Positions 1 through 64,000 of a stretch of DNA of 64,000 bases are shown one piece after another. Source of the DNA: Triglochin maritima. Its lineage: Eukaryota; Streptophyta; Magnoliopsida; Alismatales; Juncaginaceae. The notes under the pieces were generated by a model that did not search any database, was not told the origin of the DNA, and saw nothing but the letters and a program-made list of their open reading frames with translations. A program made the translations under genes and the position numbers. The stretch covers positions 34,577,621 through 34,641,620 of the forward strand of contig OY821784.1 in assembly GCA_963682175.1 (NCBI GenBank), read 5' to 3'. Numbering within the stretch: position 1 is the stretch's first letter; every line of letters begins with the position of its first letter.

Positions 1-534
1 AATTGGGGCAGCAAATATATTCGTCGCACATTTTTGAGGGTGTGGAGATGGAGAATTGAAGAGATTGACCACCCAACACACCGACGAGGTAGGACGCGAC
101 AGATTAGCCCCTTTTACGACAAGGCAGGACTCCGTGCAAAAGAGGACCAATTGAAGCTTCGAAAAACTCCCTCGATCCCTTCTGAGGGATGTAAGATGAA
201 GAATTGAAGCAGTTAACACCTTAGACGTTGATTTGAAACTTCACCAGCCGACCATATTCCGGCAGTCGGGATTCGAAAAAATTGGCCCTGCAGAAAGCTC
301 TCTTACACTATTCTTGGCGAGGGGAGGGCAGTGCTGGGCCGAGTAGGTTGAGGAACGGTGTCGGTGGCGAAGGGACACGTCGGGAGGGGGACGAGAGGAG
401 AGAGAGAAGCTTTGGGTAGAATGAAATTTATGTTTTTAATCTTTTTGTTTTTGTTTTTACTATTAATGATATTTGTATTTTACGAAATTTAATTTGTAAA
501 TTATCAAACGTCGACGTAAACGGTGAGGGAGTGT
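1..534. other. Gene-free flank, no recognised content
   Basis: No open reading frame with recognisable protein similarity is seen. The first 400 bases are relatively GC-rich and the rest is AT-rich. The last bases directly precede the AGTGT duplication of the neighbouring solo LTR. Confidence 0.5.
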
Positions 535-907
535 TGTTGAAAGTTGATCTTAATCCATCCTAGTTGGCAGCCAAGTCATCAAAGATGATGAGTCATCCAG
601 TAGGAAGATGAAAAGATGAGGGGAAGTCGAAAATATGAGGAGAAGATGAAATGATAGATCACAATCTATTGTAATAATTTGATTTGAATTGTCTTGATTA
701 ATTGTCATTAGTATAGAAGGTAGAATGTTAAAAGTCATCTTAATGTAGTCATTTGTAATGTTATAAATAGCATACAAAGTCATGTATGTAAATGTGTCAG
801 AAGTACAAGAAAGATTAGAGAGTACAAGTTTGAGCATTTCTCCTCTTGTCTTCCACCTCCACCACCACCACCAAATATCGAAACATGACCACCATTGATT
901 CCCAACA
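535..907 (+). mobile_element. Solo LTR, 373 bp, TSD AGTGT
   Basis: The segment begins TGTTGAAAG and ends TTCCCAACA, a TG...CA pair typical of LTRs. It is flanked by a perfect 5-bp direct repeat, AGTGT, at 530-534 and 908-912. A TATA-like box (TTATAAATAG) lies at 761-770, which sets the plus orientation. No internal retroelement coding sequence adjoins it, so it is read as a solo LTR left by LTR-LTR recombination. The superfamily is not determined; the short length and TGTTG/CAACA ends favour Ty1-copia. Confidence 0.8.
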
Positions 908-1632
908 AGTGTGACCTACAAACGGCAGATGTACATAAGAGCAATTATGTTCAGTTTATAGGCACACATCCGACAATAACAAAAACTCGGATGCATATCA
1001 TTAATTAGGCAACCTGTGAGGTGCATCTTAGCAAATTAACATTCACTTTACTGGTTGACTGCCAATCTACAAAATTGTCGTAGTTGACTATAGGTCGACC
1101 AAAAATTGAAACAACCAAACCTCTAAGGGTCGATCATTTTTTTCTCACATGTCCTGACTTTTGGGTTTCTTACTTGACCAATCACTCCACCTAAACCCTT
1201 CATTGTGCCATAACAACTAATAGAGAGTCAAAAGCTTATGAATTTGGTCTTAAAGGAGGGATGCAATCATCATAATCCTCTGATTGCTCACATTACTCAA
1301 AACCTTCATTAATACTTCATTCCAACTTGGTCACTTGTGAGTCTAACTTCCATCACATTCAAGTGCTTCATATTTGAGTATTTAGAAGAAAGCTACCTCT
1401 TGGATTGTAAGAGACAATTCAAGTTAGACGATATATAGTGTTCACTAGCTTGCGACGTAGAAAGCTCAATCTTGATCCGGAATGTAGATCAAGGAGTGAA
1501 TTCTTGAGTGTGACTCAAGGACGACTATATCAGCGGTTGAGGAGACTGAACCTATATATACCTTCGTGTGTATGGTGGTTTGCAATTTCTAACATTTGTC
1601 ATTTGCCATTTCAAGTTAGATCGCATTTCGTA
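908..1632. other. Gene-free spacer
   Basis: AT-rich DNA between two solo LTRs. A short reading frame at about 1438-1671 has no recognisable similarity. Nothing else is identified. Confidence 0.5.
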
Positions 1633-3343
1633 TGTAACGTCCTCAAACACAGCGGAAAATTTCAAATTTAAAACATACAATCAACGAGGACATTACGAAA
1701 AGGAATACACACACCGGTGCACCAACATATAATATATATATGTGAACGAGTTTACAAAAGAATGTGATTACATCAAAAGATCATATACATAAAATATACA
1801 CAAGTAATCACAACCACCTCAAAATATAGGGAAGCAGGATCAGGTCTCGAGCGCTCCCTCCGCCGTCGCCACCCACCTAACGTCGCTCTCGGCTTGAAAG
1901 CAGACAATGAATGCCTGAGTTTCCAGGAGGAAACCCAGTATGCCAAACCCTAACACATATATGGACAGAATGAAATATGCAAAGAAACGTAAAACACCAC
2001 AACTGATACACCCGCTAAGTTCCCGAAACCTCTCTCCCGGGCATAGCCCAACCACACGGGTCTCAAGGGTCCCCTCACCCCAACCCACCAACACACGTGC
2101 ACACAAGGCACCGCCGGTCCAAATCACGGCCAAACAACCCCCTCATTGCCTCAGTGTTACCGGAGCCACGGTTTTGCATCAATGTTACCGGAGCCACGAT
2201 TTTGCATCATTCGCCGGAGCCACGGCTTTGCCTCATTCACCGGAGCCACGACCACAATATCACAATCCACCTCCACGTGTCACTACTAATCGCTATAGGG
2301 CCGGAATGTCTGTGCCATCGCCCCAAAAGGGCCGGAGACCCGTTGCCTTCTAGCCAATCAATGGCAACACACACACCCACAAAAACAGTGCAAAACGGTC
2401 GAACGAAAACTGGCTTCCGGTCGACCGATCCTCACCCAGAGAACTGACCCAACCGAAAAACCCGCCAAACGGTCGACTGACAAAGGGGTCCCGGTCGACC
2501 GAAAAGCACCAGTAGAAATCCATTTTCGCAAACAACAGTAAAACGGTCGAACAACCGAACCCTATCGGTCGACCGAAAACAACCAGTAGAACTCACCCAG
2601 AGTCCTCACTTCACGGTCGACCGAAACCACACTTCCGGTCGACCGGCCATTAAGTTAACTTAAACGTCGGTCGAACGAGTCAAACAGGCGGTCGACCGTT
2701 TGGATGGTCAACGCCCCAACCGACATACAACAGTACTTTCGGTCGACCGACAAAAGGGTCTCGTTCGACCGAAAATACATAGGACGTCTTTCTCTCGCTA
2801 AAAATGCACAACCGGTCGACCGCCTAAAGGACATCGTTCGACCGATGCAAGGGATTCGCCCAAAATACACTACAACCGGTCGACCTAACCAAAACACTGG
2901 TCGACCGTTTATAGTTCAGAAACGGCTGTGCAGGTCCGACGAGCCCGAAACGGCCTACCGTCGACCGCTCCCACTCCCACACTAACAATAGGTGAGCTTG
3001 AAAGCAAGTTTGACATGCCTTAAGGCTTGAAGAAGCCTTTGAAGAACGACGGCGAGCTTTTCCACGATAAACCCAAACTCTGGCGAACACAACGATCTCT
3101 ACGACGACTCCGGCGAATCCAACACTCCGATCCTCGCCTCCGCCAACACCGAAGAACCACAGAGGGAGAGAGAGAGACGAGTCTAGAGAGAGAGAGTGAG
3201 TGAGAGAGAGATGCAAATGAGAGAGAGAAAAAAAAACCAACCTTTATATACTTTTCTCCGACTCGATCTCAGCCGTCCATCTCAATCCATCACTAATCCT
3301 CTCCTAAACACAATTAGCACATAAGAAGGGTTAGGATCTAACA
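1633..3343 (-). mobile_element. Ty3-gypsy family solo LTR, 1711 bp, TSD TCGTA
   Basis: On the plus strand it starts TGTAACGTCC and ends GGATCTAACA. It is flanked by perfect TCGTA repeats (1628-1632 and 3344-3348). Read on the minus strand it begins TGTTAGATCCTAACCC and ends ...CCGCTGTGTTTGAGG..GTTACA. This matches the ends of the gypsy 5' LTR at 58838-60846 (TGTAATATCCCTAACCC ... GTTACA), and the shared internal stretch around 'tttggcatac.gggtttcc' confirms the family. A TATA-like box (reverse of TATATAC) lies near 3245. The palindrome array at 2397-2966 is inside. No coding sequence is attached, so it is a solo LTR. Confidence 0.85.
2397..2966. repeat. Paired CGGTCGACCG palindrome array (LTR copy 1)
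   Basis: Eight pairs of GGTCGA-type sites start at 2397/2419, 2471/2493, 2545/2567, 2615/2637, 2669/2690, 2741/2763, 2814/2836 and 2878/2899. Spacing within a pair is 21 or 22 bp. Pair-to-pair spacing is 54-74 bp, mostly 70-74. A lone degenerate site follows near 2958. The array lies downstream of the LTR TATA box in the minus-strand sense. Confidence 0.9.
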
Positions 3344-3921
3344 TCGTATATGCTACCCTTCTAGATAGGTCATCAATCTTTTACAGCCAGAACTCAAAGG
3401 TACCATAAAATCATAAGCTTTTTGTAAGTTTTGTTCTCTTGCTAGTCGAAGGTGGACCTCGTCGAATTCAGGCTAAGATGGCCCGATCCGGCCCAATTAT
3501 AGGTCTAATTTGAACTCGAAAATTAGTTGTTTTATTTTTGGTTAGTTTCTTTAAGCATCATTGACGGAGAAATAAGTATATTTGCTTTTGAAAAGGTATA
3601 TGTACCTTTTCTAGACTACTTGGAAGAACGAAAACGTGGAAGACATAAACTCTTCACATTATATCAACCTGCGCGGGAAGACCCGAGCAAACAACTTCAC
3701 GCAAGAATATTCTTTTTCAGTCGAATGTTCTAAAGCATGCATCCACCACTTTTTTTTAATATGTATATAAAGGTTTACCTTTTTGATATTTTTTAAGTTA
3801 AAACCGTTTTAGGTTAGACGGCAGTTTGTTATTTTGTTGACTCAAATTATGCAGCCTACAGGTTACATGAGGTGGCCATTCAAACAAAATGCTGTATGAA
3901 TATCCATTTTAAGGCTGCAAT
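3344..3921. other. Host spacer between solo LTR and CACTA element
   Basis: AT-rich DNA with no recognisable gene; a 68-residue frame at 3527-3733 has no similarity I recognise. It is bounded by the TCGTA duplication on the left and the CACTA terminus on the right. Confidence 0.5.
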
Positions 3922-6900
3922 CACTAGTGCAGAATAGGCTTTACTCGTCGCCCAATAGACGTCGGCCGTTATAACCACCGACGTCTAGTGGGGAGAGGAC
4001 AGAATGGACGTCTGTCTTCATTGAGGCCGACGTCTATGTAGTACTATAGACGTCGGGTTTGGGAATAACACGTTTAGCCGACGTCTATAGGGTATAGACG
4101 TTGACCTATAGACGTCGGCCGTTTATGTACCTTGTGAATCCGACGTCTATAGGGTATATACGTCTCCCTATAGACGTCGGACGTAATGTAAGACCGACGT
4201 CTATACTCCATCCATATAGACGTCGAGGTATAGACGTCGGCCTTATATAACATCCGACGTCTATATGTCTTAAAGAAATCGCACAGACGCGTTTTCTTTC
4301 ATTCATTTCAGACGAAACCCACCCAAACCCTAGTCGTCCCGCGACCGAACTCTCCTCCACGATCGACCTCCGACCGATCCGCACCTTCTCCAGCACCGCA
4401 GCGAGCTCCCAAGCTCTCCTCCACTTCTCCGGCCCTCTTCTCCTTCTTCCTCTGTCTCTCTCCACATGTAAGTTTTAAGTTCGTTTTTGGTTGTTTTAAG
4501 TTCATCTTCCTCCGTCTCTCCACATATTCTTTCTAAGTTAGCCTTCATCTCGTGTCGTTTACAGCCGTCACCGCACCACCTCCGCGACGTCTTCAGGAAC
4601 CACAAAGTCCTCCGGCATCACAACTTTTCCCTCCTCTGGTTCGTGCTTAACCACCTGTAGAAAAATCATATTGTTTGATTAGGTTGTAATGGTGTTCGGA
4701 TATATTTAGATATGTTTAGATTGTGGTGTTTAGAAATATTCTTAAACTTGTAAAAATATTTGATATGTTTAGATATGTTTAGATATGTTAAGAAAGAGTG
4801 AAAATCCCATGAAAACATACATAGTGGTGAAGAATTTTCAACAAAGTTTATTGGTGAATGGAGTGTGATCATTGTGTGAATGTTTAATTCATTTGATTTG
4901 ACTCATTCATTGGATTGATTTGGTTTGGATTGAGTTGGGTTGGTTGGATGATTTAACCAAACTTTGTTTTCATTGGATTGATTTGGTTTGGATTATGTTA
5001 AGAATTTGGTTTGGATTGAGTAGAGAAATACATGATGTGAATGTGAGTAGATAACTAGATATACATTTTTCTTGTTGATTTCAGGATTTGAAGAATTTTA
5101 CATATCAAATTTTAAGTAGAGGTTCTGCCAAAATTTCAATAAAATTTTATTCCCAATTATTATTAATAACACGATAGTTTGTGTTTAAAATGTTTTTCTG
5201 GCAATTTTCAAGTAATTATTTTTAATACTTGCTTTTAATATTTTAAATGTTTATTGACTTAATTTTTTGAATTTTTAATATTATGATATTAACTCATTGC
5301 CCCCTTAAACAACTTGGCCTTTAATAACCCAAAGCAAAAGATTAGACAATATTTGCTTAGTCATTCATCATATAGGATTTGCATGCATTGTATTTTTCTA
5401 TTATTTACAATTTCTGTCGTAGATTGCTGGCGTAAGGTACATACTATCTTTCACTCATCATTCATTAGAAAGCACGCATTAGTTATTAGGACTTGCATTG
5501 GAACAAGAGTGAGGTGAGTGTTTGTTTGGTGTGTTGTTTGTTAGATTAAGGTATGAAAAACACTTAGGGGGCAGTCACCTATAGGAGATGAGGTGGGAGA
5601 TTTCATCACCATTTCCTTGGCCCAGAAACCACTTAATAAAAAAGCCTTAATAAAATCAATTAGACGTTGGCCCCTAGGATTTTCGGACGCATTAAGGAGA
5701 GGAAACCGTTTAAGACCGTTATGGCCTGAATGTCGTTGCTCATCTAGTCTCCCTGAGATTTTAGGTACCTCTGGGTTCTTGATTTCCTATGCAATGAAAA
5801 GTATTGAATAATATTATCAAAACTGTAATAAATTATAATTTTTATACTTGTAGACATCTTTACGAGCCAGAAAGTCAATCTTTCCCGAGGATCAAGTATT
5901 TGGATTTATCAGACCATCTACATATATATACGGGAATGACGATAAATCGGTCAACTTGGGACATTCTTTAAAGAAGAAGACAAAAGATATTATCTGCTCC
6001 CTTATCATGAGAGGTAAACTTTGTAATTCAAAGTGAAATTTTATTTTGTAATAAGCTTCTTATTATATATATAACACATGGCTCATTGGATGTTGTATGC
6101 CCCACGACTAATTCGGCATATTGGTTTGATCCGTTGGGGTCGAATAAACCAAGGGACTCAATAAAGAAACTTCTAAATATGTAAGTTCGTTTAGTCGTGA
6201 ATAAAGTAATTCGTGGATTTTTATTAGTATTATTGAATGATATTTGAACTTGTGCTACTCAGGGCAATTAAGGTTTACAGAGCTTTAGGTGGTAGGAGAA
6301 CAACCACAAAAGCAGGAATAACATAGCATGGAATGAGAGTACGTTCTATCCCATTTTTGTTAATTAAGTTAGGAACAAATATTTAGTGAATTCCTATGTT
6401 TGTAGTACCGGAAGCAGGTTGGAAATACCGAATGTGGTTACTACGTGATGAGATACATGGAGAAAATCCTCGATGTGACAACTCAAGACGTATGTCTAAC
6501 CGAGGTAATGTAGATCGTTATTCAATTGTATATTCAATTGTAGTTTCAATATTTAGTTATTAATATTCAACGCACTTGTATTTTTTTGATAGGTCTTCCC
6601 AAAAAGTAGTGATCCCTTCTCGCAACAGAAACTCGATGAAACTCGCGACCGATGGGCTCGCTATTTCATCAGAAACATGCTGACGAACTAAGAGGTTCTC
6701 CTGCCAATAGTATTTTTTGTAATTTAGTTAACAAGTGCACTTGTATTACAAACCTATACTTTATGCCTTAATATAGCCTTAATTTTAGAATGAATTAATT
6801 GCAAGTGTGTTGAATGTCAATTGTGTATGCTTTGTATGTTTGTGCATGTATGGTTGTATGTTCGTGTTTGTGTTTGTGCATGTATGCTTGTTTGTTTGTG

Positions 6901-7438
6901 CTTGTATGTATATGTGGATGAAATTGTGAGTATTTGTGAACAAATTTATAGGTGAACGAATGTGGTGCAGTTGTATGTACACGAATACGATGACTAAAAA
7001 CAATTTCGTCGGATGCTATTTTTTTGTCCAGGTTTAGGAATAGACGACGGATGTTGTTATTAGCCGACGTCTATTCCTCTGACGAAAGGCATGGACGTCG
7101 GTTTTATGTGGAATCCGACGTATATCCCTAAAGCATGGACGTCGCATGTTAGTTCACCGACGTCTATCCCTAAAGGATATACGTCGTCTGTTATATCACC
7201 GACGTCTATCCCTAAAGAATATACGTCGTCTGTTATATCACCGACATCTATCCCTAAATAATAGACATCGGGTGTTGTATAGACCGACGTCTATGCGTTA
7301 ACGAATAAACGTCGGCTTCCACGTATGACCGACGTCTATGTATAGACGACGTACTCATAGACGTCGGATCGGGGAGTGCTTATATCCGACATTTATAGCC
7401 CCGTATATCCGACGTATATTCCCTTTTCTGTAGTAGTG
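3922..7438 (+). mobile_element. CACTA (En/Spm) transposon, 3.5 kb, defective
   Basis: The left end is CACTAGTGCAGAA; the right end, read inward on the minus strand, is CACTACTACAGAA. Both are typical CACTA termini. Subterminal regions (about 3945-4270 and 7020-7420) hold many copies of ATAGACGTCGG in both orientations, the kind of motif array bound by TNPA-like proteins in En/Spm. The flanking trinucleotides are AAT and CAT, so the 3-bp duplication is imperfect. The interior has an exon-like Ulp1 protease remnant but no TNP2/TnpD transposase that I recognise. It is therefore judged non-autonomous. Confidence 0.85.
5880..6691 (+). pseudogene. Ulp1-like (C48) cysteine protease remnant in CACTA
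   Basis: Exon-like blocks resemble the Ulp1-type protease often carried by plant CACTA elements. Near 6085-6178 a block reads HGSLDVVCP then AYWFDPLGSNKP, matching the His-containing and Asp-containing stretches of the family, but with His-Gly instead of the usual His-Trp. The block at 6406-6504 reads KQVGNTECGYYVMRYMEKIL, containing the catalytic-Cys motif (Cys codon at 6433), and ends at a GT donor. The block at 6593-6691 follows an AG acceptor, contains LDETRDRWARYF, and ends in TAA. Upstream blocks (about 5880-6010) contain in-frame stops. What is seen is a decayed tail of the gene. Assignment to Ulp1 rests on motif order and is fairly secure; activity is unlikely. Confidence 0.65.
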
Positions 7439-7562
7439 CATGTATTAAACATCAAATTTTGTGTTATACTTCTTTGAGACATTAGCTAAAATCTTAAAAT
7501 AGGTTAAGTGTAAAATTCAAAATCAAATATAATGATTTCCGAAACCATTTTTTCGAGGCAGA

Positions 7563-7626
7563 TATTAAATTTGGTGTGGTTTTTGTATTATTTTATTCTT
7601 CTTGATTATTACACGATGCATAATAT
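7563..7626 (-). repeat. Old copia 3' LTR, outer fragment
   Basis: This 64-bp piece (TATTAAATTTGGTGTGG...) matches the beginning of the intact LTR at 17893-18137. The rest of the same LTR resumes at 10903 after a solo LTR insertion. Confidence 0.85.
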
Positions 7627-8387
7627 TGAAGGGAATGTGTTCTAAAAGTTTTACTTTTAAATGTCAATTATTATGAATTGAATGAGAAATCATTTTGTTC
7701 TTGTTTATGTTATTCGTCTTTTAGAAGTGTTAAGGAAGAGACTCTTGGTCCTTAACCGTAGAGCTCTAAAAGATATTGTTTTACATAAAACAAAAGATAT
7801 TCGCAATCATGGTTATTAACATGGAACATTAATTACCGAGTTAAGATTGTCGTGTTGGTCATAGATCATTGTAGCTCTACAAGTGAGTGACAACACGGGT
7901 ATGCAAAAGAGGAAAATATTACTATTGTATACTGAATAGACCTAATAAGTAAAATATTATAGAAATGTGTTTCTGTGTCATTAATATTTTACTGTGTCTT
8001 TGGTCCTTTGATATGAGACTTATATCTAATCACTTAAGGAATACTTAATTAGATCAGTGTCTTGAACTATCGATCAGTGTAGTGTAAAGGCATTGGTTGG
8101 TTAAGTATAACTTTCGTTGGAGAAGATAGTTAGTCAAAAGATTATCATTGCCCCTCTTAATTGAGTGATGATATTAGTGGGTCCCTTGATAAAGCAAAGT
8201 TATAATGTGCACAATGTGATTTGAGTTAAGTCACATATTTATAACTAGCTTAAAGAGATCAAGAAATGAATACTAATACAAAGATGACACAATACTACTT
8301 TGTGTGTATTCTTAATATCATGAGGCAAGGGACGGACACAAGTGGTGCACTCCATCACTAAGTGGATCGGGTTTTGGTTCGAGTGGA

Positions 8388-9606
8388 CACTAGTGCAGAA
8401 TGCTCGATAGACGTCACCAAATAGACGTCGGATGTCCAAACAACCGACGTCTATAGGTATAGACGTCGGATATTTGGACATCCGACGTCTATAGGTTTGT
8501 AGAAACATCGGTTGTTTAGTATAACCGACGTCTATACCTCCTGAAAGAAGAAAATATTTTTTGTTTATTTTTTTGGATTTATTCCGTATAAGAATTTATG
8601 TGGATTTCTTTCGTATCAGAAATAACGCAATTTTTTGGGATTTATTTAGTGTAAAAATTAACATATTTTTTTGGAATTTATTTTGTATAAGAAATAACGC
8701 AATTTTTAGGATTTATTTCGTGTAAGAATTTATGTGTATTATTTTGTATAAGAATAATGTGGATTTAAAAATAATTACAATCACATGTGTGTTGTGTTGT
8801 ACACATGTGTGTGTATGGTGACATGTTTAGTCCCACATTGGAGAAAGTTTTTTATTGGTGGAGTTGAAGTACTCCACCACTCCTTTACTTCTAAATGGTA
8901 GTTTGGTACCACACTACAAAATGCAAGTGAGATACATATATATATTTAATGGTCAAAAGATTGGCACTTGGGGCACTTGGGCTCAAAATGGTTGCAACGT
9001 TTCTTTTTTACTATTAACCCATGTATAGACGTCGGATGTATAGCATGGCCGACGTCTATAGGGTGTATTTTTTATTAATTATTGATATATCAATGTATAG
9101 ACGTCGGATGTATAGCATGACCGACGTCTATAGGTCGTGCCGTATGAATAGACGTCGGTCAAGCTATATATCCGACGTCTATTTGGTGTAATAGTTTAGT
9201 CCCACATCGGAGAATTTAGTTTTGTTGGTGTGGTTGATGTACTCCACCACTCCTCTACTGCTGAACGCGAACGACTTGAGGCACCTGGGCATGTTTGGCT
9301 TGATATACGTGGTTATTTGTCAAAAGATTGGCACTTGGGGCACTTGGGCGACTTGGGCTTGATTAATGTGAGTGCAGAATGCCCGATATAGGTTGCAATG
9401 TATTTTTTTGTTGTTAATTAACATATAATAGACGTCGGTCGTATAAAGCCGACGTGTATACACTGTATAGACGTCGGTCGTATATAGCCGACGTCTATAC
9501 AACAAGGAATAGACGACGGGGAAATAGACGTCGGGTACTTGGACCATCGAAATCCGACGTCTATACCACCATATATCCGACGTATATGGACTTTTCTGCA
9601 CTAGTG
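8388..9606. mobile_element. Non-autonomous CACTA element, 1219 bp, TSD GGA
   Basis: Perfect 13-bp terminal inverted repeats (CACTAGTGCAGAA) are flanked by perfect 3-bp duplications GGA (8385-8387 and 9607-9609). Inverted ATAGACGTCGG motifs at both ends match those of the CACTA element at 3922-7438, so the two belong to one family. No transposase is encoded. Inside are a tandem block of about 60-bp units (about 8550-8770, consensus around GGATTTATTTCGTGTAAGAA), a direct duplication (about 8820-9030 and 9190-9440), and two copies of a 'TTTAGTCCCACATYGG' stretch resembling the plant snRNA upstream sequence element. Confidence 0.92.
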
Positions 9607-10016
9607 GGAATTAAGACATCTAACTAATTGGGATCTATAATGTGTAGCTAGATACCGCTTATAGCTTGTGATATTAAGCTCTTAATATCACTGCCAACTT
9701 AGTTTAGATCCTCCCATAGGTCACACCACAAAACTGGGAAACAAGAAATTGGGATTTTGAGTACATAAGATGTGTCGGGTTTCATGTAGAAAATATGACA
9801 CATGGGGTGAACAAGCAAAATCAAAATTATGTTGTGATTAATAACATAATTAGAATCTAAATTGAATTCATATGTGATGTAAATATTATGGGGTGTAATG
9901 TATTATCATTACATAGGATAATATGTTACATAAGTTGTGAATTTATTACTAATCCCGAAATGTCAAATTTTGTAGGGGTTAAACCGAAATTTGACAAGTC
10001 TGCAGCACAGTGCACA

Positions 10017-10252
10017 AACGGTCGACCTCTAAACAGTAAACGGTCGACCGGATGTGGGACGGTCGACCGTAATATTGCACGGTCGACCGGATGTGTGCAC
10101 ATCGTAACAGGGATTTCGTCTATTCGTTTTCGGTCGACCGAACATTGTGATGAAATATTTTAATGTTGCGAATGGTCGACCGAGTGTCTAAACGATCGAC
10201 CGAAACCAGGTCTAAACGGTCGACCGGACCTCGCAGACGGTCGACCGGTCAG
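10017..10252. repeat. CGGTCGACCG palindrome array (unclassified LTR)
   Basis: Nine or so CGGTCGACCG-like sites occur between 10017 and 10252. Spacing is looser than in other copies (19-24 bp between successive sites, with one larger gap around 10090-10130). The array lies about 180 bp upstream of the LTR TATA box at 10427. Confidence 0.85.
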
Positions 10253-10902
10253 ACGGTTTTATGCAGAATTAATTTAAGAATTAATTAGATCATGCATGGA
10301 ATTGGTCCATAATTGATTTAATTCGTGGCTAAGATTATTTATTAATAAATAATGGATGGTTAGATGGAATTTTGCATGGAATCATGGGCAAGAGGTTGCA
10401 CATGAATAGGTAATTTGGAGAGAACCTATAAATACAAGGTTATCTCATTACCTCCTTAATTAATTCATTATTTTTCTTATGCAAAATCTCTCTCCATAAT
10501 TCTCCACGAAATTACAGTAATTCTTAAGTTTAGTTTTAGTTCTTCAGAGGTCATCTTCTAAAGGGAACTAAAGAGGGGTTAGTAATTGGATTCTAAACCC
10601 TATTGGAGATCGAGAGGATAGCTCGTCTCTCTCCAATCTTGTTTAGAGTTTGGTGAAATCTCGGAGGCATCCGACGCAGCAACAAGCATCCTCAACGTCT
10701 CCGAATCTTCAAAAAGTTTTAGAGAACTTCCAGGTATGAATTTCGGAGCCCCATGTTTGTTTTAATAAAAGTTTTAAAACTAGTTATTGAAACAAACCGA
10801 TGCATGCATGAAATAAATTATGGAAAATTGAAAATTGATCCTTATTATACATAAAAAATCGAAAATATATATGTATAATTAAACATGAAATCCTACAAAT
10901 AT

Positions 10903-11081
10903 ATAGGTTGTCAAGTAGCCGTTTGAGACAAATATACAAGTTTCCATGTTCATGATATTTGGTTCCTTGATGTGTGCTTGAATCACGGTTGTCTTTCTTA
11001 GTGAGAATCTGTATGAGGAGTAGGTGATGATGACCGTTTGAGAGTCTGAGCCGATTATGGAAGTTTGTATGTATTTCAACA
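10903..11081 (-). repeat. Old copia 3' LTR, inner fragment
   Basis: This piece continues the LTR broken at 7626 and ends TATTTCAACA, as does the copy ending at 18137. The polypurine tract follows directly (ACTCCCCTCAAGTTGGG, plus-strand view). Confidence 0.85.
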
Positions 11082-12318
11082 CTCCCCTCAAGTTGGGATC
11101 GGAAGAGATTGAATGATCCCAACTTGTGGAGCATACTTTGAAATTGTTTTTGGTTCAACGATTTGGTGAAGATATCTAAAAGTTGATCTCTGCTTTGGAC
11201 ATAGGGAACTTCAATTTCCTTAGCTAAGATTTTTTTCTCTAATGTGCTTGGTTCGTTCATGGAAGACTGTGTTGGAGGCTATTTGGCGAGCTGCATGGTT
11301 ATCACAAAACATTTGCATGGGAGTTTCGCATGGAATCTTCAATTCTCTAAGGAGTTGTTTGAGTCAAATTAATTCACTGGTGGTGAAGGTCATAGCTCTG
11401 TACTTTGCTCCAGCACTGGATCTTGCAACAACATTCTGCTTTTTGCTTCTCCAAGTGACGAGGTTTCCACCACCGAAGGTGCAAAAACCAGTTGTTGATT
11501 TTCGGTCGTGGCTACCAACCCAATCTGCATCAGAGTAGCCAATTATAGAATTAGAATTATTATTTCTCATCCATATGCCTTGACAAGGATTTTCTTTAAG
11601 TATCTGAGAATTCTATCTATAATGTCTAGGTGGTGTGTGTGAGGGGCATGCATGAATTGACTTATACTAACAGTATATGTTATATCAGGTCTGGTCACAG
11701 TGGGGTAAATGAGCTTTCCTAGTAACCTTTCAAATGGGCCTACGTCCTTTAGGGGTTCCCAATTAGTGGGGTTTACCTTATGATTTGTTTCGATAGGAGT
11801 GTTAGCAGGTTTAGATCCCAATTTCCTTGTTTCTTATAGAAGGTCTAAAATGTACTTTTGTTGTGATAAAAATATCCCCTTTTTTGAACCAGCAATTTCA
11901 ATTCCTAAAAAATATTTCATGAAACTTAAATCTTTGATGTCAAATTTAGATGTTAGATATGATTTAACATGATCAATTTCCTTATTATTGTTTCCAATGA
12001 TTATGATATCGTTGACATAAATTGATATAATAGTGGTGGTGGTGTTGTCGTGTTTAGTGAACATGGAAGCGTCAGCAGATCATTTTGAAAAACCATATAA
12101 TTAGAGATAGTGGATTGGTTTGGCATACCATGCTCGGGGAGACTGTTTCAATCCGTAGATTGATTTGTGAAGTTTGCAAACCTGATTTTTCGAGTTGTAC
12201 CCGGGAGGTGGAGTCATGTAGACTTCTTCTTCCAAGTCTCCTTGGAGAAACACATTACGAACATCCATCTGAAATAAGTTCCAATCCTGATTGATAGCAA
12301 CTGAAAGAAGAACGCGAA
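11082..12318 (-). pseudogene. Old copia pol: RT end and RNase H remnants
   Basis: Minus-strand fragments in several frames match the C-terminal half of copia pol. One near 11834-12064 contains SIYVNDIIIIGNNN, so the catalytic YVDD reads YVND. One near 11567-11821 contains KLIYPTVTRPDITY. RNase H motifs YSDADWVGSHDRKSTTGFC and SRSSAGAKYRAM lie near 11364-11570, the latter with the acidic E changed relative to SSAEAEYRA in the young copia. Frame changes and stops separate the pieces. The sequence breaks at about 12318 where another LTR element has inserted, and resumes at 14563. Confidence 0.85.
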
Positions 12319-12323
12319 TTGTG

Positions 12324-12967
12324 TTTTGGCTTTTAGGGCTTAATCTATGTTTTGATTATTTAGTCAACCTAATTTTAATAATAATCAAATGTAGAGTAGC
12401 ACACATTATGCATAACATATATATTGCTTTGTGCTAAAATCTACAGGTGATCAATACTCAAGGAAGAAAGGAATTCAAGTCAAGACATGTAATCAAGCTT
12501 TTGAAGACATGTAATTTTGCTTGTAATTGAGTCTTAGTAACTTCTGTATACTTGATCATACTAAGGTAAATAACTACTCACATACACATTATGTTCCTTA
12601 TAAAAGTCACACACAAAAACTCAGATCAATTGGACTTCAATAGGTTGTTGGCTTTTTGGCCTTAATCTATATTTTGATGATTTAATCAACATAATCTTAA
12701 TTGTGATCATGTAGAGTAGCACACATGTTGCATTGCATATATATTGTTTTGTGCTAACCTCTACAGGTGATCAAGACTCAAAGAAGAAAGGAAATCAAGT
12801 CAAGACATGTAATCAAGCTCATTTGAAGACATGTAATTTGTATTTCTTTTGAGTCTTAGGAACTTTGTGTAATTGAGCATAATTGAGCTAAAAACTACTC
12901 AAACACACACTAGGTTCCCTATAGAAGTCACACACGAAATTTCATATAATTTGGACTTCAATAGATC
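12324..12967 (+). repeat. Tandem duplication of LTR 5' end, 322-bp unit
   Basis: Copy 1 begins TTTTGGCTTTTAGGG and copy 2 at 12646 begins TGTTGGCTTTTTGG. Both continue through 'gtagagtagcacaca' and 'aggtgatcaa.actcaa.gaagaaagga' to 'ttggacttcaatag'. The related solo LTR at 47355-48842 has only one copy, so the duplication is specific to this element. Confidence 0.85.
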
Positions 12968-13023
12968 ACTCAAACTTAGACCGGAAAACACTAAATCAAA
13001 ACCTGAACTGTCTGCCCACATTC

Positions 13024-13493
13024 GGTCGACCGAAACAGACCGTTCGGTCGACCTAGTGATCATATATCTTGTTAATGTTTTACTGCCCAAGTTCGGTAGA
13101 CAAAGTAGCAATAATTTTTCGACCGTTTGTTTTGTTGTATTATACCCAACGGTCGTATTCGTATTATCTCCATATACCCCCAAATACATTTTGTGTATCT
13201 GTCGACCGAGGACCTTGTTCGGTCAACCGAACTTATGTTCCTTGACAAACCCAAAATACCTATCGGTTTTCGATCGACCGTAGACCTTATTTCGGTCGAC
13301 CGAATATGATCTTGTTTGTCAACCCCAAAGAGTCTGTTGTGAATCGGTCGACCGAACCTATCTCGGTGTTCGACCGATCACTTAAGTGTACCTGAGTCAA
13401 CAACCTTTGGCGGTCGACCGTTCTTTAACTGGTCGACTGAACCTTAATCTAAATTGCCAAACGGTCGACCAAACAACCCGATCCGGTCGACCG
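13024..13493. repeat. Paired CGGTCGACCG array (copia-type LTR copy)
   Basis: Pairs start at 13024/13046, 13095/13117 (degenerate), 13200/13221, 13272/13294, 13346/13368, 13412/13431 and 13463/13485. Spacing within a pair is 22, 22, 21, 22, 22, 19 and 22 bp. Pair starts are 51-74 bp apart apart from one 105-bp gap. The array is upstream of the TATA box (near 13591), in the U3 region. Confidence 0.9.
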
Positions 13494-14165
13494 AACTTAC
13501 TCAGAATTGGGTCCTGTCAATTTCTGTTTTGTGTATCTTACACAATCTTTACCCAATTCATCCCCAACGGCTATAACTCTTTAGGAGCTTATAAATAGAG
13601 TAGTAAAACACATTTTAACACAACTCTCCCACTACTATTTGTCCCCTACATTAGAGAGAAAGCTTCAAAGACTCCAAGCCTCAAACCTTCCACACTTTAG
13701 TCTTAAATCATATTCTCACTCAAGTGTGCTTAAGATTAGAGAGTGTTGTTCCACTCATTGTTTGTTCAAGAAGCAAAGGTCTTGGTGAAAGCCCAAGATA
13801 AGAGTATAGACTTCGGTGAGATCCCGAAGTGTCCCTCTCGGATTGTTAGAGGCGGAGCCAAGCTCGGTGAGGGTTGTTCGCGAGCTTGAAGATTGTAAAG
13901 GCGTTCTCTCCCGGCCCGGAATGGGGAGTGGTTAGTGAAGTCGTGAGCGGAGCTCGGTGATCTGAGCAGAGCTTGCAAAAGAGAACTAGGACCCGGGTGG
14001 GGTGCCGAATCTCTATAAAAATCCCCCGACTCCTTGTGGTTTGCAGTTTTCATTCCTTTATTTGCTTGTTTAGTTTTAAATTCCGTTGCATATCTTTGAT
14101 CGTTAAACAAGTAGGTAATTAAGGTTAAAAGTGATTAGAATTAGAGACCCTCACGATCCTACATT

Positions 14166-14177
14166 TGGTATCAGAGC
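14166..14177 (+). other. Primer-binding site (initiator Met tRNA type)
   Basis: TGGTATCAGAGC lies two bases after the LTR end (...ATCCTACA at 14163). This is the classic initiator-tRNA-Met complement used by many plant copia elements. Confidence 0.9.
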
Positions 14178-14219
14178 TTTGTGAGCTAAATTTCATTACT
14201 TAACCGTATTTTATTAGCA

Positions 14220-14381
14220 ATGGCTAGCACATCTAATCATGTAGAGAGTTTATGTACAACTAGACATCCTTTGCTAAATGAGTCAAATTATGATTATTGG
14301 AAAAATATGATGAAAATATTCATAATATCTAATGACCTCAAGTATTGGATGTTTCTTCAAAATCCATACACACCCCCAAAG
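14220..14381 (+). pseudogene. Truncated copia gag N-terminus
   Basis: An ATG at 14220 opens a frame reading MASTSNHVESLC and later LLNESNYDYWKNMMKIFI, resembling the N-terminal gag region of Ty1-copia polyproteins (the NYxYWK block). After about 54 codons the frame runs into 3' LTR sequence, and it stops near 14405. Everything from mid-gag to the 3' LTR body is deleted. The junction lies in a GGAGCTTGCAA-like stretch that also occurs in the LTR, so microhomology or LTR mispairing may have made the deletion. Confidence 0.8.
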
Positions 14382-14562
14382 CGGAGCTTGCAAGAGAGGA
14401 AGTAGGTGGGAGGCCGAACCTCTATAAAATCACTGGTGTTGCTGTGGTTTGCATTTTCTACTTGTTTGTTTTAATTATTTCAATTGCATATATTGTTTAA
14501 GCAAGTAGAGAATTAAGCTTAAAAGTGATTAGAATTAGGGTCATACACGTTCCAACACCGTG

Positions 14563-17500
14563 TTCATTTTTACTACAGGGGCAAAAGTTTCCTGATAATC
14601 TAGGCCATAAGTTTGGGTGTATCCCTTATCAATGAGACAAGTTTTATATCTTTCAATTGATCCATCACTATTGTACTTAATTTTGAAGATCCATTTGCAT
14701 CCTACAGGTTTAATACCTGGTTGGGAAGGAACCAGGGTCCAGGTTTTATTTGATTCTAATGCACTTAATTAATTTTTCATGGCTTTTGCCCATTCAGAAT
14801 AAGTTATAGCTTCTTGGTAGGAGTTTGGTTCTTTATGTTCATCAAGTTTGGTTAGGAAGGCATAATGGTTGGGTTTTATGTGGTTATAGGACACAAAATT
14901 CTGTATAGGGTAGGTTACATTGCATGAAATAAAATCTTGAAGTTTGGGTGGAAGGCGAGTTTGTGTAGTAGACCTTCTTCTTGGGGCCTCATGTTCTTGA
15001 GCATTAACCCGTTGTCCTAGATTTACCTCTATAGGATCGTCTCCTCCCCCTCCCTCTTGAGGAGTGTTGGTTTCCACAAGAGTTCGAAGTATTTCTTCGA
15101 AGTCATCATCCACTGGTAGTGGGATCCCAGATTATGTAGAGTTGTTCAAGGTCTCCCTGTTGGGCTTAAAGTGTGGCTCTCCTTTAAATAAAGATACATC
15201 ACGGGAGACATACAATTTACAATTACGAGGGTCATAACACTTGTACTTTTTTTGAACGAATATCCTAAAAAAATAGTTTTAATAGAATTGTAATCAAATG
15301 TGTTTGTTCTCTTCTTGTGAACAAAGTAAATACAACCAAAAGCTTTAAGGTGATCAATATTTATTTTTCTGTTATTTAAAATTTCTAATGGTTGTTTGTT
15401 TTGAGTAGTGGGGCTAGGAAGACGATTTATGAGATAAGTAGCAGTCAGGACAACATCAGACCAATAAATTTTAGGAACATTATTTTTAAATAATAAAGAC
15501 CTAGTGGCATTCAAAAAATGATGATTTTTCTTTTCGGAAACACCATTTTGCTAAGGAGTATTGATACAAGTAGTTTGGTGAAAAATCTTTTTTTGTTTTA
15601 ATTTTTTTTTAAATCGTTACTTATATACTCGGAGCCATTATTAGATCTCAAAGTTTTGATTTTAGTTTCGTACATATTTTCAACAAGTGTAACAAAATCA
15701 CAAAAAATAGAAGAAACTTCGGATTTAGATTTAAGCAAATACAACCATGTAGTGCGAGAAAAATCATCAATAAATATGATAAAATATCTAAAACCATTAT
15801 AAGATTCAATTGGAGTTGGACCCCAGATATCAGAATGAATTATTTCAAAAGGATTTTTTGTTGTTTATAGAAGAACAAAAAGGCAATCTGGTTTGTTTTG
15901 CAAGGCGACAAACATCACAACATAATTCCTTTTTGATGAACGGAAATAATTATTTTAAAATCGCATGACACGGATGTCCCATACGTTTATGCCTAAGTTC
16001 ATGATTCCACACTTGTTTAGCATGCAAGGCTTTATTTGAGCTATCAATAACATATAAACCGTTGATGAGGGTACCCCTACCAATCATCTTCCCTGTAGTA
16101 CGGTCCTGAAAAAGTACATCATATGGAGTAAATATTACATTGCAATTTAATTTTTTTGTGATCCTAGCAACGGACAAGAGGTTGGATGCAAACGATGGAA
16201 CATATAAAATATTGTTGGCAACATTATTTTATATTTGCATGTCTCCTACTCCTTTTATTTCAACTAGCTTCCACTTGCGACCGTGACAAAATTTGGGAGA
16301 TTAAGGTTGGGTGTGATACTTTTTAGCAAATTTGCATCTCCAGTCATGTGGTCTGTTGCTCATGAATCTATAATCTAACATGAATTTTCTAGATTATATA
16401 AAGAATTAACAACATGATTGGAGGGATAAGCCATACCTGAAAAATTACCTTTATTTTGACTCTGAGTTTGCTGATTTGGGGTTTGGTCTTGGAGCAGGTG
16501 GTTAAGTTTGTTCAGGAGTAGGTCTATTTTTTTGATGGTTGGTCAGGTCTACGAGCTCACTCCCAGTCTGAGCCAGTGTCTATGTGGAACATGATCCTCC
16601 TGTTGGGTTGTCGGTTGTCCCTATATATGCCCACAAAGCCGGATCAGACCCGATTACGCCCCTGTCTCGTACATCTCCTCTTCCCGCTCCGTCCTTTGTT
16701 GGTTGGAGATGTGGAAACAAAAACCAGCAGCGATTTTTTGTGTGGCCTTGTTTCTTGCAATTTTCGCAGTACTCTTATTTGCAGTTTCTGAAATTTCCTT
16801 TCCCGTTTTGGTTTGAGTTAGGGTTGCATGTGGCTGCGAAGGCTTGGATTTCCCGTTTGGTTGGTTTTGCGTCTTGTTTCTTTGTGATTGACCATTGCGA
16901 CTATGCGTGACAAAGGTGGTAGTTCGGATGAGAGCAATATCTGGGATCAGATGGAGTCATAGCTTGGGTCTAGACCGACCAATAACTGGTATATCCGGTC
17001 TTGTTCGGTTCGGCCTTGGATGGTCTTGATGTCGGTGGTCAGAGGTTCATAGATGCCCAGTTCGTCCCATTTGTTCTTTAGGAACCCTGAATACTCTGTG
17101 ATGGTTTTCTGACATTGCTTGGTTTTGCGAGATCTCTTGTTTGATTTTTGCGATTGACCATTGCGACTATGCGTGACAAATTTGGTAGTTCGGATGAGAG
17201 CAATATCTGGGATCAGATGGTGTCATAGCTTGGGTCTAGACCGGCCAATAACTGGTATATCTGGTCTTGTTCGGTTCGTCCTTGGATGGTCTTGATGTCG
17301 GTGGTCAGACGTTCATAGATGCCCAGTTCGTCCCATTTGTTCTTTAGGAACCCTAAATACTCTGTGATGGTTTTCTGACATTGCTTGGTTTTGCGAGATC
17401 TCTTGTTTGATTTTGAACACATGCGCAAAAATTTGTTGTTTTCCATACAAATCTCGGATGGAATCCCAGAGCTTTTTTGAGGAGTTGGTGTAGAGGAATA

Positions 17501-17763
17501 TCTCCCCAATTTGTGGTTGCATGGAGTTGAGGATCCATGACATGACGAGGTGGTTGGAGTTTTGTTATTCTTCTTGTGCTTTTTCGATTTTTCTCTTTCT
17601 GGTTTTGTTGTTTTCCCAATGATGTGACCAAGTCTCCCCTTGCCACTGAGGGAGATGGTGATGGCCTTGACCCATGATAGGAAGTTTTTCACCGTTGAGC
17701 AGCTGTGAGACAGAGTCGTTGCGTGGTGTTAGCCTCCGGGTGGACTCTGGTGACATCTGTCAT
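14563..17763 (-). pseudogene. Old copia gag-pol remnant (gag to RT start)
   Basis: Minus-strand copia coding sequence broken by stops and frameshifts. The gag ATG is at 17763 (MTDVTRVHPEANTTQ). Gag follows at 17213-17760 (SMQPQIGEIFLYTNSSKKLW), then protease and pre-integrase pieces near 15950-16400 (motif NHELRHKRMGHPCHA), integrase C-terminal and linker pieces at 15146-15514 (LTATYLINRLPSPTTQNKQ), and the segment before RT at 14769-15113. Each block aligns by eye with the intact polyprotein of the young copia at 19632-23912. A 266-bp tandem duplication lies in gag. Confidence 0.88.
16886..17417. repeat. 266-bp tandem duplication in old copia gag
   Basis: The stretch starting GATTGACCATTGCGACTATG at 16886 recurs at 17152. 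The copies stay nearly identical through 'gacattgcttggttttgcga', with scattered single-base differences. The unit length is 266 bp. Confidence 0.88.
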
Positions 17764-17879
17764 GATTGGAAGAGCCGGAGGCAAGTTTGATCTGCAACCC
17801 TCTTCTGATTTTTGGGGATGAGGCCAAAGCCAATGATGAGCTCGTCGGAGCGTCTGAGGTTTGAGGTTTTAGAATCGAT

Positions 17880-17892
17880 GCTCTCCATACCA
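17880..17892 (-). other. Degenerate primer-binding site of old copia
   Basis: Minus-strand TGGTATGGAGAGC directly abuts the 5' LTR (17893). It resembles the initiator-Met site TGGTATCAGAGC with a few changes. Confidence 0.65.
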
Positions 17893-18137
17893 TATTAAAT
17901 TTGGTGTGGTTTTTGTATTATTTTATTCTTCTTGATTATTACATGATGCTTATAATATATAGGCTGTCAACTAGCCGTTTGAGACAAATATACAAGTTTC
18001 CCTATTCGTGAGATTTGGTTCCTTGATGTGTGCTTGAATCACGGTTGCCTTTCTTGGTGAGAATGTGTACGAGGAGTAGGGGATGATTACCTTTTGAGAG
18101 TCTGAGTTGATTATGGAAGTTTGTATGTATTTCAACA
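17893..18137 (-). repeat. Old copia 5' LTR, 245 bp
   Basis: Intact LTR copy (plus-strand view TATTAAATTTGG ... TTTCAACA) followed by the duplicated target GCAGA. It aligns with the split copy at 7563-7626 plus 10903-11081. Confidence 0.88.
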
Positions 18138-18142
18138 GCAGA

Positions 18143-19426
18143 TGCAAACATTTTTAAGAAGGGAAACATTCATTTGCATTTACTCTAAATCCAACAAATA
18201 CTAATACAAGCAAGCATTTTCATATCTGTATCTGTCCTCGCTTTCCATATATCATATGTGTCTATATATATCATTTTATTTAAATATATATCATTTTCTT
18301 TTGAAGAACGCAAGATTTCTTACTTTAGAGATATGAGGTCGTCCTATCAACGTGGATCAACATGACCACATACCAAGAACAAATTGTCCTCTACTAATGA
18401 GAAAAATAATTAGGAGAGGGTTGTATAATATATTTATGATGACTCTTGGTTGGTCTAAAAAGGCAACCGAAGTTGTTGTCGTATGCGCGCGGCGTGGGAA
18501 CACCGTGGCATGCCCTGTATATACCTCAAAGATACGTGATAGATACTCAAAAATAATTAAACCCCGCACTAATTATGTTAATAGTTTTTTGGTGGAAAGG
18601 AATGATAAGATAATGTGGTTTGTTTGAATTGTGATGCGGCGTTTCGGTGTGAAGATTCGGAGGAAATTATGTGCTGTTTTTGACTTTTGTATGAAAAGCG
18701 ACCGACGCCCATAAACAATGGATTACTTTTGCATCCACACCCTTTTAGAATGTTGTATTTACAAATTATACTTTACACCATTTTGGTTCACAATTTCAAC
18801 AAAACCTAAACACTTAGGTAAAAGATAGTAAATTCAATCATATTATATATTACATTGTGACTATTTGCTCAACAATCCTCGAATGCATAATCGTGATTAT
18901 TTTTCTGTATCTACGCGTTTACAATATGGGTCGGAACGAATCCTTACCTGTTCTGATACCAAGTGAAATTTGATTGGTCTACCGCCTCTAAAAAATCTAA
19001 ACATTTAGGTAAAAAGTAATGGATCCAACCTTCTTATATAGTTTTGCATATATTTTGTGTTTAGTAACATAAAACTATTTGCTCAACAAATTCTCTATTT
19101 GTACTATCATTAACAGTTGTTTTTTTTTAAAAAAAAAATTCTCTTTTCCATGTTATGTAACATTTCTAATTCTAAGGAATGGGAGAGGAATGAATTTACA
19201 ACAAAAGTTAGATTGTCGGAAACCTAAAAGAACTTGCACATATATATTTATTTAGAAATGGTTTTCTAGTTTCTTTTGATAACCAAGGAAACTTATCGTC
19301 CTAGTACCACTAAGTGACCAAAAGTGAAAGCTAAAATCTCGAGATATGCCTATCGTCCCTCGCACAAGTTCAAAACCAAGCGTCAAACAAGGCTGACAAG
19401 GGAAGCCCTACTACTATACCCGTGTG
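18143..19426. other. Host spacer between two copia elements
   Basis: AT-rich DNA without a recognisable gene. A 91-residue plus-strand frame at 18352-18627 and its minus-strand shadow have no similarity I recognise. It is bounded by the copia duplications GCAGA and GGCA. Confidence 0.5.
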
Positions 19427-19430
19427 GGCA

Positions 19431-19637
19431 TGTAGAAAACGAAGATGATTTGTTGAGGTTTTATTTCTGAGGAAAAGAAAAGTTGTTCAAACATTTGATT
19501 TACAAGATATATATAAGTATAGGGTTTGATTGTTGTTAGAAGGGAAAGGATGCGTCTGTTGGTGAATAGACGCGATTGTTCCTTGTGATTTAATGCTGGT
19601 GATGATGTTTGGTTATGTCGCTTTGGATTCTTCAACA
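19431..19637 (-). repeat. 3' LTR of young copia, 207 bp
   Basis: Plus-strand view begins TGTAGAAAACG and ends GGATTCTTCAACA. The first five bases of the LTR in the coding sense (TGTTG) and the next base form the last codon and part of the stop of gag-pol. Confidence 0.92.
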
Positions 19638-22600
19638 CTCCCCCTCAAGTTGGGTCCGGAAGAGATTGAAGGTACCCAACTTGTCTATGATTAGGTTGAA
19701 TTGTTTCTGACTTAGAGCTTTGGTGAAGACATCTGCTAGTTGTTTTTGACTGGAGATGTATGGGACATCTATTTCTCCGGCTTGAATCTTTTCTCGGATG
19801 AAGTGACAGTCAACTTCAATGTGTTTGGTTCTTTCGTGAAATACAGGATTTGAAGCTATGTGCCGAGCAGCATTGTTGTCGCAGAACATGTTCATGGTCG
19901 TGGTATGAGTTTGTCCCATATCGTGGAGAAGCTGTTTTAGCCATATAAGCTCACTAGTTGTTGATGCCATGGCACGATATTCAGCTTCAGCGCTAGATCG
20001 GGCAACAACCTTTTGCTTCTTACTTCTCCAAGTTACGAGATTCCCTCCTACGAACGTGCAAAATCCGGTAGTGGACTTTCGATCATAGCTTCCTGCCCAA
20101 TCTGCATCCGAAAAACCAATGATACTATTAGAGTTGTTGTTTTTCATTAATAATCCTTGTCCTGGGGTTTGTTTTATATATCTTAGAATTCTATCAATGA
20201 TATCTAAGTGTGATGTTCGGGGTGCATGCATAAATTGGCTTATTGTGCTGACAGCAAAAGTAATGTCAGGTCTGGTTACTGTTAGATATATGAGTTTTCC
20301 TACAAGTCTCTGAAATTGGTGAATATCTTTGACAGGTTCTCCATTAGTGGGACTGGTTTTTAGATTTGCCTCAATAGGTGTACTAGCAGGCTTAGCTCCA
20401 AGTTTTCCTGTTTCTTTCAATAGATCTAGGGCGTATTTCCTTTGTGATAGGAATATACCATTTTTTGAATATGCAATCTCTATTCCTAGAAAGTATTTTA
20501 GGAAACCAAGGTCTTTTATATCAAATTTTGTTTTCAAGTAATGCTTGACCTGGTTAATTTCGTTATTGTTGTCACCAGTAATGATGATGTCATCTACGTA
20601 GACTAAGACTATGGTAACTTCTTTCTTATGATGCCTAGTGAACATAGAAGCGTCAGCGGAAGATTTTGAAAAACCATAAGCAATAAGAAAATGACTAAGT
20701 TTGGCATACCATGCACGAGGAGACTGTTTCAGACCATAGATGGCTTTGTTGAGTTTGCATACCTGATTTGGAGTGGAGTTGTATCCTGGTGGAGGAGTCA
20801 TGTATACTTCTTCTTCAAGAGTCCCTTGGAGAAAAGCATTCCTAACATCCATTTGATAGAGTTTCCAATTTTTATTAACAGCTATGGATAGGAGAACACG
20901 AACAGTGTTCATTTTTGCAACGGGTGCGAAAGTTTCTAGGTAATCGAGACCATAAGTCTGAGTATACCCTTTGGCTACTAATCGAGCCTTATACCTTTCG
21001 ATGGTTCCGTTGCTGTTATATTTTATTTTGTAAACCCATTTGCATCCAACTGGTTTGGTTCCGTTAGGTTTAGAAATGAGTGTCCAAGTGTTGTTGGTTT
21101 CTAAGGCTTTGAGTTCTTCCTCCATGGCATTGCACCATTTTGGGTCGCATGTTGCTTCGTGAAAGGTCTTAGGTTCTAGGTTTTCGTTTATTTTGCTTAA
21201 ATAGGTCTTATAGTTTGGTTGTATTTGTTTATAGGTTAAGTGATTTTCAATGGGGTAAGTTACTTGTGAGGTAATAAAGTCGTTGAACCTAGTAGGCGGG
21301 CGACTGGGTCGAGTAGATCTTCTTCTTGGAGGTGTCTCCTGATTGTTTGGAGAAAAAACTTCTTCTTCTTCTTCTCTCTCTTCTTCTCTCTCTTCTTCTC
21401 TTTCTCCTTCTCTTTCTTTTCCTCCTGTTTGAGTGTTGATCCCTGGTAGAACGGGTGTGTTGAGAGGTGGGATTGTGCTTGTATCTTCGGGTCTTCTGAA
21501 GTAGGACTCTGTTTCTCTAAAGATTACATCTCGTGAAATATACATTTTACAATTTTCGGGGTCAAAACATTTGTACCCCTTTTTTTGAAAAGAGTAACCA
21601 AGAAAAATACACTTTACAGAGTTACTATCAAATTTATCTGTACGTTTCCTGTGAACAAAACAAACACATCCAAAAACTTTAAGATGATCTAAGGTTAATT
21701 TCCGACCTAATAGTATCTCTAGAGGTTGTTTATTCTGAAGGATAGGACTAGGGAGCCGATTTATGAGATAAGTAGCAGTTAAGACTGCATCAGACCAAAA
21801 ATGTTTGGGGACATTATTTTGAAAGAGTAAGGATCTGGTTATATTTAAGAGATGCCGATTTTCTCGCTCAGACACTCCATTTTGCTCGGGGGTATGAATG
21901 CATGTAGTTTGATGTAATATTCCGCGTGTTTTCAAAAAATTTTGAAAGTTGAGACTGGTATATTCAGTCCCATTGTCTGTTCTTAATGTTTTAATTTTAA
22001 AATCATACATGTTTTCAATAAATGTTACAAATTCGCAAAAAAATTGAAAAACATCTGATTTGTTTTTAAGAAGATAAATCCAAGTATTTCGTGAGAAATC
22101 GTCAATAAATAACACAAAATATTTGAAACCGTTATAAGATTCGACTGGGGCAGGTCCCCAGATATCGGAGTGAACTAATTCAAACGGAAAACTTGATTTT
22201 GTTTTAGATTTATAAAAAGGAAGTCTTGTTTGTTTAGAAAATTGACATACATCACATGCATAGGTAGATGAAATGAAAGGAAATAAAGTTTTCAAAACGG
22301 GATGGGATGGATGTCCCATTCGATTGTGCCAGAGAACATGATTAGGCACACTATTGGTATGAAATGCCTTATGCTGAGTATCTAAAACATAGAGCCCATT
22401 GATGTTAACTCCTCTACCAATCGTCTTCCCTGTAATTCGATCCTGAAAGTAAACATCAGTAGGGGTGAATATAACATTGCAATTCAAATGTTTCGTAATT
22501 TTTGCGACAGAGAGGAGATTAGAGGTAAAAGTTGGTACATATAGGACATCTTTGTTTATTTTATTTAATATGGTGATTTCTCCTGTACCTTTTATTTCTA

Positions 22601-23912
22601 CTTGATTATTATTTGCGACAGTCACATATTTGTTACGCATATTTAATTTTTCTTTCATGTGGTTCAGCAAACTAAGATTTCCAGTCATGTGATCCGTGGC
22701 ACCTGAGTCAATTATCCATTGAGTATTATGTCTTATATCTCCTAAGATTTTATTTGATTTATTTGCAGAGAAATTTTTGGGCAAAGTTTGCATACCTGCA
22801 TAATTACCTGATCCTTGAGGGGTGGTTTGCAAATAGTTGCTTAAGTGGGTCAGAAGTTGGTCCAGCGGAATCGGGTCGGGCTTGGATCCGGATCCATGTC
22901 CGGTGGAAGGTGGAAATGTGGAATCGGGTCGGGTGAATTCTTCGGATCGGGTCTGGAGAAACCCGGATCCGTCTGTGTTGCGAGAGGTTATAAAACCTCG
23001 AGGATCCGATTCGTCTACCCATTTCCGCCTCTCTTCTTCCATGCTAGGGTTAGCCACCGCGCCGTTTCCTTGTGGTCTGTTTCCGTTGTTGTTCTTTTTG
23101 TTGTTCCGATGATCTCCTCCTCCTTCCCTCGTTGGTCGGAGATGCGGATGTAGGAACCAGCAGGAGTTCCTATTGTGTCCTGGTTTTTTGCAGTTGTCGC
23201 ATGTCTCTTGTGGTCTGTTTTCGTATTTTTTTTGTTTGTTTTGCGGTTTTCCGGCGAAGAACGCCTGAGTTTCAGATGCCCGTTCGCTGTTCTGAGCGGT
23301 GGTCCGGCGGGATTCCTCCCGTTGGATCATCGCGATGATGGTCGCGAGGTCTGGAAGGTCTGGTGTCATGAGGACTTGGCTCCGGATGGCTTCGTAGCTA
23401 CCGTCGAGTCCGATGAGGAACTGGTAGATGTGGTCCCTTTCTTTTCGCTCAAGCAAGGTTCTCGGGTCGTTGGTTGTGGGCTCGTAGATAGCAAGCTCGT
23501 CCCAACCGCGCTGAAGCGTTCCGAGGTATTCTGTGATGGTCTGTCCGTGCTGTTCTGTCTGCGATAAATCTTGTTTTAGTTTAAAAACATGAGCGAAATT
23601 TTGGGCTTTACCGTATATGTTCTGGACCGCATCCCAAAGTTCTTTTGCCGAGTTTTTGTAGAGGAATATGGACCCGATTTTTGGTTGCATGGAGTTGATG
23701 ACCCACGACATTACGAGGTGGTCTATCGCCTGCCACTCTTCTTGTTTTGTCTCAGTCCCTTCTTCTTCGGGTTTTTTTGATGTTCCGGTGATGTGGCCGA
23801 GTTTTCCTTTCCCACTGAGGGCCAGTGTGATCGCCCGCGCCCATGACAGATAATTCTGTCCATTGAGCAGCTGCGACACCAGTCTGGGGGCGTTTACTTC
23901 TGGTTCCGTCAT
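19632..23912 (-). CDS. Ty1-copia gag-pol polyprotein, intact (1426 aa)
   Basis: A single frame encodes gag, aspartic protease, integrase, reverse transcriptase and RNase H in the Ty1-copia order. Approximate residues, counted from the ATG at 23912 (MTEPEVNAPRL): gag 1-260 with zinc knuckle CDNCKKPGHNRNSC (CX2CX4HX4C, 238-251); protease IIDSGATDHM (Asp 402); pre-integrase HNRMGHPSH ... CDVC (529-556); integrase catalytic D583, D646 and E682; RT with QMDVRNAFLQ (D1022) and YVDD (1105-1108); RNase H with FSDADWAGS (D1269), SSAEAEYRA and FCDNNAA. A Glu-rich microsatellite-encoded linker lies at about 832-852. All key residues expected for mobility are present. An in-frame GTG just upstream is not needed as a start. 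The TGA stop lies within the 3' LTR. Confidence 0.95.
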   Translation of the reverse strand: MTEPEVNAPRLVSQLLNGQNYLSWARAITLALSGKGKLGHITGTSKKPEEEGTETKQEEWQAIDHLVMSWVINSMQPKIGSIFLYKNSAKELWDAVQNIYGKAQNFAHVFKLKQDLSQTEQHGQTITEYLGTLQRGWDELAIYEPTTNDPRTLLERKERDHIYQFLIGLDGSYEAIRSQVLMTPDLPDLATIIAMIQREESRRTTAQNSERASETQAFFAGKPQNKQKKYENRPQETCDNCKKPGHNRNSCWFLHPHLRPTREGGGDHRNNKKNNNGNRPQGNGAVANPSMEEERRKWVDESDPRGFITSRNTDGSGFLQTRSEEFTRPDSTFPPSTGHGSGSKPDPIPLDQLLTHLSNYLQTTPQGSGNYAGMQTLPKNFSANKSNKILGDIRHNTQWIIDSGATDHMTGNLSLLNHMKEKLNMRNKYVTVANNNQVEIKGTGEITILNKINKDVLYVPTFTSNLLSVAKITKHLNCNVIFTPTDVYFQDRITGKTIGRGVNINGLYVLDTQHKAFHTNSVPNHVLWHNRMGHPSHPVLKTLFPFISSTYACDVCQFSKQTRLPFYKSKTKSSFPFELVHSDIWGPAPVESYNGFKYFVLFIDDFSRNTWIYLLKNKSDVFQFFCEFVTFIENMYDFKIKTLRTDNGTEYTSLNFQNFLKTRGILHQTTCIHTPEQNGVSERENRHLLNITRSLLFQNNVPKHFWSDAVLTATYLINRLPSPILQNKQPLEILLGRKLTLDHLKVFGCVCFVHRKRTDKFDSNSVKCIFLGYSFQKKGYKCFDPENCKMYISRDVIFRETESYFRRPEDTSTIPPLNTPVLPGINTQTGGKEREGEREEEREEEREEEEEVFSPNNQETPPRRRSTRPSRPPTRFNDFITSQVTYPIENHLTYKQIQPNYKTYLSKINENLEPKTFHEATCDPKWCNAMEEELKALETNNTWTLISKPNGTKPVGCKWVYKIKYNSNGTIERYKARLVAKGYTQTYGLDYLETFAPVAKMNTVRVLLSIAVNKNWKLYQMDVRNAFLQGTLEEEVYMTPPPGYNSTPNQVCKLNKAIYGLKQSPRAWYAKLSHFLIAYGFSKSSADASMFTRHHKKEVTIVLVYVDDIIITGDNNNEINQVKHYLKTKFDIKDLGFLKYFLGIEIAYSKNGIFLSQRKYALDLLKETGKLGAKPASTPIEANLKTSPTNGEPVKDIHQFQRLVGKLIYLTVTRPDITFAVSTISQFMHAPRTSHLDIIDRILRYIKQTPGQGLLMKNNNSNSIIGFSDADWAGSYDRKSTTGFCTFVGGNLVTWRSKKQKVVARSSAEAEYRAMASTTSELIWLKQLLHDMGQTHTTTMNMFCDNNAARHIASNPVFHERTKHIEVDCHFIREKIQAGEIDVPYISSQKQLADVFTKALSQKQFNLIIDKLGTFNLFRTQLEGEC
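19638..19648 (-). other. Polypurine tract of young copia
   Basis: Minus-strand TTGAGGGGGAG directly abuts the 3' LTR. It is translated as the end of the polyprotein (…QLEGEC). Confidence 0.88.
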
Positions 23913-24070
23913 CACTTATCTTTCTCTTGGGTTTGGATGTAGGTTTCTTCCACCTTCAACCCCCTTGAGAGGCGAAGATGGTGGGTTTTTTGGTGGATGT
24001 TTCTGAGGTGATCCAGTGATGAGCTCAGAGAACTCTGAGGATCACCGATGATGGAAAAATGGGAATCTTC

Positions 24071-24082
24071 GCTCTGATACCA
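24071..24082 (-). other. Primer-binding site of young copia
   Basis: Minus-strand TGGTATCAGAGC lies directly next to the inner end of the 5' LTR (24083), complementary to initiator tRNA-Met. Confidence 0.93.
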
Positions 24083-24288
24083 TGTAGAAAACGAAGATGA
24101 TTTGTTGAGGTTTTATTTCTGAGGAAAAGAAAAGTTGTTCAAACATTTGATTTACAAGATATATATAAGTATAGGGTTTGATTGTTGTTAGAAGGGAAAG
24201 GATGCGTCTGTTGGTGAATAGACGCGATTGTTCCTTGTGATTTAATGCTGGTGATGATGTTTGGTTATGTCGCTTTGGATTTAATGCT
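24083..24288 (-). repeat. 5' LTR of young copia, outer end rearranged
   Basis: Identical to the 3' LTR from TGTAGAAAACG to CGCTTTGGATT. It then diverges into TAATGCT, which duplicates an internal LTR segment (GATTTAATGCTGG). Confidence 0.88.
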
Positions 24289-24292
24289 GGCA

Positions 24293-26078
24293 TAAGGTTT
24301 CTACTTACTATACAACTAAATATGAATGAAACTCAACTCATTGTTGGGTTAGCTATAGTTGTGATTGTAAGAGTATATATATCCACATGAAATGAGGCAT
24401 AAATTTGGAAACATGGACATCTTTTAGGGCGTAAAAGATCAAAATTATATATATACTAGAGGAGTAAAGGAAATTATTGACAAATAAATATATATACAAG
24501 AAGAAATAAAATAGCATCAAAAGGTAGAGAATGTTTCCTTCACTTCAACTATTGAGAAGGGTATGGATGCAAAAATTCAAAAACGTATTTTGCCTTTTAG
24601 AGTTATATTTGTATACGTATATGCATGTATGAGTCGTATCAATCAAGAGATATCTAAATGCCCTTGCATGCATCCTTGATAACTTTGTTTAATAACCCTT
24701 GATTTTTATAATGCTTTGCACTGTTGCCCACTGGTTTAATCAAATATTCGGAGGATATCCCGGGTTCCATGTTAGCATACATTATTGGTAAATTTGATTT
24801 TCGATCCTTCTATTGTCTTACACATATTGATCCTTCAATTAGAAGAAGAAAAAAATTCTAAATATTTAAAATCCCCACGCGTGTTGAAACTTGTTTAGTT
24901 TAATGCACACCAGGGTTTAAGTTGAATAAATTGAAACGATATTATTGAGTAAAAATTAGCATCAGCCAAGGATGATACTAATAATTACCACATTTAATGT
25001 AGTTCGTATACCATGTGTATGTATTTGTATCTCTTGATAATTACATCATTTCAACGTATGTAACGTTTGATGGTAGTAAACATGTCCAACATTTATTTCG
25101 TTGGCCAACATTAGTGCGTAAAAGCGTACTTTATTTGATTTACATCCAATTAATTGGTATGTGTTTGGTCTTAGAATAGCTAAAATGCATCAAACTTATG
25201 AAACATGTTTCATATTGCGGTATATATAGTTACAATATAATAGCAAAATCGTTCGAAAAAAAACATTCGAATAGTGAATAAATTCTACAAATTACAGTGG
25301 AAATTATATTACATGAACAACAAGTTTGACATCTTCAATCGCTAACTCAAAACCGATCGATATATGAGAGCAATCCACTGGTTGAGTCTGTGGGTGTTGT
25401 TGTGAGTGGGTTACTTGTTTCAAGTGGTTTAATTTTTAAATTATTGCATTATGGCACAATGGTTAGATGCTATATATCATATCATCTATATTTATGTTCT
25501 TACAAATTGCATGTCTATGTTTACTTTCTTCATCGTGTTCTTCGTTAATGGTGAGCATTTAGGAGGTGTAATTCATTGGTTTTCAGCTCTTTGGTGAAAG
25601 TATTTTCTTTCTTTTTTTAATTGATTCTCAACTTGTAACCCATAACGTAGTTGATTCAATTTCTAAAACTAAGAATCTACCAATTCAGTTAATCCAAATT
25701 TCACTAAATAACATCAAAATTTTCGAGAACCCTAAATAACTTACATCTCACAATCTTCCAAATCTGATTAAACAAAACATAGTGGAGTTGGATGCTTATT
25801 TCACAATCTTGCCTAATCCAATTTAAAAAAAACATAGTGGGTTTAGATGCAAAAGTTGTGCATGAATAAAGTTATAAAGGCATAAGTAGAAAGTAGCCCA
25901 TCACCCAAGATTCTATTCGGTCTTGATTAGTTGAATGCGGCGCCCAAACACCGATAGACACCAACACTTCCACTTTCTCTCTCCTCCATCAAAATCCAAT
26001 CTAGATTTACTTCCATTCCTCTCCCAAAACATCAAATTCTAACCTCCCCACCAAGCAAATCAATCAAACAACATCTCG
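24293..26078. other. Intergenic region upstream of GARP/HHO gene
   Basis: AT-rich DNA with no recognisable gene or transposon border. The last few hundred bases should hold the promoter and 5' leader of the gene starting at 26079. The CT-rich leader-like stretch at about 25960-26030 fits that, but no defined core element was identified. Confidence 0.5.
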
Positions 26079-28055
26079 ATGGAAGAGGAGTACTTGCAAA
26101 GGTTGGAGGAGGAACGCAAGAAGATGGAAGTCTTCGGGAGAGAACTCCCTCTTTCCCTCCACATAATCTCCCAAGGTACGTACATGCATGCATATGTCTC
26201 GTCTTAGACACCAAACTATTGGTTTGCAAATATGTTTGATGTGTGATTATGTATTCATCGATTCGGATCAATCGTCCGATCGTGAGTCTTAAAATAGTCA
26301 AGATCAAATATTGACATGTTATTTTTGGTGTCATCTGAGTTTTAATGGTTTTTAGTCTGATGTTATTATCAGTTTGGGATCGATGTTGGTGTGGGTATAT
26401 ATCTTTTATTAGTTTACTTGTTTTGATAAAATTAAGGCTATTGATTAATCAACTGAGAGTTAGTTACTAGAAACTTAGACTTAAACCCTGAGATCTATAT
26501 TATATATGATCTTGGTATAGTCAAAGTATGATCCTTTAATATATTTTTATTTTTAAAAAGGTGATTAGTAGCTAATTTGTGGACCTTTGATTGTGTAGCT
26601 ATTGATGCCTACAAGGCGCAATTGCCGTTTGTCGAAGGTTATCGGGCGGATTCGGTTGAGAGGCCTATTTTAGCAGAGTTCTTGCCTTTGAAACCAACTG
26701 AAGGCGAAGACCGGGAGGAAGAAGAAGGGAATTCCAGTGACGATAACTCGTCTGAGAAAAAGATGGACTGGTTAAGATGTGCTCAGCTTGGAAATGCTAA
26801 CAACAATCATCAATACTCCAATTCACACACCAACCAAAACCATCATGTAACTTCTTCACCTTCTCTATTTCCAACATCAAAATTTAAGCTGTGATCAAGT
26901 TTTTTTGGCTAAATTTGTTTATATGTCTTCGGTGGATTTAGGACATGAGAGGGTGGAATTATGGTGTGGCCGGTGGAGGGCGAAAAACAAGGAGATGTTG
27001 GTCTTCGGAGCTTCACCGGCGGTTTATCGATGCTTTGAAACAACTTGGGGGAGCTCATGGTACTAATTTTCTTCTAAACTTTACTCTTACCATTACTTTT
27101 TTCCTTTTGAGTAATTATTAACCTACTCTAGCTAAAAGATTAGGCTAACCCAATTGATTTAGCAAATATATCTTTGGATCGTATATGTTGTTTGACAAGA
27201 ATGGTTTGAATTTAGATGTTGATTTTATTTTGTTTGGAATTGTTATCCAGTGGCCACTCCAAAACACATTAGAGAGTTGATGAAAGTTGATGGGCTAACC
27301 AATGATGAAGTTAAAAGCCATCTTCAGGTAACTTCTTATTCTCCTATTCATTTGATCACTGATTGAATATTTCTTCGTTTTTAATTAAGACTTGTTTGTT
27401 TTTGGCTGTAGTGGTTAGTTGGTGTACCAAATAATACAACTTTTATTGTCGTAGACCAAATACAGTGAGATATGATCAAGCTTCCAAAATCTAAAATTTC
27501 AAAAGCAAACATGATATGAGTATAAAATCTTTTGTAGCTTAATTAAGTTTTCATTCATTATTTACTCAATAGTATATCATATCATGCATGTTAATATATA
27601 TCAGCTTCAAATTTTCAAACATGCATCCTTTAAAGTGTAAGACGTCTTAATTACCTTCAATATGTTTAATTAACTGTTCCTTATTTCTCGGGGCTTGATT
27701 ATTGAGTATTAACTCAATTCTTTTCTTTATTCAGAAGTATCGGCTTCACGAAAGGCGTCCGAGTCCAACTACAACTTGTAGTTCTCCTTTGGACAAAACC
27801 ACAACTCACGCTCCTCCGACCGTCGTAATATGGATGCCACAGACGGGGCATGTCACCTTAACAACGACTACCGCGTCATCGATTGATCTACCGATGAATC
27901 AGCCCAAGGTTCAATCAAACAAAGTTTTCACTTCAATCCCTTTGGGATCACAAAATTCAAACCCAAAAAAACAAAATGGCTCTCCCAAGGGCCCTTTGCG
28001 GTTGGAAAATTACTTGACAAGTTATGATTCGACCTCATCCTCAACCTCCTTATGA
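26079..28055 (+). CDS. GARP (G2-like) MYB factor, HHO/EFM-like, 286 aa
   Basis: Five exons by canonical GT-AG junctions: 26079-26175, 26599-26846, 26942-27059, 27251-27327, 27735-28055 (286 codons plus stop). The N-terminus ([18 protein letters not shown], then AIDAYKAQL and [10 protein letters not shown]) is the conserved region of HRS1/HHO proteins; [10 protein letters not shown] is closest to the EFM (early flowering MYB) branch. The single GARP DNA-binding domain runs from about residue 130 ([23 protein letters not shown]) through [20 protein letters not shown] to [14 protein letters not shown]. Relatives are nuclear repressors acting in nitrate/phosphate signalling or flowering time; that role is inferred here. 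The protein is short for the family (often 350-430 aa), and LPLSL in the N-region fits an LxLxL repressor pattern. The first exon is brief, so an upstream start exon cannot be excluded. Confidence 0.9.
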
Positions 28056-31000
28056 ACCACCATTTCGTAAGCTTTACACACATATATTGACATAGAGGCT
28101 GAGTCCAATTTTGGCATTGTAATAAGCTTGGCATCAGAGTTGTATTAGTATCTAATGAGTATCTTTGCATATCATGTATGTTATATCTTCTAGTTTTATT
28201 TGGTTTGGTTCTCTTACTGTTTTTTTTGGTACACTTGACTAAATTTCTTCTTGCATATTTCTCTTTGATAATCACATTTTCTTATGATGGTAAGACTTCT
28301 GTAAATATTACTACTAATGCTAATAAAAGAGTTCTTATTTGTGTGAGTAATCAGGGTTTTGAAGAAGACGTCATTGTAATAACATATTATATTAGTGATT
28401 TAATTTTACCATAATATACCTCATTTTAAGTTTTAATTGATTCTTTATTTGGAAAATTCTTAGGGAGTATGTGTAGAATGATAATATAACCTAATCAATT
28501 GTCATCGGTTCATCACCATTAGCAATTTAGGTCACGAGATCGTAACGGATTTGGGTCTCACACTAATTGATGCGCATTAGAGCAAATTTCAACAAGAAGA
28601 ATAGTCATCACGCCAATTTTGATCTTTTGGATGGATACCCAACAAGAAATCTTTTTACTTTCTCTCGCCCTCTCTTCTTGAGATCTTTGAGATCGGACAA
28701 CCGAACCCTTGCACATTCTAACACTCCTTATTGTAGCATTTTTTAAAGAGAAACTCTCAACACTTTCAAGCTCTTATTTCTAATACTCGAATCCATAACT
28801 TCGTCATTGTATTATTCAATTCAAATCATATCCAAGTACTCAAGATTGACTATTTGATGTTAGGTAAAAAGATGAAAAATCGGTTGACCGATTGCTCCAC
28901 CGTCGTCAAGTTTGGAGTGAGTATTATTGAATCATAACTGAATTTTTTGTTTGGGTACTTATCCAAAAGATCAAAATTGGTGTGGTATCCATGCTTATGT
29001 TTTAAAATTATTCTCATGCATATCAGATAGTGTGGGGTCCACATCCGTTACGCTCCCATGACGAAAATTGTTACGATAGCCTAACCGATGTACGGACATA
29101 TACTAACGGATGTGTATGAGAGTAATTTTTAATACAATGAATGAGTATCATACCAATATACCCAGAAGTATGAGTAATGACACTAATTTTGATGTTATTG
29201 ATAGATAAACACCCCAAGCAAAAAATCTTTTTTTTTCTTTCTTAAAAAGATCTTCCAAAGGAATATCAAGAAAGGACAATAACTTCAGAATATTAAAATG
29301 TGGCCAAGAGGTGGCATTCTTATCTTCCTCATTCTTATCACCTCATCCCTCCAATATCATCTAATTCAAAAATCAAAATCACCCCCATCAGTCAACTATA
29401 ATTTGGTTGGTTCCATTAACTAAAATTTCAATATTTTGATGGATAACATAATTAATGAATAAACAACACAGTGGGTTAAGGCATTCTGACAAATTTGGTA
29501 AAGGCCGGGTGTACTAAGATCAATTTCAATATGACCTTATATTTAATTAAGGTAAGGAAGAATACTCCGTGGCATCTTCTTAAGCAATAATATTCAATTA
29601 TCTTGAGAATATTCAGGTTCAATTCTTCAGTGGTCTTTGTTTGAGTTTTAATGGTTCAACATTTACTTATTGCACATGCTCTAAGTTTATTTTATAAGCA
29701 AAGAAGATTTTGTGATTCTTGGAGAACATAGTATATACTCCAAAGGGTTGTTTGGAATTTGATCAATATGTGGCTTTTGGATGCTTCAAGTGCCATATTC
29801 TTTGTTATTGACGCCTAATCTTGTGAAATCATATAAACTTTTCTGAAGTTTGTGCCCACTTAGGTTGCACTGCAGTAATGCTAAACCTGTTGGCCTTGAA
29901 AACTCAACTTCAAAGACTTTGTGTTGTGTTTGCTACCTTGAAGTCTACCATGCCTCCTTTAGACCCAAGTATGAATCTTGCAACTTGATGTTTTGTTATT
30001 TAAGTGTTTGTCAGATGACTCAGTTTTTTTTTCCTTTTCTTTTGTCGACCGACATTTAATAGCACATTAGTTTGATCATTTCAAATTGAATTTATTTTCA
30101 GTGAGGCAATCATGACAGCTCAGATCATTTAGATCATTGATTAGGAGTCAAAACTAATTAAAAAATATTTGAATTCGAGTCACAGGCAAAAGATTATGAT
30201 CGCGATTGGTGAATGATATCATTAAGCGGTAATTATCATAACTAAGATCTTCTTGTGATTTTATCTACTCAACTACCTCACATCATGCATTTTAAATCCT
30301 AACATCCCAATTCTGAAACATACGAATTAGAAAATTGTCAGCAATTAAGATCATCATATCCACTGCGTAATAAGATGGGAACGAATCATTATTTAATTAC
30401 ATAGATTAAGAGAGATGTATGTTCTACCACTTCTACTCCATATAATAATACAGTGCAAGTATTTCATAATATGAAAAGTAGTAGAGAAAATTTGTTAAAC
30501 TTTTTTACTGCAAAGTATTTTATATTTAGCGTTTAAATTTAAAGTTAGTTATGTCAACTTGGGGTACCTTCTTTACAACTTGCCCCCACAAGTATATTTT
30601 CTAGATCCTCCCCTAACCCACCTATTCTTTCTCAAGCAATTGGTGATTCAAAGAAGCTTGATGCCCACCCGTGTAACAAACCATAATCGGTGGGATGTAG
30701 TGCAAACTTTAAAACTAAAATTTCATATGAATTTTTTACCTATACCACACTGTAATAGTGTAATGCCACTCCTTTTAGTTGTGTACATGGAATATTGAGA
30801 GTAACAGAAGAGAATAAAAATTTAATACAAGATTTTCCAAATGTGAACTGAAAAAATATGTTTTTACCCCGCAATCCTTCCTCTCCCATCTCCTCGTTCC
30901 AAGTATACTGTAATCAGCAAACCAACCTCAAAGAAATAAGAAAAGAGCATCAAATATTACCATAAGATTATAAATATCCCAACAACTTAGTAAAATAACT

Positions 31001-31105
31001 AAGTTTTTTTGTCTTTTAGTTTTATTGAAGCCCATTAAGTCCAAGGCCTAAAGGCTTGTGAGTTCAAATCCATTCCAAATATCAATTGTACCGTAAACTT
31101 GATAT
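28056..31105. other. Intergenic, 3' of GARP gene
   Basis: AT-rich DNA. Short frames (for example 29850-30059 and 30559-30798) show no similarity I recognise. One isolated CGGTTGACCG-like site occurs near 28881, without an array. Confidence 0.5.
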
Positions 31106-31324
31106 TGTTGTGAAATATTATGGATGTTTCACATTTTTTTTCTTTTTTAACTTTATTAACATCTTACATTCTCATTTGTAATTCTTGTAACATACATCAT
31201 TTCATTTGTTTCATTTACCTTATAAATAGAAGATTATTGTAATACTTTGGTGATGATGAAATACAACAATTGTTCTCTCCTAAATCTCCATCTTCTTTGT
31301 TCCATGTCTACTTATTTTACAACA
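31106..31324 (+). mobile_element. Possible short solo LTR (219 bp)
   Basis: The segment begins TGTTGTGAAATATTATGG and ends TTTTACAACA. It contains a TATA-like box (TTATAAATAG at about 31221) followed by a CT-rich leader, the usual layout of a small copia LTR. The flanking bases (GATAT and TATCA) do not form a clear 5-bp duplication, so the call is tentative. Confidence 0.4.
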
Positions 31325-32248
31325 TATCAATATTCAATAATATCTCGGTTTTTTTAATTATAAAGATCTAAAAGAGGATATTTATTCAATTTCAATCTCA
31401 ATCTCAACAAGGTTCGCTAAAGCTAACCTTTTTCTTTTTCGCAGGAAAAAATCTCTGCACAAGGACGAAACTTTTTACCCTGACTAAAGTCAAAAGAACA
31501 TTTAAATGTTAAGTATAACAGTGCTTGTGGGCAATAACAAATAATTATTGAGATTTGAGAACATAAGAGTCAACAATGATTAAGGCGTTTAAAGCTAAGA
31601 TTAGGCCAAGAGGTCATAATCGGCTAGAAATAGAATCATTGACTCAAAGTACTGATTGAGTGAAAATTCACAAAATATCAATTTAAAATGAAAATAATCA
31701 TGTAATTAGAGTTGCTACCCACTTTTGTTACAAAAAATTTGCAACCAAGCAAAGAAATGACAACAAGAGTGAAAAATGAGAAGTATATCATAAATGCACA
31801 CCCATAAAATAGTTAATTGACTGAAGAAGTTGATTTAGGGCTTAGTTATATTTGATTACTTATTAACACTGAAAAATTCAAATTATCAGTCATTTTACTC
31901 GAGATTAGCCCAGCAAATCACAGTTGTTTTTCAAGTGATACATCGAATTTGGTATTAACTAGGTTTAACACTTTTGAATTTGGTCTTAGTAGTCCACATG
32001 GTTCGGGTTGGTTCAATTTTAAAGTCAAACCTTAATCGAACATGATTTCTTCATTTCTTAGTCGAACCAAATTCGAACTAGATCTTATCGAAACAAACTA
32101 AATTCGAACCAAACTAAGAACAAAACAAACACAAAATAATTCAATCCAACTCAACCCAATCCCATTGCAGATTTATCAAACATCATGGGACCCACAAACA
32201 ACAACAGAAGCAAAAGTGACACAAAGCCTGCCAAATGGCACAACTTCA
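31325..32248. other. Upstream region of MRS2-11-like gene
   Basis: AT-rich promoter-side DNA. No upstream coding exon is recognised. The leader just before 32249 carries an out-of-frame ATG at 32185. Confidence 0.5.
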
Positions 32249-35200
32249 ATGATTTCATCCAAACCCAACCTCATGTCTTCATCTCCCACCTTCTTCCTCC
32301 TCCTCCCTTACCCCTCCTCCTTCTCCCACTGGACCAGAGCCATCCTTTTCAATCCCACCCTCCTCACACCACCCACCACCTCTCTTGCAAGAGCTCACAG
32401 GGAGGAGGGGAGAGGCCTTGCTGAGGACGATCACCTTTCTCTTCACAAGGAAACAAGCAAATCCACTTCTTTGGAGTCTCCCACTCTTGGGATCAAAGAG
32501 CCTGTTTATGAGGTGCCCATTTTTGTTTTAGATGATTTTGGGGTGATGGGTAGTTGTTGGATTGGTTGGATGAGTGGAAAGATTGGAGCTTTTTGGGATT
32601 GGAAGTGTTTTACTTGAAATCACATAAAAATAGCATATGAATATATGTATATGAGTATATCAATGCTAGTATTGGCTTGTTGACTGAGGTTGGGTCAGTG
32701 GGTAGATTCTTAGTTCTGAAATTTTAGTTAATGTGGTTGTAAACTACATAATAATTACATATGAAGTTGTGCACGTGAATGTTATTTACTGTGTATTTGG
32801 TGAGGAGGGCTAGAGTGGTAGATTTCTGATCTTGAAATTTTATTTGACTGAAGTGTTAACAAATGCAGGGAACAATCAAATTGTCGGGTGATTGGAGATT
32901 ACATAAGAATAGGATATGAAGATATGTATGTGAATGCTACTGATTATGTATTGGGTAGGGGTGACAAGGGTGGTAGATTTTTGGTCTCAAAATTTTAGTT
33001 GATAGGAGCTGTGTCTTGTGGTTTAATTAGAATAAAGTAAAAGGGCCTTTCGGGAAATACTCAATCAATTGATTTCATCAAATTTACGTGATTGAAAAAT
33101 TAAAATCTTGTGTTGAATAGCACATATGCATAGCTTTTGCTAACTTTATGTACCTTTTCAATTACAGTAAGCCCCCGTGAACTAGGCATCGGTGTCATTT
33201 TCCTCTCTTAACTTGTGTCAAATACCCTTCGTCTGACAATTAAAATGGTTCAGAGTATGTGTAGATTGATATCGAGGAATAGTTCAGTAAGGCCAATTGT
33301 AATTTATCCTTTACAAAATTCAAATCGTCATGGGTCACATTAAGTCTCTTGGTCTTAAACTATTAATGTGACGCTACCCTGTAGCAATACAATTGTGGTG
33401 CTTTATGTCGTTGTGGAGGTCTAGTAAGTTTAGTTCTATAGCTCGAGATCTAGTAAATTTAGTTCTATAGCTGCTACTTGAATTTGTTAAGAGTATTGGT
33501 TTGGAGGAGATCGTCTAATTTTGAAACTTCAATTTGAAAACCTTGGTTTAACGATATCTAGTTTGGTTTAAGTTGGAAGCTCTAAGAATATTTTTTTATT
33601 GATTTTGTGATGTTTGAACTTATTTTCCAAGAGTTTCAGATTGGAAATTGTAAGGTATAATGTATGATCATAATGTTTAAAAGCGAAAAGTAGTAGGTAC
33701 TGAGTTGGTGGATTTTCCTTTCAGATTAGTGACATGAGACATGGACTTGGCTTTCCCCATGGGGCATGCAAAGCAAAAAAAAGGGGATCAAATCATGCTT
33801 CATGTTAAGGGTACTTTATTTAATAAAAAAGTTGCAAGATATTGTACCTGACAACAAATTTCTTCTTCAACATCAATTAATGTAACTATGCCATATGATT
33901 TGTGTTGATGACAAGGTTTCAGACATGGTTTTGGAATTCCTTTTTTTACTGAATTTTTATTCTCAGCAATGTGGTGTATCTAGTAGTATTTAAATGATTA
34001 TGGTTGTTATATAAAATTAAGATCATTAAAGTACTTTCAGGTGATAGAAGTTCGATCCAGCGGTGCTATGTCAATGAAAAAAATTAGCAGGCGACATTTG
34101 TTGAAGTCAAGTGGTATGTTAATATCTTCTCTAATGCCAAATGGGAACCCAAGTTTCAATCCATTTGGATATGGGTTATTATCAATTCCAATTTCAAATA
34201 ATTGAGCTTTCCCTTGTTATGTAAACTCCTTTGGCTGTTTATTCCTTCTGTTTAGTTTCTGCTTGTGGTGGTTGTACAATTCTAGGTCTTCGACCGCGGG
34301 ATATTCGAAGTGTTGATCCATCATTGTGGTTGATGAACTCGATGCCTGCTTTGCTGGTACTTGACTAGTCCATAACTCTTCTCCAGAATTTTATAAACAC
34401 CATGGAATTAATTATTTAATACAAGCATTAGAAATGTTTTTTGTTCAGCATTTGTATTGTTGTTGGTGCTAATTCTTATTCCAGTCTTGAGTGGGGTTCT
34501 CTTAACCTGAAATTTATTCTTTCGTTTCTTTGCTTTTGTAGGTACGAGATCAGGCCATTTTGTTGAACATGGGATCCTTGAGGGCTATCGCCATGAAAGA
34601 GCGAGTTTTGATATTTGATTACAGCCGGTACTGAAAGTACTGACAGTTTTGTTACCCCCCATTTAATTCCAAACATTAATATATTAGGCATATATGTCTT
34701 TGTATCTTACTATAAATCAACTTACTGTTAAACTCACGCAGCAAAAGCACGAAGGCATTTTTGAAAACCTTATTGCCTCGATTAAATCCCAAAAATGTCA
34801 ATGGGGGACCAGTTATGCAGTTTGAGCTTGAGGTAATCGCCATTGCTCCTCTCATAGTCTATGATTCTTGGTAGCCCATTCTTGGTTGACAAATATATTT
34901 GAAATTAAGTAATGGAATAACTGAATAAACTAACTGTTTAAATCGTATATTCCATTGGTTACTAACTGTTTAAATTGTATCTTTTGTTGTGTGGATGTAT
35001 ACATTAAATTAAACTGAATAACTGGAAAAACTGTCTAACTCTCAATGAAATGCTAAATGGTTTTGTACTTTTGTTAACTAAAGAAAAAGTCATGATTTTC
35101 ACTTACATTCTTTCTATTGATTAGGTAGTTGAATCGGCATTAATTTCTCGGATACAACGACTGGAGCAAAGATTAATGGAAGTGGAACCTCGTGTGAGTA

Positions 35201-38200
35201 TATCTTGGAAAGCTTTTCTACTATGTTATAATTAATTCTGAGGACAAGACCCGTATCCATTGGGCTCAATTTCCTAGTCTTGGTTATTCATAGACTAAGA
35301 ATCTACCAACTAAGCTAAGCTAATAGCTTTCTGTGAGTATAATAGTATTTTCTTCGTACTCAAAACACAAGCAAACAACTTTCCCATGGAACTATATACA
35401 TATGGGAATCTAGTTGCTTAAGAGGATAAAAAAAGTAAGTTATGTGGAATTCATGGTGGGTATATTTGTAAGGAAGGTGCTAGTAGGAGTCCTTTATTAA
35501 GACATCCAAGATATTTTACAATAGTCTAACAACTTCATAGTATAAGTTTAATAGGGAATTCATATTAAGTGTTTCTTTGTATTGAAATATTACTTTTCGC
35601 TGATGTATTGTAACATCTTCAAACAGCGGAAGAATTTAAAAAATTTATAACATACAACAAACCAAGGATATTACACAAAATACAAAGAACGGGTGCACCG
35701 ACATGTATAAAATATATATATCTGAGTATTTCAAAAGTATAATTACATCAAAAGGTTATACAACAATATACAAATAATCACTCCGACCTCAAATGATAAA
35801 AAACATGATCTGATTGCGGCGTTCCTCTCCTCGGTCACCACCCACTTACGCTGATCATGGTCTGAAAGGTAAACATGTAATAATGTCTGAGTTTCCAGAA
35901 GGAAACCCCGTATGTCAAACTCTACAAATGCATGAAACTGAAACACTCTAGCATGCAATTCTATCCACAAAGAAAAACATAACACAATGCTAGACTTCAG
36001 AGTTTTTTCACCCAACCACAGCTACCACGACCCGACCATGGCTCTTTCAACCAACCCGATTGTTCTAAGGGCTCCAGGGTTTTTTCACTCAACCATTATC
36101 ACGCGGTCCTTGCTCAGGCTCCAGGGTTTTTTCACCCAACCTGAATGCACTGCAGAGCTCCAGGGTTTTTTCACCCAACCCCGCACAGACTAGCTGAGCT
36201 TCAGGGCTTTCTCACCCAACCACAGCTCTCACAACAGTTACAGTTACGCAACCCCCGTGCTCACTAGCATACTTGCCAAAAGAACATCGGCACCACAACT
36301 CGTCTCACAAGGACGACCACAACCAATGCACCTCACATGCACAAAACTGGACAACATTGGTCGAACGAACCAAGAGTCCCGGTCGACTGACTCTCACCAA
36401 AACCAGGCAAATGCCTCGACCGGCACTCCATCGGTCGAACGTCTCCCACCAACAACACACGTTCGGTCGAACCAAAGTTAGGGACCGGTCGACCGTTTAG
36501 AATGTCACATCTCAGGTTCAACGAACACAACGACCAATCTGTCGAACGACAGAGGGGACCCGTTTAACTAGAAATCACCAATAAAAATTCTCATTGCTCA
36601 ACATAATCCACCGGTCGAACCCCCGAGCACTCTCGGTCGACCGAAATGCTCCAGTAAAATCTTCCATCGCACCCAATCAACACCGGTCGACCGAACTACC
36701 ATCGGTCAAACCAAACAATAAGTTAACTTAAGTCGTCGGTCGGACGAGATCAATAAGCGGTCGACCGTTTAGATAGTCTAGGCTCCAACCGACTTAGTTA
36801 CATGTACGATCGGTCGAACGAGTCAACGGGCGGTCAACCGTTTAGATGGTCAACGCCCTAAACCGACCTACAACAATACATACGGTCGAACGACAAAGGG
36901 GGCCCGTTCGACTGGAAACCACCAGGGCTTGCCTCTAACGCACCCCTGGTCGACCTTTGAAGGCATCTTTCGACCAGTTCGAGGCAGAATCTCAAAATCA
37001 CACTAGTAACGGTCGACCGTTGCACCGACCGGTTGACCGATCCAACAGACAAATTTGTTGCACGTTTACCTACGACGAGTCATACGGTCTACCGTCGACT
37101 TCCAAATACCCACACAACAAAAGTGAGCTACGACAACAAGTTTGACATACCGTGAAGGTTTGAAGAAACCTTCGAAAAACCTCGACGGCGCTTCCACGAG
37201 CACTTTTCTCAAAACCACGATCCTCCGACGAACCTCTCGTTCGATCAACGATCACCGCACCTCGTCGATCCACAGCCAAACCTTCACCTTCGTCGATCCC
37301 CTCACTAACCACAACAACTGGAAGAGACGGAAAGAGAGAGAAAGAAGAAGAAATGCGAATGAGATGAGTTTGGCATTCAAACCAACTGACCTCCACCAAC
37401 CAACCGGTGCCGACCACCTCTACTCGTCAGAGATCTCCACTTCTCGTCGGAGCACAACACCGAGGGAGAGAGGGACGCGAGAGTGAGAGAGAGAATGAGA
37501 GAGACGTGCGAGAGAGAGAGAGCTCACCTCAAAACCTCTCCATCACTTCATCCTCACCATCCAATCTTCTCCACTCCATCTCAACCATCCATCCAATCTC
37601 CTCCTAAACACCTCCTAAACAACAATTAAAATCCAATTAGGATTATGATCTCACATGTATGGCAAGACTTACGATAACATACAATAATAAAAGTACATAT
37701 TATTTGCTTTCAGGTAGCTGCATTACTCGAAGTCCTTCCAACTCGTTTGACAGCTGATGTTTTGGAACAACTTCGTCTTAGTAAACAAACATTGGTATGT
37801 AACATGTTCATGGCATTGCCTTATAAAACATATACACCTATTTGCTTTGGAACTTGTGATTTTTAGTTTCCCGAATTGCAAAGGTTGAATTAGGCTCGCG
37901 AGCGGGATCCCTCAAGCAAATGCTGCTTGATCTTTTAGAAGATCCTCATGAAATTCGACGCATATGCATCATGGGGCGGCACTGCACCCTTCAGAAAGGA
38001 ACCAACGATATGGAGTGTTCTGTCGCCACTGAAAAGCTTATTGCTGAAGGTACTTTTTTTCTTATCAGCCAGTCATTAAATTCTGCTTTGTATTTGTCAA
38101 TACTTAATCTTTCAATCACTTGCAGTCAGATATATATTATAGAATAGATGATGTATGAGATTTGGTTCATCACTTCCAACAAAGCTATTTATTACTTTTA

Positions 38201-39623
38201 AATGTCTAACCTTTTGAGTTCTATGCCAAATTTTAGTTGCGCTGAATATTTACTCATGGTTTTGAAATTTTAATTTTTTTTTTGCATCAAATGGAAACTA
38301 GTTCCTTCATCTCATTCCTCATTTAACCGACAGTTTAGCATATTCATTTGTTGCAAAATTGTCTTTTAAGTTGCAATTTTGCTCGACTGAGTTTCTTTGT
38401 ATTTTCTTTTGAATGTTTAGAAGAGGAGGAAGAAATTGAAATGCTTTTGGAGAACTATTTGCAAAGGTATTTATCTATTGTAACTTCAAAGAATAAATTA
38501 AAGAAGGGCTACGTCTTTCCTTGGAAATAATGTATCTTGATGTATTATGCAGGTGTGAATCATGTCATGGTCAAGCCGAGAGACTTCTTGATTCTGCAAG
38601 GGAAATGGAGGACTCTATTGCAGTAAATCTGAGGTAAAACTTCTATCATGGAAGCATATATTCATCCGATGCAGCAATTTGTTTCGGTTTTAACGCACTC
38701 AATCAAACATGGTCAATGACAGATTCTTCCAGCATGAAATTCAGTTGATCATTGTCCAATTTTGTAAAATGTATCGAAGAACTTGTTGGGTAAATTAGAT
38801 TCATATTGTCTCTATTTTTGCCAGCTCTCGACGGCTCGAAGTCAGCCGAGTAGAATTGCTTCTCCAGGTTGGGACATTTTGTGTGGCAGTCGGTGCGCTT
38901 GTTGCAGGTACCTCTTTCAAGTCCATATAGAGGCTAGTTCGATCTGTTTCCATAGAACCCGGTGCTTGAAACATCATAATAAGTTGGAAATTGTTTTGGT
39001 AGTCCAGCCATATCTTTATATTTAGCACCGTTTTTTCTTAGGGTCCGTTTGGAATCACATTGTGATAATTATATTATCCATAATCTCACCAAATCTTACC
39101 CGAACGTACCTTAGCCTTATTACGAAGGTTCTAAGTTTCTAGATGTCATTTGTGAATCACACTTGCTTCTTGATTATTTATGGGTCAAATTGTGATCATT
39201 AAAATGCGATTCCAAATTTGATCATAGAATTTGATCATCGTGATGGAGGTATTGCACATTTTTCTCATTAGCTGTGGTCCTAAATCTTATACTCCACATG
39301 CTTGAACTTTGGATTCAGGTTTATGGGCTGTTCTAATTCACAATGTTCATCAATTCTGTCATTGTTACAGGAATATTTGGAATGAATCTGAAGTCATATC
39401 TTGAAGAGCATGTGGTAAACACCATTTCTTCAATCACTCTTCCCTTCACCTCTGACTTCTTCATTGACCTGTGCTAAACCTTTGTTACTATCTGCATCAT
39501 GAACATTTACTCTTATATTTTTGGCAGTGGGCATTTTGGCTGACGACAAGTGGAATAATCGTCGGTGCGGTGATCGCATTTTTCCTAATGTATTCTTATC
39601 TAAAATCGAGAAAAATATTATAA
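32249..39623 (+). CDS. MRS2-11: Chloroplast-type magnesium transporter MRS2-11/MGT10, 416 aa
   Basis: CorA/MRS2 family Mg2+ channel. Thirteen exons with GT-AG borders: 32249-32512, 34041-34113, 34286-34356, 34542-34627, 34742-34832, 35125-35193, 37714-37794, 37884-38049, 38421-38466, 38553-38633, 38825-38907, 39371-39414, 39528-39623. All phases join without a stop (417 codons). Residues 1-50 are Ser/Pro/Thr/Leu-rich with few acids, fitting a plastid transit peptide. LGIKEPVYE at the end of exon 1 leads into the conserved core (LRPRDIRSVDPSL, SLRAIAMKERVLIFDY, DLLEDPHEIRRICIMGR). The first membrane segment (about 352-373) ends in the signature GMN (374-376); the second is at about 389-409. 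It matches the plastid member MRS2-11 as I remember it better than other MRS2 proteins, and is slightly shorter at the N-terminus. Thylakoid or envelope Mg2+ transport is inferred from the family. The start is the first in-frame ATG. Confidence 0.95.
35609..37655 (-). mobile_element. Ty3-gypsy solo LTR in MRS2-11 intron 6, TSD TGTAT
   Basis: The segment starts TGTAACATCTTC and ends TATGATCTCACA (plus-strand view) and is flanked by perfect TGTAT copies (35604-35608 and 37656-37660). Its ends and its 'gtctgagtttccagaaggaaaccccgtatg' stretch match the other gypsy LTRs at 1633-3343 and 58838-60846. It is 2047 bp and lies antisense in the intron, ending 58 bp before the exon 7 acceptor. It enlarges an intron of about 470 bp to 2520 bp. 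A palindrome array lies inside. Confidence 0.9.
36359..36990. repeat. Paired CGGTCGACCG array (LTR copy 2)
   Basis: Pairs start at 36359/36381, 36414/36433, 36465/36487, 36613/36635, 36685/36704, 36738/36759, 36812/36832, 36884/36906 and 36948/36968. Spacing is 19-22 bp, most often 22. Many first members read CGGTCGAACG and many second members CGGTCGACCG, as in copy 1. Confidence 0.88.
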
Positions 39624-42522
39624 TCATAAAAATGGTTTTATGGTTCATTAGAAGAAGTTATTTCTCACTGTAATATAATTTGTGTTTAGTATTCTTTTTG
39701 TCCATTTATCAGCACCAGCATGTGTATGTATTGCTTAAGGTGAAGGCACCTTAAATATTTTGAAATAATTTGATTAATCACTAGAGATTTTGATGTAACT
39801 AGTTACATTACTTTGTAGTATGTGTATTGAATTTATTTAAATAAACTGCTATATGTAAAATCAGACAAGCAAGTTATTTCCTCAATCATGTTACAAAATG
39901 CAACCGAAAGGGCCATATGCGGTGGTTGGTAATTTTATTTTATGAGACTAATAATATCCATTACGGCCTATTTGGATTGAGACTTCCATTTTAGACTAAA
40001 GAATTCGTCTATATATTTTTACGACGCATCAAATCTAGAAACTGCGTTATTATATATATAAAAAACTCATTAAGTTTAAAATGACAGATGGGTGAGGAAA
40101 ATAAAAACAAAAAAATGGAGAGAGAACATAGGTAGGGAAAAAAAGTTTCTCTCTCTCTCTCTCTTAAAACTAACCATCCTTATATTATATTACCAAAATA
40201 TACATGCCATTCGATTGTAAATGTAGTAGATAGTGTCTAGAATTTCTCCATATTTCTCTTCATGTAAGGAGAAAAGTTAGTTCCCGTTTTATATTTCCAG
40301 AATTTGCAGAAATAACTCGATATATAGAAAGGAAATCATCTTTTATACATCGTTTGAAGACATTTTTTAAAGTAATAGGTAATGTTCGAATTCTTTCATT
40401 CTCTTCAAAATTTAGAGATTTTTTAGCATTTTATATGTTACCGAAAATTGTGGAAATAGGTAGGTCTAAAATAGGGTTGTCAACTTCTGCTCGGGATCGA
40501 TGAATCACTCGATTTTGCTCAGATTGTGGCTCGGATCGGTTAGTAACGAGTCGAACACGAGCAAAGAAATCTGCTTGATGAACTAAACGAATCGAGCACG
40601 AGACCAATTACTCTATCCAACTACTCGATTACACTATCTGAAATACGAAAACACGACATGAAAAAAATCGTATTTGGGTCGGAGGATTTCATGTGATTTT
40701 CGTGTTCCACATTCAGGTACCCAAAAATATATGATATAATAACTATTACCACAAATATAAGACAATAATGTATATTGGCCTAGTGGTAACATAAACATCT
40801 CTTGACCAAAGGATTGAGCATGACTCGTACTTGCGCTCCAAAGGAAAAATGGGCGAAGAATACCACCCTACCAACACAAATTATGTGTTAATTAACATTC
40901 TATTAAACATATATTTCTTTATTAACTGGTTCCAAGTGTGTGGGAACTTTTGTCCCAAATTGGCCAACAGCAGATTTCACCTCCCATTGCATATTATATA
41001 ACCTCAACAGAGTCAATTCTAATTGATTACATATTTCCCATGAGTGCTTCTTTTCTTGATGTTGGACGATATTGTTTAACCATGTAAAATTGATCAAGTG
41101 AAATTGTGTTAACACAAAATCAATACTTGATTTTTGAAATCAAATAAATTTTTCATGTCAATTCATATTGTCTGGTACACGAATTCATTTTTTGTCATGT
41201 TTGTGTTTAGTCAAGTTGACTAATACACACGAAAAAACAAGACATGACATGATTGTCAGGTCTAGATTTGATTATCGAACATGTTATCGAGTTGAGTTGC
41301 TTGCGATAAATGTGCGAGCCGAGCATGAGGAGAAGTTTTTGCTCAACTCCACTGTCGACCGAGCAGCAGCAAGCACACCGAAATTGTTATCGAGCCGAAC
41401 TGGAGCATGCTCGGCTCGATAACAAATCATTTACACTATTCTGAAAAGGTGAACGAGGAGTCCGGAAAAAGAAGTTAATCGGATCCTCAAGAGACCCCAA
41501 AATCTGAAATGGAGAATCTCCCACGTGTCTCTATTTCTCATCATACGATCTCACATCCCCAAACTGGACGGATAATTTAATGGATAACACTAACACTACA
41601 TTTTCAAACAAGGTCTCTAATTGCAAAAACCCAACTACACCTTCTTCAAATTACATAAAGTCTTTAAGGTTTCAAATATTTTAATAAAAAGGTTGATTTG
41701 TGGAACCACGTTTTATCACCATTTTCTCTTAGTTGGCCATTTGAATTATGACTTAGTGGTTCGAGTTTGAGTTGAACTTTATTTCCTGTTTTCTTATTCT
41801 GAGTGACTCTAAAGGCTGATGCACTTGTTTTTCTCTATGACGAGTTATCATTATTTGCATGCTTATTCGAGTTTTGTTTTTTAAAAATAATGAACCTTTG
41901 GGTTATCTGTTTCAGAGTCAATTCTGTCGACCAACTTTAGACTTTGCAAGCATTTGTTCTTATCTTAGTATATACATATTATCCACAAAGATGACTACGA
42001 TCAAATGTGGTTCAAGTAAAGTGAAGAGAGTCGAGTTGGGATTCCACCTATTTTGTAGATACTCTTTGAATTTTTTATTCCTTTAGATTCTGAAGCCCTT
42101 TAAATTCTAACATGTAGCTATAATAGTGGTGCTAGTCTCGCTACTACTTGTTTGTGTATCATATTTTTTTCGTTCATCTTGATTTATGATTTTTTATTAT
42201 TATCTGAGGCAACCTTTTTTCTACACATTCTAGTGGTTCATTCATTCAGGAGAAAAAAACACACTAAAGACGACAAATATGTTATTACATTTCAAATCAC
42301 AAATATATCATTTTGTTTTCTTCTACAGTGCCGCCAACTAATGTAAGACTAAATCGAAAATTCTAGAAGTAAAATACTTGTTCATAAACGCAGGGGTCAA
42401 AACACAAAACCCCCAAAAAGAAAGCTATAAATACACTCCAACCTCCAACCAACATTTCCCACCCGTTCCGGTCCTCGCCGGCGTCGGTCGGCCAATGCCC
42501 TCGAAACCCTAAATCCCCCACC
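39624..42522. other. Intergenic between MRS2-11 and DIV-like MYB
   Basis: No gene recognised. It contains a CT microsatellite near 40148-40164, a TAGGGTTG start at about 40473 followed by repeated GAGTCGAGC-like words (also near 41280-41420), and a possible pol III A box at about 40779. None of these gave clean borders. The promoter of the MYB gene should lie in the last few hundred bases. Confidence 0.5.
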
Positions 42523-45071
42523 ATGCCCACGAGCAACCCATGGACATGGTCGGAGGACAAGGCATTTGAGGCGGCGGTGGCCGCCGTCCTCCCGGCGAGG
42601 GAGGACGACGGCCGGTGGTGGACGGAGTTGGCGTCCAGAGTCCCGGCGAGATCCGCGGCGGAGGTGAGGACACACTATGAGGAAATGTTGGAGGACATTA
42701 AGGGGATCGAGGCTGGGAGGGTCCCGATCCCGAGGTACGTCGGGGAGGAGGAGGAGGAGGAGGTGGAGGAGATTAAGGGTTCGAAGGCGGAGCAGGAGAG
42801 GAGGAAAGGGATTCCGTGGACGGAAGAGGAGCACAAGTATGCTTATTTTTGGATTTCGGATTTTGTGTAATTGTATTAAATTCTAATCGAGGAGGAGTCG
42901 AGTTTAGTTGAGATCTCTATATTTCAACGAGCCCAACTTAGGAAAATGTTTATGTTGAATCGAGTTCGAGTCGAGCTTTTTCTTGCATAAATGTTTTAAC
43001 TGATCTAAAAGTTGAGAGTTTTTCCCCCCTTGTAGAGTTAGGATCTTATTAGGATTGTGTTGTGACTGGTTGGCTTGTATGCCAAAGTTGAGATTTTTTA
43101 GAAGTTTTGGGCGATTTTAAGACTAGTTTTCACGATTAGTGATAAAATATTTTCATACAAAATCATTACGGATCGGTATTGTAGATTTAGAGGGCATTTG
43201 GTAAGATTTTCATCAAGATCGCAATTAGTGGAATCAAGGTTGAAAAATTAAAATCTTTGATTATGGTTTCGTTGAATTCTCCAGTTGGGAATGAAATAAA
43301 AATCAATATTTGACTTACATTAAAGTATCGTATGGAAAACACCGCTATCAAAATGAAATTTAATTGGATCTTTGTTCCTGTGGAGGTTAATGTCTCAGAT
43401 TTTCAGATCACTAAGAGTCAAATTATGGCTTAGGAATGTTTCAAAATACATTATGCATTTTGCCGGATTTTTCGGAAACGTGCATTCCAAACGCCACTCC
43501 TAATGGAGACCCTATCGTCCCTCTGTGGTTGGGAAGCTTACAATCCAAACGTGGATTTAGAAGGGCCACATTATGATTGATTGGTTATCATATTGTTTCG
43601 AACATTGTGATCGAAAAATGATTTTTCAAATAACAATTCGGATATCGTGATCCCATAGAATCAAGCTTTGCATATTGAAAGTTATGTTTTGAGTATCCGA
43701 CATTGTTTTACCAGGTTGGGATTTCAAGGAGGATTTTTCTGTTTAATTGTTGTACCATCAATGTTGAGATTAGTAACAGATTTTGTCTTTTTTTGATTTT
43801 TCCTATTAGATTTTCTGTTCAATTGAAATTTTGTTAGGAAAATACCGTGTTTGGTTGTTTGGAGCATCAGAATTTGGCGTTTAACAAGCCTTTTTGTTGA
43901 TCTGCGGGTTGTGATCGTCTCAGCCGAAGGTTGTATTTCTTCCAAACATCAAAACTCAGCTCCGATTGTTTGTCTTAGATGTCTGTAATTTCTGTTCTGA
44001 GTGCCAAAACAGGGTTTATCGTTCTGAAGTTATGAGTTATTATATAGTTGATTGGTTTGGTGGTATGTTTTTTGAATACGTAAGTTGTTTCATGTTCCCT
44101 CCAATTCTCATGGTGTTTTTATGTTTTATGAATTCTTCTCTTCTCTAAAGCAAATACATCATATGTGTTGTTTTTTATGGAAAGGGTTGATTTGTTAGTC
44201 TTTTTGTTTTGCTCTAAAATTGATTTTGGGAATTCCTTTGGATCAAGAATTGGTTTTTGATTCTCTCTTTTGGCTGATGGATCATAGTTTAGTTCGAGGG
44301 TGTGGTAATTTACATAATTTCGGAAATCGGTTTCTCTTTTTTATATCTACCTGGAAGGCTTGCGGATTAGAATTCTAGTGGTAGCTGATAACCACGTAGA
44401 AGTCAGCAAACTTCAAACTGTTTCAAACCTGTTGACATTTATTCTTGGAAATTGAAATTTCCATCCTGTTCTTATATGTCTAACCAGATATTTGCATAAG
44501 CATTAATTAGAACTTAGATGTCATTATCTGTATTTGTGCATTAAGATTACCATCTATCTTGGAGCATTTTGTTCTTCTTGACGAATTTATTCTTACTGAA
44601 CTTCAATGGATCAACTGCTAAGTGTAAATGGTAGTCATGAACTAAATTAAGTTATGGTGATGAAGGTTGTTCTTGTTGGGGCTAAGCAAGTACGGGAAGG
44701 GAGACTGGAGGAGCATATCGAGAAATTACGTGATCTCGAGAACTCCTACACAAGTCGCAAGCCACGCGCAAAAGTACTTCATCAGGTTAAACTCGATGAA
44801 CCGGGACAGAAGAAGATCCAGCATCCATGACATAACGAGCGTCAATGGCGGCAATACAGCAGCAGCAACTCCTCATGGCCAAATACCCAGCAATGGATCG
44901 GTCGTCGTACCACACAAACATCCACCTCCCTCGCTTTACATTCCAGGGGTGCCTATGGGTCACATTGTGTCGGCTGTCGGAACTCCTGTCATACTCCCCC
45001 CTGGACACCCTCCTTATGTCGTGCCAATGGCCTATCCAGTCCAACCACCGCTGCAAGGGATGCATCGGTAG
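42523..45071 (+). CDS. DIVARICATA-like two-repeat MYB transcription factor, 239 aa
   Basis: Two exons, 42523-42836 and 44666-45071, joined across an 1829-bp GT-AG intron, give 239 codons plus stop. The N-terminal SANT-like repeat (about residues 5-62) starts [14 protein letters not shown] and runs to [16 protein letters not shown]. An acidic Glu-rich linker follows (about 75-90). The second repeat (about 97-150) reads IPWTEEEHK then [20 protein letters not shown] and ends with the diagnostic [16 protein letters not shown]. This layout defines the DIV/RAD-related MYB group, nuclear DNA-binding proteins whose second repeat binds I-box-like sites. The C-terminus is Pro-rich. The ATG sits in CCACCATGCC. 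Exon 1 is strongly GC-rich compared with the surroundings. The exact orthologue is not assigned. Confidence 0.93.
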
Positions 45072-45715
45072 AAGTTGGAGTTGTGTTCTGATTTTAGTCT
45101 GATTGTTGGTTGTGTTTGCAAAGTCTGTGCATAATGTTTGTGATGAGTGTTTTTCTCAAATCCCTGTAAATGCAAGTACTCATTGTTGCAATTGTAGATT
45201 GAGGTTATCTTTTAATCGAATGAATACCTCAAAACATGTGGCTGTTGTAGATATGAAAATGAAATGCAAAGATGGATTGTCTACAATTAAATTAGGAGGG
45301 ATCTACTCTCTTAAAAAATGTTGACATCAATTTACCATAGTCGATATTTTAAAATTAAAGATCCGAATATCTTGTTTTATATCACAGTATAAGCATATAT
45401 ACTTCAAAAATCATAAAAGTTGGAAGTCAATTTATTTGGTTTCAATCATCAAAAAATCAATGCATGAAAATCAGTTAGAAATTTGATATCACTTGACCAT
45501 ATATAAAATGACCTTTCAATTTTATGATTTTTGACATATATTTTGTTGTAAAACAAGATGTACAATTTAGATTTTCCATTTGGAACTTAAATTTTAAGTT
45601 ACCAATGAGTGTTGACGTTGTATTAATATTTTTAAGATGCTGGATCCCTCGTCATTCAATATATATATGCCAATGTTTTGATCAAAAAAATTGTCATGGA
45701 TTATCTCGAAGGGAC
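45072..45715. other. 3' flank of MYB gene
   Basis: AT-rich DNA holding the presumed 3' UTR. No gene is recognised. The gypsy relic begins abruptly near 45716. Confidence 0.5.
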
Positions 45716-47354
45716 TAATTCCCGTTGCCTCACTTGTTTGGAGATTGTAGGAGAACTGAGCCAAATCCATCAGTTTTGCCCAATCTTTCTGACTTGCTCC
45801 TACGAAATGTCACAGGTAGCCCTCCAATGAGGCATTGATCATCTCGGTTTGTTCATCAGTCTAAGGGTGAAAGCTAGTAGAGAAGCGTAACTCAGTTCCC
45901 AACATCTTGAACAGCTCCCTCTACAACTTTCCAGTAAACCTTGGATCTCTATCGCTTACTATGAATGTACAAAGCCCCCAGTATTTCACTAAATTCTTGA
46001 AGAAGAGTCTTCCTGCCTCTTCAGCTGTGTAAACCTTTGGAGCTGGGATGGAAATCTCATACTTGAAAAAACGATCTACTATCACCATGATTGATCCATC
46101 CCCTTCTAATTTAGGTAGAGCTAAATTGAAGTCCAAGGAGACACTTTCCTATGGATGTGAAGAGATGGGTAGAGGTTCAAGCAACCCACTAGGCAAGTGT
46201 TGCTCTCCTTTGTCTTGTTGGCACACCAAGTAAGTTCTCACGTAAAGTTTCACTTCTTCCCTCATCTTTGACCAATAGTATGACCCTTCGAGCAATGTCA
46301 TTGTTCTTTTTTGGTCAGGATGCCCGACCCACTTCGTGTCATGACATTCCTTGATGATCATTCTTTGTAAGTGATTTCAGTTAGACACAAACATCCTTCT
46401 TCCACTGGTGTAGAGAATTCCATCCTCTACCCATAATTTTGTGGTATTGCCTTCATTCACCAGACTCACTAATTGTTTGGATAAAGGGTCATGCAGGAGT
46501 TCTTCTTTGATCTCTCCCATGAGATCTTCTTGAACCTTGGAGAGTGATGCTCGTTCAACCCTTATACTTAAGACATCGACTACAATATTTCCTTTCATTG
46601 ACTTGTACTCCGTCTTGAAGTGAAATTCCACCAAGAAGTTTTGCCACCAGGCTTGCTTTGGACTCAGCTTCTTTTGCGTTTGGAAATAGTTTCTAGTCAC
46701 ATTATCGGTCTGAATCACAAAATGTGATCGCAAGAGATAATGTCTCCATGTTCTTAGGCAATGGACTACCGTGATTATCTCATTCTCTTGGATAGTGTAT
46801 ATTCTTTCTGTCTCATTCAGTTTTCTACTCTCAAAAGCTATGGGATGATCATCCTGCATTAACACCCCCACTAATAGCAAAGTTTGAGGTATCAGTTTGT
46901 ACCTTGAACTCCTTAGTGAAATCCAGTAAGGCTAGCATCGGCTCCTTCATAACCTTTTTATTTAGCTCCTCGAAGGCTTCTTAGCATTTCTCTGTCCATT
47001 CTCATTTCATCTTCTTTTTAAGGAGCTCAATTAGAGGATTGACTATTGCAGAATACCCCTTGATGAATCTTCTGTAATAGTTCACCAATCCTAGGAAGGA
47101 ACGGAGTTCTGTCACTTTGGTTGTGGTCTCCCACTATTGGATGACATCTATCTTTGAGCTACTCATCCCCAACCTTCATTGCCTGATGATATGGCCCAAC
47201 AAGAACACTTCCTCTTGGGGAAAGGAACATTTCTCCTTCTTGACATATAACTTGTTTTCGCTGAGCATTTCTAATACCCACCTTAGGTGCTCAACATGCT
47301 CTTTCAAGAAATTACTATAGATCACAATATCATCCAAGTAGACCACCATGAACT

Positions 47355-48842
47355 TGTAGGATCGTGTTTATGGCTTAGTTCTAATCAATCTTAAGTTTAA
47401 TTAATCTCTACTTGCTTAACAATCAAAGATGCAACGAAAATTAAAACTAAAACAAGAAAGCAAAGTAAATTCAGCAAATCACAAGAAGACACTGGGATTT
47501 TTATAGAGGTTCGTCCTCCCACCTACGTCATCTCTTGCAAGCTCCGTTCAATCTCCCTCGAGCTCCGCTCGCGTCTTCACTATCAACCTCGTTCCGGGCC
47601 GAGATTAAGCCTTTACAAGACAAGCTTCCGCAAACAACCCTCGCTAGCTTGATCTTCTTCCTCTCACAACCCGAGAGGGAATACTTCGGGCTTTCACCAA
47701 AATCCTTACTTCTTGAACAACAAATGAGTGAGACAACACTCTCTAAATCTTGAGTACACTTTGATTAGAATATGGAAATTGTCTACAGTGTGGAAGTGTA
47801 AGCTTGTGAGTGTAGGTTTGGAGAATTGAAGCTTGAGAGTTTCTCTTAAGTGTATATGACAAATTGAAGTGTAAGAGATGTGTAATTGTGTCAAGGAAAC
47901 ACCTATTTATAAGCTCTGAGTTATAGCCGTTAGGATTAAATGGGTAAATGTTTGTGTAAGATACACGAAACAGAAAGGTGCAGGTCACATTCCAGGATAA
48001 GTTCGGTCGGCCAAATCGGACATACCGGAATCTAAGTGAACGGTCGAACTAAGGTTTTGGATGGGTCGATCGTTCAGGGGTTTTGGTCTGGTAAATGATG
48101 GATCGGTCGAACTATGCAAATGATCGGTTCAACCGGAAATTTCCAGGCACTTCTGAGATTGGGAAGAAATTGAGTTTCAGTCGACCAAAGTCTAGGAGAC
48201 GTTCGACTGGAAACTTCCATAGAGTTCAGGGTGACCAAAGAATGTTTGATTGGTTGATCGCTAGGTAAGTTTCGGTCGACCAGAAGTTTGGTAAGTTTGG
48301 GGTTTTGGGAAATTTGACCGTTGTAGAAAACGATTAGTGTAACGGTCATGTGACACGTCTAGACGGTTGAACAAAAAGTTCTAAACAGTCGACCAGTTTA
48401 ACACTAGATTCTGTAACAGAATAAACAAACTCAATCGGTCGAACGATGAACTCGTTTTGGTCGACTGATTTGGTCAGGCAGTTTAAGTTTGGTTTAAGTG
48501 TTTTCCAGTATAAATTTGGGTGGTCTATTGAAGTCCAAATGTTGTGAAATTTTGTGTGTGACTTCTATAGGGAACCTAGTGTGTGTTGATTGGTTTTTAG
48601 CTCAAGTATGCTCAATTACACAATGTTCCTTAGACTCAAAAGAAATATAAAATACATGTCTTCAAATGAGCTTTGATTACATGTCTTGACTTCATTTCCC
48701 TCTTTCTTGAGTCTTGATCACCTGTAGAGATTAGCACAATACAATATATATGTTATGCATAGTGTGTGCTATTCTACATTGATTATAATTAAGATTAGGT
48801 TGATTAAATCATCAAAACATAAATTAAGGCCAAAAAACCACA
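47355..48842 (-). mobile_element. Solo LTR of the 12324-14557 family, in gypsy RT
   Basis: Minus-strand view begins TGTGGTTTTTTGGCC and ends CACGATCCTACA, as in the LTR at 12324-14163, and the two share long internal stretches and a TATA box (TTATAAATAG, near 47910 on the minus strand). It is 1488 bp and splits the gypsy RT just before FMVVYLDD. The flanks (GAACT and GAATG) do not give a clean duplication. It has a single copy of the 5' segment that is duplicated in the other element. Confidence 0.85.
48005..48470. repeat. Paired CGGTCGACCG array (solo LTR copy)
   Basis: Pairs start at 48042/48064, 48105/48126, 48179/48201, 48252/48274, 48365/48387 and 48437/48459: spacing 22, 21, 22, 22, 22 and 22 bp. 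Successive pairs are mostly 63-74 bp apart. Single motifs are more degenerate than in other copies but the spacing is kept. Confidence 0.88.
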
Positions 48843-49693
48843 GAATGGATCCAGGTTGGGATGGAATATCTTGTTCATTAAGGTGCAGACGATTGCAGGG
48901 ACATTGGTTAGGTTGAACGACATGACTAACCACTAAAATGACCCATACCTTGTGACATTTGTAGTCTTTGGTTCATCCCCCTGGCGATCCTGACTTGATA
49001 ATACCCCTGAGTCGACGAACAAGTTTGCGATCAAGGGTATTGGGTACTTGTTCTTGATGGTCACCTTGTTTAATGCGCGATAATCAATGCACATTCGAAG
49101 GCTCCTGTCATGCTTCTTTGGGAACATCGGCACTCCATATTACGCATTTGAGGGTCGAATCTGACATGCTTCCAACAAGCTACTGAGTTGTCTTCTCATC
49201 TCCTCCAACTAAAGATGTGGCATCTGAAAGGGCACCATGGCAGGGAGTTTAGCCATTGGCTCAAGCTCAATCTCATAATCTACCTCCCTCGTTGGAGGTA
49301 GTTCCTTTGGCAACTTTGGAGGCATAACATCTTGGTTTTCTTCCATTACTTCTTGGACAGGTTTAGGGATCTCACCCTCTTTTGCCACGCCTCCTTTATG
49401 GTTGCCAAGAACGTCTCATTTCCTTTCTTGAATCTCTTTATCAACTTTATAGCGAACATAGTGGGGACTGATTTTGGTTTAAGAGAGGTCTGCACCAGAT
49501 ACTATGGTGTTTCTCCATGATACACATGGAGTTCGAAGAAGGGAGTACTAGTGTGTTTACACTTGTCAAGAAGTCTAATCTCAGCACCATCTTGTGATCA
49601 TCTACAGGAACAATGGAGAAACATATGTTTCTCCTCCAAGTTCCAGCTCCACATTGGTGGCTTGTACCACCCATTCAATGGGCTAAGCACAAA

Positions 49694-49966
49694 TAGGGTT
49701 GAGCATCGGTCCGGACCCGGACCGAACCCGGATGCTCTCCGGGGTCCGGACCGAAGACCGGCCTGGTCGGGTTCTGTCCGGTCTGGTCCAAAAACCCGGA
49801 CCGAACCAGAATTTTGAGGGAAAAAATAGATTTTGGACCGGACCGGACCAACAACCGAATTTGTCCTTGGGTCCGGACCGGTCAGATTCGGTCCAGACCA
49901 AACCCAGACCAAACCCGGACCGATCAGTCTGGTCCAAAAAACCAGACCGAAATTTGCACAACCCTA
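49694..49966. mobile_element. hAT-type MITE, 273 bp, inserted in gypsy relic
   Basis: Terminal inverted repeats TAGGGTTGAGCA / TAGGGTTGTGCA (11 of 12 match) are flanked by near-perfect 8-bp duplications (AGCACAAA at 49686-49693, AGCACAAG at 49967-49974), the size expected for hAT elements. The interior is rich in GGTCCGG/CCGGACC inverted motifs and encodes no transposase. It interrupts the protease-side part of the gypsy relic. Confidence 0.9.
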
Positions 49967-51379
49967 AGCACAAGTGTTCACTGTCTTGAGCTTCTCATTT
50001 GCCTCTGTGAGAGGAAACCTCAATCTCCTTGCTTCCATAGGAATCATAAAGTTGTGGCTTGCCCCAATGTCCACCAGTATTTGGGTTGGCTTGGCTTCAA
50101 CTTTTGCTTTTACGTATAATAAGGCAGTTTCTTTAAGGGTCTTTGGAGGTGAGAGTTTAGCTTGCAAAGCTCCTAGGAGTTGGAGAGACCTCATACACCT
50201 TTCCACCTCCCTTTTTCTTCACTTTGGTTCGCTATGACAGACAACAAGCCAAACTTTGGGAAATCCATCATTTAATGAGGGTTTTTGCAAGCAAAACACC
50301 CTCTTTTTGAGACAAAGAGTTTCTTGCCTTCCTGTTGGGGGTTCTTATCAAAACCTTACTTCAGGAAGTTTTCTTTGGAAAAGTTTAGGCAGTTCTTTGG
50401 AGAAGTTTTCTTTGGAAGTTTCTATTTTGTGGTCACGCCATCCTTTGTTCTTATAGTCATTTTGTTTCCCCATGTCCTTTCATTCATATTCAATTAAGGA
50501 TTCGGTCATTTCAATGACCTCATCCAAGTTCCTAATAGTTCTTTTCTAGTTCTCTTCTTGCCCAGTCTTCAAGACCATTCATGAAATTGAACAACTTGTC
50601 ATCTCGGTCAAGGCTTGGAATTCAAAGGTTTACAGTGACGAATTCTTTAATGTACTCTTTGATAGAAGATTTGTGCTTAAGTTCAACCAACTTTTTTCTT
50701 GCTTCATAAACCACGTTCGTGGGATAAAAATGTCCTTTTAGATCTTTCTTAAAATATTCTCACGTTTCAAGTGGCTTGCTTATGTTGTTTTTAACATCTT
50801 TCACCTTACGTCGTCACCACAAGGAGACAATATCTGAGAGATAGTAAGAGGCCAAACTAACATTTTGTGATTCCTCTTGCATATTCACTCCCACGAAGTA
50901 CTGCTCCATGGACCATAAGAAGTTGTCTACTTATTTTGCATCCTTTTGGCTACCAAACTTGTTTGGACGGGGGATGTCCATCTTTGGTGATTCACTTGCT
51001 CTCCCACCACTTGCCAAGGCATGTTTGCAAGTGGCCAGCTCGTCATTGAGCTACTATTTTGATGCTTTGAGGAACTCAGTCATTTCTCGTAGCATTTCAA
51101 CAATTCGCCATAGGTCAGACTTGATGTCCTCATCAACAGCACCCAAGCGTTCCTCTATGTTCGCAAGCTTGGATCCTATCATGAGTATGGTATTATGACA
51201 TATAGATACATACTCCTCCAAAGATTCTGATATTCTTCCAGGACACCTACTATGATCTCTTCGGTGTTTGAGTTTCTCTAGTCCGATAAGGTCAATGTCC
51301 CTACCATGAGATTCATCAGCGACCAATCTTTTCGGCTTTCAGCATTCTTACCCATGGTTGTCTTTCCCCTACTAGAAAG

Positions 51380-51391
51380 GCTCTGATACCA
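51380..51391 (-). other. Primer-binding site of gypsy relic
   Basis: Minus-strand TGGTATCAGAGC followed by C. The 5' LTR expected beyond 51391 is not recognisable by a TG...CA end. Confidence 0.75.
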
Positions 51392-54300
51392 CTTTATCAC
51401 GTGTCTACTCCTCAAGTAGGTACCATGCCGACACAAGTCACTAACTCCCTCAAGTTGCTTATACTTGTTCAGTCTCTCCTTTTCACAACTTAGCTCGAAT
51501 GAACACTGATTCATTATTTTATAAGTTCAGTACCACAAATGCACGATGTCAGTGAAGATGTGGTAAATACAGGTCGTGTCCTCGAGGAGTGAGTGCGGGT
51601 GTACGACGACCATACTCGAGTGAGGGATCAGAAAGGGAGATTGATGGTATCAAACTATGCTACAAATACGACATAAATCAAAACAATTAATCAAAAATGA
51701 ACCCCATAGGAGATGGAGAATGCGTGTAAAAATGTAAATGTGTGATTCATGTGTGTGTACAATTAAGCGCTAAGGACATGCATAACATGGAAATCTTATA
51801 ATGTCACAATCCTAAGTACTACATGGATTAAGATTTATCAATATCATTAAAACATACAAATACTACTCAAGATGAGGACAAAGACAACCACATGATTACA
51901 TATTCAATGACAAAGAACATATAATGACCATAACCCCAACTATGTCTCCATATGAATTAAGATTTAACATTATCATTGAAACATACAAGACATTAATTAA
52001 GATAAGACTAACAAGAGCACATGCTCCCATATGTCATCCATATCTCTTTACTCACTCCAACCTTATCATAACTTCATCATTCCCCGTAAGGTGGGCCCAC
52101 TAGCCAAAGCATGTGTGAAGCATCAATTAAGACCATTAACATATTAAAGGCAAGAGTGAGGAACCCAACAAAATGGTTATGGAAATCACGTGAAGCTCCA
52201 AGATTAAGATTAAATCACACACCAATCTCGCAACATTCACACTCACATCATTCTCCACCCCCCAATGGGGATGGATTACTCACTAATCATCATGTAAATG
52301 TTTAAATGTTTTATTAATTACCACAAGTGCACGACCACGATGAAGCGGTGGAAAGTACGGGTCGATCCACGGGGAGGTGAGTAGCATCTGGTTTGTCAGA
52401 AATTAAGTGGTGAATAAAGGGAAAAAAGATTTGATTATGCTAAGTTAAACTACATTAAACTAGAAAGTAAGAAATGCAAAAGAAAGCAACGAAAGATTTG
52501 AAATCAAGAAGGCAAACCCCTAAGGGGTGGAGTGTGTGCACATATAAAGTGAAATTAGTGATGAATGATGCATGTAAGCATGTATGTATGTGTTGTGTGT
52601 GTGTTGTCATGCATAAGAAGTGTCTAAAGATGTGGCAAAACCTATCAATCCACTCACACAATGTATCGGCAATTACTACATGATTATCATAAGATTAGGC
52701 TCAGCATGAGAAGTGTCTAAAGATATGGTAAGACTCATCAAAAACCATAAACTCATGTGAAGAACAAAGCTAAGCATGAGAGGTGTCTAAATGTTATGGA
52801 AAAACCCATCAAAATAAAGTTTCTTCAAACAATCAAGCTAGCAACCACAAATACAAACACTTAACTAACATGTAGCATATTCAAAAGGAAATTTCAGTCA
52901 ATTAACATGAGGAAACTAAGCATGGAAGGTGTCTAAATCTTATGGTAAAACTCATCAAAATTCTCAAACATGTAGATGATTAAAATACCCCCGATGAAAA
53001 TATTAAACATGCAATCAAAAAATCATCAAATATCAAAACTTCACGACATATATCTACATCATATCCATCCCCCAAAGGGGTATGGAACTACTCACTACAC
53101 ATTAAGCACTCATTCATATAAAGAAAAAAGACAATTATAACTAATTTAGACTAAGATTAAAGAAACAAGACTAAGCTAAGCATGCAAGAAAAAGAGACAA
53201 CATGAGAACAAAACTATAAAAATTTATTAAATGACTCACAGTACAAGTAACATTCTTCTCCACTTGAGTTTTGCTACAAGGCTTTACTCTAAGTAGAGAG
53301 AATGCCACCAAGCAATATGGTAAATACAAATGAGGAGGAAGAGTTCTATTTATAGGCATGAAAAAAGGTAACCGGGGACAATCCCCCAGTATGTGATAAA
53401 CGTATACTATAAATGGACATAAAAAAACATAATACATGACCCGACTCAACCATGAAACTCTTAGACCAATGTGGACCGCCAATTGGCGGTCCAGATAGCT
53501 TTTATTGAGTATGGATTTCGGTGGTTCATTTCTGGCTTGATTTCTTGATGTTCGAAGAACCCGATTTGGTTGTTGATGTTTGGGCCCGGATCTAATTGCC
53601 AAAATATTCCTCATAATGGTGTGGATTTTCTTGATTTCCTCATTAGTCCTTTTGGTTTTACATCTGGGTCCTTCTCTCTTGCACCTCATTCCATAAGTCT
53701 TGCAACTTAGTCTTTTTTCTTGTTTTTATGTCCTTTTTTAGTCTCTTCTTCTCAAACCAGTTTATTCCTGAAACTTAAACATAAAACTCGTTACGTAGCA
53801 TTGCTTAGGCTAGAAATAAAGGATATAAGACACAAACATATGAATGATATGATGTCAATCAGTAAACAACGAAAATAACAAAATTAAAACAACACATGAA
53901 CAACTTAAGGAAACTAGATCTAACCAAAGCAATAAAATAAAAATTGCATCAAATGAAAGACAAGAACATAAAGAACAAGATACTAAAATTTGATTAAGAA
54001 AGAAAGATTACAAAGTTTGCTCATCTTCTCCTTCACTACACTACTAAGCCAGAAACTAAAACATACATTAATAGGAGAGGAAGGAAGAAGAAGAGGGGAG
54101 AAAGGTTTACATGTGTATTTATAGAAGATTAGAGAGTATGGATGAATCTGGACGCAATCAGACGACTTTAAATCAAATCTAGATGTTGCATAATTCTCTA
54201 ACCCGAAAACCCAACCCACTAGCAAAATTAGAGCGTGAATGGAGGAATCAAATCATCCTCCAATAGCGAATTAAAATCCGTCAGTGGTGGATATTCTTGC

Positions 54301-54750
54301 TCCAATCCGCCTCTAATTCCGTCAGTCGGTTAAGTGTGTTGCTTTGCATGTGGGGTTGAGCCATAATCCATTGTCTTGAGCCGGTTTGATTTTAATTGTT
54401 GAATTACTCCTCAAGTTCATGACATTATGGACCTTTGCAACTAACATATTTTTCTTTACAATTTGGTATCTCTAGGTTTTCACATGGGTCATTCTTGATT
54501 TCCAATTCAGTCTTTGGGCATTACATACAGGTCCATAACCCTACCAAATAAGTCCAATATTCTTGCATTTAGGTCATTTTCTTTTCATTTCCCTTCTTTA
54601 TTGCCTAAGACCTAAAACATTTTAAACAAACACTTGAGTAGCACAAAATTGGCGTAAAATTAAGGATATATGACATAAATGCAATGAATGATATGTTACT
54701 AATCAAATATCCTCACACTTATCTTTTGTTAATCACAAGCCAAACAAAGA
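51392..54750. repeat. Repetitive gene-free block with two related units
   Basis: Two diverged units share parallel landmarks: 'taccacaa.tgcacga' at about 51530 and 52318, followed in both by an 'acgggtcg/caggtcgtgtcc' stretch and later by a 'ccccaa.gggg.tgga.tactcac' stretch (about 52257 and 53067). A second related pair covers about 53500-53880 and 54400-54710 ('aaggatata.gacata/aca' and neighbours). No protein domain was recognised; a 172-residue minus frame at 53171-53689 looks spurious. A non-autonomous LTR-type or rearranged element family is likely. Confidence 0.5.
52611..52965. repeat. Four-copy internal repeat (GTGTCTAAA family)
   Basis: A unit of about 45 bp, consensus AGCATGAGAGGTGTCTAAA followed by TTATGGTAAAACTCATCAAAA, recurs near 52611, 52702, 52772 and 52918, separated by unrelated sequence of variable length. 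Confidence 0.75.
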
Positions 54751-56870
54751 AATAGAAAATATGAAAGAAATGAAAAGCATACGAAAACAAAAATCATAAC
54801 TCACTTTCGTAGGAATCACGGTTGCACTGAGCACGTGCAACAAGCCGTTAAATCGTCTTGTCATTCGTAGGAATCATTGTTGCACTTAGTACGTACAACA
54901 AGTTGTTAAACTTCCTTGTCGCCAAGGATAATGAGTGGTGTCTCCTGGGGGTTTTCAACGGATATACACACAAAATCCGAACATTGATGCATTATCAACC
55001 TAGAAACACGACTCAATGGATCTACTTTTGTCAATCATTTGACACAGTAATACTACGGGACGACTATATATATGTATCTTGTCCACACACCTAGCCTAGG
55101 GAACCATTCATGTAAGTTAATTAAGGACTTAAGTGAAGGACATGGGCAATCTTAACATCCTCAAGTGATACATTGTGTAAAGTCCATTAATGTTCTTATT
55201 TGTAAAAAAAATCTTTTCTTTTCTTTTCATTCTTTTTCCTTTTTTGGGGAATAAGAAGTTAAAAATAGTTGGTGTTTAATTATCCCAGGGTCTGGTTTTG
55301 TGCATCATTGCTTGTGAGGACCTACACTATCACACACACATCCCTCAAATCTCCACATAGAGCGACCCCTACAAGTCAGATAACTCGGAAGCACCATGTA
55401 TTAAGTCTCATCGGGCCTAATTTCTGAGTGATAGGAGCCGTGAAAGAAGAGAGAATATCCTACTAAATTTTTTCTTATACATATGAATCAAAACCCCTAT
55501 ACTTAAGGTTTCACAACAAGGTTTCACATAATCATATGCTACTAATCAAACACACATCCACACACAAAGGGAACACTTGAGAAGTTGGACTCAATTATGT
55601 ATTTTTTATGGCTTTCCCAACACTTGAGTTACAAGACTTGAGTGATTTTCAAATTGGGGGAGGGCACCCCTATTTATAGGAAATGGTCTCCTTCTATCTA
55701 GAAACTCAACTTCAGTTTGTAATCCTTAGATATTTTGATTTATACAAATATCTCTTAAGTAGGCAAAACGTGTTTGTCCCTAGATATTTATATGATAGCA
55801 AAATATCTATCTTCTATAATGCTCTCATGTATTCTTTAGTTAATGGAGTGTATGTCCAATCATTGTTTAAATGGAACTTCGTTGTCAACTTGACATCAAA
55901 CATACTTTCCGGATAACAACATTCAGATCTTATGACACCCACTAAATCCACATATTTGATGTTGAACGGAACTACTACTAATTTGCGCTTCGATCCTGTA
56001 TATTCTGTCACATCTCCGTTACATTCTAATTTCCCATCATACATGACCAACAAAAATCTTTCATCATCTTTATCCATTCCCACCCTATATTAATTAAATT
56101 TAAAAATGTGCTCAAGTGAAATGATTGTCCTTGTATTCCTAATTAATTTAAATTTTGAAAATACTCAAATGATTTAGAAATTACCTTCGTCGGGTGTAGT
56201 AGGAAACGGTTGTAAATGTTGAGCAATCACTCCAACAAATTCAACTACAATAAACAACATTACGAATAATGTCAAAAAATTTAAACAATTTGACGAAACT
56301 TCCCCTATATTTTCATATTTGAAAATTTTAAACCTGCATTGTAAAAATGACTAAGAATAATACAAACAATATATTTAACTTCCAAACATCTAAATAATGA
56401 TATTTTTCGCAACTTCAAATGACGTATATTCAAACATCATTCAAATCACAACATATTTCATTACTCATCACATTTTATTTTTTATTAAAAACAACCACAA
56501 GTCATTCATAACATTATCATATGTAATATCACAATCAACAGAAATATGGGAAAATAAGTTTAAAAAAAATAAAAAAATTAAGTTTTAACAACAAATATAA
56601 TATCAATCACAATAATCATACTTAAATTCCACATTTTTAAGATTTAACATTGTAAATCTACAATCAACAAAAACTAAATCAATAATCTACTAAGAAGCAA
56701 CAAAAAATATTTTGGCCTAAAAACCCTAAACCGGAATCGGATTTGCACTTATACGAGTTCATAAACCAACAAAAACACTACAATCATACATAAAATAACA
56801 ATGTATACCATCTTAATACATAAAAAAGGAAAAAACGGTTGAAACCGACGAAAAATCAAAACCGGGGGGG
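54751..56870. other. Gene-free AT-rich region
   Basis: No gene recognised. A short duplication ('cattcgtaggaatca..gttgcact.ag.acgt.caacaa' at about 54810-54845 and 54862-54905) is visible. A minus-strand frame at 55814-56083 is low-similarity. Confidence 0.5.
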
Positions 56871-56879
56871 GGGTCTGGC

Positions 56880-57285
56880 TACTTGTATAACCCGACGAAA
56901 CTCAGCGTTACAAACGTCGAGTTCACTTTTTTTAAGTGAGCCCAGCTTTATGGATGTTGAGTTCTATATTTAGAAATCGACATCCTAGACGTCGTGTTCA
57001 ATGTAATCATCGGTTCACCATAATCGCCTCATGCACGATCTCCTTTGATTTTATAAAACGAATAAAATTTAAAGCAAAACTCGGCAACACCAGTGTCAAG
57101 TTCTCTTTGAGAGAACTCGACACTGGTATTTCAGAGTTCATTTTGGTACAAATTTTTGCAAGTGTTTGGATTTGGCATCTCTGAGGTCGTTTTTCCTATA
57201 AAGAACTCGACATTGACAACGTCAAGTTCTAGAAAGATTTTTTTTCTAAAGAACTCGATGTCTCAGACGTTGAGTTCTGTAGACA
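56880..57285. repeat. Inverted-repeat cluster built on GAACTCGAC/GTCGAGTTC
   Basis: About ten copies of AACTCGAC or its complement alternate in orientation. The clearest pair forms a hairpin at 57089-57127: 18-bp arms (17 of 18 match) around a TTG loop. The design resembles CACTA subterminal arrays with a different motif, but no CACTA ends with a duplication were found. Confidence 0.7.
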
Positions 57286-58837
57286 CTAAAAAATAAGACC
57301 CTCCAAAATGACGATACATGGCGGCAACGGTCTAATTTGAGAAATATGTTTGGAAGATGTTTATTTTGGAAGGAAAAAAATTTATTTCGAAAAAGAAAAT
57401 CTTCTACAGAAGCAAAGTGTTTTTTTCTGTTTTGCTTTTTTTTCTTAGGAAGCAAAGTTGTCCTCGTTATTTGCGTGGGTAAGGCAGTTTCATTGAGCTT
57501 ACCAAAATAAAAAAAATGTTTTAACTGACACATTACTCGAACCGTGACAACCCTGTCTCAAGTCAGATTAAATCCTAGCTTTTCGTTCCCAAAGTTTTTA
57601 TCCGTATCTATAACAAGTCCTAAGTAAATTTGGTGGAAATTTGTCAATCAAAAGATTATGATTTTCTAATTTCCATGAAAACCCCTTTTGTTTCTCAGTC
57701 CTTACGCTTCTCTCAACCAAGTAGCTTTATCGTGATATGAGGTTTCAAATAATTGTAGAAGTCGATTATGACTGTAAAAGTAGTTCCATTCTACGAATTA
57801 TTCATTTTGTATCGGTATATGTTTGGCACAACGATGTCTTTCCTATTCAGTTAAACATTTACCATCTTTTGGCTTTTAAATCATAATAAACTTAATTAAA
57901 ACGACTTACTTAACTGTAGGTACTTATTTATTTTAAATATATATATATATATATATATTATTTTCATTTAGAATGTGTTAAAATGAAGAAATGTGACTTG
58001 GGGAGACAATTTGTCAGAACTCGATAAAACAGTTTTGAAGGAAGATGGAAGGGTTTGAAACGAAATCATAAGTAATTAAGAAAGGTAAATTGTGCATTTT
58101 CAATTTACATACATCAAGTTATTAAAATATATTCTCCGAAATAATTGTTGTCTGTCATTTACTCTAAGAGGATTTACTTGAAAAGTATACTCCATAAAAT
58201 TTACTACTTCTAGAATTCTAATGATATGACTTCCAAAACATATAGATTTTAAATAAGATTTAGTATTTCACGATAATTTATGGATTAAGCTAACAACCTA
58301 CACCAAGAAGTGTAACTATAATATGGTGTAGTGTCCTTAAAGACGGGAACCTCCTTAATCATCATTATTATTATCCATCCCATAATGGAATTTGTACTTC
58401 AAATCTAATGTAAAGGTACTGTCAAGCAATCAAAGGGGATAACTAATAGAGTACTTTCAAGAAAACTTATCATTTAAAGAAAGATTAACGCGAACTTCAA
58501 AAACTAACGAAAATGGCGTTGACTCTGAATCATTTTGACCGTAGAATTTTGGTCATATATCTTACTTATATAGTTGCCACAATAGTATTATAATTTATAT
58601 TGAGCCATCACATCTTTACCTACTTTACTTGTAAGTTGTTTTGATAGTAAACTCATATTCTTGTGAAAATTGACGATTCAATTAAGTTCGATAAGCATTT
58701 TCTTTTAGATGGCGAAATATTACGATCGAGTAACTAAATCAAATCAAAATCATACAAATGATTCCAAAATGACTTTTTAATCTTTTAACGTCCGCCCAAC
58801 CCTATGAAATATTTCACTGAACTTCGAAAGTAACTAT
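57286..58837. other. Gene-free AT-rich region with AT microsatellite
   Basis: An (AT)n tract lies at 57936-57958. No other feature was recognised before the gypsy LTR. Confidence 0.55.
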
Positions 58838-60846
58838 TGTAATATCCCTAACCCACTTAGGGGTTAAGTGGAGTTTAGTGGTTAAGTGGAGAGAGGTGGT
58901 TTGCATGAGGAAATGAAGAGGGTGGCGTGCACTGTAGATAAGGTGTAGGGGTGATGAGTGGTTTGGGTTTTAAGGCAAAATCTCTCTCTCTCTCTCACTT
59001 GCTCACTCTCACTCTCATTCTTTTCTTTGTCTGGCGGCCAGCAGAGGAGGAGGAAACTCCGGCGAAGGTGGACGAGCTCGATGTCGCTGAGGCGCGGTCG
59101 TGAGGTGCGTTGGAGCGGAGGTTGTTGTCGCTGAGGCGCGGTCGGGCGAATCTCCGGCGTGCTCCATTTTCCTTTGAGGTATGTCAGCTTCTTAGTGTGT
59201 TTTTGGTTGCTCACCCTCGTGTGGGTGAAGTGTTGGTCGGTCGCCGGAGGTCGACGACGTGGTTGGCGTAAATCCTTGGCTAGCGCAAGGTTGCAGACGA
59301 CTAACGGTCGACCGATTCCTTCGGGCGGTCGACCGATGTATGCATTTTTGCTTGACTTTAACCAACATCGGTCGAACGATGCCCTGTGGCGGTCGACCGA
59401 TAGTGCTTTGTGATGGTGGGTCGGGGTTGCCTGTTGGTTTTCGGTCGACCAGTTCCATGTTTTCGTTCGACCAAAACTTAAGTGTATTGGATTATTGTGC
59501 ATGATTGTTTGACCGTTGTTTAGTATGTGTTCGACCGTTATATGACTTAGAACTGCTAGGATGCCCTCGTAGTTTTCGGTCGACCGGGACCCCTGAGTCG
59601 GTCGACCGGTAATATTGATTGATGTTGACCAGACTCCGGATTTTGACCACGTATCGGTCGACCGGTTTTAGACTCTTGTTCGACCGTTGGGACTTAGGAT
59701 TTGCGCAGAGAGATCAGCCATTGCAGACTTTCGGTCGACCGTTTGTGCACAGAACTGAATTCCCGGTCCTTTCAGGATGCCAACTCTGTCCACGGAAACC
59801 CGTGTCCTCGTCTTGTACGTAAGCCGGGAGGTGACGGTGGGCGCGTTACGCGTACCTGCCCAGGGACCGTCGTGTGGAAGAGTGTGGGTGTTTGGGACGT
59901 GTCACCTCCGTGTATGGATCGTGACTTGATGTGATGGATTGATGGACTCATTGAAGAGTAGCAGACCTGAGAGATCGTGGATCTCAATGTATGATGTGCG
60001 GCTCGTGGAGCCTCATGACCCAGCGGACCTCGGTCCGGACCCGTCTGATGTTGTGCTAGACGTATGTTGGACCACCGATGTTGTGCCGGTGATGTCGTCG
60101 ATGTTGTTCCGGCGATGATGGGCCGATGTTGTTCCTACTATGATGTTTGATGGGACGATGTTGTTCCGGCTATGTTTTCCTCAGTTGGGCACCTACTGAG
60201 ATGATGATTGATGGACCAACCGAGCGACGACTCTGTTGGGGTGGTTTCGGCCACGAAGTTACAGATCTGTTTCTTTTGGTGCGGACCTGGCGGATGCTCA
60301 TTGCCGAACCCCATGTTTAGTGTAGCCGCATGTGGGGAGCATCACGTCTTGTTCCGCTAGACCGTATGTGCCTACGATAGGTCTCCTTGGGAGACCCAAT
60401 GATGATTGTTGGACTGATGTCCCGTTTTACCCTTCGGGAGAACTGTTTTCCTTATTGTGGATGACATGACATGCTACTAGTATGATATGTTCATTTGTAC
60501 TACTACATGCATATAGGTGAGTTTGGCATACGGGGTTTCCTTATGGAAACTCAGGCATTGTTGTTGCATGTTTTATTTCAGGACCACAGTAGGTCCAGTT
60601 GGGTGGTGATCAGCGGGCGCGTGCATTTTGGGATCGGATCCTCTCGTTCGGACCACTTAGGTTGACATGATTACTTGTATATCTTTTTGTTATTTCTAAT
60701 GTAATCATGTAGCTTTTTGATAAAACTCTGATGTGATATGGTGCACCGCTTGTATTTTTATGAGAAGAAACAGTCCCGTCGTTTGATTATTAGCCTCTGA
60801 TTTCTTGATGATAAATTTTAATTTTCCGCTATTTCGGGATGTTACA
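58838..60846 (+). repeat. 5' LTR of Ty3-gypsy element, 2009 bp
   Basis: Starts TGTAATATCCCTAACCC and ends TTTCGGGATGTTACA. A primer-binding-like stretch follows at 60850 (TGGTATCAACGCGG), matching the initiator-Met site in its first eight bases only. LTRs of the same family stand alone at 1633-3343 and 35609-37655. A palindrome array lies at 59306-59745. Confidence 0.88.
59306..59745. repeat. Paired CGGTCGACCG array (gypsy 5' LTR)
   Basis: Pairs start at 59306/59327, 59370/59391, 59443/59465, 59507/59529, 59578/59600 and 59656/59678, followed by a single site at 59733. Spacing within pairs is 21, 21, 22, 22, 22 and 22 bp. Pair-to-pair distance is 64, 73, 64, 71 and 78 bp. Confidence 0.92.
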
Positions 60847-60973
60847 ATTTGGTATCAACGCGGTTGATTCCTATGCAGTTCCCAAAGAAATCACCCTTGT
60901 AGTAATAGGACATATGCATTTTATCTTTTAGCATGCATTCATGGCTGAAGTTTGTGATTGTTTCTTCTGTCAG

Positions 60974-63420
60974 ATGCCTCCTAGATGCGTGAGGAGCTCT
61001 CCGCGTGATCGCAGTACCAGTGACGCAACTGACGGTGCCAACTGGGACAGGTTGGGCGAGTTTCTGGAGCGTCATGCAGCCCAGAATGTGTAGGGCGGGA
61101 TGGGCGCTGAGCACGGTCGTTTTATGCGTCAGCACCCACCGAGTTTTGATCGCAGGAGTGCTCCAGAGGTAGCGGAGGACTGGGTCTTCAAGATGCAGAA
61201 GACCTTCCGAGCGATTGGAGTTGCACCAGAGATGAGGGTGGACCTGGCCACCTATGTATTTGATGACGAGGGAGCCAACTGGTGGAGGACCATGTCCACG
61301 GTTGTGTTCGAGGACCGTGAGGACGTGAGCTGGGAGGAGTTTCTGGAGGTGTTCCATGGGCAGTATTTTCCCCAGCACGTCAGAGATCGGAAGAGGGAGG
61401 AGTTCATGTCGCTGGAGCAGAAGGACATGACCCTGACGAGTTACATCAGCAGGTTCAACGCATTGAAGCGTTACTGCCCAGAGATATGTGTGACCCCTGA
61501 GCAGCGGGCGAGAAAGTTCTTGAAGGGACTGAGGCAGCCGCTCTGATCGCATGTGATCAACAGTATGTCACAAACCCTTGCAGACACGGTGAAGCATGCT
61601 ACCATCATTGAGCAAGGCCAAAGAGAGTGTCTTCCGGAGGCGAGGAAGGCACCAGTAAGCACCGATAGCCGAGCATTCGGCCGTGGAGCAGGGAACCCGG
61701 GCAAGAGGCCCAGGTTTGATGGAGGAGGAGTACGTCAGTCTGGAGCGTGCACTTTCTGTTGGAGGTTTCACCCAGGTCAGGAGTGCTTCAAGCGCTCAGG
61801 AGCTTGCATAGGGTGCAGGCAGTTGGGCCACTTCGTTCGGGAGTGCCTGAATAGGCAGGGAGAGCCTAGCAGGAGGTTTGAACCACCAGTAGCAGGGAAG
61901 AGCGGAGGCAGCCGATCTGTTGTTTCACCAGGGCAGGGCAGGAAGACTGGGCGAGTCTTCACCATCCAGGCTGAGGAGGCGAGGGACTCCAACACCGTGG
62001 TGGAAGGTACTCTTTCTGTTTCTGGTTCGTTTGCGCGTGTGTTGTTTGATTGTGGCGCCACTCACTCCTTCATATCGGAGAAGTTTGCTGGCGAGTTGGG
62101 TCGGACCCCTGTGCTGCTGACTGATTGCTTGGAGGTCAGCACGCCCATGGGTGAGGTGGGCACTATGGGGAGTTATTTCCCCGGCACCACAGTTGTTTCG
62201 GGAGACCATGATTTCCCGACAGATCTGGTCTTGTTACCGATGGAGGACTTTGACATCATACTGGGGATGGACTGGCTGTCATAGTACGACGTGCGGGTCT
62301 TTTGCCACGAGAAGAAGATCCTGATTCCGAAAGAGGACTTCCCAGATGTTTTGATCATAGGGACGAGGAGCAGAGGGGGTCGTCTGATTGTGTCTGCAGT
62401 TAAGGCACAGAAGTTGATACAGCAGGGATGCAGAGCGTTTGTGGCCACACTGGCAGTTCCTGATCCTAAGACGAGGAGGTTGGAGAATATAGAGGTGGTG
62501 CAGGAAATCTCAGATGTGTTTTCAGCAAATATTCCCGCATTATCTCCGCACCGAGAGATCGAGTTCGGCATCGAGTTAGTAGCGGGTACGACACCTCAGT
62601 CGAAGGCACCTTATCGGATGACACGTGTTGAGTTGACAGAGCTGAAGAACTAGTTGCAAGAGTTGATGGACTCTGGGTTTATTCGAATGTTTCTCCTTGG
62701 GGAGCACCTGTGTTGTTTGTGAAGAAGAAGGATGGGTTGTTGTGGATGTGCATCGACTACAGGATGTTGAATAAGGTTACCGTTAGGAACCGGTACCCTT
62801 TGCCCAGGATTGATGATCTGCTTGATCAGTTGCAGACGGCGAGAGTGTTCTCAAAGTTTGATATGTGTTCAGGTTATCACCAGTTACGGATCAGAGAGGG
62901 AGATGTTCAGAAGACAACCTTCAGGACGCGGTACAGGCACTATGAGTTCTTGGTGATGCCGTTTGGACTGGCGAATGCACCTGCAGCATTCATGGACCTG
63001 ATGAATAGGACCTTTCAGCCGTACCTCGACAGATTTGTCATTGTCTTCGTGGACCACATTTTGGTGTACTCCACAGACAGAGAGCAGCATCGAGAACACC
63101 TGAGGATTGTGCTTGGCATCCTGAGAGATCGGCAGCTTTATACCAAGTACAAGAAGTGCAAGTTTTTGTTGGATCAGGTGGCATTTCTGGGGCATATTGT
63201 GTCAGCATATGGGATTTCAGTGGATCCGGCGAAAGTCGAGGTTGTGACTCATTGGAGGGCCCCAACGAGCGTGACAGAGATCAGGATCTTCGTGGGACTG
63301 ACAGGGTATTACAGACGGTTCATTCGGGATTTCTTCAGACTTGCTTTGCCGCTACAGCGTGTACGCAGAAGGGCATCAAGTTTGTTTGGTCCCAGAAGTG
63401 CGAGGACAGCGTTAAACGTC
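60974..63420 (+). pseudogene. Ty3-gypsy gag-pol, four nonsense changes, truncated in RT
   Basis: From the ATG at 60974 one frame covers gag (DWVFKMQKTFRAIGVAPEM; SLEQKDMTLTSYISRFNALK), a zinc knuckle (CIGCRQLGHFVREC) and protease (VLFDCGATHSFISEKFAGEL, with C at the usual S/T position). It is interrupted by TAG at 61091, TGA at 61544, TAG at 62282 and TAG at 62651. A frameshift precedes RT (62710 onward). RT has [35 protein letters not shown] and [12 protein letters not shown], but the catalytic site reads FVDHILVYS instead of FVDD. Similarity stops near 63420 in the RT connection region, so RNase H, integrase and the 3' LTR are missing. The order and motifs are typical of the chromovirus-like gypsy lineage; the copy is dead. 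Confidence 0.9.
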
Positions 63421-64000
63421 GCCCGACTTTTTCTAAAATCTTTTGTCTTAATTAACTTTTTGTCTTTCACAATCCATTTAATACTCATTATGTCCCGTAA
63501 AAAATATAAAAAATCGGGGCGTCTAGCTAGGACGCCCCCACCATTTGGGTGGGGGGAGGGGGGTCTGAGGCAGACGTCCCGTTTTAAAAAAAATCTTGAA
63601 TTTATACGGTGTGTTATTTCAAATTATTTCAGGTTCCGTTGCAAGATTTTGGTGGTGACGATGTGGAAAAAAATACAAACGTAAATAAACGGGTAAACTG
63701 GTCAATATCCGAAGTACAATAATAGGGTGTCGAAACAAAAAAAATTGCAAAGCGCGCTACCTCTGCTCGCTCGCTTTGCGGGGGGGACTAGCGTCCCCCG
63801 CAGAGGCTGTAACTCCCGCATTCGTACTCTGATTTATTTTTCATGGTTATTTTTTGTTGTAGTATGAAAAGATGAGGGTCTATTGGGAGAAGAAATCAGT
63901 AAAAATGATAGAATGACAAAATGGTAATTGATACTGGCAATTTAAGTAATTTACGGGCAACGTTTAGCAGTCCAGTAACTATAAGGTAGTCGGACAAGAC
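63421..64000. other. GC-rich hairpin-dense block at truncated gypsy end
   Basis: No coding similarity. Short perfect stems cluster here: GGGGCGTC/GACGCCCC (63516-63538), CCCCCACC/GGTGGGGG (63535-63555), GCAAAGCG/CGCTTTGC (63747-63779) and GGGGGAC/GTCCCCC (63782-63799). The motif GACGCCCC/GGGACG recurs. It may be the end of another transposon that truncated the gypsy copy; no terminus was recognised before the window ends. Confidence 0.5.

Follow-up and report, generated by a model that had tools for sequence, protein, structure and literature searches.

Paired palindromes with two-level spacing in Ty1/copia and Ty3/gypsy LTRs of Triglochin maritima

The ten-letter palindrome CGGTCGACCG forms six clusters in a 64-kb stretch of Triglochin maritima DNA (hereafter called the window), where its copies are arranged with two-level spacing and are present in LTRs of both Ty1/copia and Ty3/gypsy retrotransposons. 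On balance, we favor a model wherein these clusters are cis-regulatory arrays of the LTRs, similar in kind to the repeated motif (RM) of Sireviruses, whose phased sites would serve a dimeric host protein used by copia and gypsy elements alike. The motif itself is already published: CGGTCGACCG is the Sirevirus RM described for Vitis (Bousios et al. 2010, PMC2829016), a precedent that was missed in the first-pass annotation of this DNA, and it also appears as a primer in PMC4259311. What is new here is that gypsy LTRs also carry CGGTCGACCG at this two-level spacing, and that the sites are helically phased.

The arrays and the LTRs that carry them

The window contains 31 exact copies of CGGTCGACCG and 60 sites with no more than one mismatch, compared with a mean of 0.36 and a maximum of 2 such sites in 100 dinucleotide-preserving shuffles. 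The six clusters named in the first-pass annotation take in 58 of the 60 (the remaining two are located at 28881 and 41352), and thus the clustering is real. With up to two mismatches allowed and overlapping matches resolved, arrays A, C, B, A', B' and D together hold 80 sites (17, 9, 12, 19, 10 and 13, respectively). These form 33 pairs (8, 4, 6, 7, 3 and 5), leaving 14 of the 80 sites unpaired. The arrays are CpG-rich, with CpG observed/expected ratios of 1.37-1.95 versus 0.78 for the window as a whole.

LTR B (12646-14163, plus strand) is of the Ty1/copia type with a Sirevirus-like layout, and the element behind it is known from the first 52 amino acids of a copia-type gag (14220-14375, plus strand; PF14244, E=0.015; PF13961, E=0.065; both below curated cut-offs), without pol and without the region preceding a 3' LTR. 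An earlier span of 12324-14163 for this LTR was too long, and the stretch from 12326 to 12643 duplicates the opening ~320 bp of the LTR at 83%. At the LTR junction the sequence reads CA/TTTGG/TATCAGAGC, one change from the LTR/PBS junction of Sireviruses, CA/ATTGG/TATCAGAGC, and gypsy element D starts its junction similarly. Array B (13023-13493; 12 sites, six pairs) begins 377 bp into the LTR, is 471 bp long, and is followed after 97 bp by a TATA-like box, TATAAATA (13590-13597, plus strand), whose context recurs in LTR B' at 47911 on the minus strand.

LTR B' (47355-48842, minus strand) is a solo copia LTR within a gypsy reverse-transcriptase remnant, with flanks CATTC/AGTTC that agree at three of five letters. 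Its array (48004-48467) begins 375 bp into the LTR and is 464 bp long. The cluster is present as first annotated, but its ten sites are decayed: there is no exact copy, two sites have at most one mismatch and eight have two, and only three pairs can be assigned. In both copia LTRs, TTATAAATAG lies about 95 bp past the array, at ~62% of LTR length.

This arrangement closely resembles the published RM layout, for which the available part of PMC2829016 gives at least eight copies of a CGG-CCG palindrome per LTR, starting 200-400 bp in and extending for 300-500 bp, with a TATA box soon after the cluster and near the middle of the LTR. LTRs B and B' share with it the same palindrome, at least eight copies per LTR (12 and 10 at up to two mismatches), a matching cluster position, a TATA box after the cluster and a CpG-rich array.

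Three other arrays are located in Ty3/gypsy LTRs. LTR D (58838-60846, plus strand) is the 5' LTR of an element whose gag, aspartyl protease (RVP_2) and reverse transcriptase (RVT_1) are spread over several reading frames at 61046-63684 (plus strand). The gag matches P0001, which bears PF03732. The D element thus leads into RVP_2 and RVT_1 frames rather than the Ty1/copia coding region (RVT_2) of a Sirevirus, and its array (59238-59741) has 13 sites, with five pairs. LTR A (1633-3343, minus strand; target duplication TACGA on both sides) and LTR A' (35609-37655, minus strand; target duplication ATACA on both sides) are solo LTRs that we group with gypsy because they are homologous to D, in the case of A with the sites masked. 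Array A (2396-2967) has 17 sites, with eight pairs, and array A' (36358-37094) has 19 sites, with seven pairs, its end lying at 37094 rather than at 36990 as first annotated. LTRs A, A' and D therefore bear the RM yet are not Sireviruses, which differs from PMC2829016, where, in the part available, a comparison with classic Ty1/copia elements led to RMs being called Sirevirus-specific.

None of the three gypsy arrays was found to lie upstream of a TATA box. A putative TATA box in LTR A, TATATAAA (3241-3250, minus strand; a pattern match only), precedes the array in the direction of transcription, so array A would lie in the transcribed leader. No TATA[AT]A[AT] was found ahead of the array in LTRs A' and D. 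Arrays precede the TATA box in the copia LTRs but come after the putative one in LTR A.

The sixth cluster, array C (10019-10247), has nine sites that include four pairs, and a TATA-like box is present at 10427. All clusters had been placed wholly inside an LTR, and this holds for five; for array C, no LTR ends and no second copy were found in the 64-kb window. When C is aligned with A' under masking, z reaches 6.1, in a segment that lies outside the array.

Spacing, helical phase and folding

The gaps between neighboring sites fall into a few classes. Across the six clusters, 35 of 74 gaps measure 19-24 bp (21 of them exactly 22 bp), 15 measure 50-53 bp, and three measure 73-74 bp. The two-level spacing described in the first-pass annotation is borne out, and 19-24-bp pairing occurs in all six clusters rather than five, with pairs often recurring near 74 bp. 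Over all pairwise distances (n=244), a period of 10.45 bp, or one turn of DNA, fits better than any other, and it does so again when one copy per family is retained (166 distances).

A 10.5-bp phase was compared with 4000 random placements, a test that ignores possible duplication of units, giving values of 0 for arrays A and A', p=0.0005 for B, p=0.026 for B' and p=0.027 for D; the phase is not significant for array C (p=0.14). Array B' taken alone has a best period of 12.65 bp. Gaps outside the 22-, 52- and 74-bp classes have no clear phase (p=0.11, 22 gaps). For the 18 distances between pair centers that lie outside 72-75 bp, the V-test gives p=0.009 and the Rayleigh test p=0.06 (copia alone, p=0.18, five distances; one copy each, p=0.06, 12 distances), with a best period of 12.05 rather than 10.5 bp. 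Distances do favor whole helix turns, but this preference is carried mainly by the 22-, 52- and 74-bp classes and is weak beyond them, where the remainder fits 12 bp better.

Spacing is kept while sequence changes in the copia pair, as had been proposed: seven of the 11 neighboring gaps of array B are the same in B', and their array spacers are only 46-48% identical versus 79% for the rest of the LTR. This faster divergence of the spacers and the recurrence near 74 bp might also be expected of a selfish or neutral minisatellite, which would have no function and would expand and contract within LTRs through slippage or unequal exchange. We regard that explanation as very improbable. Tandem Repeats Finder reports only 10040-10100 within the arrays (30 rows in the window), and the units share sites and not spacers, which leads us to reject a simple tandem repeat of similar head-to-tail units. 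In addition, the CpG-rich sites persist, changes spare their core, and a second cause would be required for copia and gypsy LTRs to have exactly the same 10-mer.

Among the 80 sites, the TCGA core has 7 of 320 letters changed, compared with 64 of 480 at the other positions, and the central CpG takes only three of 28 CpG transitions (p=0.006). Within the 33 pairs, outer halves carry 15 mismatches and inner halves 38 (p=0.002). A proposed dyad, CGGTCGA-N18-TCGACCG, in which the outer halves are better kept, is clear in the gypsy arrays but not in the copia arrays.

Each pair could also form a 10-bp hairpin with a 12-nucleotide loop, and selection might act on such hairpins, for an RNA function or for small RNAs and silencing, rather than on protein sites. 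Array RNA is indeed much more stably folded than its shuffled versions (z=-7.5, -6.6 and -3.2), and the available parts of PMC5311732 and PMC10760457 describe small-RNA hotspots in the palindromic parts of Sirevirus LTRs in maize. However, there is no covariation between pair members: pairing holds in 298 of 330 cells versus 299.7 with shuffled partners, and of only four double changes, three are paired, so compensatory changes are not in evidence. When the sites are kept and spacers are shuffled, or spacing is randomized too (40 randomizations each), stability of the fold is nearly unaffected, with z of -1.9 to -0.4 for arrays A, A' and B and +1.6 and +2.3 for D. Folding therefore stems from the sites alone, and we reject an RNA or DNA hairpin as the cause of the spacing; nor would a hairpin need a spacing of seven turns. 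A role for the array as RNA seems to us distinctly unlikely. A search with Rfam gave no match in the 64-kb window.

The maize palindromic cis-regions, as far as the available text of these two papers goes, are similar in being LTR regulatory clusters that vary greatly between copies and have strong predicted RNA folding. Their palindrome, CACCGGACNNNGTCCGGTG, is unlike CGGTCGACCG, and the emphasis there is on secondary structure and silencing, whereas folding fails to account for the spacing described here.

Relationship between the copia and gypsy LTRs

The first-pass annotation called the LTRs unrelated. This stands for the copia group versus the gypsy group, but masked alignments reveal that the three gypsy LTRs are mutually homologous, as are the two copia LTRs. 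With sites masked, copia and gypsy LTRs have no clear homology (z at most 3.5, 30 shuffles each). Recent conversion between them, which had been named as a refuting case, thus finds no support, and a link between arrays A and B in unmasked blastn (E 2e-8) is explicable by the sites themselves.

An older event is rather unlikely, but deserves consideration. Recombination or template switching might have carried a single old segment from one of the two LTR groups into the other, with divergence afterward; the spacing would then be inherited from an original 74-bp unit, and no shared protein would be needed. The same 10-mer with the same 22/52 spacing in both groups is consistent with such a transfer, as is the blastn link, and a maize Copia palindrome is found in Helitrons too, according to the part of PMC10760457 available. 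Flank profiles trained on gypsy also rate the flanks of copia sites higher than shuffled ones (p 0.001-0.02). Scores in the reverse orientation are at least as high, however, and the case for a spacer consensus common to both groups on a consistent strand is therefore equivocal. The inner spacers of the two groups do not match in element orientation (p=0.23), unlike those of A and A' with D, where true homology gives a spacer match in one orientation only, and the masked alignments likewise argue against transfer.

In viral contigs, the half-site pattern occurs in at least 120 stretches and the full pair in nine (GC 0.53-0.69). No link to LTRs was seen among the full-pair matches, and of two pattern matches to the gypsy protein, none was confirmed.

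A candidate host factor

Phased binding on one DNA face was among the explanations first offered, and it is the best supported of them given the 10.45-bp peak, the spared TCGA core and central CpG, and hairpin pairing that does not exceed that of shuffled partners; its weakness lies beyond the main spacing classes. Each CGGTCGACCG would be a candidate site at which a dimeric host protein binds DNA. A distance of roughly two helix turns within a pair, and of roughly seven between pairs, would place the dimers on one face of the DNA, where they may bind cooperatively and act jointly on LTR transcription. Sirevirus-like Ty1/copia and Ty3/gypsy elements would share the site because both exploit the same protein.

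Other LTRs offer partial parallels. The activator boxes in LTRs of other plant elements such as Tnt1, in the account available from PMC2829016, are likewise short and repeated, some have dyad symmetry, and they regulate LTR transcription; they number two or three per array, compared with 9-19 sites with two-level spacing here. Pair spacing and helical phase, which we find in this window, are not described for the Sirevirus RM in the available part of that paper, where a common binding factor for Sirevirus palindromes could not be named.

That gypsy LTRs have the identical palindrome at the same turn-by-turn spacing speaks for a host factor rather than an element-specific feature. We advance more tentatively, as a possibility that may well prove wrong, the proposal that a single host protein reading CGGTCGACCG is exploited by both superfamilies, and that copia and gypsy LTRs built the same phased arrays separately, by convergence rather than transfer. 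If so, the array would be the signature of one trans-acting factor common to both, and the CGG-CCG palindromes of Sireviruses would differ from plant to plant as the specificity of this factor changes. The 32-bp pair provides a defined bait with a built-in control, namely a half-turn shift. If the pattern is genome-wide, two large groups of retrotransposons would be linked to one regulator through their transcription or silencing.

Palindrome arrays and the LTRs that carry them

The palindrome CGGTCGACCG is represented in the window by 31 exact copies and by 60 copies with at most one mismatch, whereas shuffled windows yield a mean of 0.36 of the latter and a maximum of 2. Thus, the clustered palindrome of the first-pass annotation is confirmed. 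None of the other perfect 10-bp palindromes, 1024 in all, comes near it in frequency in the window; the runner-up, ATATATATAT, has 6 copies. With up to two mismatches allowed, the six clusters (arrays A, A', B, B', C and D) hold 80 sites, distributed in order along the window as 17, 9, 12, 19, 10 and 13.

Each cluster had been placed inside an LTR, and this holds for A, A', B, B' and D. Array C (10019-10247) has a CACTA-like insertion on one side and a copia remnant on the other; a TATA-like box occurs at 10427, and no LTR ends were found around the array. Two minus-strand solo LTRs, A (1633-3343) and A' (35609-37655), are each bounded by an exact 5-bp target duplication, TACGA for A and ATACA for A'. 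Downstream of LTR D (58838-60846) are ATTTGGTATCAACGC, a gag that begins at 61046 and is 57% identical by tblastn to P0001, a protein bearing PF03732, and a Ty3/gypsy-type protease and reverse transcriptase. When the sites are masked, these three gypsy-type LTRs remain mutually homologous (z 27 to 111), as do the copia LTRs B and B' (z 263). LTR B (12646-14163) precedes TTTGGTATCAGAGC and a 52-aa copia-type gag start with weak Pfam support (PF14244, E=0.015), and the solo LTR B' (47355-48842) splits a gypsy reverse transcriptase and has flanks matching at 3 of 5 letters. Directly upstream of LTR B, positions 12326-12643 are a tandem copy of its first ~320 bp (83% identical).

The arrays of B and B' are located ~95 bp upstream of a TATA box, the same order as in the description of the Sirevirus repeated motif (RM). 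LTR A carries a putative TATA box upstream of its array, and therefore array A would fall in the transcribed leader; no TATA box of the pattern used precedes the array in A' or D. An inverted repeat (near GGTATGTCAAACT and AGTTTGACATACC) flanks the array in all three gypsy LTRs, at offsets from the LTR start of 325/505/341 and 1396/1736/1684 (A/A'/D). Its left arm also looks like a 5' splice site, and in A' and D the sequence after the right arm reads TTTCAG. A leader intron that contains the array is possible.

Several other elements occupy the window. A young Ty1/copia element (19429-24281) has 201-bp LTRs that are 100% identical and encodes gag-pol on the minus strand in an open frame of 1427 aa, and an older relative was found by blastn and tblastn at ~10898-18137; the palindrome is absent from the LTR pairs of both. 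The element at 7040-9610, CACTA-like by its end motif, includes tandem CCGACGTC-rich units of ~42 bp. Another gypsy remnant is interrupted by 273 bp of inserted sequence (49693-49965), which has the direct repeat TAAGCACAA on both sides, inverted ends resembling those of a hAT-type MITE, and dense GGACC/GGTCC boxes with 6 copies of GGTCCGGACC (at most one mismatch). Among the 120 matches listed per query, named relatives of the window's retrotransposon proteins are all from angiosperms, and none is close; the window thus belongs to a flowering plant.

Spacing and helical period

Of 74 neighbouring gaps, 35 fall at 19-24 bp, with exactly 22 bp in 21 cases; another 15 measure 50-53 bp and three 73-74 bp. 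This two-level spacing of ~22 + 52 = 74 bp corresponds to ~2 + 5 = 7 DNA turns and agrees with the 22-bp pairs previously described as recurring about every 64-78 bp. The 244 pairwise distances of at most 160 bp, scanned from 5 to 40 bp, give a top period of 10.45 bp (R 0.56). Restricting each family to one copy (166 distances, 5-60 bp scan) returns the same period at R 0.48; 400 random placements, for which the scan covered 5-20 bp only, reached at most R 0.38. Against 4000 random placements, phase at 10.5 bp gives p values of 0 for A and A', 0.0005 for B, 0.026 for B', 0.027 for D and 0.14 for C. Duplication of a 74-bp unit, which lies outside this random model, would likewise yield a within-family period. 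Array B' alone has a top period of 12.65 bp.

Gaps outside the 22, 52 and 74 classes have no clear phase (n=22, Rayleigh p=0.11). For the 18 neighbouring pair-centre distances that fall outside 72-75 bp, the V-test at 10.5 bp gives p=0.009 and the Rayleigh test p=0.06, with a top period of 12.05; p is 0.011 for gypsy alone (n=10, top period 10.35), 0.18 for copia alone (n=5) and 0.06 with one copy each (n=12). Thus, the earlier proposal of phased binding on one DNA face gains from the 10.45-bp period, but is weakened by the poor phase outside the main classes.

Near-identical 10-mer clusters with 19, 20 and 22 bp spacing also occur in two IMG/VR contigs (L123:38-104 and L124:8264-8602), and are perhaps operator-like arrays of their own.

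Relationship between copia and gypsy arrays

Gypsy and copia LTRs had been noted as otherwise unmatched, and no clear homology emerges between them: site-masked A, A' and D score z of at most 3.5 against B and B' (30 shuffles each). Masked A' and C reach z 6.1, over a stretch outside array C. Spacer profiles built from A and A' recognise D in a single orientation (p below 0.001), so the test is able to detect homology. Inner spacers of gypsy and copia arrays show no match in element orientation (p=0.23) and score better in reverse (p=0.03; below 0.001 if copia-trained), and flank profiles score in both orientations. On these results, the two kinds of array may or may not share an ancient origin.

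Between B and B', array spacers are 46-48% identical versus 79% for the remaining LTR, and B' retains 7 of the 11 gaps between neighbouring B sites at unaltered length, a case of spacing kept while sequence changes. In the gypsy pairs, spacers diverge no faster than the rest (45-61% vs 48-56%). Site identities (65-68% for copia, 68-91% for gypsy) are inflated because every site aligns with every other.

Site conservation and a candidate binding factor

Across the 80 sites, the TCGA core is altered in 7 of 320 letters, compared with 64 of 480 at the remaining six positions. The central CpG takes three of 28 CpG transitions (p=0.006). Sites 13220, 36831 and 37030, together with 28881 outside the six clusters, bear such a transition and read CGGTTGACCG or CGGTCAACCG; both forms include TTGACC, the WRKY-factor W-box, and W-boxes could arise as methylated sites decay.

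Across 33 pairs (neighbouring sites ~22 bp apart), mismatches number 15 in the outer halves and 38 in the inner ones (p=0.002). Split by group, the figures are 5 vs 25 for gypsy arrays and 9 vs 11 for copia arrays, so the large dyad characterises the gypsy arrays. Hairpin-like covariation of pair members was not found (298 of 330 cells paired, 299.7 expected), and three of four double changes are paired. Array RNA folds strongly (z -7.5, -6.6 and -3.2), and controls that preserve the sites while shuffling spacers, or randomising spacing too, are similarly stable (z -1.9 to +2.3; four arrays, 40 randomisations each).

Excerpts of Bousios et al. 2010 (PMC2829016) describe palindromic CGG-CCG RMs in Sirevirus LTRs and list CGGTCGACCG as the RM of a Vitis Sirevirus. 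These excerpts term the RM Sirevirus-specific as judged against classic Ty1/copia elements, with gypsy elements outside the compared set, and name no common binding factor, which the authors were unable to do. Two later papers tie maize palindromes to small RNAs (PMC5311732, PMC10760457), and the second also places the Copia palindrome in Helitrons. Among the open-licence literature matches listed, no report describes CGGTCGACCG in gypsy LTRs or helical phasing. The palindrome is already known; what is new is that gypsy LTRs carry it in the same layout. The most likely mechanism is that a putative host dimeric protein would bind the phased sites on one face of the DNA.
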